This document shows positions 1 through 64,000 of a DNA stretch of 64,000 nt, piece after piece. The stretch is from Buxus sempervirens (Eukaryota; Streptophyta; Magnoliopsida; Buxales; Buxaceae). Made by a program: the position numbers and the translations under genes. Under the pieces are notes generated by a model. The model did not search any database. It was not told the origin of the DNA and saw nothing but the letters and a program-made list of their open reading frames with translations. Location: assembly GCA_947561395.2 (NCBI GenBank), contig OX387193.1:28886276-28950275 (forward strand). Reading direction: 5' to 3'. How positions within the stretch are numbered: the first letter of the stretch is position 1; the number at the start of each line of letters is the position of its first letter.

Positions 1-130
1 TCAGCTTAGGCTCTTTCAAAAATTTTGGGCTCAGGCTCGGCTCAAGCTTGTTAAAATTCTTGAGCTCAGGCTTGGCTCGCAAAAGCTCAGCTCATTAAAG
101 GCTACGCTCACAAAAGGCTTGACTCACTAA
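1..130. repeat. Degenerate GGCTCA/AGCTCG-rich repeat
   Basis: Short units such as GGCTCAGGCTCGGCTCAAG recur imperfectly, with AAAATT spacers. A similar arrangement is seen in inverted orientation near 16245-16330. It looks like a piece of a dispersed degenerate repeat cut by the window edge. No coding potential is seen. Confidence 0.45.
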
Positions 131-765
131 AATTGACTTCAACTTTTTTTTCTTTTGTTGTTTTTTATCCCCCTGTTCTTCTCGTGGACAACTTAAAATT
201 TATTAAAAATATTAGTAACAATACCAACAACAGCAATGAATTGCCTTACCATATTTTTACTTGAGGATGGCAGCATGAATCCCGTTCATCCATTCCCGTC
301 TATACTAAAAATAAAAAAAATAAATTCTTAAGTTATTAGTGTCCAAATCCTTTCTAACTGATTCAATTTGGTCTTCCTCTCACCTCCTTAGATCCTTCAA
401 TTAGTTTTCTGTAACATCTCATAGCCCCTTCCTAGGTTTTCAGTCTTTATGCTCAAACCATCTTAACCTATTTTCTTATATCTTATCTCTTTTCCCCCTT
501 TCTTTTAGGCAACACATAGACGCTCTCAAATGCCTTCATTCTTGTCCTAGTTTTCCCACTCATCCATGTACACATCCTCATCTCAGAAATGCTCCTCTTA
601 CACGTTTATTTCTTTATTGGTCAACATTTTGATCTATAGATCATATCAAGCCTAATAGCTATTATCTAAAGAATTTTCTTCTTCATTTAGTTGGACATGT
701 AAATCACAGAACAATTTAGAAGCACTTTATCCTTACTAGTTTTTCATTTGCTCGCTTTTATGTTA
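131..765. other. AT-rich stretch without recognisable feature
   Basis: No splice-consistent exon, terminal repeat or recognisable protein motif was found here. The missing 5' exons of the RPB8 gene were looked for and not seen. Confidence 0.5.
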
Positions 766-1015
766 AGCGGGAAGGTTCCTTCTAGTTTGAGTCAATGCAA
801 AAATCTCGGACTTCTCAATCTCTCTCATAATCTCATTGAAGGGGAACTGGACTTGACTGGATTAAATAACTTGGAGTTTCTTGACCTTAGTGTTGTATCT
901 CTCTCATAATCTCATCGAAGGGGAACTGAACTTGACTGGATTAAATAGCCTGAGGTTGCTTGGCCTGGGTGTTAATAGACACAATGGTGGAATTCAGTCT
1001 TTTGAGTTGCTTGAT
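766..1015 (+). pseudogene. Leucine-rich-repeat receptor kinase fragment with internal duplication
   Basis: Translation gives SLSQCKNLGLLNLSHNLIEG followed by GELDLTGLNNLEFLDLS. This is the LxxLxLSxNxxxG ladder of plant LRR receptor kinases. A 79 bp segment is tandemly duplicated (about 816-894 and 895-973). Because 79 is not a multiple of three, the second copy is in another frame, so the piece cannot be a working LRR domain. There is no transmembrane segment or kinase around it. It is most likely an old gene fragment inside a long intron of the RPB8 gene. Family assignment rests on the LRR pattern only. Confidence 0.6.
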
Positions 1016-1027
1016 CTGAGTGAAAGT

Positions 1028-1083
1028 GAGAGAGAGAGAGAGAGAGGGGGTTGTTTTTGTTTTTTTATTTGGGGGGGGGGGGG
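1028..1083. repeat. (GA)n microsatellite and poly-G run
   Basis: An AG dinucleotide run (about 1028-1046) is followed by a T-rich spacer and a run of G near 1071-1083. Confidence 0.85.
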
Positions 1084-1700
1084 CGGGGCGCGGGTAGGCC
1101 GCAGGGCACGGGGTGCTGGGGCTATGAAGATAGGTTCTGCAGCTTTTATAAAGCTTCAGAACAATTTCTTGGGCTGTACAAGTATGTTACCACCCAAAAA
1201 TGTTATAATAATATTTTACTAGGGCATTTTCGGACCTGTCTTCTCGGATACCAGTATATACTGGCTAATACGAACCAGTGTCGGCTGATTTTTAATACCA
1301 TGTTTCCCTTATTGAACTCCTATTTGGACTAATAATAGAGGGATGCTGTTTGTTCCTTATCTTATCCTGGTGATATATATATGTTTCTCATAATTAATCA
1401 TGATATTTCTTGATCATACTTGGAGTAAATATGCAGCTAGAATTTTTGGGTGATTGATTAGAACCTAGCTGTTTTAAGACATTATACTATAACAGAATTT
1501 ATGGAAAAGAAAAGTCGGAGAGAGCATGGATAGAGATTTAGTAATATGTGCTTAATAAATGTCATGAATCAAAAGTTTCACTTTATTTGTTTGATTATGT
1601 AATTGGGATGGTGGATTCCAGAATGTTTATGTTTGCCATGTTCCAATCAATACAGAAAATTTTCGTCAACCATGCTTTGTGGAATAGTGTTATATACAAC

Positions 1701-1869
1701 CAAGGTTTAAAAACTCGGTATCGGGTTTGGTATTGGTCTAGCCCGATACCGAGTTGTATCAGCCGATACCAAACTCGATACTAACCGATACTGGACCGAT
1801 ACTGACCGATACCGAATTGTATTGCCTTATGGCGATACCGATACGTATCGGCCGATACTTAAAACCTTG
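1701..1869. mobile_element. 169 bp hAT-type MITE built of GTATCGG-like repeats
   Basis: The element begins CAAGGTTTAAAAACTCGG and ends with the imperfect inverse CCGATACTTAAAACCTTG. It is flanked by an exact 8 bp direct repeat TATACAAC (1693-1700 and 1870-1877). An 8 bp TSD and a CAAGG terminus are hAT hallmarks. The interior is almost wholly degenerate CGATACCGA / GTATCGG units on both strands. No coding capacity. The superfamily follows from TSD length and terminus; the family is not known to me. Confidence 0.75.
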
Positions 1870-2146
1870 TATACAACTCATAATCTTCTTTATAAGATGT
1901 ATTTAATCTGTAATCAAGATGAGCTTGATGAATAGATAGAAAAAGGTAAGACTAGACAATTTGTACATTTGAGAGTATAATGGAATAGCTCTTAAGAGAA
2001 AATAAAATAAAATAATTTGTGATGGTTAGGATATGTTAAGGAAAGATCAAAAGCAGTGAGTTTGTGGAAGTGAAAGTGATGAAAGGGAGAGTAGAAAGCC
2101 ATAGAGGAGATGATTTTGGTCGGGGAAAAATTGAAATTTAATAATT

Positions 2147-3523
2147 GACTTCAAGAAATTTAACTTTTAGTGTCATTTAATGAATGTCATTAGTGCCCCA
2201 AAAAATGTCACTAGAACTTTAGTGATGTTTTCACACAAATGTCAATGATAAGACTATCACTAATTGTTTTAGTGACATTTTCGTAAAACGCAATTAAATT
2301 TTTTAGTCATAGTGACATTTATTTTGATATTTAGTGATGTTTATATGCATCACAAATCCATTTAATTCATTATAAAAAATAATTTATTTATATTTATTAA
2401 TGACGTTTACAAAATAGGTTTAGTGACATTTATTTGAATATTTAATGACATTTCTGTAGGCCTTTTAATCCATCATATATTTTGTCCACCCATGACTTGA
2501 ACCCGAGGCATTGTGCCTATTTGATAGTATCTATTACATGCCTAATTGTTGTTCTAGAAGCCCCGTCACTTATGAAAATTTCTTTGTTTAGTTACTTAAG
2601 ATTTATTAGCGTTTAAAAATGTCATCATAAAATATTATAATACAAAATAGTAATTTTATTTTTATTTTCCCTTAATTATGACGTTTATTAAAAAATTCAT
2701 TTCAATTTAATAATACTTAGCGTTTTTTTTATAAACGTCACTATACAAGATCCATAGTGACGTTTCTTATGTAAAAAACATTGAAATTTTAAATTAGTGA
2801 CATTTACTTAATGACTTTTAGAAGAAAATGTTACTGAAGTTAAATTTTAGTGGCATTTATAATAGATGTCCACTAATTTAAAATCTTAGTGATGTTTTAC
2901 ATAAGAAACGTCACTATAGATCTTATATAGTGGCATTTATCAAAAAACGTCACGTATTATTAAATGAAAATGAATTTTTTAATAAACGTCATAATTAAGG
3001 GAAAATAAAAATAAAAATACTATTTGTATCATGATATTTTATGATGATATTTTCAAAATCCTAATAAATGTTAAGTACCTAAACAAAGAAATTTCCCTAA
3101 ATGATGGGCTTCTGGAACAAATGTTAGGCATGTAATAGATACTATCAAAGTAGGTCCTATGTCTTGAGTTTAGGTCATGGGGGGACAACATATAGGATGA
3201 TGGATTAAAAGGCCTATAGAAATTTTATTAAATGTTCAAATAAATGTTGCTAAACTTATTTTGTAAACGTCATTAATAAACATAAATAAATTATTTTTTT
3301 ATAATGAATTAAAAGGATTTTTGATGCATATAAACATTACTAAATATCAAATAAATGTCACTATAACTGAAAAATTAATGGCTTTTTATGAAAATGTCAC
3401 TAAAACAATTAGTGATGGCCTTATCATTGGTGTTTCTTGAAAACGTCACGATAGTTTTAGTGACATTTTTAGGGCATTAGTGACATTTATGAAATGACAC
3501 TAAAAGTTAAATTTCTTGTAGAT
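2147..3523. mobile_element. 1.38 kb CACTA-like foldback element (near-perfect hairpin)
   Basis: The left half (2147 to about 2840) reappears in inverted order in the right half, with few differences. The termini are ACTTCAAGAAATTTAAC on the left and AAATTTCTTGTAG on the right, close to the CACTACAAGAAA end of plant CACTA/Spm transposons. Copies of AGTGACATTT / AGTGACGTTT recur throughout, like the subterminal repeats of CACTA elements. ATT flanks both ends (2144-2146, 3522-3524), a possible 3 bp TSD. No transposase is encoded. The element probably lies in the RPB8 gene's upstream intron. Confidence 0.75.
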
Positions 3524-4232
3524 TAAAACATGCATTTTTACTGAAGACACAGCTTTTGAAAATGTTTTTTCCTTTAAAAAATTCACCAACTAGTTTATGG
3601 AAGCACCCAACTGAAAGCTCCATTAAATCAATTCTGTTTTCAATTATTTATGGCTCTATGTTGGTGTGTATTTGATCGTTTATTGTTTTTCTCAATGCTG
3701 CCTCATTTTAATCATGCGAGTCCAGTTTCCCTTTTTTTTTTTAATCTATTTCCATAAATGTGTCAGTTTATTAGACATTTCATGATCATGGAACATTTTG
3801 GACTTGTGAAATAGGTCGATTTAGTATCTTAAGTCATGTATATTGCTTATTTCCAGCCTGTCAACAGTGTCGTGAGTAGATAGTGGAAGGCCTGTCTGGT
3901 TTTCTTCAAGATGGAGGAATGTGAAAATCGAACGAACTTAAAACAGCACCATGATGGTGAATAGCTAACTTTTTAGATGTCCAATTGTGGTGAAAGGTTA
4001 AAAAAAATGTTCACTCTTTATGGTTCTGTGGTCTTCATGATTTTTTAAGATGGAGCTTTAAGATGCCTATGGACTCTTTGATCTATCGTACCTTAAAAGG
4101 TACTTATTTCCATGGGATTTCTCTACAATTAATGGCAATTTTCTTTCTGTACCCTGTTTCATACGTCCATTTATTTCTATGTTTGTCATTCAAGTTCTAT
4201 GATCACAAACTAAAAACATTATACTACATCAG
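3524..4232. other. Intron-like AT-rich stretch before the RPB8 exons
   Basis: No N-terminal RPB8 exon could be found here. The stretch ends in the acceptor ACTACATCAG at 4223-4232. Confidence 0.5.
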
Positions 4233-4624
4233 GGAGGGAGGAAGTCACTTGCAGACAAATTTGAATATGTCATGCATGGGAAGCTTTATAAGATCTCAGA
4301 GGAAGGCTCAGGTGCAAAGGTTAAGGCGTAAGTATACACTTCTTTATCGTTAAGCATCTATGGAGTTCATTTGCTTTGTTATTTTAGTAAATTTTGGATT
4401 CCTTACTAAACCCCTAAATTTTTTTTTTATTTCACAAAGGTAGTTTTGTTCCATTTTTCATTTGTATTATTATTAATTATTTTTTAAAAAATATTCTTTT
4501 TTTCGGGCTCAGGGAGATGTATGCCTCATTTGGTGGGCTTCTGATGATGCTGAAGGGTGACCCCTCCAATGCTGCAAAATTTGAGCTGGATCAAAGGTTA
4601 TTTCTTCTAATGAGGAAGGTGTGA
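4233..4624 (+). CDS. NRPB8: RPB8-like subunit of RNA polymerases I/II/III, last two exons
   Basis: Two exons encode the C-terminal half (68 residues) of the shared RNA polymerase subunit RPB8, which is normally about 145 residues. Exon A is 4233-4327 (31 codons plus 2 nt), with acceptor CATCAG and donor GTAAGT. Exon B is 4513-4624 (1 nt, 36 codons, TGA), with acceptor GGGCTCAG. The phases fit and restore an Ala codon. Diagnostic peptides are [20 protein letters not shown] and [14 protein letters not shown], then [14 protein letters not shown] at the end, the conserved RPB8 tail. No stop or frameshift is seen. The first 77 or so residues are not in the 4.2 kb upstream, so either they lie before the window behind a long intron or this is a truncated copy. 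RPB8 is an OB-fold subunit that stabilises nuclear RNA polymerases. Confidence 0.85.
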
Positions 4625-5159
4625 ATGAAGCTTACCATCTGTCCTATGCAAACATTGTGCTTTTTTCATACATATCTTGGATGAGAGGGATCTATATTTA
4701 TGTCTATATATAGTAATCAATAGCTAGAGGAGTTCCCCTCTGAAAAGCCTGATTTTGTGACTCCCTTTATGTTTCTATTATACAGTCAACTCGAGAGATA
4801 GTTGTTGAGAAAGCTTCACATTTTAGAAAAATGTTGCCTCTATGTTACGCAAGTTTCTTTGGCTCTTTTGACATTTTTAATGAGCTTCTAGGTGTGGTAT
4901 GGGCATGTGATTGGGTAAGTCCTTTTCTTTCTTTATTTTACATTTTTTCTTTTGGGTTTTAAACGGATATGTCTGAATCAAATTGGCCATTATAATTGCT
5001 AAGTTGGCCTTCTGATGGGTATGATAGATGTCTAAAGAGATGACTCTTACATGAACTGAAGCTTATGATGAAGCACCAAATCCTTTTCCACACCTTAGGC
5101 AGCTGTTTGTGTATAGTAGTATGTTGTGCAAAGCAAGAAATACAAATCAACTAGACAAA
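4625..5159 (+). other. 3' flank of RPB8
   Basis: Probable 3'UTR and flank. A 49-codon open segment (about 4786-4915), preceded by TACAG and followed by GTAAGT, could be an exon or chance; its translation is not recognised. Confidence 0.35.
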
Positions 5160-5455
5160 TCAAAGGAAATTCCTAAGGCAACCAAAATGAATTTTTATTA
5201 ATGCCAAAAAGTGCACAGGTGGTTGATTTAAAGGAAGTACATAGTGTGCACAATTGCAGCACCTCTTCTTTGCCACCACACATAACTCACCTTCCCTTAT
5301 TGTGAGCTCCATACCATGTGACATCCTTCATACATGGTTATATACAAGTGTTAAAGATAGATTGACTTCTAGAGACTACTTCTAATATATACAGATAATG
5401 GGCATTGAAAGAATGATCGTGACAAGCTCCCCCACTTGAATGTTGTAGATCTTGA

Positions 5456-5988
5456 GGTTGTGTTTGGAACCCTGGATTTGGGGAGAAAAGAAAAGAAAAT
5501 GCTAAAATTTTCTTCTCTTGTTTGGTTTAGATAAAGGAAAATGAGATTTTCTCTCCATCTCTCTCTAATGTAAAAAAATTCTCTCCAAAAAGGTAGGAAT
5601 TTTGAAAGAAAATAAAATTCACCATCACTTATCACTATTCACATCATCCACCAACCCCACCACAACCCACCACCACCCGCCACCACCGCCGCCGCCTACC
5701 ACTACCCACCATTGCCAACCACCACCACTACTAGCCGCCGCCACCATCGCCCGCCAACACCACCACCCACTGCTGCCCGCCACCACCACCCACCGCCACC
5801 CGACACCACCGCCCACCACCCCAACCCATCATTTTATTAAAATATATTTTTCTTTTTTCTTATTTCTCATCTCATCCAAACATCAGAAAAGAAAAAAAAT
5901 CAGTATTTTTCTTTTCTTTTCTCTTTTTTTCTTTTCCTTTTTAGCTTTCTTTTCTTTTCTCCTCAAATCCAAGACTCCAAACACAACC
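5456..5988. mobile_element. 533 bp Harbinger/Tourist-like MITE
   Basis: The left end GGTTGTGTTTGGA and the right end TCCAAACACAACC are exact inverses, and the similarity runs on for about 40 bp (GGATTTGGGGAGAAAAG / CTTTTCTCCTCAAATCC). The trinucleotide TGA lies directly outside both ends (5453-5455, 5989-5991). A 3 bp TSD with a GGxxGTGTTTGG terminus fits PIF/Harbinger MITEs. The interior holds a long CCA/CCG-rich tract (about 5640-5820). No transposase. It split a gypsy relic. Confidence 0.75.
5645..5822. repeat. CCA/CCG-rich low-complexity tract inside the MITE
   Basis: Degenerate CCACCACC units. They make spurious Pro/Thr/His-rich and Gly/Trp/Val-rich reading frames on the two strands; neither is a gene. 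Confidence 0.85.
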
Positions 5989-6299
5989 TGAAGCTTATGG
6001 GAAACCTTACTAGGACATAAGTTTGCTACCAAAACTATCATTGGCAGTTAAGCCTTTCAGCTCAATGCATCAGCAACTTATTGGTCCTTACAAACTTGTA
6101 TTCTTATTGGTCCTTACAAACTTGTATTCTAACTCAAAATCGCATTCCTCCAACAGCTGTGTCTAGTAGGCTTGTTTTGCTGTTGACTTTGGTTAGAGTC
6201 AAAAGTGGCTTATTGCAACATCATCCTTCCTTACAATAAAATTGGAGCCTAGTTAGAACAAGGCATTCTACACATAGTGGATTAAAGGACACCCTACTT

Positions 6300-8030
6300 A
6301 CAACCTAGACAAGCAACTAAATACAAGAGGATGCCCAACAATGCCTAACGTCATCAACCGAGTATCCCCTGAAAGAAGGAATCAATAAAGCCCAAGAGGA
6401 TACATAGAATGTGATGGACTCCACAACATCAAGAATGGAGCACTGCCTATCCTCAAATATGTGTATGTTCCTCTCCATCCAAACACCCCAGCAAATAGCA
6501 AAAAATAAATATCGATATAAGCATCGATCATGAGATCTCAAACATGAGAACCTCCACTGAGAAAAAAGCTCTAGCACCGTCCAAGGGAATACCCAATCAA
6601 TATTAACCAACCCAAGAAAATGTTGCCACATCCGGCACATGAAGGAGAAATGGATGAGCATGTGGTCTGTCATCTCCATGCAAGAGCAGCATAAGATGCA
6701 CATATATATGAGGGGATAATGTCATGTAAGGTCTCCTCCTCTGGACAATATTTGCAGTGTTGATCTTATTCCACAAGGCAATCCACACAAACACTTTAAT
6801 TCTCAAAGGAATAGTTGGTTTCCACAAGGGGTTGGCCTAAAAAACGGCAGGTGGGTTATGAGATGGGGGTCTGACAAGGGATAAGAAGTATTTGCAACTA
6901 AACAAACCAGAAGAGCTAGGCACCCAAATGCGCTTGTCAAGTAATGAGGGTTGAAGGGAGATGCTTTCAAATTGAGGAAGCAAAGTAGATAAGAGATCAA
7001 TCTCAAAGGATCCTAAGTCCCACCTAAATGGCAAAACCCAATTGATATCATTTGAGGATTGAACCATGACCTCACAAACCATGACATTCGGATTAGAAGC
7101 AGCCCTGAAAAGCCTAGGAAAACGAGATGATAAGGATAACTCACCCCACCAATGATCTAGCTAGAAACAAATACTCCTACCAGAACCAACTTGGAATCGA
7201 ATGTGCTAGTAGAACATAGGAGCTAGGGAAGCAATCGCCTTCCAAGGACTGCTATTGAGAAACCTAGACCTGGTCCTAATATCCTACCCATTCTCCGAGA
7301 TCCTGTATCTACTACTGATGATCTTACTCCACCAGCTGTCTTGCTCCTTATTGAATTGCCAAAGCCATTTGGCTAGAAGATCTGAGTTCCATGCATAAAC
7401 ATTCCCAACATCCAATCCCCCTTTAGCTATCTCACGACATACCACTTCCCAACGGAACAAGTGGTCTTTCTTACTCTCCCTCCTCTCCCATAAGAAATCT
7501 TGCTAGGCTTTTTCTACATGTTTGGAGATCCAACTAGGCATCATAAACAGAGACATAAAGTAGATAGGCAAGCTACACAAGCAGGAATAATACGACCCCC
7601 GAGAGCCAAATAATTCCGCTTCCAAGAGGCTAGTCTCTATTTAATTCTCACAACCACAGGTTCCCAGAAAGAAAAAGAATTGGGGTTACCTCCTAGGGGG
7701 TAAACCAATATAGGTAATGGGGAAATGATCCGCCTTACAACCTAGAACCTTTGCAAATCTGGATAAGATAGGGTCATGAATGTTGATTCCAATGATGCTA
7801 CTCTTTCCTAAGTTTACCTTCAACATAGAGAAAATCTCAAAAGATTTCAAAATGCACTTGACCCCAAAAACATCCTCACTTCTTGGATACCTAGCCAGAT
7901 CTCCGAACTTGTCCGCTTAAATTTACCTTCAACCCAGAGACAATCTCAAATGATCTGCATAAGTTCTTTCTTCAGTTGTACAGCAGACAAAAACATGTCC
8001 CCACCCATGATGCACAAGGAATTTGAAAAT
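6300..8030 (-). mobile_element. L1-type LINE fragment (RT thumb to zinc-binding domain)
   Basis: Read from 8030 down to 6300, the minus strand gives successive pieces of plant L1 ORF2: a post-palm segment with YIGLP, a stretch with WLWQFNKEQDSWW, then PLWKPTIPLRIKVFVWIAL and IVQRRRP (entry to the zf-RVT domain), and WGVWMERNIHIFED near the end. Several stops and frameshifts break it. No poly(A) end or TSD was found. A parallel domain order is seen in the LINE at 23447-29000. Confidence 0.8.
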
Positions 8031-8039
8031 GACAAATAC

Positions 8040-8110
8040 GTACATGTATAGATGTGTGTGTGTATAGACATGTATATATGCTGTATGTATGTACATATGT
8101 TTGTACAAAT
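8040..8110. repeat. TG/TA-rich simple repeat
   Basis: Imperfect TGTGTG / TATGTATG units next to the start of the outer solo LTR. Confidence 0.6.
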
Positions 8111-9714
8111 AATTTTATTTATTCAAATTATGTCATTATTGATTGAATTAGCCTATACTTGTAGAAATCATGTTCTGCTAGCTTTTTTTTTCTTGTAGAT
8201 TAATGCATATAAAGTGTGCGCACCCGATTTCGGTTGCACGACGAGGTGCATGCGAAGTGATGCTCGCCTCGGGATTGATTTGGAGTCACCACTGCCTGAG
8301 AGGTGCAGACAGACACAAAAGGGGCACCTATTCGGGCCTAATTATTCTGGTCTGCGACTTTATTAGAGATCTGAGCAAGTTCTCGGTTACGTCTAGGGAA
8401 GTCCGAAGACACCCTAGCCCGCCCCTTCAATTGACAGGTCCCATGGGTCTCCTTGGTTTTGAGTCAACTTAATTTTCACCCAATTCCTAAGCCAGTATGC
8501 ACACTTTTGGTCTGGTGGGGTTCTCTGGAGGTGTGGGTCCCTTTTTATTTCATTTTTTATCTTTTTAATTAGTGAAGTGGGTCTGGTATGGGCCCTGTTG
8601 GAAGGCCCAGTGGAATCCGAGTTAGGCTTAAGTTAAGCCCAAGGCCCAATTTGGGTTATTGGGTAACCCTTACTGGATTTTGGCTATTTGGTTTAAGGAG
8701 TTATAGGATATTCACACAATTAGTGAGTTTAAGTTTTTTAGGGCCCAATGGGCTTGGATTTTGCCCATGAGCAATTTAATCATGTGGCCTTGTGCCCACT
8801 TATTGAAATGGGCCTTGGTTGGGCCAGATGGGATGTGGGCCCCATTGGAGGGCCCACGAAGCCTTGGTGGCCCGTTGGGCCCACAGTCACAAAATGGGCT
8901 TGGGGTGACCCAAAAATCCTGATGGGTTAAGTCTTACAAAAGTGGGTCTGATTGGGTCCAACCGGGTCCAAAAAATGATTTTTAAATTATTCTTTAATTT
9001 GCCCGTATTTATTATGCAGGCGGGCTTAGCCCGTAAATGTACTACGGTCCAAGCCTGCCCGTATAGTAAATACGGGCATGCCTAGACCATACAAAAAATA
9101 TGGTTTCGGCCCGATTTCCCAAAAACATCACGGCGGCCTTGGGATTTGGTTCACAGGTTCCCTTTTGCCGTTTGCCAACTTCGGTTGATGATTTCACCGG
9201 CTTCAGAATGATTCCAAATACTTTTCTTGGCTCAAATATCCTCTTTTTGCCAAAAGAAAATTCTTATTTCTTTGGCATTTGCTTAAATCATTCATGAACC
9301 TGCATGCGTGAGGAAACCCAGAAGGGAAAGAGGGGAAGAATTGTGGGGTACAATATGAGTTGAAGAGGACAGGACCCCTCTTTTAATTATAAAATAAACA
9401 TTCCTGCAAAGAAGGATTAGCTTGAAGAATACCAAATTAGATTCTTTTCTTAACAGGAATCCTCTCTCCTTCCGTTATTTCGCATGGGAGAACTCCCCTC
9501 TCGAGGAGCCCCGTTTGAATGCAGCAAGTAAACAGATTAGATAAAAAGAATAAAACAAAGAACGGCTTTGAAATGTCAAAATGATCACTTATTCAGAGAA
9601 CTTTGATAGTAGTGTAATACAAAATTAATTAAAAGCTTACCATGCTATTATTACCTGGTTCTAAGATGTGGAGGTTCTCCGTATGATTTTGGCAGCGCTT
9701 CTGCACTCCCGTTG

Positions 9715-12044
9715 TGTGCGCACCTAAAACCTGGATCCTAGATCGCACACCGGGCGCACGTTCCGTGCGTGCCTCGGGACATTCGGAGTCGCCACTGCCT
9801 GAGAGGTGCAGGCAGACACGGTTTTGCCCTATCCGGGTCTAGGTCTGGTCTGCGGCTTTTTTCAGAGTTCTAGCTAAGTCCTCGGTTACGTCCGGGGAAG
9901 CCTTAAAACACCCTGGCCCGCCCCGTCAGTTTAACGGGTCCCTCGGGTCTCCCTGGTTTCTGAGTCAATTTCACCCTTTTCCTAGGCCAGCATGCTGCCT
10001 TGTTAGGTCTGGCGGGGCCCGCTGGAGGTGTGGGTCCCTTTTTATTTGATTTTATCTTTTTATTTATTTAAGTGAAGTGGGTCGGACCCGGGTCCCGTTG
10101 GAAGACCCGTGGGTTGCCATGGTTGGGCCTTGGGCCCAGTTGGGTTATTGGGTAACCCATTTGGTTATTTACTTAAACTATTTACACATGCCATGGGCTT
10201 AGTGGGCTTGGATTTGGCCCATTAGCCAATGGTCAAAGGGCCTGGGCCTGCTTATTGAAAACAGGCTTGGTTTGGGCCGGTCTAAGGTGGACCACTCATG
10301 TGGGCCAAAAGGAGGTCTTGGTGGGCCCATTTAGGCCCATGGTCCAAAATGGGCTTAAGATAGCCCAAATTGTTAAAGGGGCCGGTTCAGGCCTGAATAG
10401 ATCCAACCGGGCCGAAAAATTACATTTTTTATATTACTTTTACATTAGCCCGTATTTTCTATACGGTCCACCATCGCCCGTAGACGAAATCCGGTTTGCC
10501 TTGCCCGTGAAGCAAACACGGTCCCAACTGGACCGCTCTGAGTTTACGGGCGCATCCAGTTTTGCCTTTTTGGTGTCGGCTCTTCTTGGGATCAGTTCCG
10601 TAGCCTTCTCAAGTGTTCCAGAGACCTCTGTTAAGCTTCTGGGTTTCTTCAAAATGCTGTATTGGCTTCATTAGGCTTTCAAAGTCATCTTTCTTCTCCT
10701 CTCATGTTCTTTGGGTCTTGGGCTTCTTTCCTTTTTTATTTATTCAACCAACCACATCCCTCATTCAAGAAAGAGGAGAAGATATTACAAAAATTCATAT
10801 ATCTTTAAAGGAACAAAATGAGTAGTTAAATTTGTTGATTAAAGTGTCATTTAGACCCTTTCTTCCTCCTTCCTTTTTTTTTTTTATGATGACCATCTTC
10901 CTGAAGTTGGTCTCTCATGTCATTCAAAAACAGCAATTGGATTAGTGGTCATAAGAACAAAATGTAGGAAAGAAACTTGAAGAAAAATTGAAATTGATAA
11001 CGTTATATCATAAAATTTAACATACTTACAGTAATATTACTTGTTGATTTCGATTAAATTGGGCAGCGCTTCCGCGTCCTCCGGGATTTCTTGGAATGGT
11101 TTTGGCAGAGGTTTAGTGGGTCTTTGATATTCAAAGGATGAAAAAGAAAAGCTTAGGCATGATTTTGATGAGACAGGGGTATTTTGGGCATTAAAGGAGG
11201 CTTGGGTATTGGGGGTGGCAGTAATTTGGCAGGGGTTGGCCGTGGTTAATACACAGACAGAGAGGGGAGAGGCCAAGGAGAAGGCTTGTTGAAATGAGGG
11301 GGTGGCCTCTCTATTTATAGGCAAAATTTTCGTGCCCGTATTTGAAATACGGGCATGCCTTGCCCGTACTTAAAGTACGGGCGTGCCTTGCCCGTAATTC
11401 AAATACGGGCGAAAAATGCACATTTGTAAATCTCGCAGAATCGGCCGTACGGGACGCGTGTCCCGCCGTACAGCGACGCGTGTCTTCTTCTAGAAGCTTG
11501 CCCGTATTTAAAATGTTTGGATTTCAAACCTTTATTCAATTTGGTTTTTTGCAAGATTTCGTCCAATTTCTTTGATTATTTTATTGAAAAGCGAGATTCC
11601 TTTTATTAAAATATTATTAAACACATTTATCTTATTTATTTTATTGGTTTATTCCATTTTTGCTGCCTTTTTGCCACATGGGCAGTTTTTCTGAAACTTC
11701 AACTGCTCATAACTTCTTCGTCCGGTGTCTGATTTCAGCAAACTTAGTGTCGTTGGAACCGGCTCGGAACCACCTATCCATTGGGATCAAGTTTGACAGT
11801 TGAATTGGGGTCGAGCAAAAAGTCAACTTTTCGCTCCCCAAAAGTTTGACCAACTCATATCTTTCTCATCTGGACTCCGATTCCAGCAAATTCAGTTGCG
11901 TTGGAATCGTGTCGAAATGCTCTTTTCAATGAGATGAAGTTTTATGGCCAAATTTACTTGAATCAAAAAGTCAATTTTTGACCCCCTCAGGATTTGACTT
12001 TTCATTTTTCTTTATTTTGGGGGTGTAAAAATCAGGTGTCTACA
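9715..12044. mobile_element. Inner solo LTR (2330 bp), nested in a family member
   Basis: It starts TGTGCGCACC and ends GGTGTCTACA. CGTTG is repeated on both sides (9710-9714 and 12045-12049), a 5 bp TSD. The sequence is a diverged copy of the outer LTR: 9780-10110 matches 8260-8620, and 11330-12044 matches 12410-13132. The nesting gives a firm order: the outer element came first, the inner second. Confidence 0.9.
11330..11520. repeat. CCCGTATTTGAAATACGGGC hairpin array in the inner LTR
   Basis: Palindromes of the type CCCGTA-(T)TTGAAA-TACGGGC follow one another, then a block with CGGCCGTACGGGACGCGTGT in which GACGCGTGT repeats. Each palindrome can fold on itself. The block is CpG-rich in AT-rich surroundings. 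Confidence 0.75.
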
Positions 12045-12345
12045 CGTTGATTTCCAGAAACGAGCTTGAAAAGAGCCTCCTTATCTTAGGTTTGGAGAGA
12101 AGGAAATGAGGAGAAATTTGGGCAGCGCTTCCGCACTCCTTTAGATTTCAAAAATGGGTGTGAAAAAGGGGTTCATTGGCTTTCAAGATTGAACGGGTGA
12201 AAGGGAAAGGATTAAGCAGGGTCTAGGGGTATTTTGGGAATAAAATTTAGGTTGAAAAGGGTAGAGGATTTTGGCAGAGTTTGGACGTGGCAAAACTCAA
12301 GGAAGGAGAGGGGGAGAGACTTGGGGGGCTGGCCTTGCACAAATT

Positions 12346-12377
12346 GGGGGGGGGGGGGGGGGGGGGGGGAGGGGGGG
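12346..12377. repeat. Poly-G run
   Basis: 24 consecutive G, one A, then 7 G. Chance slippage is likely, and the true length may differ because such runs are often misread. Confidence 0.8.
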
Positions 12378-12409
12378 CTGGCCCCCTATTTATAGGCTTT
12401 TTTTTTCGT

Positions 12410-12602
12410 GCTCGTATTTGAAGTGCGGGCATGCCTTGCCCGTACTTCAAATGCGGGCGAAAAACGCACATTTTCAAATCTCGCCGAATCGGCCGTACGA
12501 GACGCGTGTCTTGTCGTACAGCGACGCGTGTCTCTTCCAGAATGTGTGCCCGTACTTGAAGTACGGGCATGCTCCGCCCGTACTTCAAATACGGGCGCGC
12601 AT
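12410..12602. repeat. Same hairpin array in the outer LTR
   Basis: Diverged counterpart of the array at 11330-11520, with CCCGTACTTGAAGTACGGGC palindromes on either side of the GACGCGTGT repeats. Further CCCGTA motifs lie at 9000-9080 and 10448-10480. Confidence 0.75.
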
Positions 12603-13190
12603 TTTTTAAAAGTGGCAGATTTCAAACTCTTTATTAAATTTTATTTTTAAACAAATATTTATTAAAATATTATTAAAAATTAAGATCTTTTCTATAAACA
12701 ATTATTTTATTTATTTTATTCATTTATTCTGCTTTTTGCTGCTGTTTTGCCACATGGGTAGCTTTCTTGGAACTTCAACTGCCTATAACTTTTCCGTCCG
12801 ATGTCCGATTTTAGCAAACTTAGTATCGTTGGAATCGGCTCGTAACCCACTATCCACTGGGATTAAGTTTGGCAGCTGAATTGGGGTCGAGCAAAAAGTC
12901 AACTTTTGCTCCCCCAAAAGTTGACCGACTCATAACTTCCTCATCCGAACTTCGATTTTAGCAAACTCAATTGCGTTGGAACTGTGTCGAAATGCTCATT
13001 TTAATGAGAGGAAGTTTGATGGCCAATTCTCTTTGGATTAAAAAGTCAATTTTCAGGCCCCTCAAGGTTTGACTTTTTAATTGAAATTTTTATTTTTTGC
13101 ATTTTTTGGGGTGTAAAAATCAGGTGCTAACATAAAGCATTGGTATATGTTGTAAAAATGCTTTATTTATATTGGATGACTTAATATAAT

Positions 13191-13427
13191 GGGCTTTTTA
13201 CATTCATATCCTTACATTATGATATATTTGCACCTATATCCTCTTATTTTGAATATTTATATTGATAACCCTCCATTTTGCATCACCATTCCAATCGTAC
13301 CCAAAATGTTAAAGTCCGTTAATTTTTTGTTGTTTATTTTTATTAAATGACGAAAGTAATCCTCTATAAAATAATAGGATATTGACGTAAAAATATCATA
13401 ATATAAGGGAATGAATGCAAAAAGCCC
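13191..13427. mobile_element. 237 bp MITE, short relative of the MULE-type MITE at 53090
   Basis: It begins GGGCTTTTTACATTCAT and ends ATGAATGCAAAAAGCCC, near-exact inverses. The left part closely matches 53090-53290 (CCTTACATTAT, TCCTCTT, a TTGTTGTTTATTTTTATTAAATG-like stretch). No clear TSD was found here. It is an internally deleted copy of the same family. Confidence 0.7.
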
Positions 13428-14236
13428 AAAAAAATGTTGCGCAACCTCGTCACCTAGGTAATTGACAAGTCGATTGCCTATCCTCAAATATTTACTAAAT
13501 TATATTAATTAATAATATATTATTTTTTCTTTTTTAAGGGCTTCAACTACTTGCTTCTACGAAAAAAGGAGAAAAAAGAAATTCTGAATATATAAAGCAG
13601 CTTCCATTTTTTGCTTTCGCATAAATTATTTCTTATTTAGTAAATATACTATATATTATATCAAATAATAATAATACATGTATTTAATAATACAAGTAAA
13701 TGTCTATGTGCAACACATTGAGAATGATTTCAAGTTTAAATTATTTTATTTTTACCTAAAATAAAATGACACTACTTCTTAATTTCTTTTTTGAAAAGTG
13801 ACCCTTTAGGTCAATTACTTTTGAATAGTGACCCTTTCTTGAAAAGTGAGATCTTTATGGACTGTTTTTATAAATATAGGCCAAAAAGTGACCATTTTTC
13901 ATAATTTTCCCTTTTTTTAAATATATTTCTTTATATTTACCACTTATAATTTTTTTTTGACTAAGTGTGTTATCCTTGTACCTTTTTTATATTTCTTTAT
14001 ATTTGTGATGAAAATAATACAAAATAAAATAGTTTAATATTTCTTTAAGATGAGGATTTTTATATTAAAAAAAAAATGTCCTTTCCTTCCATACACTCGA
14101 CCCCTTCATCTTGGTTGAAAATTTAAAATTATGCGACAAATTCACTTGTAATCAATCTGATCAAATTCATGCCACTCAAGAACCTTATTTAACCGAGCCA
14201 CAATTTTATGATAAAAACGCAAACATATAAATATTA
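13428..14236. other. AT-rich intergenic DNA
   Basis: No gene, terminal repeat or conserved motif was recognised. Several homopolymer A/T tracts. Confidence 0.5.
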
Positions 14237-16240
14237 GAGAGTGTTTGGTAATGTTTCTAAACACTGTTTTTCTGTTTTTAAAAGTTAAAAACCAAAAAAT
14301 TGTTTGGTATTGATAGTTTTCAAATTGTTTTTTAGGAAAACGATTCAAAAATAGCCCTGTTCTTAAAAACCGAAAATTTCGATTTTAAAAAACAATGAAT
14401 CGTTTTTCTCTTGAATGGCATTTTTGTAATACCATCTTCGTTTTTCTCTTCGATACGTAATCAACCTTGACCACGACATTGTCAACCTGCAAAACACGAC
14501 TATGGAATCGATGAGAGACCATGCAGTAGCGGCCTTAGACCTTACTAGCAAAGGAAATTCGACGCATGTGACTGATAACAAGAAGAAAAGGTGAAGATTG
14601 CAAGATCTGAAGACTCACGGAAAGCGCTTTTGATCGTGTTTATACAGGAGTTTTCTTTTGTAAATTTGAAATAGTTGTAGGCATGTTTGATATTTAACAA
14701 CCTTAAAAGAAGTTTTAAATTACACTTTCACCCCTCTTTATAATTTATTTTGATATTTTAGAACACTAGGGGTGCGGAGCACGTGCAAACAAGGTTAACA
14801 TTGATAGAAAAACGAAGATGTAATAATATGTATTAAAAAAAAAAAAGAAGCAAATCCAGGTACAAAAGTGATTTAATTAACACAATTTCGCTATATTTCC
14901 TCTAACAAATAAATTCCATATTTATAGATATTAGAATATGGCAACTAATGTAAGAAGGACAAAGAAAGGAGATTTGTTAAAAACTTATTGCTTGAAAGCT
15001 TGTAAGACAAGGATATTACACACGTATAACCTTCATCGCACTTGTAGAACACCTTTCCAATACCAAAGACCTCGGTCTTTGAGCAAAAACATGGGTTGCA
15101 TCCATAGTGATCACCGCATGAACAACGCATGTGTTGCATCTCAGGCCCTCCTATACTGCAAATCTCGCTTGAAGTGTACATGTTTAGTGGAGTTATTCAA
15201 TACAAAGTATCACTTAAAATCTGTTCACCTTTTATATTATAGGTAGAAATATTGAATAAAAGGGCATAAATATGGTATATAAAGAAAAAAAAAACTATTG
15301 GGTCCTATATAACAAAAAATATTACTATTTATTTATTATTAAAAATAACATGACTGAATGTGAATTATTTTTAAAAATTTTCACTTAAAAATTGGTATAT
15401 GGAAATAGAAAGCTATGGAGCCAAAAGTATAACTAAATCTGAATCTGAATCATTTAAAACCAAATTTTCCTTTTCTTTAAGTGTTTCTTTACGTTTAAGT
15501 GTTCAAGTGTTCCACCAATATCTTGTATAAATGACTGAATCTTAATTATTTTAGAAATGAATGAATCTTAATTATTTACAAGCAAGCAAGATGGAAGCAT
15601 GTATGTTACCAAAAAAAAAAGATGGAAGCATGTCGATCCCCACTTTTATATATAAGGTTATATGATTAGGGGTTAATAAGTTATATTAGAACATTATAGG
15701 CTAAAAAGTTATATTAAGAAGTTCTTATAAATCCCTTCATACGTCATATACATAGTATAGTTACATTTCTACTATTTACTTTATAATTATATCTTACTAC
15801 GTATTTTATGGCTATAATTTTACTATTTAATAGCGCTCAGGCAAGGCTGATCATCTCAGCCGATGCCGACGAGTTTCTTCACAGCACGATTATTAATTTC
15901 CTCTCATCTAATGTCCGAGTTCCGACTTCCAGGGTATTTGTCTTGGTCAGATTAGTTGTATTTTGGGTCTTTTCATATGATTGCATGTTTAGGCCCATTA
16001 AACCTTTCTTATGGTATTATGAAAGGATATATATTAATATAGTATTAATCAAAATTAGGTTTTGAATTATTACTTACCAAAGGCATTTTTGTTGATTTTG
16101 AAAACTTTAATCGTTTTGTATCAATTGTTACCTAACGGGTTTCTTGTCACCTGTTTTGAGAAACCAAAAAACAGTTGAAACGTTTTTAGTTTTCAAACTG
16201 TTTTTACAAAAAATAAAATAAAATAAACGTTACCAAACAA
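14237..16240. mobile_element. Possible 2 kb DNA transposon relic with TGTTTGGTAAYGTTT ends
   Basis: The left end AGTGTTTGGTAATGTTT is matched in inverse by AAACGTTACCAAACAACTT near 16226-16244, and both are followed inward by runs such as AAAAACAGTTT. Ends of this kind occur on plant DNA transposons and MITEs. A TSD could not be matched, and the two ends could belong to two separate MITEs. The interior has no recognisable transposase. Confidence 0.4.
14945..15181 (-). other. Cys-rich open reading frame, weakly like a GRF zinc finger
   Basis: A 78-codon minus-strand frame contains CSCGDHYGCNPCFCSK and then GIGKVFYKC. The order CxCG ... GxxFYxC recalls the GRF zinc finger often found in plant mobile elements, but the NPGR core is missing. 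It could be chance. Confidence 0.2.
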
Positions 16241-16639
16241 CTTCTTACTTAGCCCAAGCCCAAAAGAATTTTAACCGAGCCTGAGCTAAGCTTGAGTCTT
16301 TCTCAAAGTTCTCAAGCATGATCATTACATACAAAGAATACCCAGTTAAGTGACAACAAAGTTCTGCAACTGAACCTTCAATTGCCAATTTAAAATGTAT
16401 GATCTTGGCCTTACCTGCCGGCCAGACCCTTCCCATAAACGTTCTGAGAAGAGCTTTGAAAAGCTCGGGTTGCATGGCCCCCTACCTGAAGGGGCTCTGC
16501 ATTCTTGCCAACCAGTATCAAGAAATCTTCCATATGTTGAAGGGTTGTCAGATCAAGGCATCAACAATACACTAAGTAATTGTAACAAAGATTACACAAG
16601 AACTCCAACATAAAAAATAAAATACCCAACTGATTTTCT

Positions 16640-16747
16640 ATCATTATCATTGAAGCAATATTTTATTACATACTGAAGCAAATAATCAGTTTCAGTATTT
16701 CCTTTCCCAAAATAAACTCTTTATATGTACATCATAAAAGACTAGAT
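16640..16747 (-). other. 3'UTR of the EF-hand gene
   Basis: Follows the TAG stop. It contains AATAAA (plus-strand coordinates 16662-16667) about 80 nt after the stop, a fitting polyadenylation signal. Confidence 0.5.
16662..16667 (-). terminator. AATAAA polyadenylation signal
   Basis: Canonical hexamer on the minus strand, 81 nt downstream of the EF-hand stop codon. Confidence 0.5.
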
Positions 16748-17017
16748 CTACTCAATCTCCTCACCTGATTTTTGCAGAAACATAACTGCAAGAGTCACAA
16801 GGGATGCATAAATAGAATTGGGGACCCTTTGTATCACCCTCCCAACTCCTGGAACACCCTCAGTTGCTCTTTTTGTTACTACTGCGACTGTTGGTGCTAC
16901 AATCAAGGCAACTACCAGCCCTTGCCCAACTGCAAATCCAATATCTGCGGTCAGTTTTCGAATGAACCCTGCAAATTCTTCACGATCAAGTTCTCCATCA
17001 AGGTTCATATCAAACTC
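16748..17017 (-). CDS. EF-hand gene, coding exon 4 (last)
   Basis: 89 codons plus TAG. Acceptor TTTTTTATGCAG at 17018-17029; the ATG inside the acceptor is intronic and not a start. Encodes the canonical loop [12 protein letters not shown], helix [11 protein letters not shown], and the hydrophobic tail with [13 protein letters not shown] between two apolar stretches. Confidence 0.92.
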   Translation of the reverse strand, partial: EFDMNLDGELDREEFAGFIRKLTADIGFAVGQGLVVALIVAPTVAVVTKRATEGVPGVGRVIQRVPNSIYASLVTLAVMFLQKSGEEIE

Positions 17018-18027
17018 CTGCATAAAAAATAGTGGATGTTATTTTTTTTTTCCTCTGCGTATTATTTAAGGATTGTATCAAAGACATATTTTCATCTGAA
17101 GTCCAAATATTCTCTCCTTGGGGACAAGGTAAGAAAGCCTTCTTCCCAACCTGTGGAGAGGCATGATTATGCTGATCTGAATCGGAATTGATCCATTCCA
17201 GCAAAGATAACCAAGTAATCAGTTACTTTCATGAGGTAAATGAGATAACATATCACAAATAATGATTTTAGTATAAAAAGGCCTAGATTGACAAGACAGT
17301 GACTTCTAAATCACTTTGCCTAGGGTTGCTGATGAATCAAGCTTGATACAGATATAGGCTCACAAGCTGAGCCTAACTTCAAAAGAAAAAAAAAAGAGAG
17401 AGAGAGAAGAAAAAGATTCCTGACTTCTTTAAAGGAGTCGGAGCTGAGTCCCAAAAATATCTATGAAACCTAAGCCCAAAAGATGTAGTGAGCTTAAACC
17501 TTGAGGTTTATGAGTCCAAGACAAGCTGGGAAAAGTTTGGCTACTTTACAAAACTTTGCATATACATATTTAGATAAATAACAAAAACTCCATTAAGAAG
17601 ACCCCAACTTGCTATTTTCATTTTGCAAATCAATTCAATGATTTTTTTCTCAAAATATTACCCTTTACATTCAAATTCGACACATACAGAAAAAGACCAT
17701 CCTGCAAACAGGTATTTAGTACTTCCATATAAGATACAGCTGCCTGTGAGATATAGAAATAGGGCTACTAACCCATTGGTCACATGCAGGTTTTGGTCAG
17801 GTTGCTATTGGGTATTAAGGGGTTGAGGCTCAATTAAACCTACATGTTTAATACCAGCCTGAGAAATATTAAAACCAAACTCATACTATCCTCAACCATT
17901 AAACTTGCTTAAATTATCAATTCCCCACTTATATAATAAATATCTGAAAAATATTTTGTCTCTTTAATGTTAACATCTAATATGCATTAATAATATATAA
18001 CATGTATATACATACATACATACAGAC

Positions 18028-18074
<47 letters not shown>

Positions 18075-21000
18075 CTGCTTCAGAAGCTGTAATTGGTCAA
18101 AATTTAATGCTTAGAATCGGCTACCCTTGAACATAGAGAGAGTTGTTCATCCGAGTTCTTCCCATTTAGCACAGTCTTGGTAGTATCTAGAATTGGGGTT
18201 GGTACATCCTTCACAGAAGATCAAATTGGTGCTGTCTGTTGATGGTAAGACAGGAGGTGCATCTGATGATCCAACAAAGTAGAATGACTGAGAATAATAA
18301 GCAGTGGAAGGATTGATATAGGGGTGTAAAATTTGCAGCACCGTAGGTGGAATGAGAAGATGTACCATCTGTTTTTGGAATGGCGCATAGATTCAAAGTT
18401 GACCTAAGGGGGAAAGGGTTGCTAGAGATAGAATCTTGTCCATATTCCATGTATTACACCCTTAATGATTAGCTTTTGAAGGTGAAAGGAGACTAGACAA
18501 AATAACAATAGTTAGCAATTTATTTGACGAAAATTATCAAGACATAAATGATGACATTTTTCTTACAATTATGTATTGAGGTAATCCCTTGATCACAAGT
18601 TTAAATAGTGTGTGTGCGACCTCATGCATATGGAGATCGAAAACTTCCCTACTTGTCTATCATATAAATATTAAAATAAGCCGTATAAAAAGCAAAATAA
18701 TGAAAAATGCACATGTGAATAAAGCAAGAAGAACGTAGAATCTTTAAAATCGAGATAATATCCAATGAAATTACTCATGCATGATTAAGGCAATAAAAAT
18801 ATCCACATTTTTCAATCATGTGGGCCTAGAAATAAGCCTTTAAGGGAAGATATTAATGTCATATCCAACAAGATTATTCACACATGAATAGGCAATAAAA
18901 ATTATTAATACTTGAGTGAATTGATTTATTTCCTCAAATTGCATACCCTGTGGAGCTGGTCTTGGTAAATTTCCTGTTATTTGTCCAATTCATTATATTG
19001 ACTTCTAGTTGATGTTGATTTTGGATTGTTCTGTTTCTGATTTTGTTTCAGATTTTTTATTTACTATTTCCATTGCTTTTACTTTTAATGTTCTAGGTGC
19101 GTCTGGAATTTATTTTTATACTTGATTTAGATTATTAGTCTTTTGCCTGTATTTAGCATTTCATGCATGGTATCAAATATCGCTTCGTATTGAGTGATGC
19201 GTATCGTGTATCGTGCCGTTAACACAGTAACGTTTCGTAAGAAGGGTAAAAAACGTGAAAACAGAATTTTAGAAGATTGAAGATAACTCTTTACTGAGAA
19301 ACCCATTCCAAAATCCGTGAAACCCCATTGTTATCTACCTATTTTCAACCTAATTAGTACTACAATATCTACAAAACAACTTCAAAGAACGAATTAAGCA
19401 ACAGAAATCAAAATCGTCTACAGTTTTTGAAAGGTATTTTAGATTTTCAATTTTTTTCAATCTAAATCCTTATTTTTTCATATTTAAGCATGGTTTGATA
19501 ATGTTTTGTATGAATCTATCAATTTCAAGTGAAATCCATAGATCGAAATAGCGTTTTTGAGTAAAAAATCAATTTTTTTTGCAATATGAAAAAAAGTTAT
19601 GAAAATCCCTACTTTTTTTTTAAAACAATTATATAAAACTTAATGGTTTGTCTTCAATTTTTTATATGAGATGCACATGGGGCTGATCTATCACCCCTAT
19701 GATTCTTGCACTTTTTCATCAATAAAATTATTTTTAATAATTGTTTTTGCAAAATATTAATTAAAAATATGGGAAAAAATATTATATTTTTATTAAATTT
19801 GATGTTCGGGTTCCACTTTTTTTTCCTAAGATAGGTTGGTGATGCCATTTACATGCTTGTTGGTATATTTTCAATTATTTTGTAGATATGGCACCTAAAA
19901 CGCAACAACAGAAAGGGCAAGACATAGGTTGACAACACAGAGAGATGATTGAAGGAAATAGATTACATACAAAATGCAAATATTATCAAAAGGAGCTTAG
20001 AGGGGGTGGAGTTACTAGATTGAAGCATCATCTTACTGGTGGGAATCCTAATGTAAAAAAGTGCTACAACTATTCTGTAGAAGTTTCCAGGGCTATGAGT
20101 GAGCATCTTAGAGTTGCAAGGAAGGAGAAAGACATTACCATAGAGAGGGATGCTTTGATAGATAGGTTAGCTGGGAGGGCAGCATGGACGGATAGGGGAA
20201 AGGGCATCTGTGTGGATGATGATGATTCCGATGATGATGATGATCGAGAAGATGTTATGACACGAGAGGAGAGAGAACATGTTGATGAAGCAATGAGAAG
20301 ATCAATTGAAGACATTCATTACAGAGAGCAAGGAGGAAGAAGAAGAAGTATAGATTCTGTAGATATTGGTTGCACGCCGGATAGAGCTAGTTTTGAGGGG
20401 CGTCGTCATGGAGGTGGTTTGATGCGCAGTAAAAGTGTCAGAGAAGCTTTTGACAAAATGGTTGGGAGGCCGAAGCAGCCAAGAAAGAAGTCAAGGGGAT
20501 CTACTATAGAGGAGATGGGTCCTTCAATATATCGAAATAGAGATGCAAAGCAAAGTAGGTTGAAGGATGCTTGGCATCCAGGAAAATGGGCAAAGAATGT
20601 AAAGCAAGCCATTGGTAGGTGGTTTATTTACAGCAATATCCCATCAAATGCTGCAAATAACCCCTACTATCAGATGATGATTGATGAGATCGCTAGGGCT
20701 GGACCAGAGATTAAAGGTCCCACTCCATATGAGATCACAGGTCCTATATTGGATGTGGAGGTGGATGAGATACAGATTTACATAGTCATTTATGAAGAAA
20801 TGGGATACTTATGGTGAAACCTTGATGTGTGATGGTTGGGTTGGGCCTACCAGGCTATCGATCATTAACTTTTTGGTCTATTGTGATGGAAGAGTAATAT
20901 TTCATAAGTCTGTTAATGCTTCTGACAAATTCAAGGACCATCAATATTTGTTCAAATTGATGGACGAGGTTGTAGAGGAGATTGGTGAGAAATACATTGT

Positions 21001-24000
21001 GCAGATTGTTACTGACAACCAATCTTCATACAAGAAAGCAGGAGAGTTGTTGATGGAGAAAAGGAAACATCTGTACTGGACCCCGTGTGCGGCACATTGT
21101 ATTGATCTTATGCTCGATTTTCGTGAGAAAAAGATGGTGAAAGGTGTGATTGAAAAAGCAAGGAGATTGACAAACTTTATTTACAATCACAACTGGGTAC
21201 TTAGCCTTATGAGAGAACACACCAAAGGGGAGCTGCTTAGGCCTAGCATTACAAGATTTGTCACAAATTTTGTTGCAATTAATAGTATTATGTCTGAGAA
21301 GGCTGGATTGAGAAGAATGTTTTTATCAAATAAGTGGCAAGAATGTCGACCTAGACGGGATGTCATTAGAAAAAAGGTTGAGGATATTGTTCTAAGTAAC
21401 AATTTTTGGAAGAATGGACGATTGGTAGCTGAAATACATGATCCTATTGTGAAGGTGTTGAAAGTCATGAATGGAGAGAAGCAAACCACAATGGGTTATC
21501 TGTATGAAGCTATTAGAAGGTCTAAGCTTGCTATTGCTGAAGCTGCTCCTGATCATCACCAGATGTATTGTGCAATTATTGATAAAAGATGTAACAAGCA
21601 GCTCATTCAAGACATCCATCGTGCAGGTAATAAACGTAAATTTGTTGTCAATTGTCAACTTCCTATCTTGATTATTACACACTATGAAGATGAAGCAATT
21701 AAGTTACTAATTTTTTTTATTCAATCAGCATTTTACCTCCACTCGGCATATCATTACACTGAAAATCTTGAAATCGATACGGAATTAGTAAGTTCATTTA
21801 GAAGGGTGATGTTGAGATTGGAAAGGGATCCAAAGCGTGCCAATACAGCGCTTGTGAGGTGATTTAGGAATTAGGAATTTTAAGAATTTACTTCTTATTG
21901 TTTTTTGTAATGGACAATCACTAACAGTGTTTCTTTTAATAGGAGAAACTATTTAGAGATGCTATGTATGGCTTTGGAGATCCAGCTGCTATTAGGGCAA
22001 GGACTACATGTGAGCCAAGTAATAGAAATTAAACAATGAAAGTACTTATTTTCATTGTTCAAGTAAATTGTATAATTTTTATGTCGGAGGGATTCATTCT
22101 TCTTTTTTTGGTTATTTCTGCAATTGAGTGTTGGTTCTTGTATGGAACCGATGCACCAAATTTAAGAAGAATTGCATTAAGACTTTTATCACAGACGGCT
22201 TCATCCAGTGGATGTGAAAGAAACTGGAGCACTTTTTCTCTCATCCACACTAAAGTGTGGAACCGTTTGAGTTATGCAAAGTTGGAGAAACTAGTTTTTA
22301 TGCACTACAACATGAGGCTAAAGATACGACATCTTCAAAAGCAAAGCAGAAGGGGAGAGGGCAAATTTAGGCCGATTGACCTTGCACACATATTTGATTT
22401 TGATGAAGATGAGCTTCTCACGGAGTGGTTAGATAATCCAAAGGAGGTAGTGCTTAATGAATTAGATGATAAGGGGAGGCCTACCAAACCAAGTAGCTAT
22501 GTGGTAAAACTTGGTTAATAGATTTAGTGATGATGAAGGAGGAGGAAATACAAGAGTTGCAGGGAGAAGTCGTGCTGGGGTGAGCAGCAGTAGTACTAGA
22601 GTGGGCCGTAATCCTCTTGATGATGGTGACGAGGATGACGACGATGACGATGATGATATTGGACATTGTGAGAGTCCTTCATCACCACCAGGTCCACCGC
22701 AGGGTGGTATTGGTAGTGGCTATGGTGGTGGTATTCACATTACAGAGGAGGCTGAGGAGCAGGAGCAATAGTATGATCGTGGTAATGGCCATGGGGCACA
22801 TCCTCCTTCCGTTCATAATCTTTACCATCGGAGACGACGTGGAGGCCATCCAGCACCAGGATCAGGACATGATGATGTGATGAGGCCACGTGGACATGGT
22901 TTAGATGCCATTACATAAGGAATAGACTTGATTAATGTTGGTCTTTCAGGCATATTTGGAGGTGGACCACATCCAGGGTCGAGGTCATCATCTTTTGGGT
23001 ACGATCAGGAGAGGCCGTCTTCTTCGTATGATTATAGTTATGGCCAGGGGGGATCATCTTATCAACCTAGTTATGGATATGGACATGGTTATGAGAATAT
23101 AGGCTATGGGCATGGCCAGGAGGGATCATCATCTTATGGGCAACAGATGGATCGGTATGGTCACTATGGTGGTAATGTTAGGGGTTACCATGGGTCTACT
23201 TCAGCACAGTATGAGCAATTTAGAAGGGAGTATGAGGCATGGTATCAAAATTATATGGATTGGGCTTTTTATTGTCAGCATGTTCAACGCATGCATAATG
23301 TGCCATTGGTCGATTATGAAGAAGCTGAAGATGAATCTGCACGTCACTCCTGGCATTGAATATGGGGACCATGGGGTAGCTGTGCATGTTTGGATTTTGG
23401 AGCCAAATATTTGTATGTAATGAATTATGGAGAATATTATGATATTTTTTTTTATGAATAATGTAGATGTGTGTATATATATATGTGTGTGTATGAGAAA
23501 GAGAATAGTAACAAGTAAACAATCTGAAGCCCAAAAAAACTCTTTACAAAAACCTCACAAACCCCAGCCCCTAAACACAAAAACAAAGCAAAACTATCAC
23601 AACGGATAACAACACGTGTGCCCCCCAGAGACCAAAATCCAAAGCTGAGCGAGCCATTCAACTTCAGATCAAAAGCACAACTCACTTCCAATCACCTAAC
23701 TCATATGTGAAGCCCCTCCTCTCATCATGCCATCGTCAACAATAATAGACGAAAAACACCATTTTTTCCAGTCCTTCACAATTTCAATATGCCACAGACC
23801 CTGGAATTCAGAAAGAACCGAAGCCCACGAGGTTGCAGCAATCACTATGGAGTCAAACACTTGGTCAGCTAATAGCCGTGTGTCCCTGAAAATCCTATTG
23901 TTTCGTTCCATCCAAATGAACCAAGCCACTGCATGGAATAATGTATCATACAACAACTTGCCCCTCTTCCCCAAGCCCTTAATCCGCCACTGATTGAACC

Positions 24001-27000
24001 AAGCCATAAAAGTATCTGGCAATACCCAAGAGACCTCTACCATCTTAAGCACCCGTGACCAAATAAAAGTGGCAAAACGACAATGGACAAATAAATGATC
24101 AACACTCTCTCCAGACTCCATACACATAACGCAAACACGCGGAGATAAGGAATTCCTTTTCCATCTTCTTTGGATAAGATTAGCCGTGTTTATCCTGTAT
24201 AATAAAGCAGTCCATAAGAAGGCCTTAATCTTAAGAGGGATCCTGGGCTTCCAAAGTTGAAGAGATGAAAAGGATGTTGGAGGAATTGAGGAAGGTTGAA
24301 GAACGGAATTGAAGAAGGATTTGTAGGAGAACAAAGAATTGGATGACAAAAACCAAGATACTTTATCAGAACCTAGGGGATCAAGAACCACATCCTTTAG
24401 GCTGTCAATGAGCAAAGAGATCTCTTCCAATTCAGAAGGACGAAGATTCCTCCGAAACGGAGGATTCTAAGAGAAACCAGAAGGAGACCAATGTAGGGTA
24501 TCAGCCATAGAAGCGAAAGGGAGGAGAGCAAGGGACAATAAACGAGGAAACTGGATGGATAAGGGCTGACTGCCCCACCACAAATCATGCCAAAAACGAG
24601 TCGAAGAACCAGATACGATACTCAACCTAACATGAGGATAAAACAAGGGTGCAATTTTCATAATGGCCTTCCACGAGCAGTTTCCTGGAGGTTGTGCCCT
24701 CAAGTTAATGAACAATCCATTATCGTCAATACCATATTTACTTGTGATCACTTGACGCCACAAACTCTCTTTTTCTATGCTGAACCGCCACAACCATTTT
24801 GCAAGAAGAGAGGAATTCCGGTAGGCTATCATACCCACCCCAATACCACCCTTATCCTTTGCCAAACACACCTTATCCCACCTGACTAAATGAATCTTCC
24901 TTTTTCCCCCACCCTCCCAAAGAAAGTCCCTTTGGGCTTTCTCAATGATGGTCACAATTCTTCTAGGCATCCTAAACAAGGACATGAAATAACCAGAAGA
25001 TTAGCAAGCACAGCCTTGATAAGGATAATCTTTCCCCCCAGAGACAAATAATTCCTCTTCCAAAGCACCAATCTCTTCTCCACTCTCTAAATGACTGGCT
25101 CCCAAAAATTGACATTACGAGGGGAAGCACCAAGAGGGAGACCAAGATACGACATCGGCCACTTACCAACCTGACACCCTAAGATCCGACTAAGAGATAA
25201 GGACTCATCCTCCGCTAAGTTCAAACCAACAATGGAGCTTTTCTCCCAATTAACTTTCGAACCATAAATCATATGGAAAGTATGCAAAATGCTCTTCAAC
25301 CAGATCATTTGGTCCTTGGAGGCTTCCAAAAAAATCAAGGTATCCTCCACAAACTGGAGGTGGGATATTGTTACCTTATTTCTTCCAACCTTAAAACCTT
25401 TGATAAACCCCTTCTTCTACCAAACATGAAAAAACTATGCAAAACCTCAGCAACCAAAGTGAATAGAAAGGGAGACAATGGATCCCCCTGACGAATGCCC
25501 CTAGAAGAAGGAAAAAACCCTTTAACCCATCCATTAACCAAGATAGAGAAATGCACATTATTAAGGCACCCATAAATCCACTTCCTCCACCTTTCACCAA
25601 AGCCTTTCCATTTCAAGACTGAGTCAATGAAAGCCCACTCCAATTTATCATACGCCTTTTCAATGTCCAATTTACACACGACACCAGGCTCCCTAGATCT
25701 TATCCGGTTGTCCACAAATTCATTTGCAATCAGAATAGAATCCATGATTTGACGTCCCTCCACGAAGGCACTCTGATTTAAAGAAACGATCCCTGGCAAC
25801 ACCTTCTTCAGCCTAACCGACAAAACCTTTGCTATAATCTTATAAACACTAGTTGTCAAACTGATAGGCCTGAAATCCTTAATCCCTATTGCCCCAACTT
25901 TCTTAGGGATTAGAACAATGAATGTCACATTTGTGGCCTTGTGAATGATGCCATTCATGAAGAATTCCTGGAACACCTTAAACAAATCATCCTTGACAAT
26001 CTCCCAATTATATTTAAAAAATTCAATTGTAAATCCATCGGGCCCAGGAGCCTTGTCCCCTTCCATCTCCCACAAAGCTTCCTTAATTTCCTCCAGCACA
26101 AACTCTCTTTCTAACCACTTTTTCATCTCCTCACTCAACTTTGATTGATCATTCTCCTTCAATCTGAAGCATAAATCTTGCTCCGACTTATAAAGCTTAG
26201 CATAAAAATCACAAAGAGCCTGGCCAATGTTCTCATTATCCTCAATACTTCTTCCATCCACCTCCAATCTCATGATTGAATTTTTAACTCTTCTCCCATT
26301 TGCTATTCTATGGAAATAAGCTGTGTTTCCATATCCCTCCTTTAGCCATCTTATTCTTGACTTCTGTCTCCAATGAATTTCCTCATACTTCAAAATTCTT
26401 TCCAAGGACGATTTGATCTCCAATCTTCTTCCCCTATCTTGGGGCCCCCAGTCCCCATTTCCTTCCTTAATATCCAACTCGGCTATTTCATCCAAAGCCG
26501 CCTTTTTCTGAATCTCCACCTTGCCAAAGGTTTCCTTATTCCACCCCTTAATTTGATTCTTGACCTCTCGAAGACACCCCATAAACTTAAAGCCAGCCCA
26601 ACCTAAGGAAGCATTCCTACCTTCCGTCCACCACCCCAGCATAAGATTCTGAAAAGACGGATGAGAAAGCCACATATTCTCAAAACGAAAAGGAGAAGGA
26701 CCAGCTAGATAGAACTCATTAGACAGGAAGATAGGAGAATGATTAGAAACTGGTCTGGGAAGAACCAATTGGGCAATTGGCAAAAAGTGATTATCCCAAG
26801 AGCCTGAAGCAAGACATCTATCCAACCTAGAACAACGCGGAGGGATTTGGAGATTTGATCATGTGAACTGCCCACCCTGCAAAGGATAATCAATAAGCTC
26901 ACTCTGCTGAATCCAATTCGAAAAATCCCTCATGCTTCTATTGACTCGATTCTTGCCATTATTAGATTCATGGGAAAATCTATACACATTGAAATCCCCC

Positions 27001-30000
27001 ACAACAAGCCAAGGATTGGCATCCCTAGGGTTACGATTATCCAACTCCTCCCAGAAAAGCTCCCTATCCCTAGCCCGACATGGACCATAAACCGCAGTTA
27101 ATGTCCACTTGAAATTGTCACGCAACGACTCAAACCCTATAGAGACAGAGAAGGTGCCCAAGAAGCTATCAAGCTTGCTAAGGCACAAAGAATCCCACAA
27201 TACAATAATCCCCCCTGATCTCCCTGAAGAAGGCAAAAAACCCCCACTCCACCCCTCCTAAACTCCACATTCCTCTAACCACTCTCTGATCAACCTCTTC
27301 TAACTTAGATTCAATGATAACAACGACCTCAGGTTTCCTAATATTACACATCTCCCTTACCGCCCGAATCTTGTCACTTCCCCCCAAACCTCTAACATTC
27401 CAACATAGCATCTTCATAGGTCACTAGATAGGCCCCTATCCCTAAACTTACCTTTGAATTCTTCCACCGCCATAGAAATGGTCACAGGTGCCCCACATGG
27501 AGGGACAGCCTCCTCCAGAACCATCTCAGAAAAGGATGTCACCCTATTCCACAACACCTCTGACTCCGTTCCCACACATCCCTCCCTCCTCGTAACATCT
27601 TGCTCCCCCCAATGTTCTGGGCCATAACAACCCCTGACTTCCCTCTTCCATGCCCAACAGATGTGGCGTTTCATCACATACAATCAAGTCACTGTGGCAC
27701 CTAGTAATAACAGCATTAGGAAGGGAAGATAATACTAGTTCATTCCCAGAAGAACAACCTCTAGAATCCTGACCTGCTAAAGGGGCATTATGAGAACTTG
27801 AAGAGACACAAAGAGGGTGTGGTACATACCGAGAATGGGCAATAGGATAAGCAGAAAGGGGATCTAAAGATATGGGAATGATTGGAGCACCTCTTAAGAC
27901 CTCCGCCTCTGCCCAGGACTTCGTTCGGTTGATCTGTTCCAAAGGTGATGAAGCAGGAGCCTTCCCACACATCTTCGCCCTTCGAGAATAGACCTTTTGG
28001 AGAGAGAAAGATGTACTGTCCTGGCCCATAACATCCTGCCGCCTCTCACCAGAAGCATGACGACCATAATCCTGCCCTGTACAAGTCTCCACGTCCCCAA
28101 TACGAGCTTCCATACCCCTTGTTTTCGTTGGAGAAAGATGAGGAGAAGAAGGGAGAGACCCCGCATGCAATACTTGGTTATCACTATGCCGTGGGGCTGA
28201 AGAACGCAAATATTGCTCCATGATCTCCCCCACCCATAGTTCAATCTGCGCCTTCCACCTCTGTTGAGCTAAATCGACTCCTCCTTGACTAGTAAAACCC
28301 TTGCTCGCCTGCCCTAAGGATGGAGAAACGACCTCTACCATTTCCAATTGCTTCACCTAATTGTCCTTAGCTACGCGACTTCCACCGTTAATTGAACCTT
28401 CCTCGTCGGGATAGCCGTGATAGTCGCCGGCAACCTCTTCGGATGGTGATGCCTCACGATCAACTTGCTGGGTAGGAACTCCCCAGCAATTGCTACCTCT
28501 GTCCGCACGGAGAGACCTGTGACACCCCTCTCGCTCGATCGAAGTGGGAAGGGGGCGAGGGCCTAGAAGCCCAAGACCATCATGGGAGCAAGCCCCCACA
28601 GCTGCCGAAGTAGCAATAAAATGCCCGCTATTACTAAGCCCAGGTGCCCTGCTGGGCCCAGTCGATCGAGGCCCACGTCCACTTAAGACTTGATCGCTCC
28701 CACTCCGGCTAACTCCACTTTGAACTTGATTGGCTACACGAGAATTAGAAATAAAACCTGATTCCAAACACCTGTTCTCCCTGTCGCAAGACCCCCCCTA
28801 GCAATCCAGCGACCACAGAATCCCTGTAACTAGAACCCCTATTGCGATTTCTTCCTGAAGAGAAACCTCCCGAACCCACCGGCGATGAAGACAGGTTTCG
28901 TCCTTCACTCAATATATGCACCATAACTTCGACCTTCACATTCCCCTCCCAAATAATAATCATCCAAGGAATCTTCATGTGGACTTCTTCTTTATTTACA
29001 AGGATTTCTATTCTTGTGAGTTGCTCACCAATTTACATTCAAGATTTTTTTTTATGTAATTATTATGTTCCATAATATTTTTGACTTTTTTTTTCCTATT
29101 TGTGGATTTTGATTTTCTTGTCCAATTTTGTATTTACAAGCTTGTATTTCTATGTCACAAACTCATATTGATTTGCTGTGTTGATGGGTGTACTGATTCT
29201 ACTATTTGTCCATTTGCATAAATTTTTTTTATAATTTTTTCTAATGCTTCTAACATATGTTTTACTGTTTCTATCATACTCTTAGCTTCATCCTCTACTT
29301 GTTCTTTTTCTTCTTAAATCTTAACTTTTTTAATTTTTTTTCTTTCAATTCTTTCTTTTTCTATTTCCATAATCACCTTTCTATGTTTTCTCTCCCATCA
29401 GATTTTCTAATTTTATCAAACATTTCTCTTCTTAAAACTCCATACAAATAAAGCAAACCATCCACAGAAAAATAAGCTTCTTTGTTTTTTTCATGTGATC
29501 AAAATATTTTTCATCTACACAATCTCTTTCTTCATTTGTCAAATTTTTTTAAGTAAAAAGCATATATTTTCTTCATTTCTTTTGACCAAAAAGTCTGATC
29601 TTAACATTTCGTTGTCCTATTGAAATTCTTCTTTTTCGTTTCCGAGTTATAATAACAATAGCTAGTGTGATTAGGATTGTGTCTTGAATCTGTGAGTGTG
29701 TTGGCCGGTAGTTTTGTTCTTCTGATTCAGTATCATCAGACTTTTGAGCATTTATTGTTTCTATATAACATGGTTGTGCAATATTTTTGTTTTGACCCCT
29801 GCTAAACCTATATTTCTTGTAGGAGTTGAAGAGCAGCCCTAGACAAATAGATGATAACAGTTTTGTCTATTTGATGTTAATCCTTTGTCAAGTCTAAGTT
29901 GAAGAAAATTTGAGTTCTATAGTACTATCTACATGTTGTATAATCTGTTTAAGATTTTTGTTTCCTTTTTTTTTTTTTTTTTTGAGGGGTAATCACATTC

Positions 30001-33000
30001 TGCAAATCCCATTCAGTGGCCAATTGTACTTGAAAAGTGTTTCACCATTTGGACTCGTAATTCTTGCTAATGGTTTGGCCATAGCAGGCATAACCTTAGA
30101 ATTGATTCTTAAGTTTTGACATGACAAATGAATTTGGATTTTTCTTTCTCATTACATGACATTAAATAAAATAGCAGTCCACCTCCATGTGCTTGGTTCC
30201 CATGAAAATTTCAGTTTTACAAAATCAATTAACTACAAAAAAGACGGTAGGCAGACCACATCTGTGTGATCTTGTTTCTCCCATTCTATCATTCTTTTCA
30301 CTTCTATTTCTCTAATATCTTCTAATCCCTAGAACTTTGACAGATTGATTGTATCAGGTATTTCTGTTCGAGGATATTCTCCTGGATTTTGAGTTCATTT
30401 GTTGATATTTATAAGTGTACTTACATGTTTTGAAACTGATTACATCTTGCTTCTCATATTGATATATTTTACTGGATATGAATTTCTCTGTCTTCTATTA
30501 GTTTATCTTATAGATTTCCTTTCAATTATATCTAATTAAGTTCAAAGTTTCCATGTAACCACATGCATTTCAGTTTATTTTCACATTAATATATGATATG
30601 TTAGTGTACAGATGTATGATTTGAAATTCTAATAATCTATCATACTTTTAGCTTAGTTTGCATTTAATAAGTCTTGTTCTATGCATCCATGATTTTACAC
30701 ATGAATCCACCACACCCATGATTGTTTAAAATATTTCCATGAGTATTTGGTACATATCGGTTTTCTGACCAACTGATACACTATCTCAATGCTGATTTCA
30801 ACCATGACTTGGATTGGATAGATGTTTGTGTGGAATTGAAAATGAGATAAGCTTAGACGCTAATCCAAAAGATTTCAAAGAAACATGACGCATCAGAATG
30901 ATGATAAGTAGAACTGAGATTCAGAAACTAATGGGGGTTTCCTTTTAATGGGATTGGATAGATGTTTGTGTGGAATTGAAAATGAGATAAGCTTAGACGC
31001 TAATCCAAAAGATTTCAAAGAAACATGACACATCAGAAAGATGATAAGTAGAACTGAGATTCAGCAACTAATGGGAGTTTCCTTTTAATGGGATTGAGAG
31101 AGACATCTCGTCATTACAAAAGCAGGAAATCTTTAATAAAACAAAGAGTGGTATGATATAAGAAAAAAAAACAACTAGGATCACTAAGGCACTCTATAAT
31201 TTAAATTGTTTAATGAACTAAGAAGGGAAATCAAAAAGATGGTCAGGAATTAGGTTTGGACTAGAAATTCTTTAATGGAATTCAAGAGGCTGGGCTTTTC
31301 ACCAGTGAAAAAAGTCTGGCCATTAAAACAGCCTTAGGAAGCTAACTATTGTGAAACTCTCAAGAATCCCATCCAAATGTCATAGATCAGGAGGTGGTTT
31401 CTGATGCACATCACAACCCTTAGGACTAATGGAAGAACTTTTAACCAAAGAACAGTGCAAGGATCATTATTTCAAGATGGATAGAAGAAAGATAAAAAGT
31501 AATAATAATAATAAAAAAAATACATGGAACTTTTCATAGGTTCAGGCTTTCCAAGTTTCTTCTTTTGAGTTGTTTACGATTAAACAAATTCATAAAAGCA
31601 TGTGAGAAGAAAGATGAGATCATGTCCATTGTGAAGCATTTTGTGTGCTTAGAGCAGTTTCAACATGATCATTTTCACCCTTGAGAGTTAAGGGGAGTGT
31701 TGTATCTCATCCAATATATAGCGGAGCTTGTTTGCACTTTGCAATAAGGCATCTTTCATTTTGTCAAATATTATAACTGGACAACCCCTTTTGAAAACGA
31801 GAAATCAATGGAACCAGTCCCCCTTCTGTTTGTAGAACATGTGTTCAGCGCAACCCAATATCTTGAACAACAAGACTGACCGTCAAATTTTACTTTCAAC
31901 AAGAAATCAGGGAACATCTTGGAATTGGAGCAAATCATCTTCATGTACTGAAAACAAGAAACAGGTACCACATCTCGAGATTAGGTCTTATATGGATTAC
32001 TATAAAGATGTATTACTGGTACTTTTAAAGAAAACAGTAACTCTCTGGCAAAAGTCAAAGGCTACTTGGTTATGTGGGATGCCAAAAATGCAAATATCCA
32101 ATATCCATGAAAGGTGGAATCACACCATTAAATTAATAGGCAAGGGAGCTTCACTGGGTAAAGGAGGGATTTGGTTCAAGACAAACATTGAAAGTTACCA
32201 TAAAGAATTGTATAGGAAATTGGACATAGACGATTTACCCTGGAGAAGGTACATTTAACCACAATTCCTCAACAAATGTGTGAAGACTAGAAAGATTGTT
32301 CTAAAATAAATATAACAGATTGACCACCAGGACTTCTGTTGTATAAATGTCATTTCTATTTATAGCAATGTAACCTAGTTTCGAGCAGAGATGACAAAGA
32401 AAACAGGAGTAATAGAAAAACGAACTGCTGGTATGTGCAGCTGTAAGCAAGAATGGATGAAAATTATCACATTATCCAATCAAGTCACTGATATATTCTA
32501 GTAGCCTGACTACCTATTTAATCTCATCCCATGTGCAAACCTAAACTCAATCATTAACTGAAAATTTAAAATAAATGACAAGATAAAGCACACTCATAAG
32601 ATAAAAGCCATAGTTCTGTGAACATTACTGCTACAATAATGTGAAATATGAACAAAAGCAACTACATTTACCATAACAAAGGAACCACCACATTTAGTCT
32701 AACAAAAGAACACATACATCAAAGATTTCTTGCCACTCTTCCATCTTCAGATGGCTAACGAAGATTTTAAACCACTCTTCCATCTCCATCTTATCCAGAG
32801 AAGATGGAAGAGGTATGCCTTATCACCTTCTATATGCCTGCTGTGTAGGGAGGACTGTGAGACTATTGACCATATATTCCTTCATTGTCGCTATACATGG
32901 GGGTTATGAACACGCTTGTTTTAGATGATTGATTTACCTTGGGTTTTACCAGCATCTTTGGGGCATGTTTTGAGCAATGGCGGATGTCGGGCCTTGGGAG

Positions 33001-36000
33001 CAGAGGTCGTATCTTATACAGGATGGTTTTCCATTCAGTGGCTTGGCATATTTGGATGGAGAGAAATCTTCATATCTTTCGTGATGAGTCATTACCCAGA
33101 GGACAGGTTTTTGATAAGGTGATTTTGGATGTAGCCTTTTGGGCATTGTTTAGACCAGAATTTAGAGGGTGGAGCACATCCCAAGTAGTACGAGATTGGA
33201 TGGAATGTTGCTTCTCCTCAGTGGGCACTTCAAGTAGGGTTATGGCTATATGGAGGGTGCCTGAGATTGGTGTTGTGAAAATTAACGTAGATGGTAGTTC
33301 ATTGGGCAATCCGAGTCTTTCTGGTATTGGAGGAGTTATGAGAGATTGGATGGGGACTATTTCCCGCATCTTTTGTGCTTTCGTGGGCATTGGTGACTCC
33401 ACTTGTGCAGAGATGATCGCTCTTCTTGCTGCCCTCTCCGAAGCTCAAAAGATGGGATTGAGGAATTTTGTGGTGGAGGGTGATTCTATTACAGTCATGA
33501 GATGGATGGACGGCATTTCTTTTGGATCATGGAGACTTCCACACCTAATTAGCAGAGCTAGAGCCATGGCACATGAGTTGAATGCCTCATTCAACCATGT
33601 GTGTAGAAAGGCTAATGGGATTGCAGACCGATTGGCTAAGTTAGGAGCTTCAAGATCAGATACATATTTTGATCCCGTCATGGAGAAGTTCTATGGCTTA
33701 TGTGTTGGCTGGTACTATATACATTTGGGGGGTCATATTTTTTGGGAGGTTTTTTGGGACTTTGTACATGGAAATGTGTATTACAGTTGTATAGGAATCC
33801 TTAAGGTACTTTGTGGGAAGATAGACAAAAGGGGAATCATAGACACATGTACACTTACACTTGTACTTACCTTTTACTTTCTTAATATATATACACACAT
33901 CATTGATTATCAAAAAAAGCAAAGATTTTAAACGTGGTAAGATTCAGATTTTACTGGCTTGCAATATCTTTTATTTTTTAACATATTTTGGAATTACAGA
34001 ATTAGCATCACTTGTAGTTCAAACCGCTTACATGGCTGTGTACATTATATGTAATATCAAGATAAATTAATGAGATGAGAACCTTGGTGCATTTAGGTAT
34101 CCTTTACTGACCGTCTCTTTTCTTTTTATAAGGTTTCTAAAGTATTTCAAAATACAATGGGGACAGGCCGTTTAGCTCCATCTAATATCAATCTCCACCT
34201 GTGCTTTAAAGCCTTCCATCCTACCTATTGATTATCTTGTCGCCCCCATAAGAAATAATCATATTCTTTATACTGTATTACTATGTTTCATCTGATCATC
34301 TTTCTCCTGATATTGCACATTTTTTTTTATCGGTAATAAGAGGGATAATATTAATTTAAAAGAAGGGAGCCAGAACATGTAAACTAAGTGTACAGAAAAG
34401 AAGAGGAATAAGCTTCTACAATTCCCTGAAATCCTCACACATCAACACTTCCTTAAGTTGCAGTCAATTGCAAGATTCCTTGCTTGATGCCCAAAAAATA
34501 ATACAACTGAGAGAATACTCAAATAAGGCCCTTGGAGATCTAGATTTATCATCAAAGATTCTCTTATTCTTCCCCTCCACAACACCTCATGACAAGAGGT
34601 CCCTTTGCACTGTTCCAAGAAGCAAGGACTTGCTTTAAATCTTTTGGTTGTACCCATATTACTCCAAATCTTGAAAAGGATTTCCAAATCTTGTGCGCAA
34701 CCGTACAATGAACTAACAAGTGGTTCACTGTTTCCAACCGAGCTTTGCATAATAGAACACATCTATTAGGTAATTGCTACCCGTTTTTCATGAGATTGTC
34801 AATTGTTAATATTTTTTCCAAAATCGCTGTCCATGTGAAAAACCCTACCATGGATGGAATAAGAGGTTGCCATAGCATTCTAGATAAATCAAAACTGATT
34901 CCTTGCTCACTTAATTTGCGATAGACTCTTATCCGAAAACTTACCGGTTCTTCCCCAAATCCATTTCATACTATCTTGTTCATTACCAGGTTGCTGACTA
35001 ATTATACTTCCCAGAAGACTAGCAAGGGAATCCACCTCCCAATCAAACATGCTCCTTCTAAATTTCAAATTCCGACTAATCCTTCCTACTCTTTGTAATG
35101 CCTTGAAATTTTAAAAAAGGGTAAAATAGTAATTTTAAAATTACAATTAGAGCAATTAAATAAGGTTAAGTGGGTTAGCCTCTTCATTAAAAATAAAAGA
35201 GGTGCACCTAACCTAACCTAACCCAAGTTCTCTACGGATTTGGGATAGGATGGTAATTAGACAATTTAAAACCCTAGTATACATAGAAACCTTAAAACAG
35301 AATTAGGATCTTTTGTTATTTCTTTCATTAATTTGGACATGTGGTGATTGTGGAGGAACCCTAGAGAGTACTAGACCTATGATTCTAGAAGAGAAGAAAA
35401 GAGGATTTGGTGATAAAATTCAATAGAAAAATACTACAGAGCTTTGGGGTAGGTTGATCTACAATTTTCAAGTCGTTTGTAGAACCCTCACAATCAAAAC
35501 TTACTTCTGAGAATTTTTGGGTGTATAAGATGATTTAGAAGAGTGATTTTGTGATGAACAAGAGTGAAAAACACGATTGTATTGAGTTTAATTGATTATA
35601 AGCATGCTTGTGTGAAAATCTAGAAATTTGTATGGAGAGGTGAAATTCTTATTCCTTTGTTTAAACCTTGTTTTAATTCATGGGTTTTTCTTTTAACATG
35701 TTACTAGGTTGATTTGTATGGTTGTTTGTGTGTTTGATTGAAATCATGAAGGTTGATTATGGAACCGAAAACTATAACTTTAGGATTTCAATGGTGAGAT
35801 GGTCAAATTGTAATCCGGGTGAATTTGGTGAGTTTGGATAGTTAGGAAATCATTATTAGGTGCTTAGAAACATGTTAGATTTAATGGATGTGGAGAAATT
35901 CAGGTTGGAAACTCAAAATTATGAAATCTGGAAATTTTCAAGCGGGCGTTCGATGTAGGGCTTGAGCGCCACATCAGGCGCCTCGCCTGTAACTTTTATT

Positions 36001-39000
36001 TATTTTCAAACCCGAGAGTGACAAATCATAGAATAGTCGAACACTTGATCCAACGCTCGAGTGCTGGATGAATTTGTTTGGACGCTCGATATACAGCTCA
36101 AGTGTTAGATCAACCGTTAGGTATTTAGATTTCTGGGTTTGAACACCGCTTGAATGCCATGGCGAGCGCTAGGTTGTAAAGTATGAATCGATTGGGTGCT
36201 CGATAGGGAGCTTGAGCGTCAGGTTGAGCGACCAGCCCAAAATTGTGATTTTGTGTATTTTTGCATGATTTATGTAAGTTTAATTAAATCTATGCCTTGA
36301 TACATGTCTAAATACATGAATATGAACTTCTAGATTGGTTATTGACTGTTGATGCCAATTAAATTAGGATTTGACATATTTATTAGAATATTTGCCATGG
36401 TTGCTAATGAAGACCATGTGTGAGACCATGACTGAATTGCATTGAGCATTAGATAGGGTTGTTTGTAATCCATGCATGAGTCTGACATACTTTTAACACT
36501 GTATTTGGAACGGGTGAGGTGTGAGGGTCTACCAATAGTCCTTGTTCATATGATTTGATATTCTTACAATCGTAGTGAGGGCTTATCCGCGGAGTCCAAT
36601 ACCTAGCTTATAAGATGTGGCTACTAAGTGATGTAAGACCTTGAAGGGTAAATCTCTTAAAGGCATTAATAGGTTGAGACCATGTTATTGTTTAGAGCCG
36701 GAATTCACAAAGATGTTGTGGGCATCTTGAGATTAGATCTCCATTCCACAAATAGTGGCTTGGCATAGTGCTCCAATTGGTTAAAAGCCCGTAGAAATAC
36801 GATGTACACGTGGAATACTTCAAATTTCCCCGAGTGATATCGGTAAGTTGGAATGTGTGTCGGGTCAGAGATATCTAAACAATTTCACAAACACAGCAGT
36901 TATAAGGAGGCTGGTGGGATTAATCCTTATCTTGCAACTCTAAGATACTTCATGATGCAATAATGAATATCTCTAGAGGCTAGTCACACACTCTTTCACT
37001 GCGTACATTGCATACATGAATGATTGAGCATGTCTTGTGGATTTTGGAGTGTTTCTTTCATATAGAGTCATTAGAAGCCATATATTTGACCACATATAGT
37101 GATATTAGGGGTCTTCAATGCATTTGCACTTACTATTGCTTCTTTATTTTGACTATTGATTCAGCATGCTATATCTATCTCTTTTTATTCATATTGATTA
37201 TATTTGAGGGTATATTTCTACGGTTTGAGTTCTCCATGGGACTTGTTCTGTAGAGGTGATACCTACTGGGCTATTTGCTCATTCCCTACTATCTTTTTCA
37301 AGTGTGTATAAAGCAGCCTTTGAGGAGCAGGATTGTGCATAAGATGTGGACATGATTCGGCGTGCTTGGACGTCGGCGTAGTCTACTTAGAGTAGTAGAT
37401 ATGAGTTTATTTGATATCATGAACTAGTAGAGTAGGGTTTATTTGTATTTCTTTTAATACTAAACTATGGATAGTGGAATGTTTATCTTGTAGCATACTC
37501 TGATATTATGTTATTTAATGCAAATGGAGTTTAGTTTTCTTGTTTGTGCAAGATCTTGGTATTTCATTTCTATTTCTTTTGGAATTTTTATTGTATGCAT
37601 GTATTGTACATCGAGCACACGAGAGTTGGGAATCTGCTTGGGTTTTCACATTCGGATATGTGGAAACTACAATTACATCCTAGTATCCCTATTACCCCAT
37701 TACCCTTATTATTTATTAATTAATTATTATATTTATAGGGATAATATAGGTATAGATTTCAGGGCGTGACACTCCTTGAACACACAAATCTGCAATGCAC
37801 GCTTGAGCAGATGAAGTAATGTTGTATAAGTCTGGAAGTGCATCTTTTAGAGATACCTCTTCATACCAAGAATCTTTCCAAAATCTGATCTGGTCCCCCT
37901 TTCCTAATTGAAACCACAAACCAGGTAGAAGCAAATGAGAGAGTTTACAAATTGGCCTCCATAAGCTGCAGCCAATGTAACCATTCACCGAAGTTGGCAT
38001 CCAAGAGGCAAGGTTGTAGCCATATTTGACGATGATTAGGTTTCTCCATAAGCTTGATACATCAAACCCAAACCGCCAGCACCATTTTTCTAGCAAAGCC
38101 TGATTAAAAAGACACAAATTTCTAATGCCCAAACCACCTTCATCTTTGGCTCTATAAACCTCTTTCCAACTGACAAGGTGATACTTTCGTGAATCATCCC
38201 AACCTACCCAAAGAAAGTCTTGTTGGGTTTTTTCAATACTTTCAACAACTGACGCTGGAGCAATCAAAGAGGATAGCATATATGTTGGAAGATTAGAAAG
38301 TGCACCTTTTAGTAGAGCCTGATGTTGCATATTTTCTTTGTCACTCTCCTTCTTATTCTTAGCTCTTTCTAATAACTAATGATAGCGTACTCAAGTTAAA
38401 GAATAATGATCAGTTACAAAGCTGTAGCCTACCCATCAAGTAAGCCCAAATAAAAGATGACCAGAAAAGAAAAAATACAACTAATCTGCACCCAAAACAA
38501 AGAAAAGTTATCATTACCATTTAATGGCATTTCCTTCCAGTATCTCTCTTGCTATACTACCCACAGAAGGATTCTTTTCTTAGAAAACCTATCTAATAGA
38601 TAATTGAATAACCAGAGAAGGATTCCTTCACAATATCCCCCTCGGCAAGCCTGTCTATAATATAATCAGCTGATCTTGGCACCTGGGAGAACAAGATATT
38701 CAACTCATCCACATGGGGACCTCACTAGTCTACTTAAGATGTTGAAGTTCCTAAAAGCACAGTCAATGTTTGACAAGCAAAGACATTATTGTAGAGGAAC
38801 CTCTCTCTGCCTTCGAAACCTAAACCCATAAAGTCATGCCTACCTTAAGGTAACCATTTGCGCACAGATCTCTGCTTTGACCACATTCCCATCCTCAGTA
38901 GGACCAAAAATAATGAAAATACCTCCGAGCTTACATCTAAAGGTTATACAATGTCAAATGGTCCTAATTTGCCCATAAAGTTCCCAAGAAATTCAGCTTC

Positions 39001-40375
39001 ATAGTCCCTTTCCTCGAATCACTTCAAGCCAAAATGTATTTACATCGGTGATGGAAAGGTTATCCCTGCCCACTCTAATAAGTTTAGATATTGCTATCCT
39101 TCTGAAGTCAATGGAAGTAAAATCCTGCAATGCTACCAAAGACATTATAATGGAATGACTTATACATCACACTTTCTTCAATATGCTCTTGTTACTCTGT
39201 CCCCAAAGTGCCCCAAGTATTGCATGAAAGAACATTAATGGCAAATATTTTTCCTCAATCATAACAAAACGATGGAAAGCAAGAGAAAAGGAAATGGAGG
39301 CAACGATGGCTAATGACAGGTAAGAGCAACAATGAGACATAGGAGCTATGAATCTACCATTTGGAAAATAGACAACTAGTCATTAGTATGTGCCTGCCAC
39401 AAGTATCAGCCTTATAGTACTATTATATGATCTAAGGTGAGATTGCTAGCAAGTAAATAGATGGCCAAACTTCCGAAATTTATTAACCTGACATCAGTCT
39501 TGTCTCACATTAACTCAATTCATGTTCTCAATATGATAATCACTAAAAGCAATCGCCTTTATTCACATTTGAGACTAAAACTTCCATCATGGTTATCTTC
39601 AAGAGTAAAAAGCAGAAACCTTTGTGGATTGTTCATGAATGAAGACTATTAAGGGTTGAAGAGGTCAACATACATAGTTTATTTCATAATAATGGTTAAA
39701 AGGCACAGAACTTTGGGGATGTTCATAAATGAAGACTATTAAGGGTTGAAGAGGTTAACATAGATGTTTATTTCATAATAATGGTTGTTAGCTGATAGAT
39801 TCAACAAGAGTCACCGGCAGATCACTTGGAGTTTATTTAGAAGCTAGAAGCACCAGTTTGTGATTGTAATTTCATTTTAACAGTCAGCTTTCGTCTTTGG
39901 AGATAGGAAAGAAATAGGAAGGAGGAAATTTATGTGAAAAAAATGGATTGAGATTATGTGCATGAAACTTGAAATGAGATCCATATGGATGCAGATGAAT
40001 TATGTACATCATGGACACTCATCCATATCATGATATGACAAGGTGGAAAAGAATGGATTGAGATTATGTGCATGAAAACTTAAATGAACAAAAAAAAACT
40101 ACTTTAACAAGCACTTAATTGACATATAAGTGCTTTTGTTGTTGTGGAATAAGAAACCTTTGTATCTTAATGCATGAATTTAATTTATGCAAAGCGATTA
40201 GAGCAGGATCCACTTTTTGGGGAGTATGAGTCGAAGCAATAACAAGAATATTTCTAGCGAAATTTTCATAAAGTTATAATAAAGTGACATGTTTCACATA
40301 AATTTAAAATCTAAGAAAAATTATCATCATCACACATACACATATGCGCGCGCACAGAGAGAGAGAGAGAGAGAG

Positions 40376-40413
<38 letters not shown>

Positions 40414-43400
40414 TTAGGTATATATGTATGTATATGCACACATAAACACAGACACACACACATAATTATTTTATATATGTCAAGGATGTCTAGGTTTTAT
40501 AGGATATTACACACCATACAATGGCAAGGATGACCATTTGGCATCATTGGATGCTTAACTACTGAAGTAGTAGAATAGTCCTATCTGTACTACTCTTATG
40601 CAATAAAAAGATATAAATAAAATCAATTTGGCCCTTCCTCCTGGAACTGTGAATTAATTAGCATAAGATGGCTGCACATGTAATCAATTTGGAGAGACGC
40701 AATTTAGTACAAAAAAGAGAACAACGAAAGAATGAAGCAATTAGACCAACAAATATGCATTTCAACAAACAGGTCTCTTGAACATTAGCTGCTTTATGAT
40801 TATACAAGAAAACCAAAAATTACCTTCATCATAACTTTGACTTTTTCTTTAGAAGGGGGATCGAAGTGGGGCCCAGGCAAATGCTTGTTAATTCCACTAT
40901 ATCCAGAAAAAAGGGAAAAATATAAAACAAAGAAGGAAACCACAAAAGAGAGAGAAAGAAGGAAAGAAAAAAAAGCCTTGTGCAGGCTCTTCTTTCTTTC
41001 ACTCCTTTTGGTAGTGAAGAATGAAGAATCTTACTTGTAAACAAGTAGGACAGCAATATATAGGTCTTCAAATGTCAATTTAACTTTTCCTGATCCATCT
41101 TGGAAACGATTAAAAACCCTATCTGTTATCTTTCTTACTTGCTTATCTCTCCATTGTTTACCTGCAGAAACCTTTAACATCAGAAACATTATGAGAAAAA
41201 TACACTCTTTAAAAAACTAAAATTACTTCCAGGTTATTCATTTCATCAGAATAACTTCCTCAAGGAAAGGCCACACACCCCACTTGGATGATTAAACCAG
41301 ATTGATGGATAGCTGGAAGCCTGGAACATAGATTGGAGTGCATGGAATGTTGCACATATAAAATTACTGAAATATGGCTAAATTTTAACTATACATCATG
41401 CATCTAATATAGTTCTACCCAAGGTTTTCATTATCATTTCGATCGACATGTCACCGGCTACTGCAGGCAAAATCTCAAGATCTCCTACTTACAGGAAAAT
41501 CGCTAGAACATGATTTTTTCAGTAAAAAAATGAGAAAAAAGCATAAATATGGTAAAAGCATTCTAATATTATGGTTTTTCTAAGTTTAAGTGAGACTAAT
41601 ATATGCCCAAATACTTAATAATTGTGACAAAAACATATTTAAATATGGAATAATGGATCATTTGCATATTTAAAGGAAGTTTAATGATGAAGATACAATG
41701 GCAGAGGCTGATAGGCATGCATATTTACATAGTAAACCTGAAAATGAACACAAAAATAGAAAGTGCATGCATGAAGATACCATGGTCGCAGGTGACTTTT
41801 ACTTCATTTTGACGACATTTCAACGACTTACAGGAATGCTTGGCATTCCATTTTCTAGGGCGATGTGTTGCTAACTCTCCAAATAGCAACATTTCGCGAC
41901 ATTTTACAAAATGTCCCGACATTGAAAACAATGGTTTTACCAACATTCAACTATTTCCTAAAGAATTATTGGACACCAGGAATATTTAAAACAACAGAAA
42001 ATATACATACTGAAAAAATCCACAATAATGCTGCCACTTAATTTTTAATCACATATGAACTACTATAATTCCATATAAATATTGACTATTGGTTTCTAAC
42101 ACCTAACAAACAAATGATAATAAGAAGCTGTACACCAAATAGTTGGGGTTGGCAACAATGATCATCCCATCGTCCATGTCAATGTGATAGAACCCATAAC
42201 TACAATGATGTTATGTGCCTTCAAACCCATTCTGGAACTCCACCCAGAACCCTTCAGTGTCCTTCAAGCCATTTTAGATCCTTGAACTTGCACCATTTTT
42301 TGCCTTCTAGTGCCTCCACAGAATCTCCATTTTACATGCTGAAGACATCTAGCTCAACTTTGTTTTATCTCCCAAGAGGACTACTTCAAGAATCCCGAAG
42401 ATATGTTCATTGCTTACTTTATCTTTTCTAGTATCTTCACCCATTCATCTCAATATCAGCATATAAGCCACACTCATTATAACTAATTTGCCTCTTATAG
42501 CCCCAATATTCTACATTAATGTCCATAGAAATCCATAGAAATTAATCTAAACCTTAAAACATGGAAAACCAAAAAGAAAATTTTGGCGGTAAACATATAA
42601 AAGTGTATACAAGATCCAGCATATATCGTATCTGAAAAGGTCAAGGTAGACGCTTCATAGTCATTTATATAGGTGCAGCTCTGAAATAAGCAATTACATC
42701 CTAAGGCAGGCCCTAACAAGAATTCAAACTCCAATCATAAATTTTGGTTGGAAAGGATTGTAACCTGGTGCAGATCTGCCAAAGCAGGGAGCCAGAGTGG
42801 ACTGGTAACAGATATAAACTGTCATTTCGGTACAAAGTAACTCAGCTCAAACTTGAACTCATGTTTTAAAGCAGGCAGCACAGATGTTTGACTATCACAA
42901 CAAGTGACAGGTCCCTCAGGTTAAGAAAAGGACAAAAGAACAAAATTTTGCAAAACATAGCTATGCCAAAAAGATGTTAAATACACGTCTGCCATGAAGG
43001 AACTACATGACTTGCAACACTGAACACAAAATTTTAAGGTATCCTCATTGAACAAATATCAGCCTCACAAGATAACTACATTTATACCATTCATAGAACT
43101 TTTATCCAGATCATTCCATTTCCTTCTGAACTGAGACAAATATACGAGTGGTGAGCATCTAATACATATTTATCTTCGTCCCAGAAGATCTCTTTTCTGG
43201 ACTCAGACAACTAGGATGTATGGTCTGTCAAACAAGATTTTAAATATTGCTGCTGAGGGGCATGCCAACCCTTCTGCCTGCCGGCATATCGGCAATATGC
43301 CTCTGGCATATCACCGGTATAGTGTACAAACCTGATAGATAATTTTTTTATAAGCATAAATACATTTGAAAGGAAATTTCTGCAAGAATTTTTTTATTAG

Positions 43401-44063
43401 AAAAAAAATTACTGACACCCATCGATGGATTTGTTGTCACTGAACTGCATATCCAAAAATGAAGGATTCTGCAAAGTTTAGAAGCATCAAATTTGCATAA
43501 TAACATATTTACCTGACTAACACTCCTCTGAAATCACAACTCTCAAAGTTTATCTTGCATTGGAGGGAATAACACTCAAAATGAGTGTGAATCAACTTCA
43601 ATTTGAAGAATATTCAGGTACTTCTTCGAATTTAAAAAAAAAAAAAGCAAAAGAGGGTGTGAGAGATAAGTCGCTCAAAAATGGTTACTTATCTCTCAAA
43701 AGAGGGCTCTAAAAGCACTCTTTTGAGTAACATGCCAACTATATATTGTCTCTGACTCTCTGGAGAAGAAGTCTATTTTCTCCCAGATTATTGTTCTGGT
43801 CCAGGCCTTCAAAGGCGACTTATCACCAGCATTCTGCGGCATGCCGGCAATATTGTAAACATTGCTGCCAAGGGATGTGATGAGCCTTTGATAAAGTTCA
43901 CATGGATCATGATAGGGATTACCATTGCTATGATGCTAGATAACTGCACATGTATTCTCTTCATTCATGAAACAGCTGATTCTATATTGGCAATCCTCCA
44001 AGATTTATACACTAATGTCAGTCTAACTTCACCGCTGTGTGGGGACACTGGGGAGAGAAAGAA

Positions 44064-44104
<41 letters not shown>

Positions 44105-46491
44105 TTTCCCTCTCAAAGCTTTTTTGTCATAATTTTATTGATATAAACATGGACATCAAACTCTTTTACCATGTATTCAGGCTCCAAATTAATCAAATCT
44201 TTTGTCTCCGAAAATTTGTCAATGAAAAATTATCTTCTCTGGAAATGTGTTCTTCCTTTCAGTCAAGGGCAACTAATTGATGCCCATCTCACCAGGAGTT
44301 AAAAAAAACAAATATAATTCCTAACCTCTTCAGAAATAAAGGGCAGTATCAATCCAGACCAGAAAACTAGAAGCATCATTATCATCTCCTCAGGAATTTG
44401 ATTACCAGAACCTGTCTGAGAAGGCTTGAGGCGACAAGGCTTTCTCTTTTTCAGCTGTATTTTCTGAAACCCTCTTTATAAAATCTTCTTTAATTTTCAA
44501 AAGAAAAAAGAACCTGTCTGAGAAGTGTTTCTTGCTGTACTAGACACTTCATAGGCACTGTAGAGCTTTGCCTGAAGAAAGCATTTGAAGAGATCTCCAA
44601 ATTCCAGAAACATCAATTCATTAGCAATTGCATATGAGTTAGACAAGAAGTTCAATTTCCCAAGATTACCTTACATGTCTAAAGGTCTGTAAAATATAAT
44701 TTTGTTATAATTTTGTAATTAACTTACAATTTCCAGACAAAGAGAGAGAAGGTTCATCAATTGGTTTGATCCGAGTATGATACTTTTTCTGAACTATTAC
44801 TGCCTCACTACCAAAATCCAATTCTCTCACCCTGTTTCATCAATGATGAATTATAAGTTGAATTTATTTATGCCTCTGAAAGAAAAAAACACCAATGAGC
44901 CAAGCCTTTGTAGGCCACTTAAAAAAATTTTATGCAATGAGACATATAGGAAAGGAATAATTGTGAGCGGGGTAAGCAACAAAATAGTACACCAAGTTCA
45001 ATTCTATATTCAGAGATTTTCTTCAGAGAGGAAACAGAATACTACATATAAGGGAGGTAATAAAAACTTTCATAATCCTGGTAGTGCTCAGGAAGTCCAA
45101 GGTGTCAACAATGTTATAGACCAGAGCTGGGAATTCATAACAGGTTGAAAGCAAGAAATGCAGAAACCAGGACACATGTCTTGAGCTAGAATCACACTGT
45201 TCAGTCATTTCAGGCCATCACATATCAACAGAATCAGAAGCAGATCCTAAATTTCTATTAAGCCAGCTTCTTTTTTCCCAAAAAGTGGTTTCTCGCACTG
45301 GATCTGGAATCCACACACATACATACACAGAGATGGCATTGGCTTAAATGTGTTAGAAGACGCTTGTCAGCACTGGCATAGTAAATCTCAGATTCAAGTT
45401 ATCCAATTATCCATTATATTTGTGGTGATTGCTGCTCTAATTCTACATCTTGGGTTTTTCCATATCCACAACCTGCTCTGGCTCACCAGTCCCAAGTTCT
45501 AAATTTAGGTCAAAACTCTTCATATTGTTTGTTTTACATCCAAAAGAACATCGTTTGTTGCTTCAGGATTCTGAAAGCTGATGTGTCTCACAAAATTTCT
45601 TCATATCCATTTCTCAGGGTATCTGGTAACCATGTATGTCGGAGTTGATGATTTGACAGAACAAATAATAAGAAATCTCCATCCGAAATCCATAAGTAGG
45701 GCCATCCACTGCAGATTATTTGTAAGAAATACTAATTTATGGCAGGTCACTTGGGTCACCTAATCAAGATCTTTCCTTATAGCTTTTCCTCATATCTAAA
45801 AAGCTGGTGCAGTTGCTTGATTATCAGGTCAAGGCAATTCACTATCATTATCATTCTTTTGCACTAGTCCTTTTCTTCTTCATACGGGTCTTCAAACTCC
45901 TCCCAGTGAATCAATATGCAATCAGCATTACCCATCGTCTTCCTGGCATATAAGATACACCTTCAAATTATTGTGTCCATTGCCTGATTGGCAAGCAACA
46001 CATAATTTCTTGTCAAAGAAGCGCTCCCAAAAGAAAAACAGATTATTTTGGAATTTATATTAGTGCAAGCAAGGAGAAGCATACCAGCTTGCCCATCAAG
46101 TGGAAGGGTAACCAAATCAGGGTCCTAGAGAAAATTTCATCAGGAAAAGAGGGATCCCTCTTTGGTGAGGGAAGATGTAGCATAGCCTAGTTACCTGCAT
46201 CACCATCTTAATTTGATTTCATTTCATTTATTGGTTTAGACTCCCTCAATCAGGATGTACAGAGTACAGACAATGATAGCAAATGAAACTTTACAAATGC
46301 CTGAATGAACTCAATTTGAAACTCTGCTGGTGCAGCATCAATAAACCAATCAATGAGTGATCACTTGGCCCATCATTCAGAGGAATCTTCTTTTTTATTT
46401 TCAAAAATCTGACAATAATTGATCAGCAGTTTCATCATCTTCCTTGCTTACACAAACACAAACACTCTTATGCACACACACACATATATAG

Positions 46492-46543
<52 letters not shown>

Positions 46544-49500
46544 TGGCAATAGAGAAGGTTAATCTATCTTCCATGTCAATAATTTTTTTACAATTTCAAG
46601 TGATAGATTTTTATGAATGCATGATCTGCTTCTTGTTCCTGAGCTCAAAAAAGGCTTCTATTTTCAATTAGTCTATACATCAGTTTCCGTATTTTTTGAT
46701 AAAACAAGAAAACATTCAAACATATCTTTGTGCCAAACCAGAAATGGATAAAAACAAGAAAACAAGAAAAAACTGAATCCCAAACCAGAAATGGAGAAAT
46801 TTTTCTTGGACAGATCAAGGATATTACAAGAAGAATGACTTTGTGCCAAAACATTCAAACATATCTGACATTGTGACTTGGATATCCATAAAATAACAAG
46901 ATTGTTTTCATGGTTGAAATGAATTTCATTCAGTTTGTTGAGCTTGTTAGTTGCAAAAAGACTGTGCACTTTTATCTTTCTTTGAACCATAATAAGCCAA
47001 ATAATATTTTTCAGAAATATCATTTGATTTCTAAGACCCATCTCGAGTTAATTTGTTCCAGAAGTCCAATATTATTTTACTATTGTAGAAGATCACATGT
47101 TAAAATGATTCTACCCACTCAGACAAAATCAGAATTTCTTAAAAAAAATTTATGATTGTAAAAGATTATATGAAAAAATGTAGTCATAAAATTGAAATAT
47201 TTCAAAGCAATAGAGGGAGATGACAAGGAACACTTTCTAATGAATCTGAGAAAAGGAAATTTCAGAACCACTATCATTCCCTGGGGGTCCATAAAAAAAA
47301 TATTTTATGCTACAATTAATATTAATTTTCCATAAAGGACATCCAAATTGATGGTTTAAGTGCTTTGTTACAAGGAGTTCCTCATTAATCATCTCTTTCG
47401 TGATGCTCCATCAAAAAAAGAGAAAAAAAAAGGCAAATCTTCCAAGGTCTTCAGTTGTTGATGCTTTCCAAATTTGTGAAAATATGACAATAAATTTTAT
47501 CAGAAGTACTTGGATTGTGTGTTTGTGGATTCAAGCTTCTCTCATTAAGTATATAGACGTATATTCTCTACCACTTATGTTTCCTACAGTTGGTTTTCCA
47601 GGAAAATACATTTTTACTAATGGCAATTCATTGGCTGATTGCAGTCAATAGACTGGTGTGCTGCAAATTTTGATAATGGTTTTCATATTCTTCCTCATAT
47701 CCCCCTTCTTCAAACGTGACAATTACCACCCGCTACTTGTGGTACTAGATTTTGTGGATACTTCTCCATGTAAACATCCCTGCAGCTCCAAGTATTATTA
47801 ATGTTCCATGCACATCACCCAGTGCAGAACCAGAACATTCCATGCACATCACCCAGTGCAGAACCAGAAACTACAGGCACCACATACTCATTGTCAGCAT
47901 CCTTATCAAAAAAGTTTCAATGCAACTGATCCACCTTCAATCCAAGATATCATGTTAATCAGAGCTTAAAATTACACAAATGTTCTCTCAATCCCTCTAT
48001 GCTTGGCAAGGACCACGGCTTCATCTGCAGTCAAATATCCATCCTCCAGTAACATGACATCTCTCCATTTCATCTCAGGTTATCATATGCAAGCCACTAA
48101 CATACCTTGGAAACAGTTGCTCCTTGGTCTAATGTATGTCATTGTGCACCATGAGTTTGTAAAATTCTTCAGTATAATCAATTACACTTTTTGATTCTTG
48201 GCAAAGAGTGTTGAACTAGGAAAAGGTAACTTAGGTGAAATCAAGCTGAAAGAATTTCTCTTTCAACCTTGACTTGATTTTCAGCCAAGTTGAAATTTTG
48301 GGCCTTTCTTTTAAGGCATGTAACTCTTGAACTTTGTCTCACCATTCAGATTCATATCCATGAATTCGAGTAGCTACTTGCCTGACATGTTGGCTTTCTG
48401 GTGTCTCTTTTTGTAATTAAAAAAAAAAATTCCAATGGCACTAAGCCAATCAAGAAATTCTTTAGAATGAAGATACCCATGAAACTCCGATAGGTCAACC
48501 TTGAGTGATAATGTCAGAATCATGATAAAGCTATCGTTCCCCACATGTAGGTTGATAGGCAAAAGGATTGATCTTGGATTCTTCGCCTGAATCATCTTGG
48601 CTTTATCCTAGGTCATTACAAACTTCTTGAAGTTCAAGCTGAACGTTTAATTGCTCAACTTGTCTCCGAAGTGCCTGCAGTTCCTCTTCTCTTGTGCTGT
48701 CCATCACAGCATGAACATGCTCCCTACCTCCCCTAACCACCATTGGAGAAGTGATGATAGATGGTATAGGTAGCTCAAGAGCTTAGCTCAAGCTATAATA
48801 CCATATGATGGAGAAGCAAAGAAAGGTAGAGGCAAGAGAAAGAAAATAACTCAAGATAACAATAAGAAAAAAGAGATAAGAGAAGATTAGGAAACCTTCT
48901 GTTCAAATTTTCTTAACTAGTTGTATATTACTTGAAAACTCTGCCAGTGTTTGCTTTTATTGTTATATCTTTTATGCGCTGCTGGTCCCAAGCCCGGAGA
49001 ATGGAGGAGGGTTGTGTCAGGTTAGCAGCCAGTGTAAAACTCTTGCTAAATTTAAGGGTGCAATCATACTAGCACTAATGCACCGCATCCCATCAGAACT
49101 CCAAAGTTAAGCGTGTGGCTGTTAACCACAAGTTCGGAGGTTCAAGCCCTCCTTCTAGCGTAATTTAAAAGTTTCCCTACTTTGGTGGGAACTGGCTTAT
49201 GATGACGGTGATGATGATGATGATGAATTGTATATTACTTGTATCATACACAAACCATGACCTCCTCCTCCTTATATAGGCCTTTACACATTAAACATCT
49301 AGTTACTTCTACAACTTACAATGCAGTAATATAAAATTTACTAGATATTAACTACTACAAACAACTTGCAATCTAGTCAAAATTCAACTTACTATAACTA
49401 CTATTCCCAAATCTAATAAAGTTTCTAACCACCAAACCATTTCCGATGAGAAGTTTAACACAACTAAAGACTTAGGCTCCGTTTGTTTCAAAGTAAAACA

Positions 49501-52014
49501 TTTTCCTTTGGAAAATATTTATGTCGGAAAATATTTTCAGGAAAATCAAAGTTTTTCAATTGTTTGGATGGATATTAGAAAATAGAGTTGAAAATGAGAA
49601 TTTTTTCATTTTCTTCTGTTTGGAATAAATGAAAATAATGGAGGAAAACTTAACAAAATTAAAGCCATATGCGCCCATACCGGTCCTCCGGTAACTGACA
49701 CCCATACTGTAATTTCATCAAGAATTCCTTGAAGAACACCAGTATACTTCGGCGACCGTAAAGGTATCTCAACGCATTGATTCCGATATAGCAAAGGAGG
49801 TAGATGGTGTCGGCAAGGGAGGGGTCGAAGGTGAGATGGGGATACTCGAGGGATTCGGCGATGGAAGAGAAGTTCAAGCATGAAGGGGCCCATGCATTCG
49901 GGGGTGTCCAGTACTAGGCCATTGAATCGGAGTCAGAGGGCTTTGGTGAAGTGGAGGTGGAAGCATGGTTGTTAGTACCGGGATCAGGTACCGGACAAGT
50001 CTGGGCCGGTCCTGGTACAACCTGGACCAAATCGGCCGGTCCCAGGTGATCACGAAAAAAAGGCCAAAAAAAAGGGGGTTGTGGGCATGGATCAACCGGT
50101 CCCGGTCTGGACCGTCCAATCCAAAATGGTAGTAGGCAGTACGATCTGGCCCAATCCGATCTGGCTCCAAAAATTCAGAATAAAATAAAAATGTAAAAAA
50201 AAAATCAGAAAAATAGGAAAATTCATAATAAATTGATATAATATATAATAAACAATTAAATAGTGTATTAAAAGGGTATGTAAATAATATGTTAAATTGT
50301 TATTATCAACACTAACTTAACATCTAGGACCGTAACAGATTTACATTGTAGAAAGCAAAGAGGATTCTGAGTATCAGGTTCTCTAGATGTGGGTGTAAAC
50401 CGGTTCGTGATCTGTTGATTCTGCTGCGTATTTCAGGTTTGGATTCGTTTACAGATATGTCTCTAAAACCTTGCAAATACTGCATCGTATAAGCTAGCTT
50501 GTAGAATATTTTTCACCTGCAAATGAATTTTCTCAATCTCATAAGATATGCTGTACCCACAAATCAAAAATGTCATTGTGCTGAGAACTTGAGAATAAGC
50601 TGTCTCCCTGCTATAGTTGAGTGTACAAATCACCAGTTTTTGTAGGCTCAGAATTTCCTGGCATTAGTTGTACTTATGTGTTCCAGTTTTCCTTCCAAAT
50701 AATTTCAAGCTCTAAGCAGAGGCTGTTCCCCTTTTAAACATTAATGTCTCCTTCTCTACTGTGTTTGTGATATCAAGGAGCTATATAACCTTGACATTCA
50801 CCACAAAAGCTTTCAACTATTGCTCAGAATAAACTATTTGCCTAAGTGTTTCTATTCCATGCTATTTCTTAATTTTAAAGCATCTACGACAGCTGTTCCG
50901 GAGATTTAAGGCACCATATTCCTTGTCTAGAATCTATCCTACATCACTTGTATTCCTCAGCTTGAGAAAAATTAAGCAACAAAATGGGGATGCACAGATC
51001 ATGATAAAAATTACCATTTCACTGCATTAAAAGAATTTGAAATATGTTAAACTAATGAAACATCTCACTCCATTCAAAACACAATCATGCTGTTTGATTA
51101 TTATAACCTTCCTGCTTATTTTTAATTCCATATAATATTTCTTTATACTTCAAAAATTTGCACACCACTATCATGCTGCAACTCTATTAAAGTGAGTTTC
51201 ATTTTCAAAATTTCTCTAATGTCTCTTGTGACCCTGTATGTTAAGAACATCCCAAGAGTGATTATCCTAGATTCTCGAATCCTTTCTTGATCCATACTGT
51301 AATCAAGCTCCAAAATTACCCATTCAATGTTAAATGTGAAGACCCAGACAACTTTGAGAAGATTGATCCACAAGAAGTTCAGAATTGCTTTCAGAAACCA
51401 ATTGAACATTTTATACCCAGCCCCTAGCATTTAAATAGACGAAAACTACATTACATTAAATCTAGTAAAATACAAAGATCCCAATAACTGATGCTGAAAA
51501 AGCAACTAACCACCAGATATGTACAGGAAAACAGAATCCAATAAGCAACTAAAACCCTTGCCATTGAAAACCAGTTAATTAAAGAACTCCCAATTCAGAA
51601 TAACTCAAAAACAAAATTTTAAACTTCTTAAAAAATCCAAAAAAATTCTATAGCGGCATTTCTACCAACACAAGGTGACTCATCCCTAGAAAACCATATA
51701 TAATGCTGAATTTGGAATCATAACGAACATATAAGTATGGAGAACTGAACTATAACACCGAATAATAAGCTAGACCCCAGAAACCCTATAACAGAAAAGC
51801 ACGAAACGCATATAAATGGCAGAGAAATGTAGAAGAAGCGTATTTACGTTCAAAGACTACCCATCGATTCAAAGACGAAACATATAAAACTTCACACAAG
51901 TATCCACCGATTAAAAAAAAAAAGGAGCCAGAGAGACCGAAGACCATATTCTATCATGATCCGATCTCAAGTACCTTGTAATTTCTCCTGAATTGAGCCG
52001 AAGACCTGTCCCAT
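16748..52014 (-). CDS. EF-hand calcium-binding protein, four exons over 35 kb
   Basis: Exons (minus strand): 51975-52014, 41035-41161, 40824-40896, 16748-17017. Every junction is GT-AG and the phases fit (1 nt + 2 nt restore Gly; 2 nt + 1 nt restore Asn; last junction in phase 0). The result is 169 codons and TAG with no stop or frameshift. The protein begins MGQVFGS; Gly2 makes N-myristoylation possible. It then has [17 protein letters not shown] and [14 protein letters not shown] (a degenerate EF-hand), and [16 protein letters not shown] canonical calcium loop [12 protein letters not shown] follows (D1, N3, D5, D9, E12). The tail is hydrophobic ([34 protein letters not shown]), suggesting membrane contact. 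I recognise the plant EF-hand family but know no gene symbol or proven function. The intact frame argues for a live gene despite the introns. Confidence 0.92.
17030..19150. other. 3' part of intron 3, no gene recognised
   Basis: Minus-strand frames near 18147-18450 do not match a family I know. Apart from the microsatellite at 17999-18071, nothing is supported. Confidence 0.5.
17999..18071. repeat. (CATA)n/(TA)n microsatellite
   Basis: Runs of ACATACATACATAC pass into about 28 bp of pure TA. Confidence 0.9.
19165..19260. repeat. Degenerate CGTATCG-type repeat near the hAT 5' side
   Basis: Units such as CGTATTG, GCGTATCGTGTATCGTGCC recall the interior of the hAT MITEs at 1701 and 41420. It may be the subterminal region of the hAT element that follows, but no terminal repeat or 8 bp TSD could be placed. 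Confidence 0.35.
19888..22518 (+). pseudogene. hAT transposase with BED finger and DUF659, decayed
   Basis: Starts [14 protein letters not shown], then an in-frame TGA (19930-19932). The BED finger TKCKYYQKE...[11 protein letters not shown] follows, with its second Cys changed to Tyr. Next come an acidic linker, [20 protein letters not shown], and the DUF659 core [15 protein letters not shown] with [10 protein letters not shown] frameshift lies near 20795. Two introns are likely: about 21860-21941 (ends TTTTAATAG) and about 22017-22126. After these come [19 protein letters not shown] and the hAT dimerisation region [18 protein letters not shown] and [17 protein letters not shown]. It would cut and paste hAT DNA. 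It lies antisense in intron 3 and cannot make a full protein as it stands. Confidence 0.9.
22519..23359 (+). pseudogene. C-terminal tail of the hAT protein (Gly/Tyr/Ser-rich)
   Basis: A frame change after SSYVVKL leads into [11 protein letters not shown], then an Asp run encoded by GAC/GAT repeats. TAG follows EEQEQ at 22769-22771. A last open segment, 22928-23359, has repeated GYGHG / SSYG / YDYSYGQ units and ends DESARHSWH. Some plant DUF659 hAT proteins have such low-complexity tails. It is broken by at least two changes. Confidence 0.65.
23696..27417 (-). pseudogene. L1 ORF2: endonuclease, reverse transcriptase, zf-RVT
   Basis: Order from the 5' side: endonuclease start [17 protein letters not shown], a frameshift near 27200, then [17 protein letters not shown] and [10 protein letters not shown]. 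The SDH motif reads SNHSP, so the catalytic Asp is lost. RT carries [59 protein letters not shown] and [13 protein letters not shown]. The active-site FxDD reads FVEDTLIF, Asp to Glu. A frameshift near 25380 precedes it. Downstream come [20 protein letters not shown] and the zf-RVT with [33 protein letters not shown] and [12 protein letters not shown]. It stops right after zf-RVT, with no RNase H. Two lost catalytic residues and the frameshifts make it inactive. Confidence 0.88.
27414..28978 (-). pseudogene. L1 ORF1-like region, broken
   Basis: Three minus-strand pieces (28978-28745, 28767-28357, 28356-27544, then a frame change to 27683-27414) cover the place of ORF1 immediately before ORF2. 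They are Ser/Gly/Arg-rich, and no zinc knuckle or DUF4283 core is clearly seen. The stop of the last piece overlaps the ATG of ORF2. Assigned by position rather than by motif. Confidence 0.55.
29001..30810. other. T-rich intron DNA, nothing recognised
   Basis: Long pyrimidine-rich tracts (for example 29290-29400). No domain, splice-consistent exon or terminal repeat found. Confidence 0.5.
30811..31096. repeat. Tandem duplication, 140 bp unit, two copies
   Basis: GGATTGGATAGATGTTTGTG begins both copies (30811 and 30951). The units differ at only a few positions (for example GACGCATC versus GACACATC, AGAAACT versus AGCAACT). It is recent in comparison with the surrounding relics. Non-coding. 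Confidence 0.95.
31097..32760. other. Intron DNA without recognisable feature
   Basis: An open frame at 31839-32258 (+) has no family resemblance and no splice context; I do not treat it as a gene. Confidence 0.45.
32773..33715 (+). pseudogene. L1 ORF2 C-terminus: zf-RVT plus RNase H
   Basis: Begins in zf-RVT with [29 protein letters not shown], a TGA and a frame change near 32910-32940, then [17 protein letters not shown]. An RNase H domain follows, with acidic residues in [12 protein letters not shown] (D), [11 protein letters not shown] (E), VVEGDSITV (D) and [11 protein letters not shown] (D). Plant L1s are known to have gained an archaeal-like RNase H. The RNase H stretch itself has no stop. 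Confidence 0.88.
32773..33921 (+). mobile_element. 5'-truncated L1 LINE with RNase H, 12 bp TSD
   Basis: AAGATTTTAAAC occurs exactly at 32761-32772 and 33922-33933, so both ends are fixed. The inner 3' end is a short A-rich tail (ATTATCAAAAAAAGC). The 5' end is cut inside the zf-RVT domain, as usual for incomplete reverse transcription. Inserted antisense to the EF-hand gene. Confidence 0.92.
35094..37771. mobile_element. 2678 bp solo LTR inside the LINE
   Basis: Begins TGTAATGCCTTG and ends CAGGGCGTGACA. Flanks are CTCTT (35089-35093) and CTCCT (37772-37776), a 5 bp TSD with one change. The LINE reading resumes on both sides. No coding region remains. The GGGCGTGACA end is common on Ty3/gypsy LTRs of plants, but lineage cannot be proved here. 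Confidence 0.8.
35935..36235. repeat. Degenerate CGCTCGA / GCTTGAGCG tract in the solo LTR
   Basis: Repeated units like GCTCGATAGGGAGCTTGAGCG, each a small imperfect palindrome, at roughly 100 bp spacing. GC-rich compared with the rest of the LTR. Confidence 0.6.
39611..39790. repeat. Tandem duplication, 90 bp unit
   Basis: GAAGACTATTAAGGGTTGAA occurs twice, 90 bp apart, followed by TTTATTTCATAATAATGGTT in both copies. Confidence 0.9.
39938..40095. repeat. Spaced direct repeat
   Basis: ATGGATTGAGATTATGTGCA followed by TGAAA occurs twice, about 108 bp apart. Confidence 0.85.
40344..40460. repeat. Compound (GC)(GA)(TA)(CA) microsatellite
   Basis: GCGCGC, about 28 bp of AG, about 30 bp of TA, then TATG and CACA units. 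It lies only about 360 bp beyond exon 3 within intron 3. Confidence 0.9.
40824..40896 (-). CDS. EF-hand gene, coding exon 3
   Basis: 73 nt: 1 nt plus 24 codons ([18 protein letters not shown] ... MMK). Acceptor CTGGATATAG, donor GTAATT. It ends in phase 0, directly joining the GAG of exon 4 although that exon is 23.8 kb away. Confidence 0.9.
40897..41034 (-). other. Intron 2 of the EF-hand gene, 138 bp
   Basis: Donor GTAAGA, acceptor CTGGATATAG. Purine/pyrimidine-biased. It is the only intron of normal plant size in this gene. Confidence 0.9.
41035..41161 (-). CDS. EF-hand gene, coding exon 2
   Basis: 127 nt: 2 nt, 41 codons, 2 nt. Acceptor TTTCTGCAG, donor GTAAGA. Encodes the basic [14 protein letters not shown] stretch and the first, degenerate EF-hand region ending LYIAVLLVY. 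Confidence 0.9.
41420..41933. mobile_element. 514 bp hAT-type MITE with CCGGC/GTCGCGAC-like interior
   Basis: Left end CAAGGTTTTCATTATC; right end CATTGAAAACAATG, an imperfect inverse. The flanks GTTCTACC (41412-41419) and GTTTTACC (41934-41941) match at 7 of 8 positions, so an 8 bp TSD is likely. The ends resemble those of the MITE at 1701. The edges carry short repeats (GTCGC, CGACATTT); the middle is AT-rich. Confidence 0.6.
41942..43232. other. Intron 1 DNA, nothing recognised
   Basis: No exon, terminal repeat or domain found. Confidence 0.45.
43233..43870. repeat. Two blocks of degenerate CCGGCATATCGGCAATATGCC repeat
   Basis: Block 43245-43325 has repeated GCCGGCATATCGGCA-like units. 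An inverted counterpart at 43830-43870 has GCGGCATGCCGGCAATATTG. They could be the two ends of one hAT-like element starting CAAGATTTTAAATATTGC, but no TSD was matched. Confidence 0.4.
43871..46469. other. Intron 1 DNA with a GA microsatellite
   Basis: Only the (GA)n run near 44066-44100 is recognisable. A plus-strand frame at 44777-45148 matches nothing I know. Confidence 0.45.
44066..44100. repeat. (GA)n microsatellite
   Basis: About 17 GA units. Confidence 0.9.
46470..46541. repeat. (CA)n/(TA)n microsatellite
   Basis: CACACACA, an ATATATAG break, then over 30 bp of CA and a short ATAT tail. Confidence 0.9.
46542..47640. other. Intron 1 DNA, no gene recognised
   Basis: A short repeat is visible: CCAAACCAGAAATGGA occurs twice near 46733-46795, and CAAACATATCT recurs near 46717 and 46855. 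Nothing else. Confidence 0.4.
47650..48830 (-). mobile_element. Ty3/gypsy gag relic
   Basis: On the minus strand, about 48760 downward gives [20 protein letters not shown], then an acidic stretch (QDDSGEE), then [20 protein letters not shown]. These are typical of the N-terminal part of plant gypsy Gag. Later pieces (for example around 48150) are out of frame. Just upstream (48790-48815) ATGGTATTATAGCTTGAGC is a decayed match to a tRNA-Met primer site. Stops and frameshifts are many, and no LTR was found. Confidence 0.65.
47804..47870. repeat. 34 bp tandem duplication
   Basis: TTCCATGCACATCACCCAGT, then GCAGAACCAGAA, occurs twice at a 34 bp period with almost no difference. Confidence 0.95.
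49056..49115 (+). rRNA. 5S rRNA fragment, first 60 nt
   Basis: GGGTGCAATCATACTAGCAC onward matches plant 5S rRNA from its first base to the GTTAAGCGTG segment. Three of the visible differences are C/G to T/A changes (CAATC for CGATC, CTAGC for CCAGC, CCAAAG for CCGAAG). It lacks half the molecule, including the internal element and C box, so it is not a functional 5S gene. Confidence 0.9.
49111..49160 (+). tRNA. tRNA-Asn(GUU) 3' fragment, joined to the 5S piece
   Basis: GCGTGTGGCTGTTAACCACA carries the anticodon arm (GTT at 49121-49123). GGAGGTTCAAGCCCTCC is the T arm with the pol III B box, and TTCTAGCG is the acceptor 3' strand. The D arm and 5' acceptor strand are absent. The two RNAs share AGCGTG at the junction (49110-49115). 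Not a functional tRNA. Confidence 0.9.
49474..49640. mobile_element. End of a DNA transposon relic (GGCTCCGTTTGTTTC)
   Basis: GGCTCCGTTTGTTTCAAAGT opens an AT-rich stretch with GGAAAATATTTT units, a common look for plant DNA-transposon ends. The second end is missing. A related stretch is at 53960-54075 (GGCTCTACTTGTTTCAGTGG). Confidence 0.4.
49970..50165. repeat. Degenerate CCGGTCC / GGTACCGG repeat
   Basis: Repeated GGTACCGG, GGCCGGTCC and ACCGGTCCCGGTC units on both strands in an AT-rich setting. The style is that of the other degenerate-repeat MITEs in this window, but no terminal repeat or TSD could be placed. Confidence 0.5.
51975..52014 (-). CDS. EF-hand gene, coding exon 1
   Basis: 13 codons plus 1 nt, starting ATGGGACAGG and ending before donor GTACTT at 51974. 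The start is chosen because this ATG opens a peptide ([13 protein letters not shown]) that joins in phase to exon 2 to give ...LQGKQWRDK. Gly2 is followed by small residues at positions 6 and 7, so it fits the N-myristoylation consensus. Confidence 0.85.
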
Positions 52015-52200
52015 GGCGAATCTGGAGCAGAGGCCGAGGCAGCTGCAAAGTACCCAAAGTCTATTTGAAACAAATTGAAATATAGAGAGAGAGCGTGTTT
52101 GGGTAGTTGAAGATACAAGTAGGACTAAGAAGCGACCCGCGGGAAGTATGACGGACGTGTAATTCGTTAACACGTGGCTCTTCTAAAAGGTCACGGATCC
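52015..52200 (-). promoter_or_regulatory. 5'UTR and promoter-proximal region of the EF-hand gene
   Basis: Directly upstream of the ATG. A CT-rich tract on the gene strand (ACGCTCTCTCTCTATAT, complement of 52080-52097) resembles the pyrimidine patch near plant transcription starts. No convincing TATA box was picked out. Confidence 0.4.
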
Positions 52201-53080
52201 GATTCCTCTCGCCTTAGGATCCTCTTAAGTTTGTTTCTTTTCGCTTTTTGTTTTTTGTGCAAGTCTTAACTTTGGTTCTTACCAATTTACATCAAACCAA
52301 AATTCAAAATGGTTGATTGGATTTCAAATTTAAACCTTTTTTTATACCCACCCTTTTTGATGAATAATATATTATTAAGCTATTTTAAATTATTAAATAA
52401 TCTAAAATAGCTTTTACTATTTAATAAATAAATAAATATAGCTGTTTTATTGCTCCGAGCCTTATCTTTGTGTTAAAAATCATGCTTCCTTTCTTTTATT
52501 ATCTTTTTCCTATGTTTATTATGTTAATAAATATATTATTTGTAACATATGTTTCAGAATATAAGTTTATCTATTAAATATATATTATGTTTAGTGGATA
52601 CACGTTTTTTTTCCTATATTTTTTCCCATTGAATATATCTTATTCTTATATCATTTAACTTGTTATTTTATATTAATTCCCATTAAATATATCTTTTTTT
52701 TTTGTTAATATACTTTTTTTCTATGTTTAGTGGGTACAGTTTTTTTCCTATATTTTTCCCATGAAATATATCTAATTCCTCTACCTTGATCTTTATCTTT
52801 ATCTTGTTCTCTTATCTTATTTCCTATAAACATTTATTTCCGATATTTTTGTTGATAACATATTTTTTTAAATAACACATATCTTTCTCTTATACCTTTA
52901 TCTATTAAAAACCATGTGTTTTTATTAGTAACAAACAAATAGAAACGTCGTCATATTTATATATGACAAATTAATTGTAATTTCATCATATTAATTTATA
53001 TTAATATGACCTATACATATTTGTTTTTAAATGTTCATGTTAATTATTTTTTATTTAAAATATATTCGTATTTCATGTGT
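52201..53080. other. AT-rich intergenic DNA upstream of the EF-hand gene
   Basis: Strongly AT-rich, with repeated TATATCTT/TTTTTTCC units. No gene seen. Confidence 0.5.
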
Positions 53081-53089
53081 TAATTTATT

Positions 53090-53617
53090 GGGCTTTTTGC
53101 ATCCATGTCCTTACATTATACTATATTTGCATCCATATCCTCTTGTTTTTAATATTTATATTTATACCCCTCCGTTTTGTATGATCGTTACAACCATACC
53201 CCTGACGTTAATGTACTCTAGCTTTGTTGTTTATTTTTATTAAATGTCTAAAGTAACCTTCTACAAAATAAAAATATTTTGTATTTATCATCCTATATTA
53301 CCTTATAAACTCATTTACTTCCTTACATTGTTATATGTATTGCATATATACTTTAAGTCATTAATATTAATTTGCTCGATGAGTAATTTTCCATTGGGAT
53401 TCCACCTAGACCCATTGTCATTTGGCTATTTAATATATTTTTTCCATCTTATAGAAGGTTAATTTAGTCATTTAATAAAACAAACAACAAAAGTTAAATG
53501 AATTTGACATTTCTACAACAATTATGTTGAATAGAGGGGTATAAATACAAATATTAAAAACAAGAGGACATAACTGCAAATATATCATAATGTAGGAGTA
53601 TGAATGCAAAAAAACTC
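53090..53617. mobile_element. 528 bp MULE-type MITE with 9 bp TSD
   Basis: TAATTTATT lies exactly at 53081-53089 and 53618-53626, a 9 bp TSD typical of Mutator-like elements. The arms are long inverted repeats: GGGCTTTTTGCATCCATG at the left mirrors the right end CATGAATGC-like sequence and AAAAAAACTC, and CATATCCTCTTGTTTTTAAT mirrors ATTAAAAACAAGAGGACATA. Non-coding. Same family as 13191-13427. Confidence 0.88.
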
Positions 53618-54361
53618 TAATTTATTTTGCTTTTAATATAAATATAATTAATTGTAATTTTGTCATATTAATTAATAAAAAAACCATTTTTGTTAAATAT
53701 GTTAATTATTTGTTATTGTATATGTGCGTCTTTATAAATTAATATGGCAAAATTCATATTTGTTATTTATAGCTAAAATAGATAACAAATTAATGCTAAG
53801 CTATATCATATTTATTTCACAAGGCTGTGTTTATTCACGAGAATTTGGTGGAAAAAAATATATTCTTGAATTTCAAAGTTTTCCGTGTGTTTGTTGTAAT
53901 GGAAAACTTAACACCATGGGAAAATTTTTCCCAAATGATAAAAAAATGGTGGCAAAAGTTATTTTCCTTCGGCTCTACTTGTTTCAGTGGAAAATATTTT
54001 CAGGAGAATTTATTTTCCAAAAAAAAAATTTCTAAGGAAAATTTTTCTTTCCTTTTCTCTAGGCATTTGGATGTAACTTGAAAAAAAAATGTGGAAAGTG
54101 AGGATTGAAATGAAAGTTTATAAAGTAGGGAAAGGGTGAAAATTTAATATATAGTTTTCGTCCCTTAATTTTTAAATATATCAAAAATGGTATAAGACGT
54201 TATCAAATTTACAGAAATCGACCCAAGCTCTATTCGAATCAAATGAGGTAAACCAAAAATATCTTCAACAATTTTCTCTATTTCAATCTTGCCTTCCAAA
54301 CCTTTCCTCAAAATAGGAACAATGACTACAAACTTTGCCCTTCCGAACACCGTCTTGCTAT
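53618..54361. other. AT-rich DNA with a DNA-transposon relic
   Basis: 53820-54075 has GGAAAA/TTTTCC units like those at 49474. The minus frame 54350-54165 (FGRAKFVVIVP, LRKGLEGKIEIEKIVEDIFG) is interrupted by the copia insertion and is unrecognised. Confidence 0.4.
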
Positions 54362-54838
54362 TGTTGGTTTATTATAATAAAAAAAAACAATAATAATAAA
54401 AAGAAAAAAAGTGCAAAAAGAGGGAACTATGGGATTTAGTTTCCCACGAAGAGGGAACGTCCCTACTCTTCCTCTTTATGAAATTTCAGTAAAAATGGAT
54501 ATATTCTCTTCGTATAAAAGCTGTAATCGTCTTCCCCATATTTTTATCTATCTTGTTCTCTCTAATTTCTACTTCTAAACGACACAATTTTAGTCTTAAT
54601 TATTCAATTGTTTTCGTTTTGTTCTTTGGGCAAAGAAAGGTGTAGTGTACAGCAAGCAAGCTGGGCTGTTGTATCATGGGGGCATCATGTCGTTCATCTG
54701 TTGCATCCTAAAGAGAGCAACCTAGTAGTGCCTTATCCTTACCTACTTCAACACATATCCGGTCAATCTTAAATTTCTGTTTATTGGAGCGATTGAAGGT
54801 ACGAACCTTGCAGATTTTTTTAGCTTCTATTTCCAACA
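54362..54838 (+). repeat. 5' LTR of the copia element
   Basis: 477 bp. Includes TATAAAA at 54513-54519, a likely core promoter. It lacks two segments present in the 3' LTR (for example the stretch around AGCAAGTTTCTTATGTTG and GGAAATTATTCGTAGAGG). Confidence 0.9.
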
Positions 54839-54862
54839 ATTTTAAGACATTTTGATTGATTC

Positions 54863-55795
54863 ATGGAGAATCCCTCTGAATCTGTCGTTTCTAAACCCTC
54901 TGACCAGAATAAGCCTTTCCGATTTCAGGGTGCACACTTTCAGAGATGGAGAAAAAAAATTCTATTTTATCTTACTCTCATGAAAGTTGCGTATGTGTTT
55001 AATGATGAGGAACCTGTGAGGAATGAGCAGCTTAATACAGAACACGGAGAAATTTCTGCACAACAACAATATCTCCAAAAGTGGGATAATGATGACTATA
55101 TGTGTAGAAATTACATCATAAACTGTTTGTCTGATGATCTGTATGACTATTATGGACAGACTTTCCCGACTTCTAAAACCCTATGTTCTACCCCATAGAA
55201 AAAGTATGATATGGAAGAAGCTAGAGCCAAAAAGTATGCTGTTAGCAGGTACTTTAAGTTCCAGATGATTGAGGATAAATCTGTAGTATCCCAAACCCAT
55301 GATTTATAGATTATAGTTCATGAAATAATCAGTGAAAGAATGCAGATAGTTGAACAATTTCAAGTAGTAGCTATCATAGATAAACTTCCAGCCTCTTGGA
55401 AAGAGTTAAAAAATATCCTTAGGCATAAGACCAAGGAATTCTCTCTAGAAACTCTGATTACTAGATTGATGATAGAAGAAGAGGCTAGAATTCAAGACAA
55501 AAAGGATGAATTGAATGATGAAGATGTAACTAAGGTTCACATGGTGAATTCTGAGAAACAGACAAAGAACAATCTGAAACCCCAAAGGAGAAACATGAAA
55601 TTCAAACATAACCCAAGCCTTGGCCAGAATAGAAACCCGAACCAAAGGAATAAGAACCATGGACCCCTTCAAAACAAAATCAGAATACTAATGCTGTTGC
55701 TGCTGTCTATTATTGTTTTGTTTGTGGCAAGCCTGGGCACACTGCAAAGGCATGCAGATTCTAAAAACGTCATCCTGTTGCACAAGCAAACGTGA
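54863..55795 (+). pseudogene. Copia Gag
   Basis: Starts MENPSESVVSK, then FQGAHFQRWRKKILFYL, the usual N-terminal gag region. A TAG lies at 55196-55198 and another near 55307. Later KLPASWKELKNILRHKTKE, EARIQDKKDELN, and in another frame a zinc knuckle CFVCGKPGHTAKAC. The Gag would package the element's RNA. Confidence 0.85.
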
Positions 55796-56730
55796 CCGAA
55801 GAGACACTCATAGCAATGATTATCGAGGTCAACATACTCCAAGGTTCTGAAGGGTGGTGGGTAGACACTGGAGCTTCTAAGCATGTCTGCCATGATCATG
55901 ATTGGTTCAAGTCTTATTTCTCTGCTGATAATGATAGGAAGGTGCCGCTTGGTGATTCTCATACCACCAAGGTTCTGGGTACGGGTAAAGTGTAGTTGAA
56001 GTATCTTATCTGGACGAATGATTTTGCTGAAAGATGTTCTTCACACTCCTGAAAATTAGGAAGAACTTAGTTTCTAGTTTCCTTTTGAATAAGGATAGTT
56101 TCAAACAAATCATAGAATCAGACCAATATGTAATTACCAAAAATGGGATGTTTGTGGGAAAGGGTTATGCTTGTGATGGAATGTTTAAGTTAAATGTTGA
56201 AAATATCAATAAAGTTGCTTCTAGTTCTGTTTATATTGCATCTTGTGTTAATTTTTGGCATGCACGTCTTTGTCATATTAATGGGAAGTATGTAAAGAAT
56301 ATGAGTAATTTATGATTTATACCTAAATTGAATAATGAAAATTTTGAAAAAAGTGAATCTTATAGTTTGGCAAAAATTACTAAAAAAACCCTTTAAGAGT
56401 GTTGAAAGAAATTCTGAAATATTAGAATTAATTCACACAAACATATGTGAAATGGAAGGTATCTTAACCAGAGGAGACAAAAGATACTTTATAACCTTTA
56501 TTGCTGATTTTTCTAGATATACAAATGTATATCTACTTAAACACAAAAGTGATGCCTTAGATATTTTCAAGGTCTATGTTATAGAAATTGAAAATCAATT
56601 TAATAGGAAAATTAAAAGACTAAGAAGTGATAGAGGTGGAGAATATGGATCAATTGATTTTAATTCCTATATTCAATCTTTAGGAATAATACATGAAACT
56701 ACTCCTGAATCTAATGGAATAGCTTAACAT
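55796..56730 (+). pseudogene. Copia protease and integrase
   Basis: The protease active site is in WWVDTGASKHVC. GAG-pre-integrase FWHARLCHINGKY follows, then integrase with LELIHTNICE (D), LRSDRGGEYGS (D) and HETTPESNGIA (E). A stop follows NGIA at 56725-56727, where Q is expected (CAG/CAA to TAA). Integrase continues out of frame past it. Confidence 0.85.
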
Positions 56731-58814
56731 AAAAATATAGTCATAGTAGAACTCACTAATGCTATGCTTATTAGTTCTGGGGCACCCTCCAATTTATGGA
56801 GGGAAGCACTCCTAACAGCTTGCTATATACTAAATAGAGTACAACATAAAGTTATATAAACTACACCTTTTGAATTATGGAAAAATAGAAACAATTTAAA
56901 TTACTTTAGAGTATGAGGTTGTCTAGATTACGTAAGATTACCTAATTTTAGAAGAGCTAAATTAGGAAATATAGCTTTTGAGTGTGCTTTTGTATGCTAT
57001 GCTCAAACAAGCAAAGCTTGCATATTTTTTGACCTTAAAAACAATGTAATTATTGAATTTTTAGATGCTGAATTTTATAAAGATAAATTTCCATTTAAAT
57101 CTAGAAATAGTGGGGGTTTAATTCCTAATAATGAACCAAGTTCTTCTATACCCAGATTAGAAAGTCAAGTTGACTATGAAATACAACCTAGGAGAAGCAA
57201 AAGGGCTAGAGTTGAAAAGGAATTTGGACCTAATTATTATATTTACAATATTGAAGGTGATCCAACTTCCTTTGAAGAGGCTTTGAACTCTTTAGACTCT
57301 GACTTTTGGAAAGAAGCCATTAATGATGAAATAGATTCTTTAATTTCCAATCAAACTTGGAAATTAGTTGTTTTACCTCCAAGATGTAAAATAATTGGTT
57401 GTAAATGAGTAGTTAGGAAAAAATTAAAACCAGATAGCACAATAGATAAATACAAAGCTAGATTAGTTGCCAAAGGTTTAAACAAAAGGAAGACATAGAC
57501 TTTTTTGACACTTACTCCCCTGTTACCAGAATTACATCCATCAAAGTATTAATTTGCTATATTTGCAATACACAATTTAATAATACATCAAATGGATGTA
57601 AAAACTGCATTTTTAAATGGAGATTTAGATGAAGAAATATATATGGATCAACCAGAAGGTTTTATATCTCCTGGTAATGAACATAAAGTATGTAAATTAA
57701 TAAAATCTTTATATGGTCTAAAACAAGCACAAAACAATGGCATGATAAATTTGATCATTTTCTTATCACTAATGGTTTCAGAACAAATGAAAGTGATAAA
57801 TGCATTTATTATAAAGTAGAAAATGGAGTTCATGTCATTATTTGTTTATATGTTGATGATTTGTTGATCTTTGGTTCTAATTTAGATATCATTAAAGTGA
57901 CTAAATTATTGCTTAGTAGTAACTTTGATATGAAAGATCTAGGAGAAGCTAATGTTATTCTTGGAATGAAAATCACTAGGACTGAGAATGAAATATTCCT
58001 AGATCAGTCACATTACATTGAGAAAATACTAAAGAAATATAAATTCTCTGAATGCAAACTTGTCTGCATTCCTTTTGATCCTAGTATACATTTGTATCCT
58101 ACAGATAATGATAATGATAATGATATTGTGAATCAAAAGGAGTATGCTAGTATAGTTGGTAGTTTAAGATATGCTATTTATTGTACTAGACCTGATATTA
58201 CATATGCCGTTGGTATACTCGGTAGATTTACTAGTAAACTAAACTTTGAGCTTTGGAATGCTATAAATAGGATGATGAAATACCTTAAGAAAATCATACA
58301 TTATGGCATATGTTATCAGAGGTTTTACGCTGTCCTTGAGGAATATAGCGATGTTGGTTGGAACACACTCTCTGGTGATTCAATGTCTACCATTGGCTAT
58401 ATATGCACATTGGGTGGTGGGGCTGTATCTTGGAAATCCAAGAAGTAGCAAATTATTGCAAAGTCCACTATGGAAGTTGAACTTGTTGCTTTAGCTTCAG
58501 CTAGTGAGGAAGCAGGTTGGTTACGTGATTTAATATCACAGATATCTGTATGGAATGAACAAATACCACCTATCTTGATTCATTGTGATAGTACTGCTGC
58601 TATAAGTAGAGTGCATAACAAATATTATAATGGGAAATCCAGATCTATTAGAAGAAAGCACAGTACTATGAGATCATACCTAAACAATGGTACTATAAAT
58701 GTTGATTTTGTAAGGTCTGGTGATAATATCACAGATCCTTTAACAAAGCCTCTAGCTAGAGAAAAGATCTGGAATACATCGAGGGGGATGGGACTTAAGC
58801 CCATAGAAAAATAA
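56731..58814 (+). pseudogene. Copia reverse transcriptase and RNase H
   Basis: Pieces in order: [50 protein letters not shown] (then a frameshift), and the active site LYVDDLLIFGS at 57844-57876. Then MKDLGEANVILGMKI and RPDITYAVGILGRF. A TAG splits SWKSKK from KSTMEVELVALASASEEAGW, the start of the RNase H core. The end is DPLTKPLAREK. Polymerase catalytic Asp residues are kept, but several stops prevent a polyprotein. Confidence 0.88.
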
Positions 58815-59393
58815 ATCTCCTATGAGGATACCCAACCTAGGGACTGGAGATCCCAAGAACTAGGTTCAAAGGGCAAAATGAATCATAGAGTGATTTGACT
58901 TTGGAATATGTACTACTTGTTTTATAGTCCATCCCTATGGTGTAAGTGCATATTCATAACGATATAAAAGTTGAATTTTAATTCTTAATGAGATCTATTG
59001 CTCAATTTGAGTGGGATGTCTAGTTATGAGAGTATCCTTGATAGACTCACCAGTATGAATGAGGAAGTGGGGCCGCTTCTTATGAGAATTGGACTAACTC
59101 TCTAGAACACTCATGAAACTGGGATCAAGCACAAGGCCGAAATGTGCTGGCTTTTGAACTCCTAATTTTGACACCTTGAATATTATGTGTGTGAAACAAT
59201 TCCATGTATCCTCAAGTAGTCTTAGTTCAAGACTTGTTCACTTTGAATCTAATACAGGAATTGTTAAAACACTAAATGAGGGTTCAAGCCAATGGCACCT
59301 TCATTATGCATAATGTTTTATCTTCGCCCAGATGTTTTGTTTGATTTAATCATCTTATTGTTCTTTATGTTTTTATTAAAATAAGTGGGAGAT

Positions 59394-59965
59394 TGTTGGT
59401 TGATTATAATATAAAAAACAATAATAATAATAATAATAAGAAAAAAAAAGTGCAAAAATGGGATTCAGTTACTTTCCTTAAAATATGGGATTTAGTTTCC
59501 CACGAAGAGGGAAAGTCCCTACTCTTCCTCTTTGTGACGTTTCAGTAAAAGCGGATATATTCTCTCCGTATAAAAGTTGTAATCGTCTTCCCCATATTTT
59601 TATCTATCTTCTTCTCTTTGATTTCTACTTCCAAATGATACAATTTCAGTCTTAATTATTCAATTGTTTTCGTTTTGTTCACTGGGCAAAGAAAGGTTTG
59701 TAGTGTGGAGCAAGTTTCTTATGTTGATGCAGATCAAAGGAAACATACAACAAGCAGGTTGGGCTGTTGTATCCTGGGGGCATCGCGTCGTTCAACTATT
59801 GCATTGGAAATTATTCGTAGAGGTGCAAATGTCCTAAAGAGAGCGATGTAGTACGCGCCTCATCCTTGCCTACTTCAACACATATCCGATCAGTCTTAAA
59901 TTTCTGTTTATTGGAGCGATTGAAGGTACGAACCCTGCAGATTTTTTTGGCTTCTATTTCCAACA
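59394..59965 (+). repeat. 3' LTR of the copia element
   Basis: 572 bp. Carries the same CGTATAAAAG promoter motif. Longer than the 5' LTR by two indels, so the element is not recent, or the 5' LTR has since been deleted in part. Confidence 0.9.
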
Positions 59966-60520
59966 GCTATTCCATTATGTAGCTACAATGACAATAATAG
60001 TCAACTGTGAATCTCTATCCTGACATCCTTCGTGGACTGAATGTTCCCTAGACTTTCTTGTATTTATTGGTACAACCAATGATCTTTCAAACCACTACAT
60101 AAGAACTATAAATTCCTAGTTGGTTCTTGTAGCGGATTGATAATACACCACTTATCATCATGATTTGTGAATAGAGCAAACATAGGCAAGTGACACATCA
60201 TAGCTTCCCAGATCCTAAAGCAAACAATTAGGGTTCAACAAAACCAAGGTTTCATGCTTCCGAATGTAAGAAAACAACACAACCAGGGACCCTTCATTAA
60301 CCACACTGTCCTCTTCGCTTTCCCAAACACCAAATTGCTACTGTTGTAGTCGTTCTTGTTAAGCTATTTCATGGAGGGATTCACACCCAGAATTCCTTCG
60401 AGATTCTTCCCAAATCCATCGCTTTTCCTCCTAAACAATTGTTGCTCTTCTCAACACTTTAATTGGTCAAACGAAACGAAGAGGCCATGATCCGATATCC
60501 TTTAAGGGGCTTTGACCTTT
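59966..60520. other. DNA between two copia elements
   Basis: No gene or terminal repeat recognised. CTTCCGAATG and the sequence around 60300-60350 recall the flank at 54330-54361 (CTTCCGAACACC, CTTGCTA), so a short duplication is possible. Confidence 0.35.
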
Positions 60521-61219
60521 TGTGGAGATGAAAGCTGCCAATTGAGCTTGATCGTGCTATTGGGTGGGGTCCAAGCCCATGATGGGGCCCACCCACCATC
60601 ATTTGAGAGGAAGAGAACTTCTATTCTCTTTTTTAGAAACAAAGAAATAGAATAGGGTTGCTGCCATGTTAGGTTTTTGGCTAGACAGAGGGTGAGAATG
60701 TGAATTTTGGAGTAGAAGAAAAGTGGAGAAAAAAGGGGCAAAACATGGGTACATTTTGGGGTTTTGTTCGTGCTCAAGAAAGAGGTTTTTGGCTTGTTTT
60801 CTTCTTGGTTTCCAACACCAAGGTTGTTGATTTCTCCAACGGGGTTGGAAGGGTGTGGTGAGGTATTCACATTGTTACAGTTGGGAGGTGATATTGTATT
60901 ATCTCTATTTTCTGGTTGTATCTTAAGTTTTGGGCAAGAACTTGAGAGATCTACTTGTATTATTTTTTATCTTGAGATAGTGTAACTTTTGCTTAAATTG
61001 CCTCGTGGTTTTTTTCTCTTCACTGGAGGGGTTTCACGTAAATTTTGGTGTGCCCCTCTATTGTCTTCCATGTGTTTAATTATTTGCATCTTATAACAGT
61101 TAGTTTTGCTATCCTCACATATTGGTTTGGATTGTGCTTGCAATTTCCAATTTGTGTTGTTTGCCTTGACTCACATACAAATAGGGGAAAATGTTTTCGC
61201 CTTTCGTCTATCCCCAACA
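60521..61219 (+). repeat. Probable 5' LTR of a second copia element
   Basis: TGTGGAGATGAAAGC to CCCCAACA, with TG...CA ends. It is followed by GTGGTATCACAGATTGG, a near match to the tRNA-Met primer site TGGTATCAGAGC. The start is an estimate. The 3' LTR lies beyond the window. Confidence 0.55.
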
Positions 61220-61290
61220 AGTGGTATCACAGATTGGTTATTTGAGGTGTGATTGTTTTGTGGGTCAAAATGGATGGTTGAACAAATAGG

Positions 61291-61878
61291 ATGGTTAGCC
61301 TTAATGGCTTTGACGAGTTGATTTGGAAGGCTAAGATAGAAGAAATTCTATATTGCAAAGACTTGTATTCACCCATTGAAGGGGACAATGCCAAACCAAA
61401 GGAGATGTCAAATGATGAATGGAAGAAATTGAATAGAAAGTGTATTGATCATATTAGGCAATGGTTGGATGACAGTGTATTCCACCATGTGTCTAATGAA
61501 ACTTCTGCTAGTTCTCTGTGGAAGAAGCTATAAGTTTTTTATGAGAGGAAACTGCAGGAAATAAGGCTTTCTTAATAAGAAAGCTTGTGAACTTGAAGTT
61601 TAAAGAAGGCAGTTCCATTGCAGAACATTTAAATGAAGTACACAGTATTGTCAATCAGTTGGCTGTAATGAAGATGGTATTAGAAAATGAACTTCAAGCT
61701 TTGTTGCTTCTTAGTTCGTTGCCTAATAGTTGGAAAACCTTGGTGGTGTCACTCAGCAACTCTGCTCCAGATGGTGTACTTACCATGAGTCAAGTTACTA
61801 GTAGGTTTCTCAATGAAGAAACAAGGAGAAAGTCAGTTAGTGATGATAATCCACAAGCCCTAGTCACAGAGAGGAGAG
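61291..61878 (+). pseudogene. Gag of the second copia, interrupted
   Basis: UBN2-type gag: LNGFDELIWKAKIEEIL, RQWLDDSVFHHVSNE, a TAA at 61531-61533 and a frame change, then EGSSIAEHLNEVHSIVNQL and LLLLSSLPNSWKTLVVSLSN. It ends abruptly after PQALVTERR where the third copia begins. Confidence 0.8.
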
Positions 61879-62119
61879 TGTTGGCTAGCAAGATCTGTGC
61901 ATTAGCTGGCGAGATTTGTGTTGATTCCAAGATTGTAGGGAAGCCTATTTGTTTCCTTGTACATATTATTTGTTTCCTTGTACAAATTATTGTCTTACCT
62001 AAAATAGGAGTCTAGGTCTTCTTGTTTTCTTGTATATATACTTCCTGTAAAGGTCAATACAGTAATGAAAAAATTCACAGAACAGAAACGTTCTTTTGTA
62101 TTCTTGGCCATGTTCAACA
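61879..62119 (+). repeat. 5' LTR of the third copia
   Basis: Short LTR with a small internal duplication TTTGTTTCCTTGTACA (61948-61989, two copies) and a TATATATAC box near 62033. Confidence 0.85.
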
Positions 62120-62131
62120 TGGTATCAGAGC
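62120..62131 (+). other. Primer binding site, tRNA-Met type
   Basis: TGGTATCAGAGC, complementary to the 3' end of initiator tRNA-Met, directly after the LTR. Confidence 0.9.
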
Positions 62132-62218
62132 AAGTCTGATCCAAAAGCCCTTTTTTTTTCTCCCTCCTGCACTCTTCTTGAACTGAACCCTGTATTCCTA
62201 GAACTTTCCGAAATTGCA

Positions 62219-63070
62219 ATGGCAGAACAAGAACGAAATCCGATTGTTCCAACCACACTGAACAACCCGATTATTATTCAGCAGGAAAATTCTGGCTTTC
62301 CTGTCAGTATTATCCTAGACGAAACAAATTATTCTTTATGGTCACAGTTGATGGAGATGCGTATTGGAGCCCGCAACAAGGTTGGGTATCTTACTGGAGC
62401 AGCGGTGAAACCTGCACCCAACAATCCAAACTATGATACATGGATTACCGAAAATCATAAAGTGAAGAGCTGGCTCATTGAATCAATGAGCCCCCACCTG
62501 ATGCAGAGGTTTATTCGTCTTGCTATAGCAAAAGAGATATGGAAGGCAGTGTCGAGGACCTTCTATGATGGATCTAATGAAACATGATTGTTTGAGCTGA
62601 ATCAAAAGTCTTTTTCAACCACTCAGAATGGTAGGCCTTTATCTACATATTATAATGAACTTGTTGCAATCTTCCAGGAAATCGATCATGGAAACACATC
62701 CCAAGAAGAATCTGTCGAAGGGATTGTACAACTTCATTTGACGATGATGAGGTTGCGAGTTCATATTTTCTTGAGTGGTCTTGATTCTGAATATGATCAG
62801 ATCCAAGGAGAAATTCTTCAAAAAGACCCAAAACTGGACCTAGAGGGAGCCTATGCATGTGTGAGAAGAGAGTCACAACAGCGACAAGTCATGGGAGCAT
62901 CTAGGTTGGTTTCTGAAAATACAGCCATGATTGCTAACTGAAGCCAGCGAGGGGCAGGTTCAAATTCTGCAAAAGGAAAAAATAACCAAGGTTCAGGAAA
63001 GTCAAACAATTATGTTTGCACTCACTGTGGTGAATCTGGCCATTCAAAGCAGCGTTGCTATGAGCTTATT
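62219..63070 (+). pseudogene. Gag of the third copia
   Basis: Start MAEQERNPIVPTTL, then LDETNYSLWSQLMEMRIGAR, TWITENHKVKSWLIESMSP and FLSGLDSEYDQIQGEIL. In-frame TGA codons lie at 62585-62587 (where W would fit NETW) and 62939-62941. After the second comes the zinc knuckle CTHCGESGHSKQRC (from 63017). The frame is otherwise kept, so decay is slight. Confidence 0.88.
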
Positions 63071-63239
63071 GGATATTTCGAATGGTGGGATTTTTTGAAG
63101 AAACCAGGAAGAACATTACTGGGAAAGCAACAGTGGCCATATCAGGTGAAGGCCTTCCAATTCAGGAGGAAACTCCAATGCCTACTGCCAATGTAACTCA
63201 TCCAGGTTGTGTTGGTAAGGCTAGCTTCTTTCTGCTATT

Positions 63240-64000
63240 ACTAAGGATAATACTTGGATTATTGATACCGGTGCATCCGATCATATGATTAGAGACACTA
63301 GTAAATTGCAAAATCTTCGCACATCTTCTCAACAGGTCATATCCACAGCAAATGGTGGTACCTCTCCTATTAGAGGGGAGGGATCCATTGTCCTATCTAA
63401 TGCCATAACCCTTGATACAGTTTTGGTTGTTCCTAGCCTTGAATATAATTTGTTGTCTGTAAGTCAAATCACCTCAACATTAAATTTTACTGTTACTTTT
63501 TGGACCCGTTTTTGTGTTTTTCAGGATATTTTAACCCGGAGGACTCTTGGTTGTGGTGTTAAATGGGGCAAACTCTACTACTTAGAATTGACAGCAACTG
63601 GCGAACGGAAGTACAACAAGACTTGTTTGGTGACGAAGGGTGATAGGACAGTAGCTGATGTGTGGCTTTGGCATAGGAGGCTAGGGCATCTTTCCTTTGG
63701 TTATCTTAAGAAATTGAAATCGAGTTTGTTTACAGGATTGAATGTTTCAGATTTACAGTGTGACATTTGTGAATTGGCAAAGAGCCATCGTAAACCTTAT
63801 TTATCTACTTTCAATAAATGCTCTGCACCCTTTATGGTTATTCACACTGATATTTGGGGGCCAGCTATAGTCCCGTCTATATCTAAAGCCCTTTATTTAT
63901 CACCTTTATTGATGAGTGTACTTAGATGATTTGGGTATCCTTACTTCATAAGAAAAGTGATGCTAGTACTGCTTTTCAGGAATTTTACAACATGGTGAAA
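63240..64000 (+). pseudogene. Protease and integrase N-terminus of the third copia
   Basis: Protease active site WIIDTGASDHM. Then VPSLEYNLLSVSQ, LWHRRLGHLSFGYLKKL and CDICELAKSHRKPY (the HHCC zinc site of integrase), followed by VIHTDIWGP (first catalytic Asp). A frameshift near 63890 separates this from FIDECT and MIWVSLLHKKSDAS. The rest lies outside the window. Confidence 0.88.

Follow-up and report, generated by a model that had tools for sequence, protein, structure and literature searches.

Plant genes with introns of many kilobases have been described in several species. In grapevine, 2,697 introns are longer than 3 kb, some exceeding 20 kb, and repeats such as LINEs and LTR elements are abundant in them (Jiang and Goertzen 2011, PMC3058033). 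These large introns are found in genes seen as ESTs, and genes of this type are broken up by gene predictors (PMC3058033). In Arabidopsis, RT-PCR has validated introns of 5 to 11.6 kb (PMC5575664). Heterochromatic introns occur in about 11% of rice genes; they are longer and show enrichment near promoters, and dozens of rice loci depend on OsIBM2 for proper transcripts. When IBM2 is lost in rice or Arabidopsis, polyadenylation or termination takes place prematurely within heterochromatic introns (PMC7145194). Ginkgo has 16,939 introns above 20 kb (PMC5118899), and in Chloranthus 876 of 2,184 orthologues are longer than 20 kb (PMC8626473).

The gene analyzed here is a further member of these TE-bearing long-intron plant genes and is ordinary in kind. 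It lies in a 64-kb stretch of Buxus sempervirens DNA (the whole stretch that was analyzed, hereafter the window), on the minus strand between positions 52014 and 16748. As originally predicted, four exons of 40, 127, 73 and 270 bp join in phase (junction phases 1, 2 and 0) with GT-AG borders at all three introns, giving 510 bp that correspond to 169 codons and a stop; exon 1 is less certain than the others. The predicted intron lengths of about 10.8 and 23.8 kb and the coding share of about 1.4% were also reproduced, the recomputed share being 1.45% of a gene span of 35,267 bp. The gene model is as follows.

51975..52014, minus strand: coding part of exon 1, 40 bp; 13 codons plus one base, the ATG preceded by GCC, phase-1 donor GTACTT
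41162..51974, minus strand: intron 1, 10,813 bp, mostly low-copy DNA
41035..41161, minus strand: exon 2, 127 bp; in-phase join and Pfam profile
40897..41034, minus strand: intron 2, 138 bp
40824..40896, minus strand: exon 3, 73 bp; in-phase join and Pfam profile
17018..40823, minus strand: intron 3, 23,806 bp
16748..17017, minus strand: exon 4, 270 bp; EF-hand loop, hydrophobic C-terminal part and stop

The predicted protein matches the Pfam model EF-hand_8 with 32.2 bits against a cut-off of 28. This match covers residues 41-99 and runs across both junctions between exons 2, 3 and 4, and therefore these three exons are more than a chance arrangement. Being inside the EF-hand profile, the joins of exon 2 to exon 3 and of exon 3 to exon 4 can, as far as the sequence tells, be regarded as secure. 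Compared with a plant consensus, the donors of introns 1, 2 and 3 match at 7, 7 and 8 of 9 positions, respectively. An AATAAA motif is present about 80 bases beyond the stop codon, and a CACGTG motif is located at position 52171, about 160 bases 5' of the ATG of exon 1. The intact coding sequence and splice sites suggest that the gene is live. Taking these data together with those presented below, we consider it very probable that this is an EF-hand (calcium-binding-type) gene found only once in the assembly, that its long introns are spliced out in the ordinary GT-AG manner, that intron 3 has grown by at least five insertions, and that it represents a long-tail case of a common plant architecture.

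Four other EF-hand models also matched the protein, each below its cut-off, and the score for DUF7874 (PF25284; residues 39-161) was 28.2 bits, which is below the cut-off of 30 for membership. A phmmer search against solved structures gave 38 sequences with a best E of 1e-4, and by name every one is a calcium-binding protein or construct. By eye, the EF-hand loop in exon 4 looks canonical; the protein starts with MG and its C-terminal half is hydrophobic. No known RNA families (at gathering threshold) or tRNAs were detected in the 64-kb window. At1g64850 of Arabidopsis may be the counterpart of the Buxus protein. One table assigns At1g64850 to the calcium-binding EF hand family proteins and gives locations that include plastid and peroxisome (PMC7081724), and it is among the chloroplast outer-envelope proteins listed with unknown or unclear function (PMC4415399).

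A protein search of the 676-Mb assembly resulted in three candidates, all three of which correspond to exons 2, 3 and 4 of the window itself. When the exon 2-3 stretch was searched as DNA, the only full-length match was its own locus; four additional matches, of 63-79 bases, fall within intron 2. Thus, the situation that would have spoken against the original prediction, an intact short-intron copy elsewhere, was observed by neither the protein nor the DNA search of this assembly. The only relative found is a distant DUF7874 locus on C1, for which three of four candidates are matches (at 52629315, 52631012 and 52636409), with about 1.6 and 5.3 kb of DNA between them. The matches at 52631012 and 52636409 are above the DUF7874 cut-off, and the match for exon 2 is weak, with 18.9 bits and an E of 0.59. 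Inspection by eye showed that the counterpart of exon 2 can be read behind an AG with phases 1 and 2, and the next exon in phase 0; a counterpart of exon 3 was not identified at this locus.

Exon 1, and hence intron 1, is less sure than the other joins. The proposed exon 1 is only 40 bp long and falls outside the EF-hand_8 and DUF7874 matches. We screened the range 41162-52100 for first exons having an ATG, no stop and a phase-1 donor with at least 7 of 9 matches. Eight candidates fit this rule, one of them being the proposed exon 1 (donor 7/9), and another, 48142-48106, has a better donor (8/9). Moreover, two of the eight adjoin exon 2 directly, and either of these would make intron 1 unnecessary. 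The coding sequence might therefore begin directly ahead of exon 2, at the ATG at 41189 or 41180, the frame of exon 2 being open upstream and containing ATGs, or in another upstream exon, in which case intron 1 would be shorter or absent and the gene would span about 24 kb. We consider this unlikely, since the proposed exon 1 has the start context GCCATGG with CACGTG upstream, and the exon-2 counterpart of the relative on C1 can be read as starting after an AG, likewise in phase 1. The latter argument, made by eye, is modest, as the frame at that locus is open further upstream too. A search limited to ATGGG starts did not reveal a first-exon candidate in the 17 kb upstream of exon 2 of the C1 relative.

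We now return to the model with four exons. The original prediction of at least five transposon insertions in intron 3 held, as five could be delimited. They cover 14,739 of its 23,806 bp (62%), and 9,067 bp remain. The features of intron 3, in the direction of transcription, are the following.

37772..38375, minus strand: upstream part of an older LINE (tblastn with LINE proteins, E 5e-29)
35094..37771, unstranded: solo LTR with TG...CA ends and CTCTT / CTCCT flanks, inside the older LINE
34615..35093, minus strand: downstream part of the older LINE (tblastn match 34884-34615, E 7e-9)
32773..33921, plus strand: 5'-truncated L1 (RNase H end) between the 12-bp duplications AAGATTTTAAAC
29060..32760, unstranded: single-copy-looking part of intron 3; 16 candidates, all scored, with short matches of at most 233 bp besides itself
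23446..28994, minus strand: L1 with broken endonuclease-like, RT and zf-RVT frames; A-tail 23446-23454, a tail common to its copies
19166..23445, plus strand: hAT transposon, its DUF659 and hAT dimerisation frames broken; the left end is retained and the right end is missing at the border with the L1

Growth of intron 3 by insertion is supported as follows: the truncated L1 is flanked by a target-site duplication, as is the solo LTR apart from one mismatch; the hAT and the larger L1 have boundaries in common with copies; and the older LINE is recognized by protein similarity. The older LINE (38375-34615) is split by the solo LTR at 35094-37771, which has the TG...CA ends of an LTR, no internal region, and a 5-bp duplication with one mismatch. 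Three copies of this LTR were examined; at the same ends, two have perfect 5-bp duplications and the third has a single mismatch. Likeness of the truncated L1 to its copies starts at 32788, and its 12-bp duplications are absent from the four copies examined.

For the larger L1, RVT_1 and zf-RVT scored above cut-off and Exo_endo_phos just below. At least six copies, the nearest 93% alike, span its whole alignable length and shorter ones reach up to 95% (best 31 of 1,569 candidates). Its 5' end is shorter than in four of five fetched copies, which extend at least 40 bases further 5', and we therefore rejected the idea that it is full length. A target-site duplication of this element (23446-28994) was not found: a 13-bp repeat at 23444 and 29044 was considered and rejected, because comparison with the five fetched copies showed that it is largely the element's own tail. 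DUF659 and Dimer_Tnp_hAT both scored above cut-off in the hAT at 19166-23445, which has at least 19 near-full copies that are 86-92% alike (best 31 of 1,115 candidates). All seven copies examined have exact 8-bp duplications at their best-paired ends; an exact 8-bp match was demanded in this search, and hence it is the shared ends, rather than the duplication alone, that carry weight. The copies share the right end CATGGTTC(A/G)AAG and the left end CAGGG/CATGG, with 3-4 mismatches of 12. They run on past the point where the window copy stops, which has the left end only, and searches for TIRs and duplications on the window copy gave nothing convincing. Beyond the L1, weak AT-rich similarity at 30575-30689 was the only candidate for the right end, and it was not accepted. 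The A-tail of the larger L1 starts exactly at the broken hAT end, without a target-site duplication. An L1 that removed part of its target on insertion would leave such a junction, and this would account for the absence of both the hAT end and the L1 duplication.

Besides the stretch at 29060..32760, the part of intron 3 between 38380 and 40820 also looks low copy; its search gave 14 candidates and a single repeat, about 130 bp long (40128-40257). The low-copy reading of the remaining 9,067 bp is based on these two stretches, which were searched alone; 17018-19165 was searched jointly with the hAT.

Intron 1 is different in content, with recognized repeats making up 1,965 of its 10,813 bp (18%). 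Its features are given below.

49247..49963, unstranded: repeat fragments, including a 189-bp repeat at 49470-49658 about 90% alike to many copies
48062..48890, minus strand: decayed fragment with broken frames, 77% alike to a copy on C4
41910..48050, unstranded: single-copy-looking stretch of 6.1 kb; 31 candidates, all scored, with matches of 41-367 bp besides itself
41481..41899, unstranded: unclassified repeat, 86% alike to its best copy

The broken frames at 48062..48890 resemble a putative Ty3-type gag. No TIRs were found for two of the intron 1 repeats. Four stop-to-stop frames of at least 120 aa are present in intron 1, and none gave a Pfam match over cut-off that would indicate a nested coding gene. 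The other pieces, chiefly 49964-51974, were searched jointly with abundant repeats, and the best 39 of 1,457 candidates did not include the window's own place. As a separate observation, a 105-bp stretch at 46185-46289 has five matches on contig C240, all lying within 260 kb and with 76% identity.

The original prediction described both introns as transposon-filled. This applies to intron 3 (62%) but not to intron 1, of which 18% is recognized as repeat and 6.1 kb looks single copy; very old, decayed repeats are possible there. Nor do recognized transposons suffice to explain the length of both introns, because without the delimited elements 8,848 and 9,067 bp would still be left in introns 1 and 3, respectively. 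Recognized transposons thus account for part of the length, and most of what remains looks low copy. The locus has intact exons and TE-bearing introns of more than 10 kb, which is clear for intron 3 and weak for intron 1. It is conceivable that both long introns already comprised about 9 kb of unique DNA when the recognized elements arrived, that they are kept long for conserved regulatory or noncoding content, and that the insertions are passengers rather than the source of the length, a view to which we give little credence.

According to the reading we prefer, the two long introns would be removed through ordinary GT-AG splicing, intron 3 would have grown via at least five mobile-element insertions, and intron 1 and the rest of intron 3 would consist of long, mostly low-copy DNA where tested. 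By analogy with other plants, the elements may be silenced as heterochromatin within a transcribed gene, and an IBM2-type pathway may aid readthrough. The resemblance to the rice introns is that TE-bearing introns lie inside genes (PMC7145194). Transcription and splicing through such introns have already been studied (PMC7145194, PMC5575664 and PMC3058033), and hence the original suggestion that the gene raises a new question about splicing or silencing is not supported.

Likewise, the gene resembles those of grapevine in having multi-kb introns with LINE and LTR insertions, but the grapevine large introns are described as more than 80% repetitive (PMC3058033), compared with a recognized 62% for intron 3 and about 18% for intron 1. 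The 5.7-kb intron of Arabidopsis AT5G13250, which is 9.3% TE and long in other plants too, is somewhat like intron 1, whereas none of the Arabidopsis introns described in section 3.2 of that paper reaches the 23.8 kb of intron 3 (PMC5575664). The gene also provides a worked annotation example, as its coding sequence is short and automatic prediction could break it up.

Chaperonin genes (PF00118) of the same assembly served as a control for intron length, using neighboring match pairs that are contiguous in the profile (n=23). The gaps in these pairs have a median of 368 bp and a maximum of 2,943 bp, and eight looser pairs (13-60 profile positions unseen) have gaps of up to 10,285 bp; these DNA gaps include unmatched exon edges and slightly overestimate the introns. 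The control used 53 of 70 rows; the 17 dropped rows are two intronless genes, matches without a usable neighbor, and dispersed broken copies, and one kept row (C10:38911049) is probably a broken copy too. Sec1 genes gave too few usable pairs to serve as a length control, and one 9.6-kb gap between matches overlapping in the profile was left uncounted. Intron 3 exceeds all 31 chaperonin gaps, and intron 1 is nearly equalled by one. The EF-hand gene is therefore in the long tail of a genome in which kilobase introns occur in housekeeping genes. This differs from Ginkgo and Chloranthus, where introns are described as long genome-wide (PMC5118899, PMC8626473), while most of the 23 control gaps are short.

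During this comparison, a broken TCP1 chaperonin piece (profile 179-221, same stop count) was seen at six places (C1:42782436, C8:19252064, C10:38911049, C6:43846109, C9:5884950 and C10:30026250). It has the appearance of a gene fragment that a mobile element has dispersed.

A locus of this kind might also be decaying, with the insertions in intron 3 causing premature polyadenylation and a full message no longer being made. Introns of this type carry such a risk, given that polyadenylation or termination comes too early in heterochromatic introns when IBM2 is lost (PMC7145194), but the coding frames and splice sites of the Buxus gene are all intact and the searches of the assembly revealed no second copy by which selection could be relaxed, which makes decay very unlikely. 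An assembly error that set exons 2-3 and exon 4 far apart is highly improbable: the hAT and the larger L1 do have many copies, and both the hAT end and the L1 target-site duplication are missing at their junction, but the truncated L1 has the same duplication on either side, as does the solo LTR apart from one mismatch, the older LINE resumes beyond the solo LTR, and the window contains no N.

The flanks of the gene contain further repeats. Just upstream, a copia-type element at window positions 54425-59965 has gag, integrase and RT frames between direct repeats, which are 92-94% alike and about 5.1 kb apart, and more copia-type frames are present at 62069-63929. Downstream of the gene, positions 2243-3429 contain nested inverted repeats, whose three arm pairs (90-93%) surround about 1.2 kb; this may be a large foldback or MITE-like structure.
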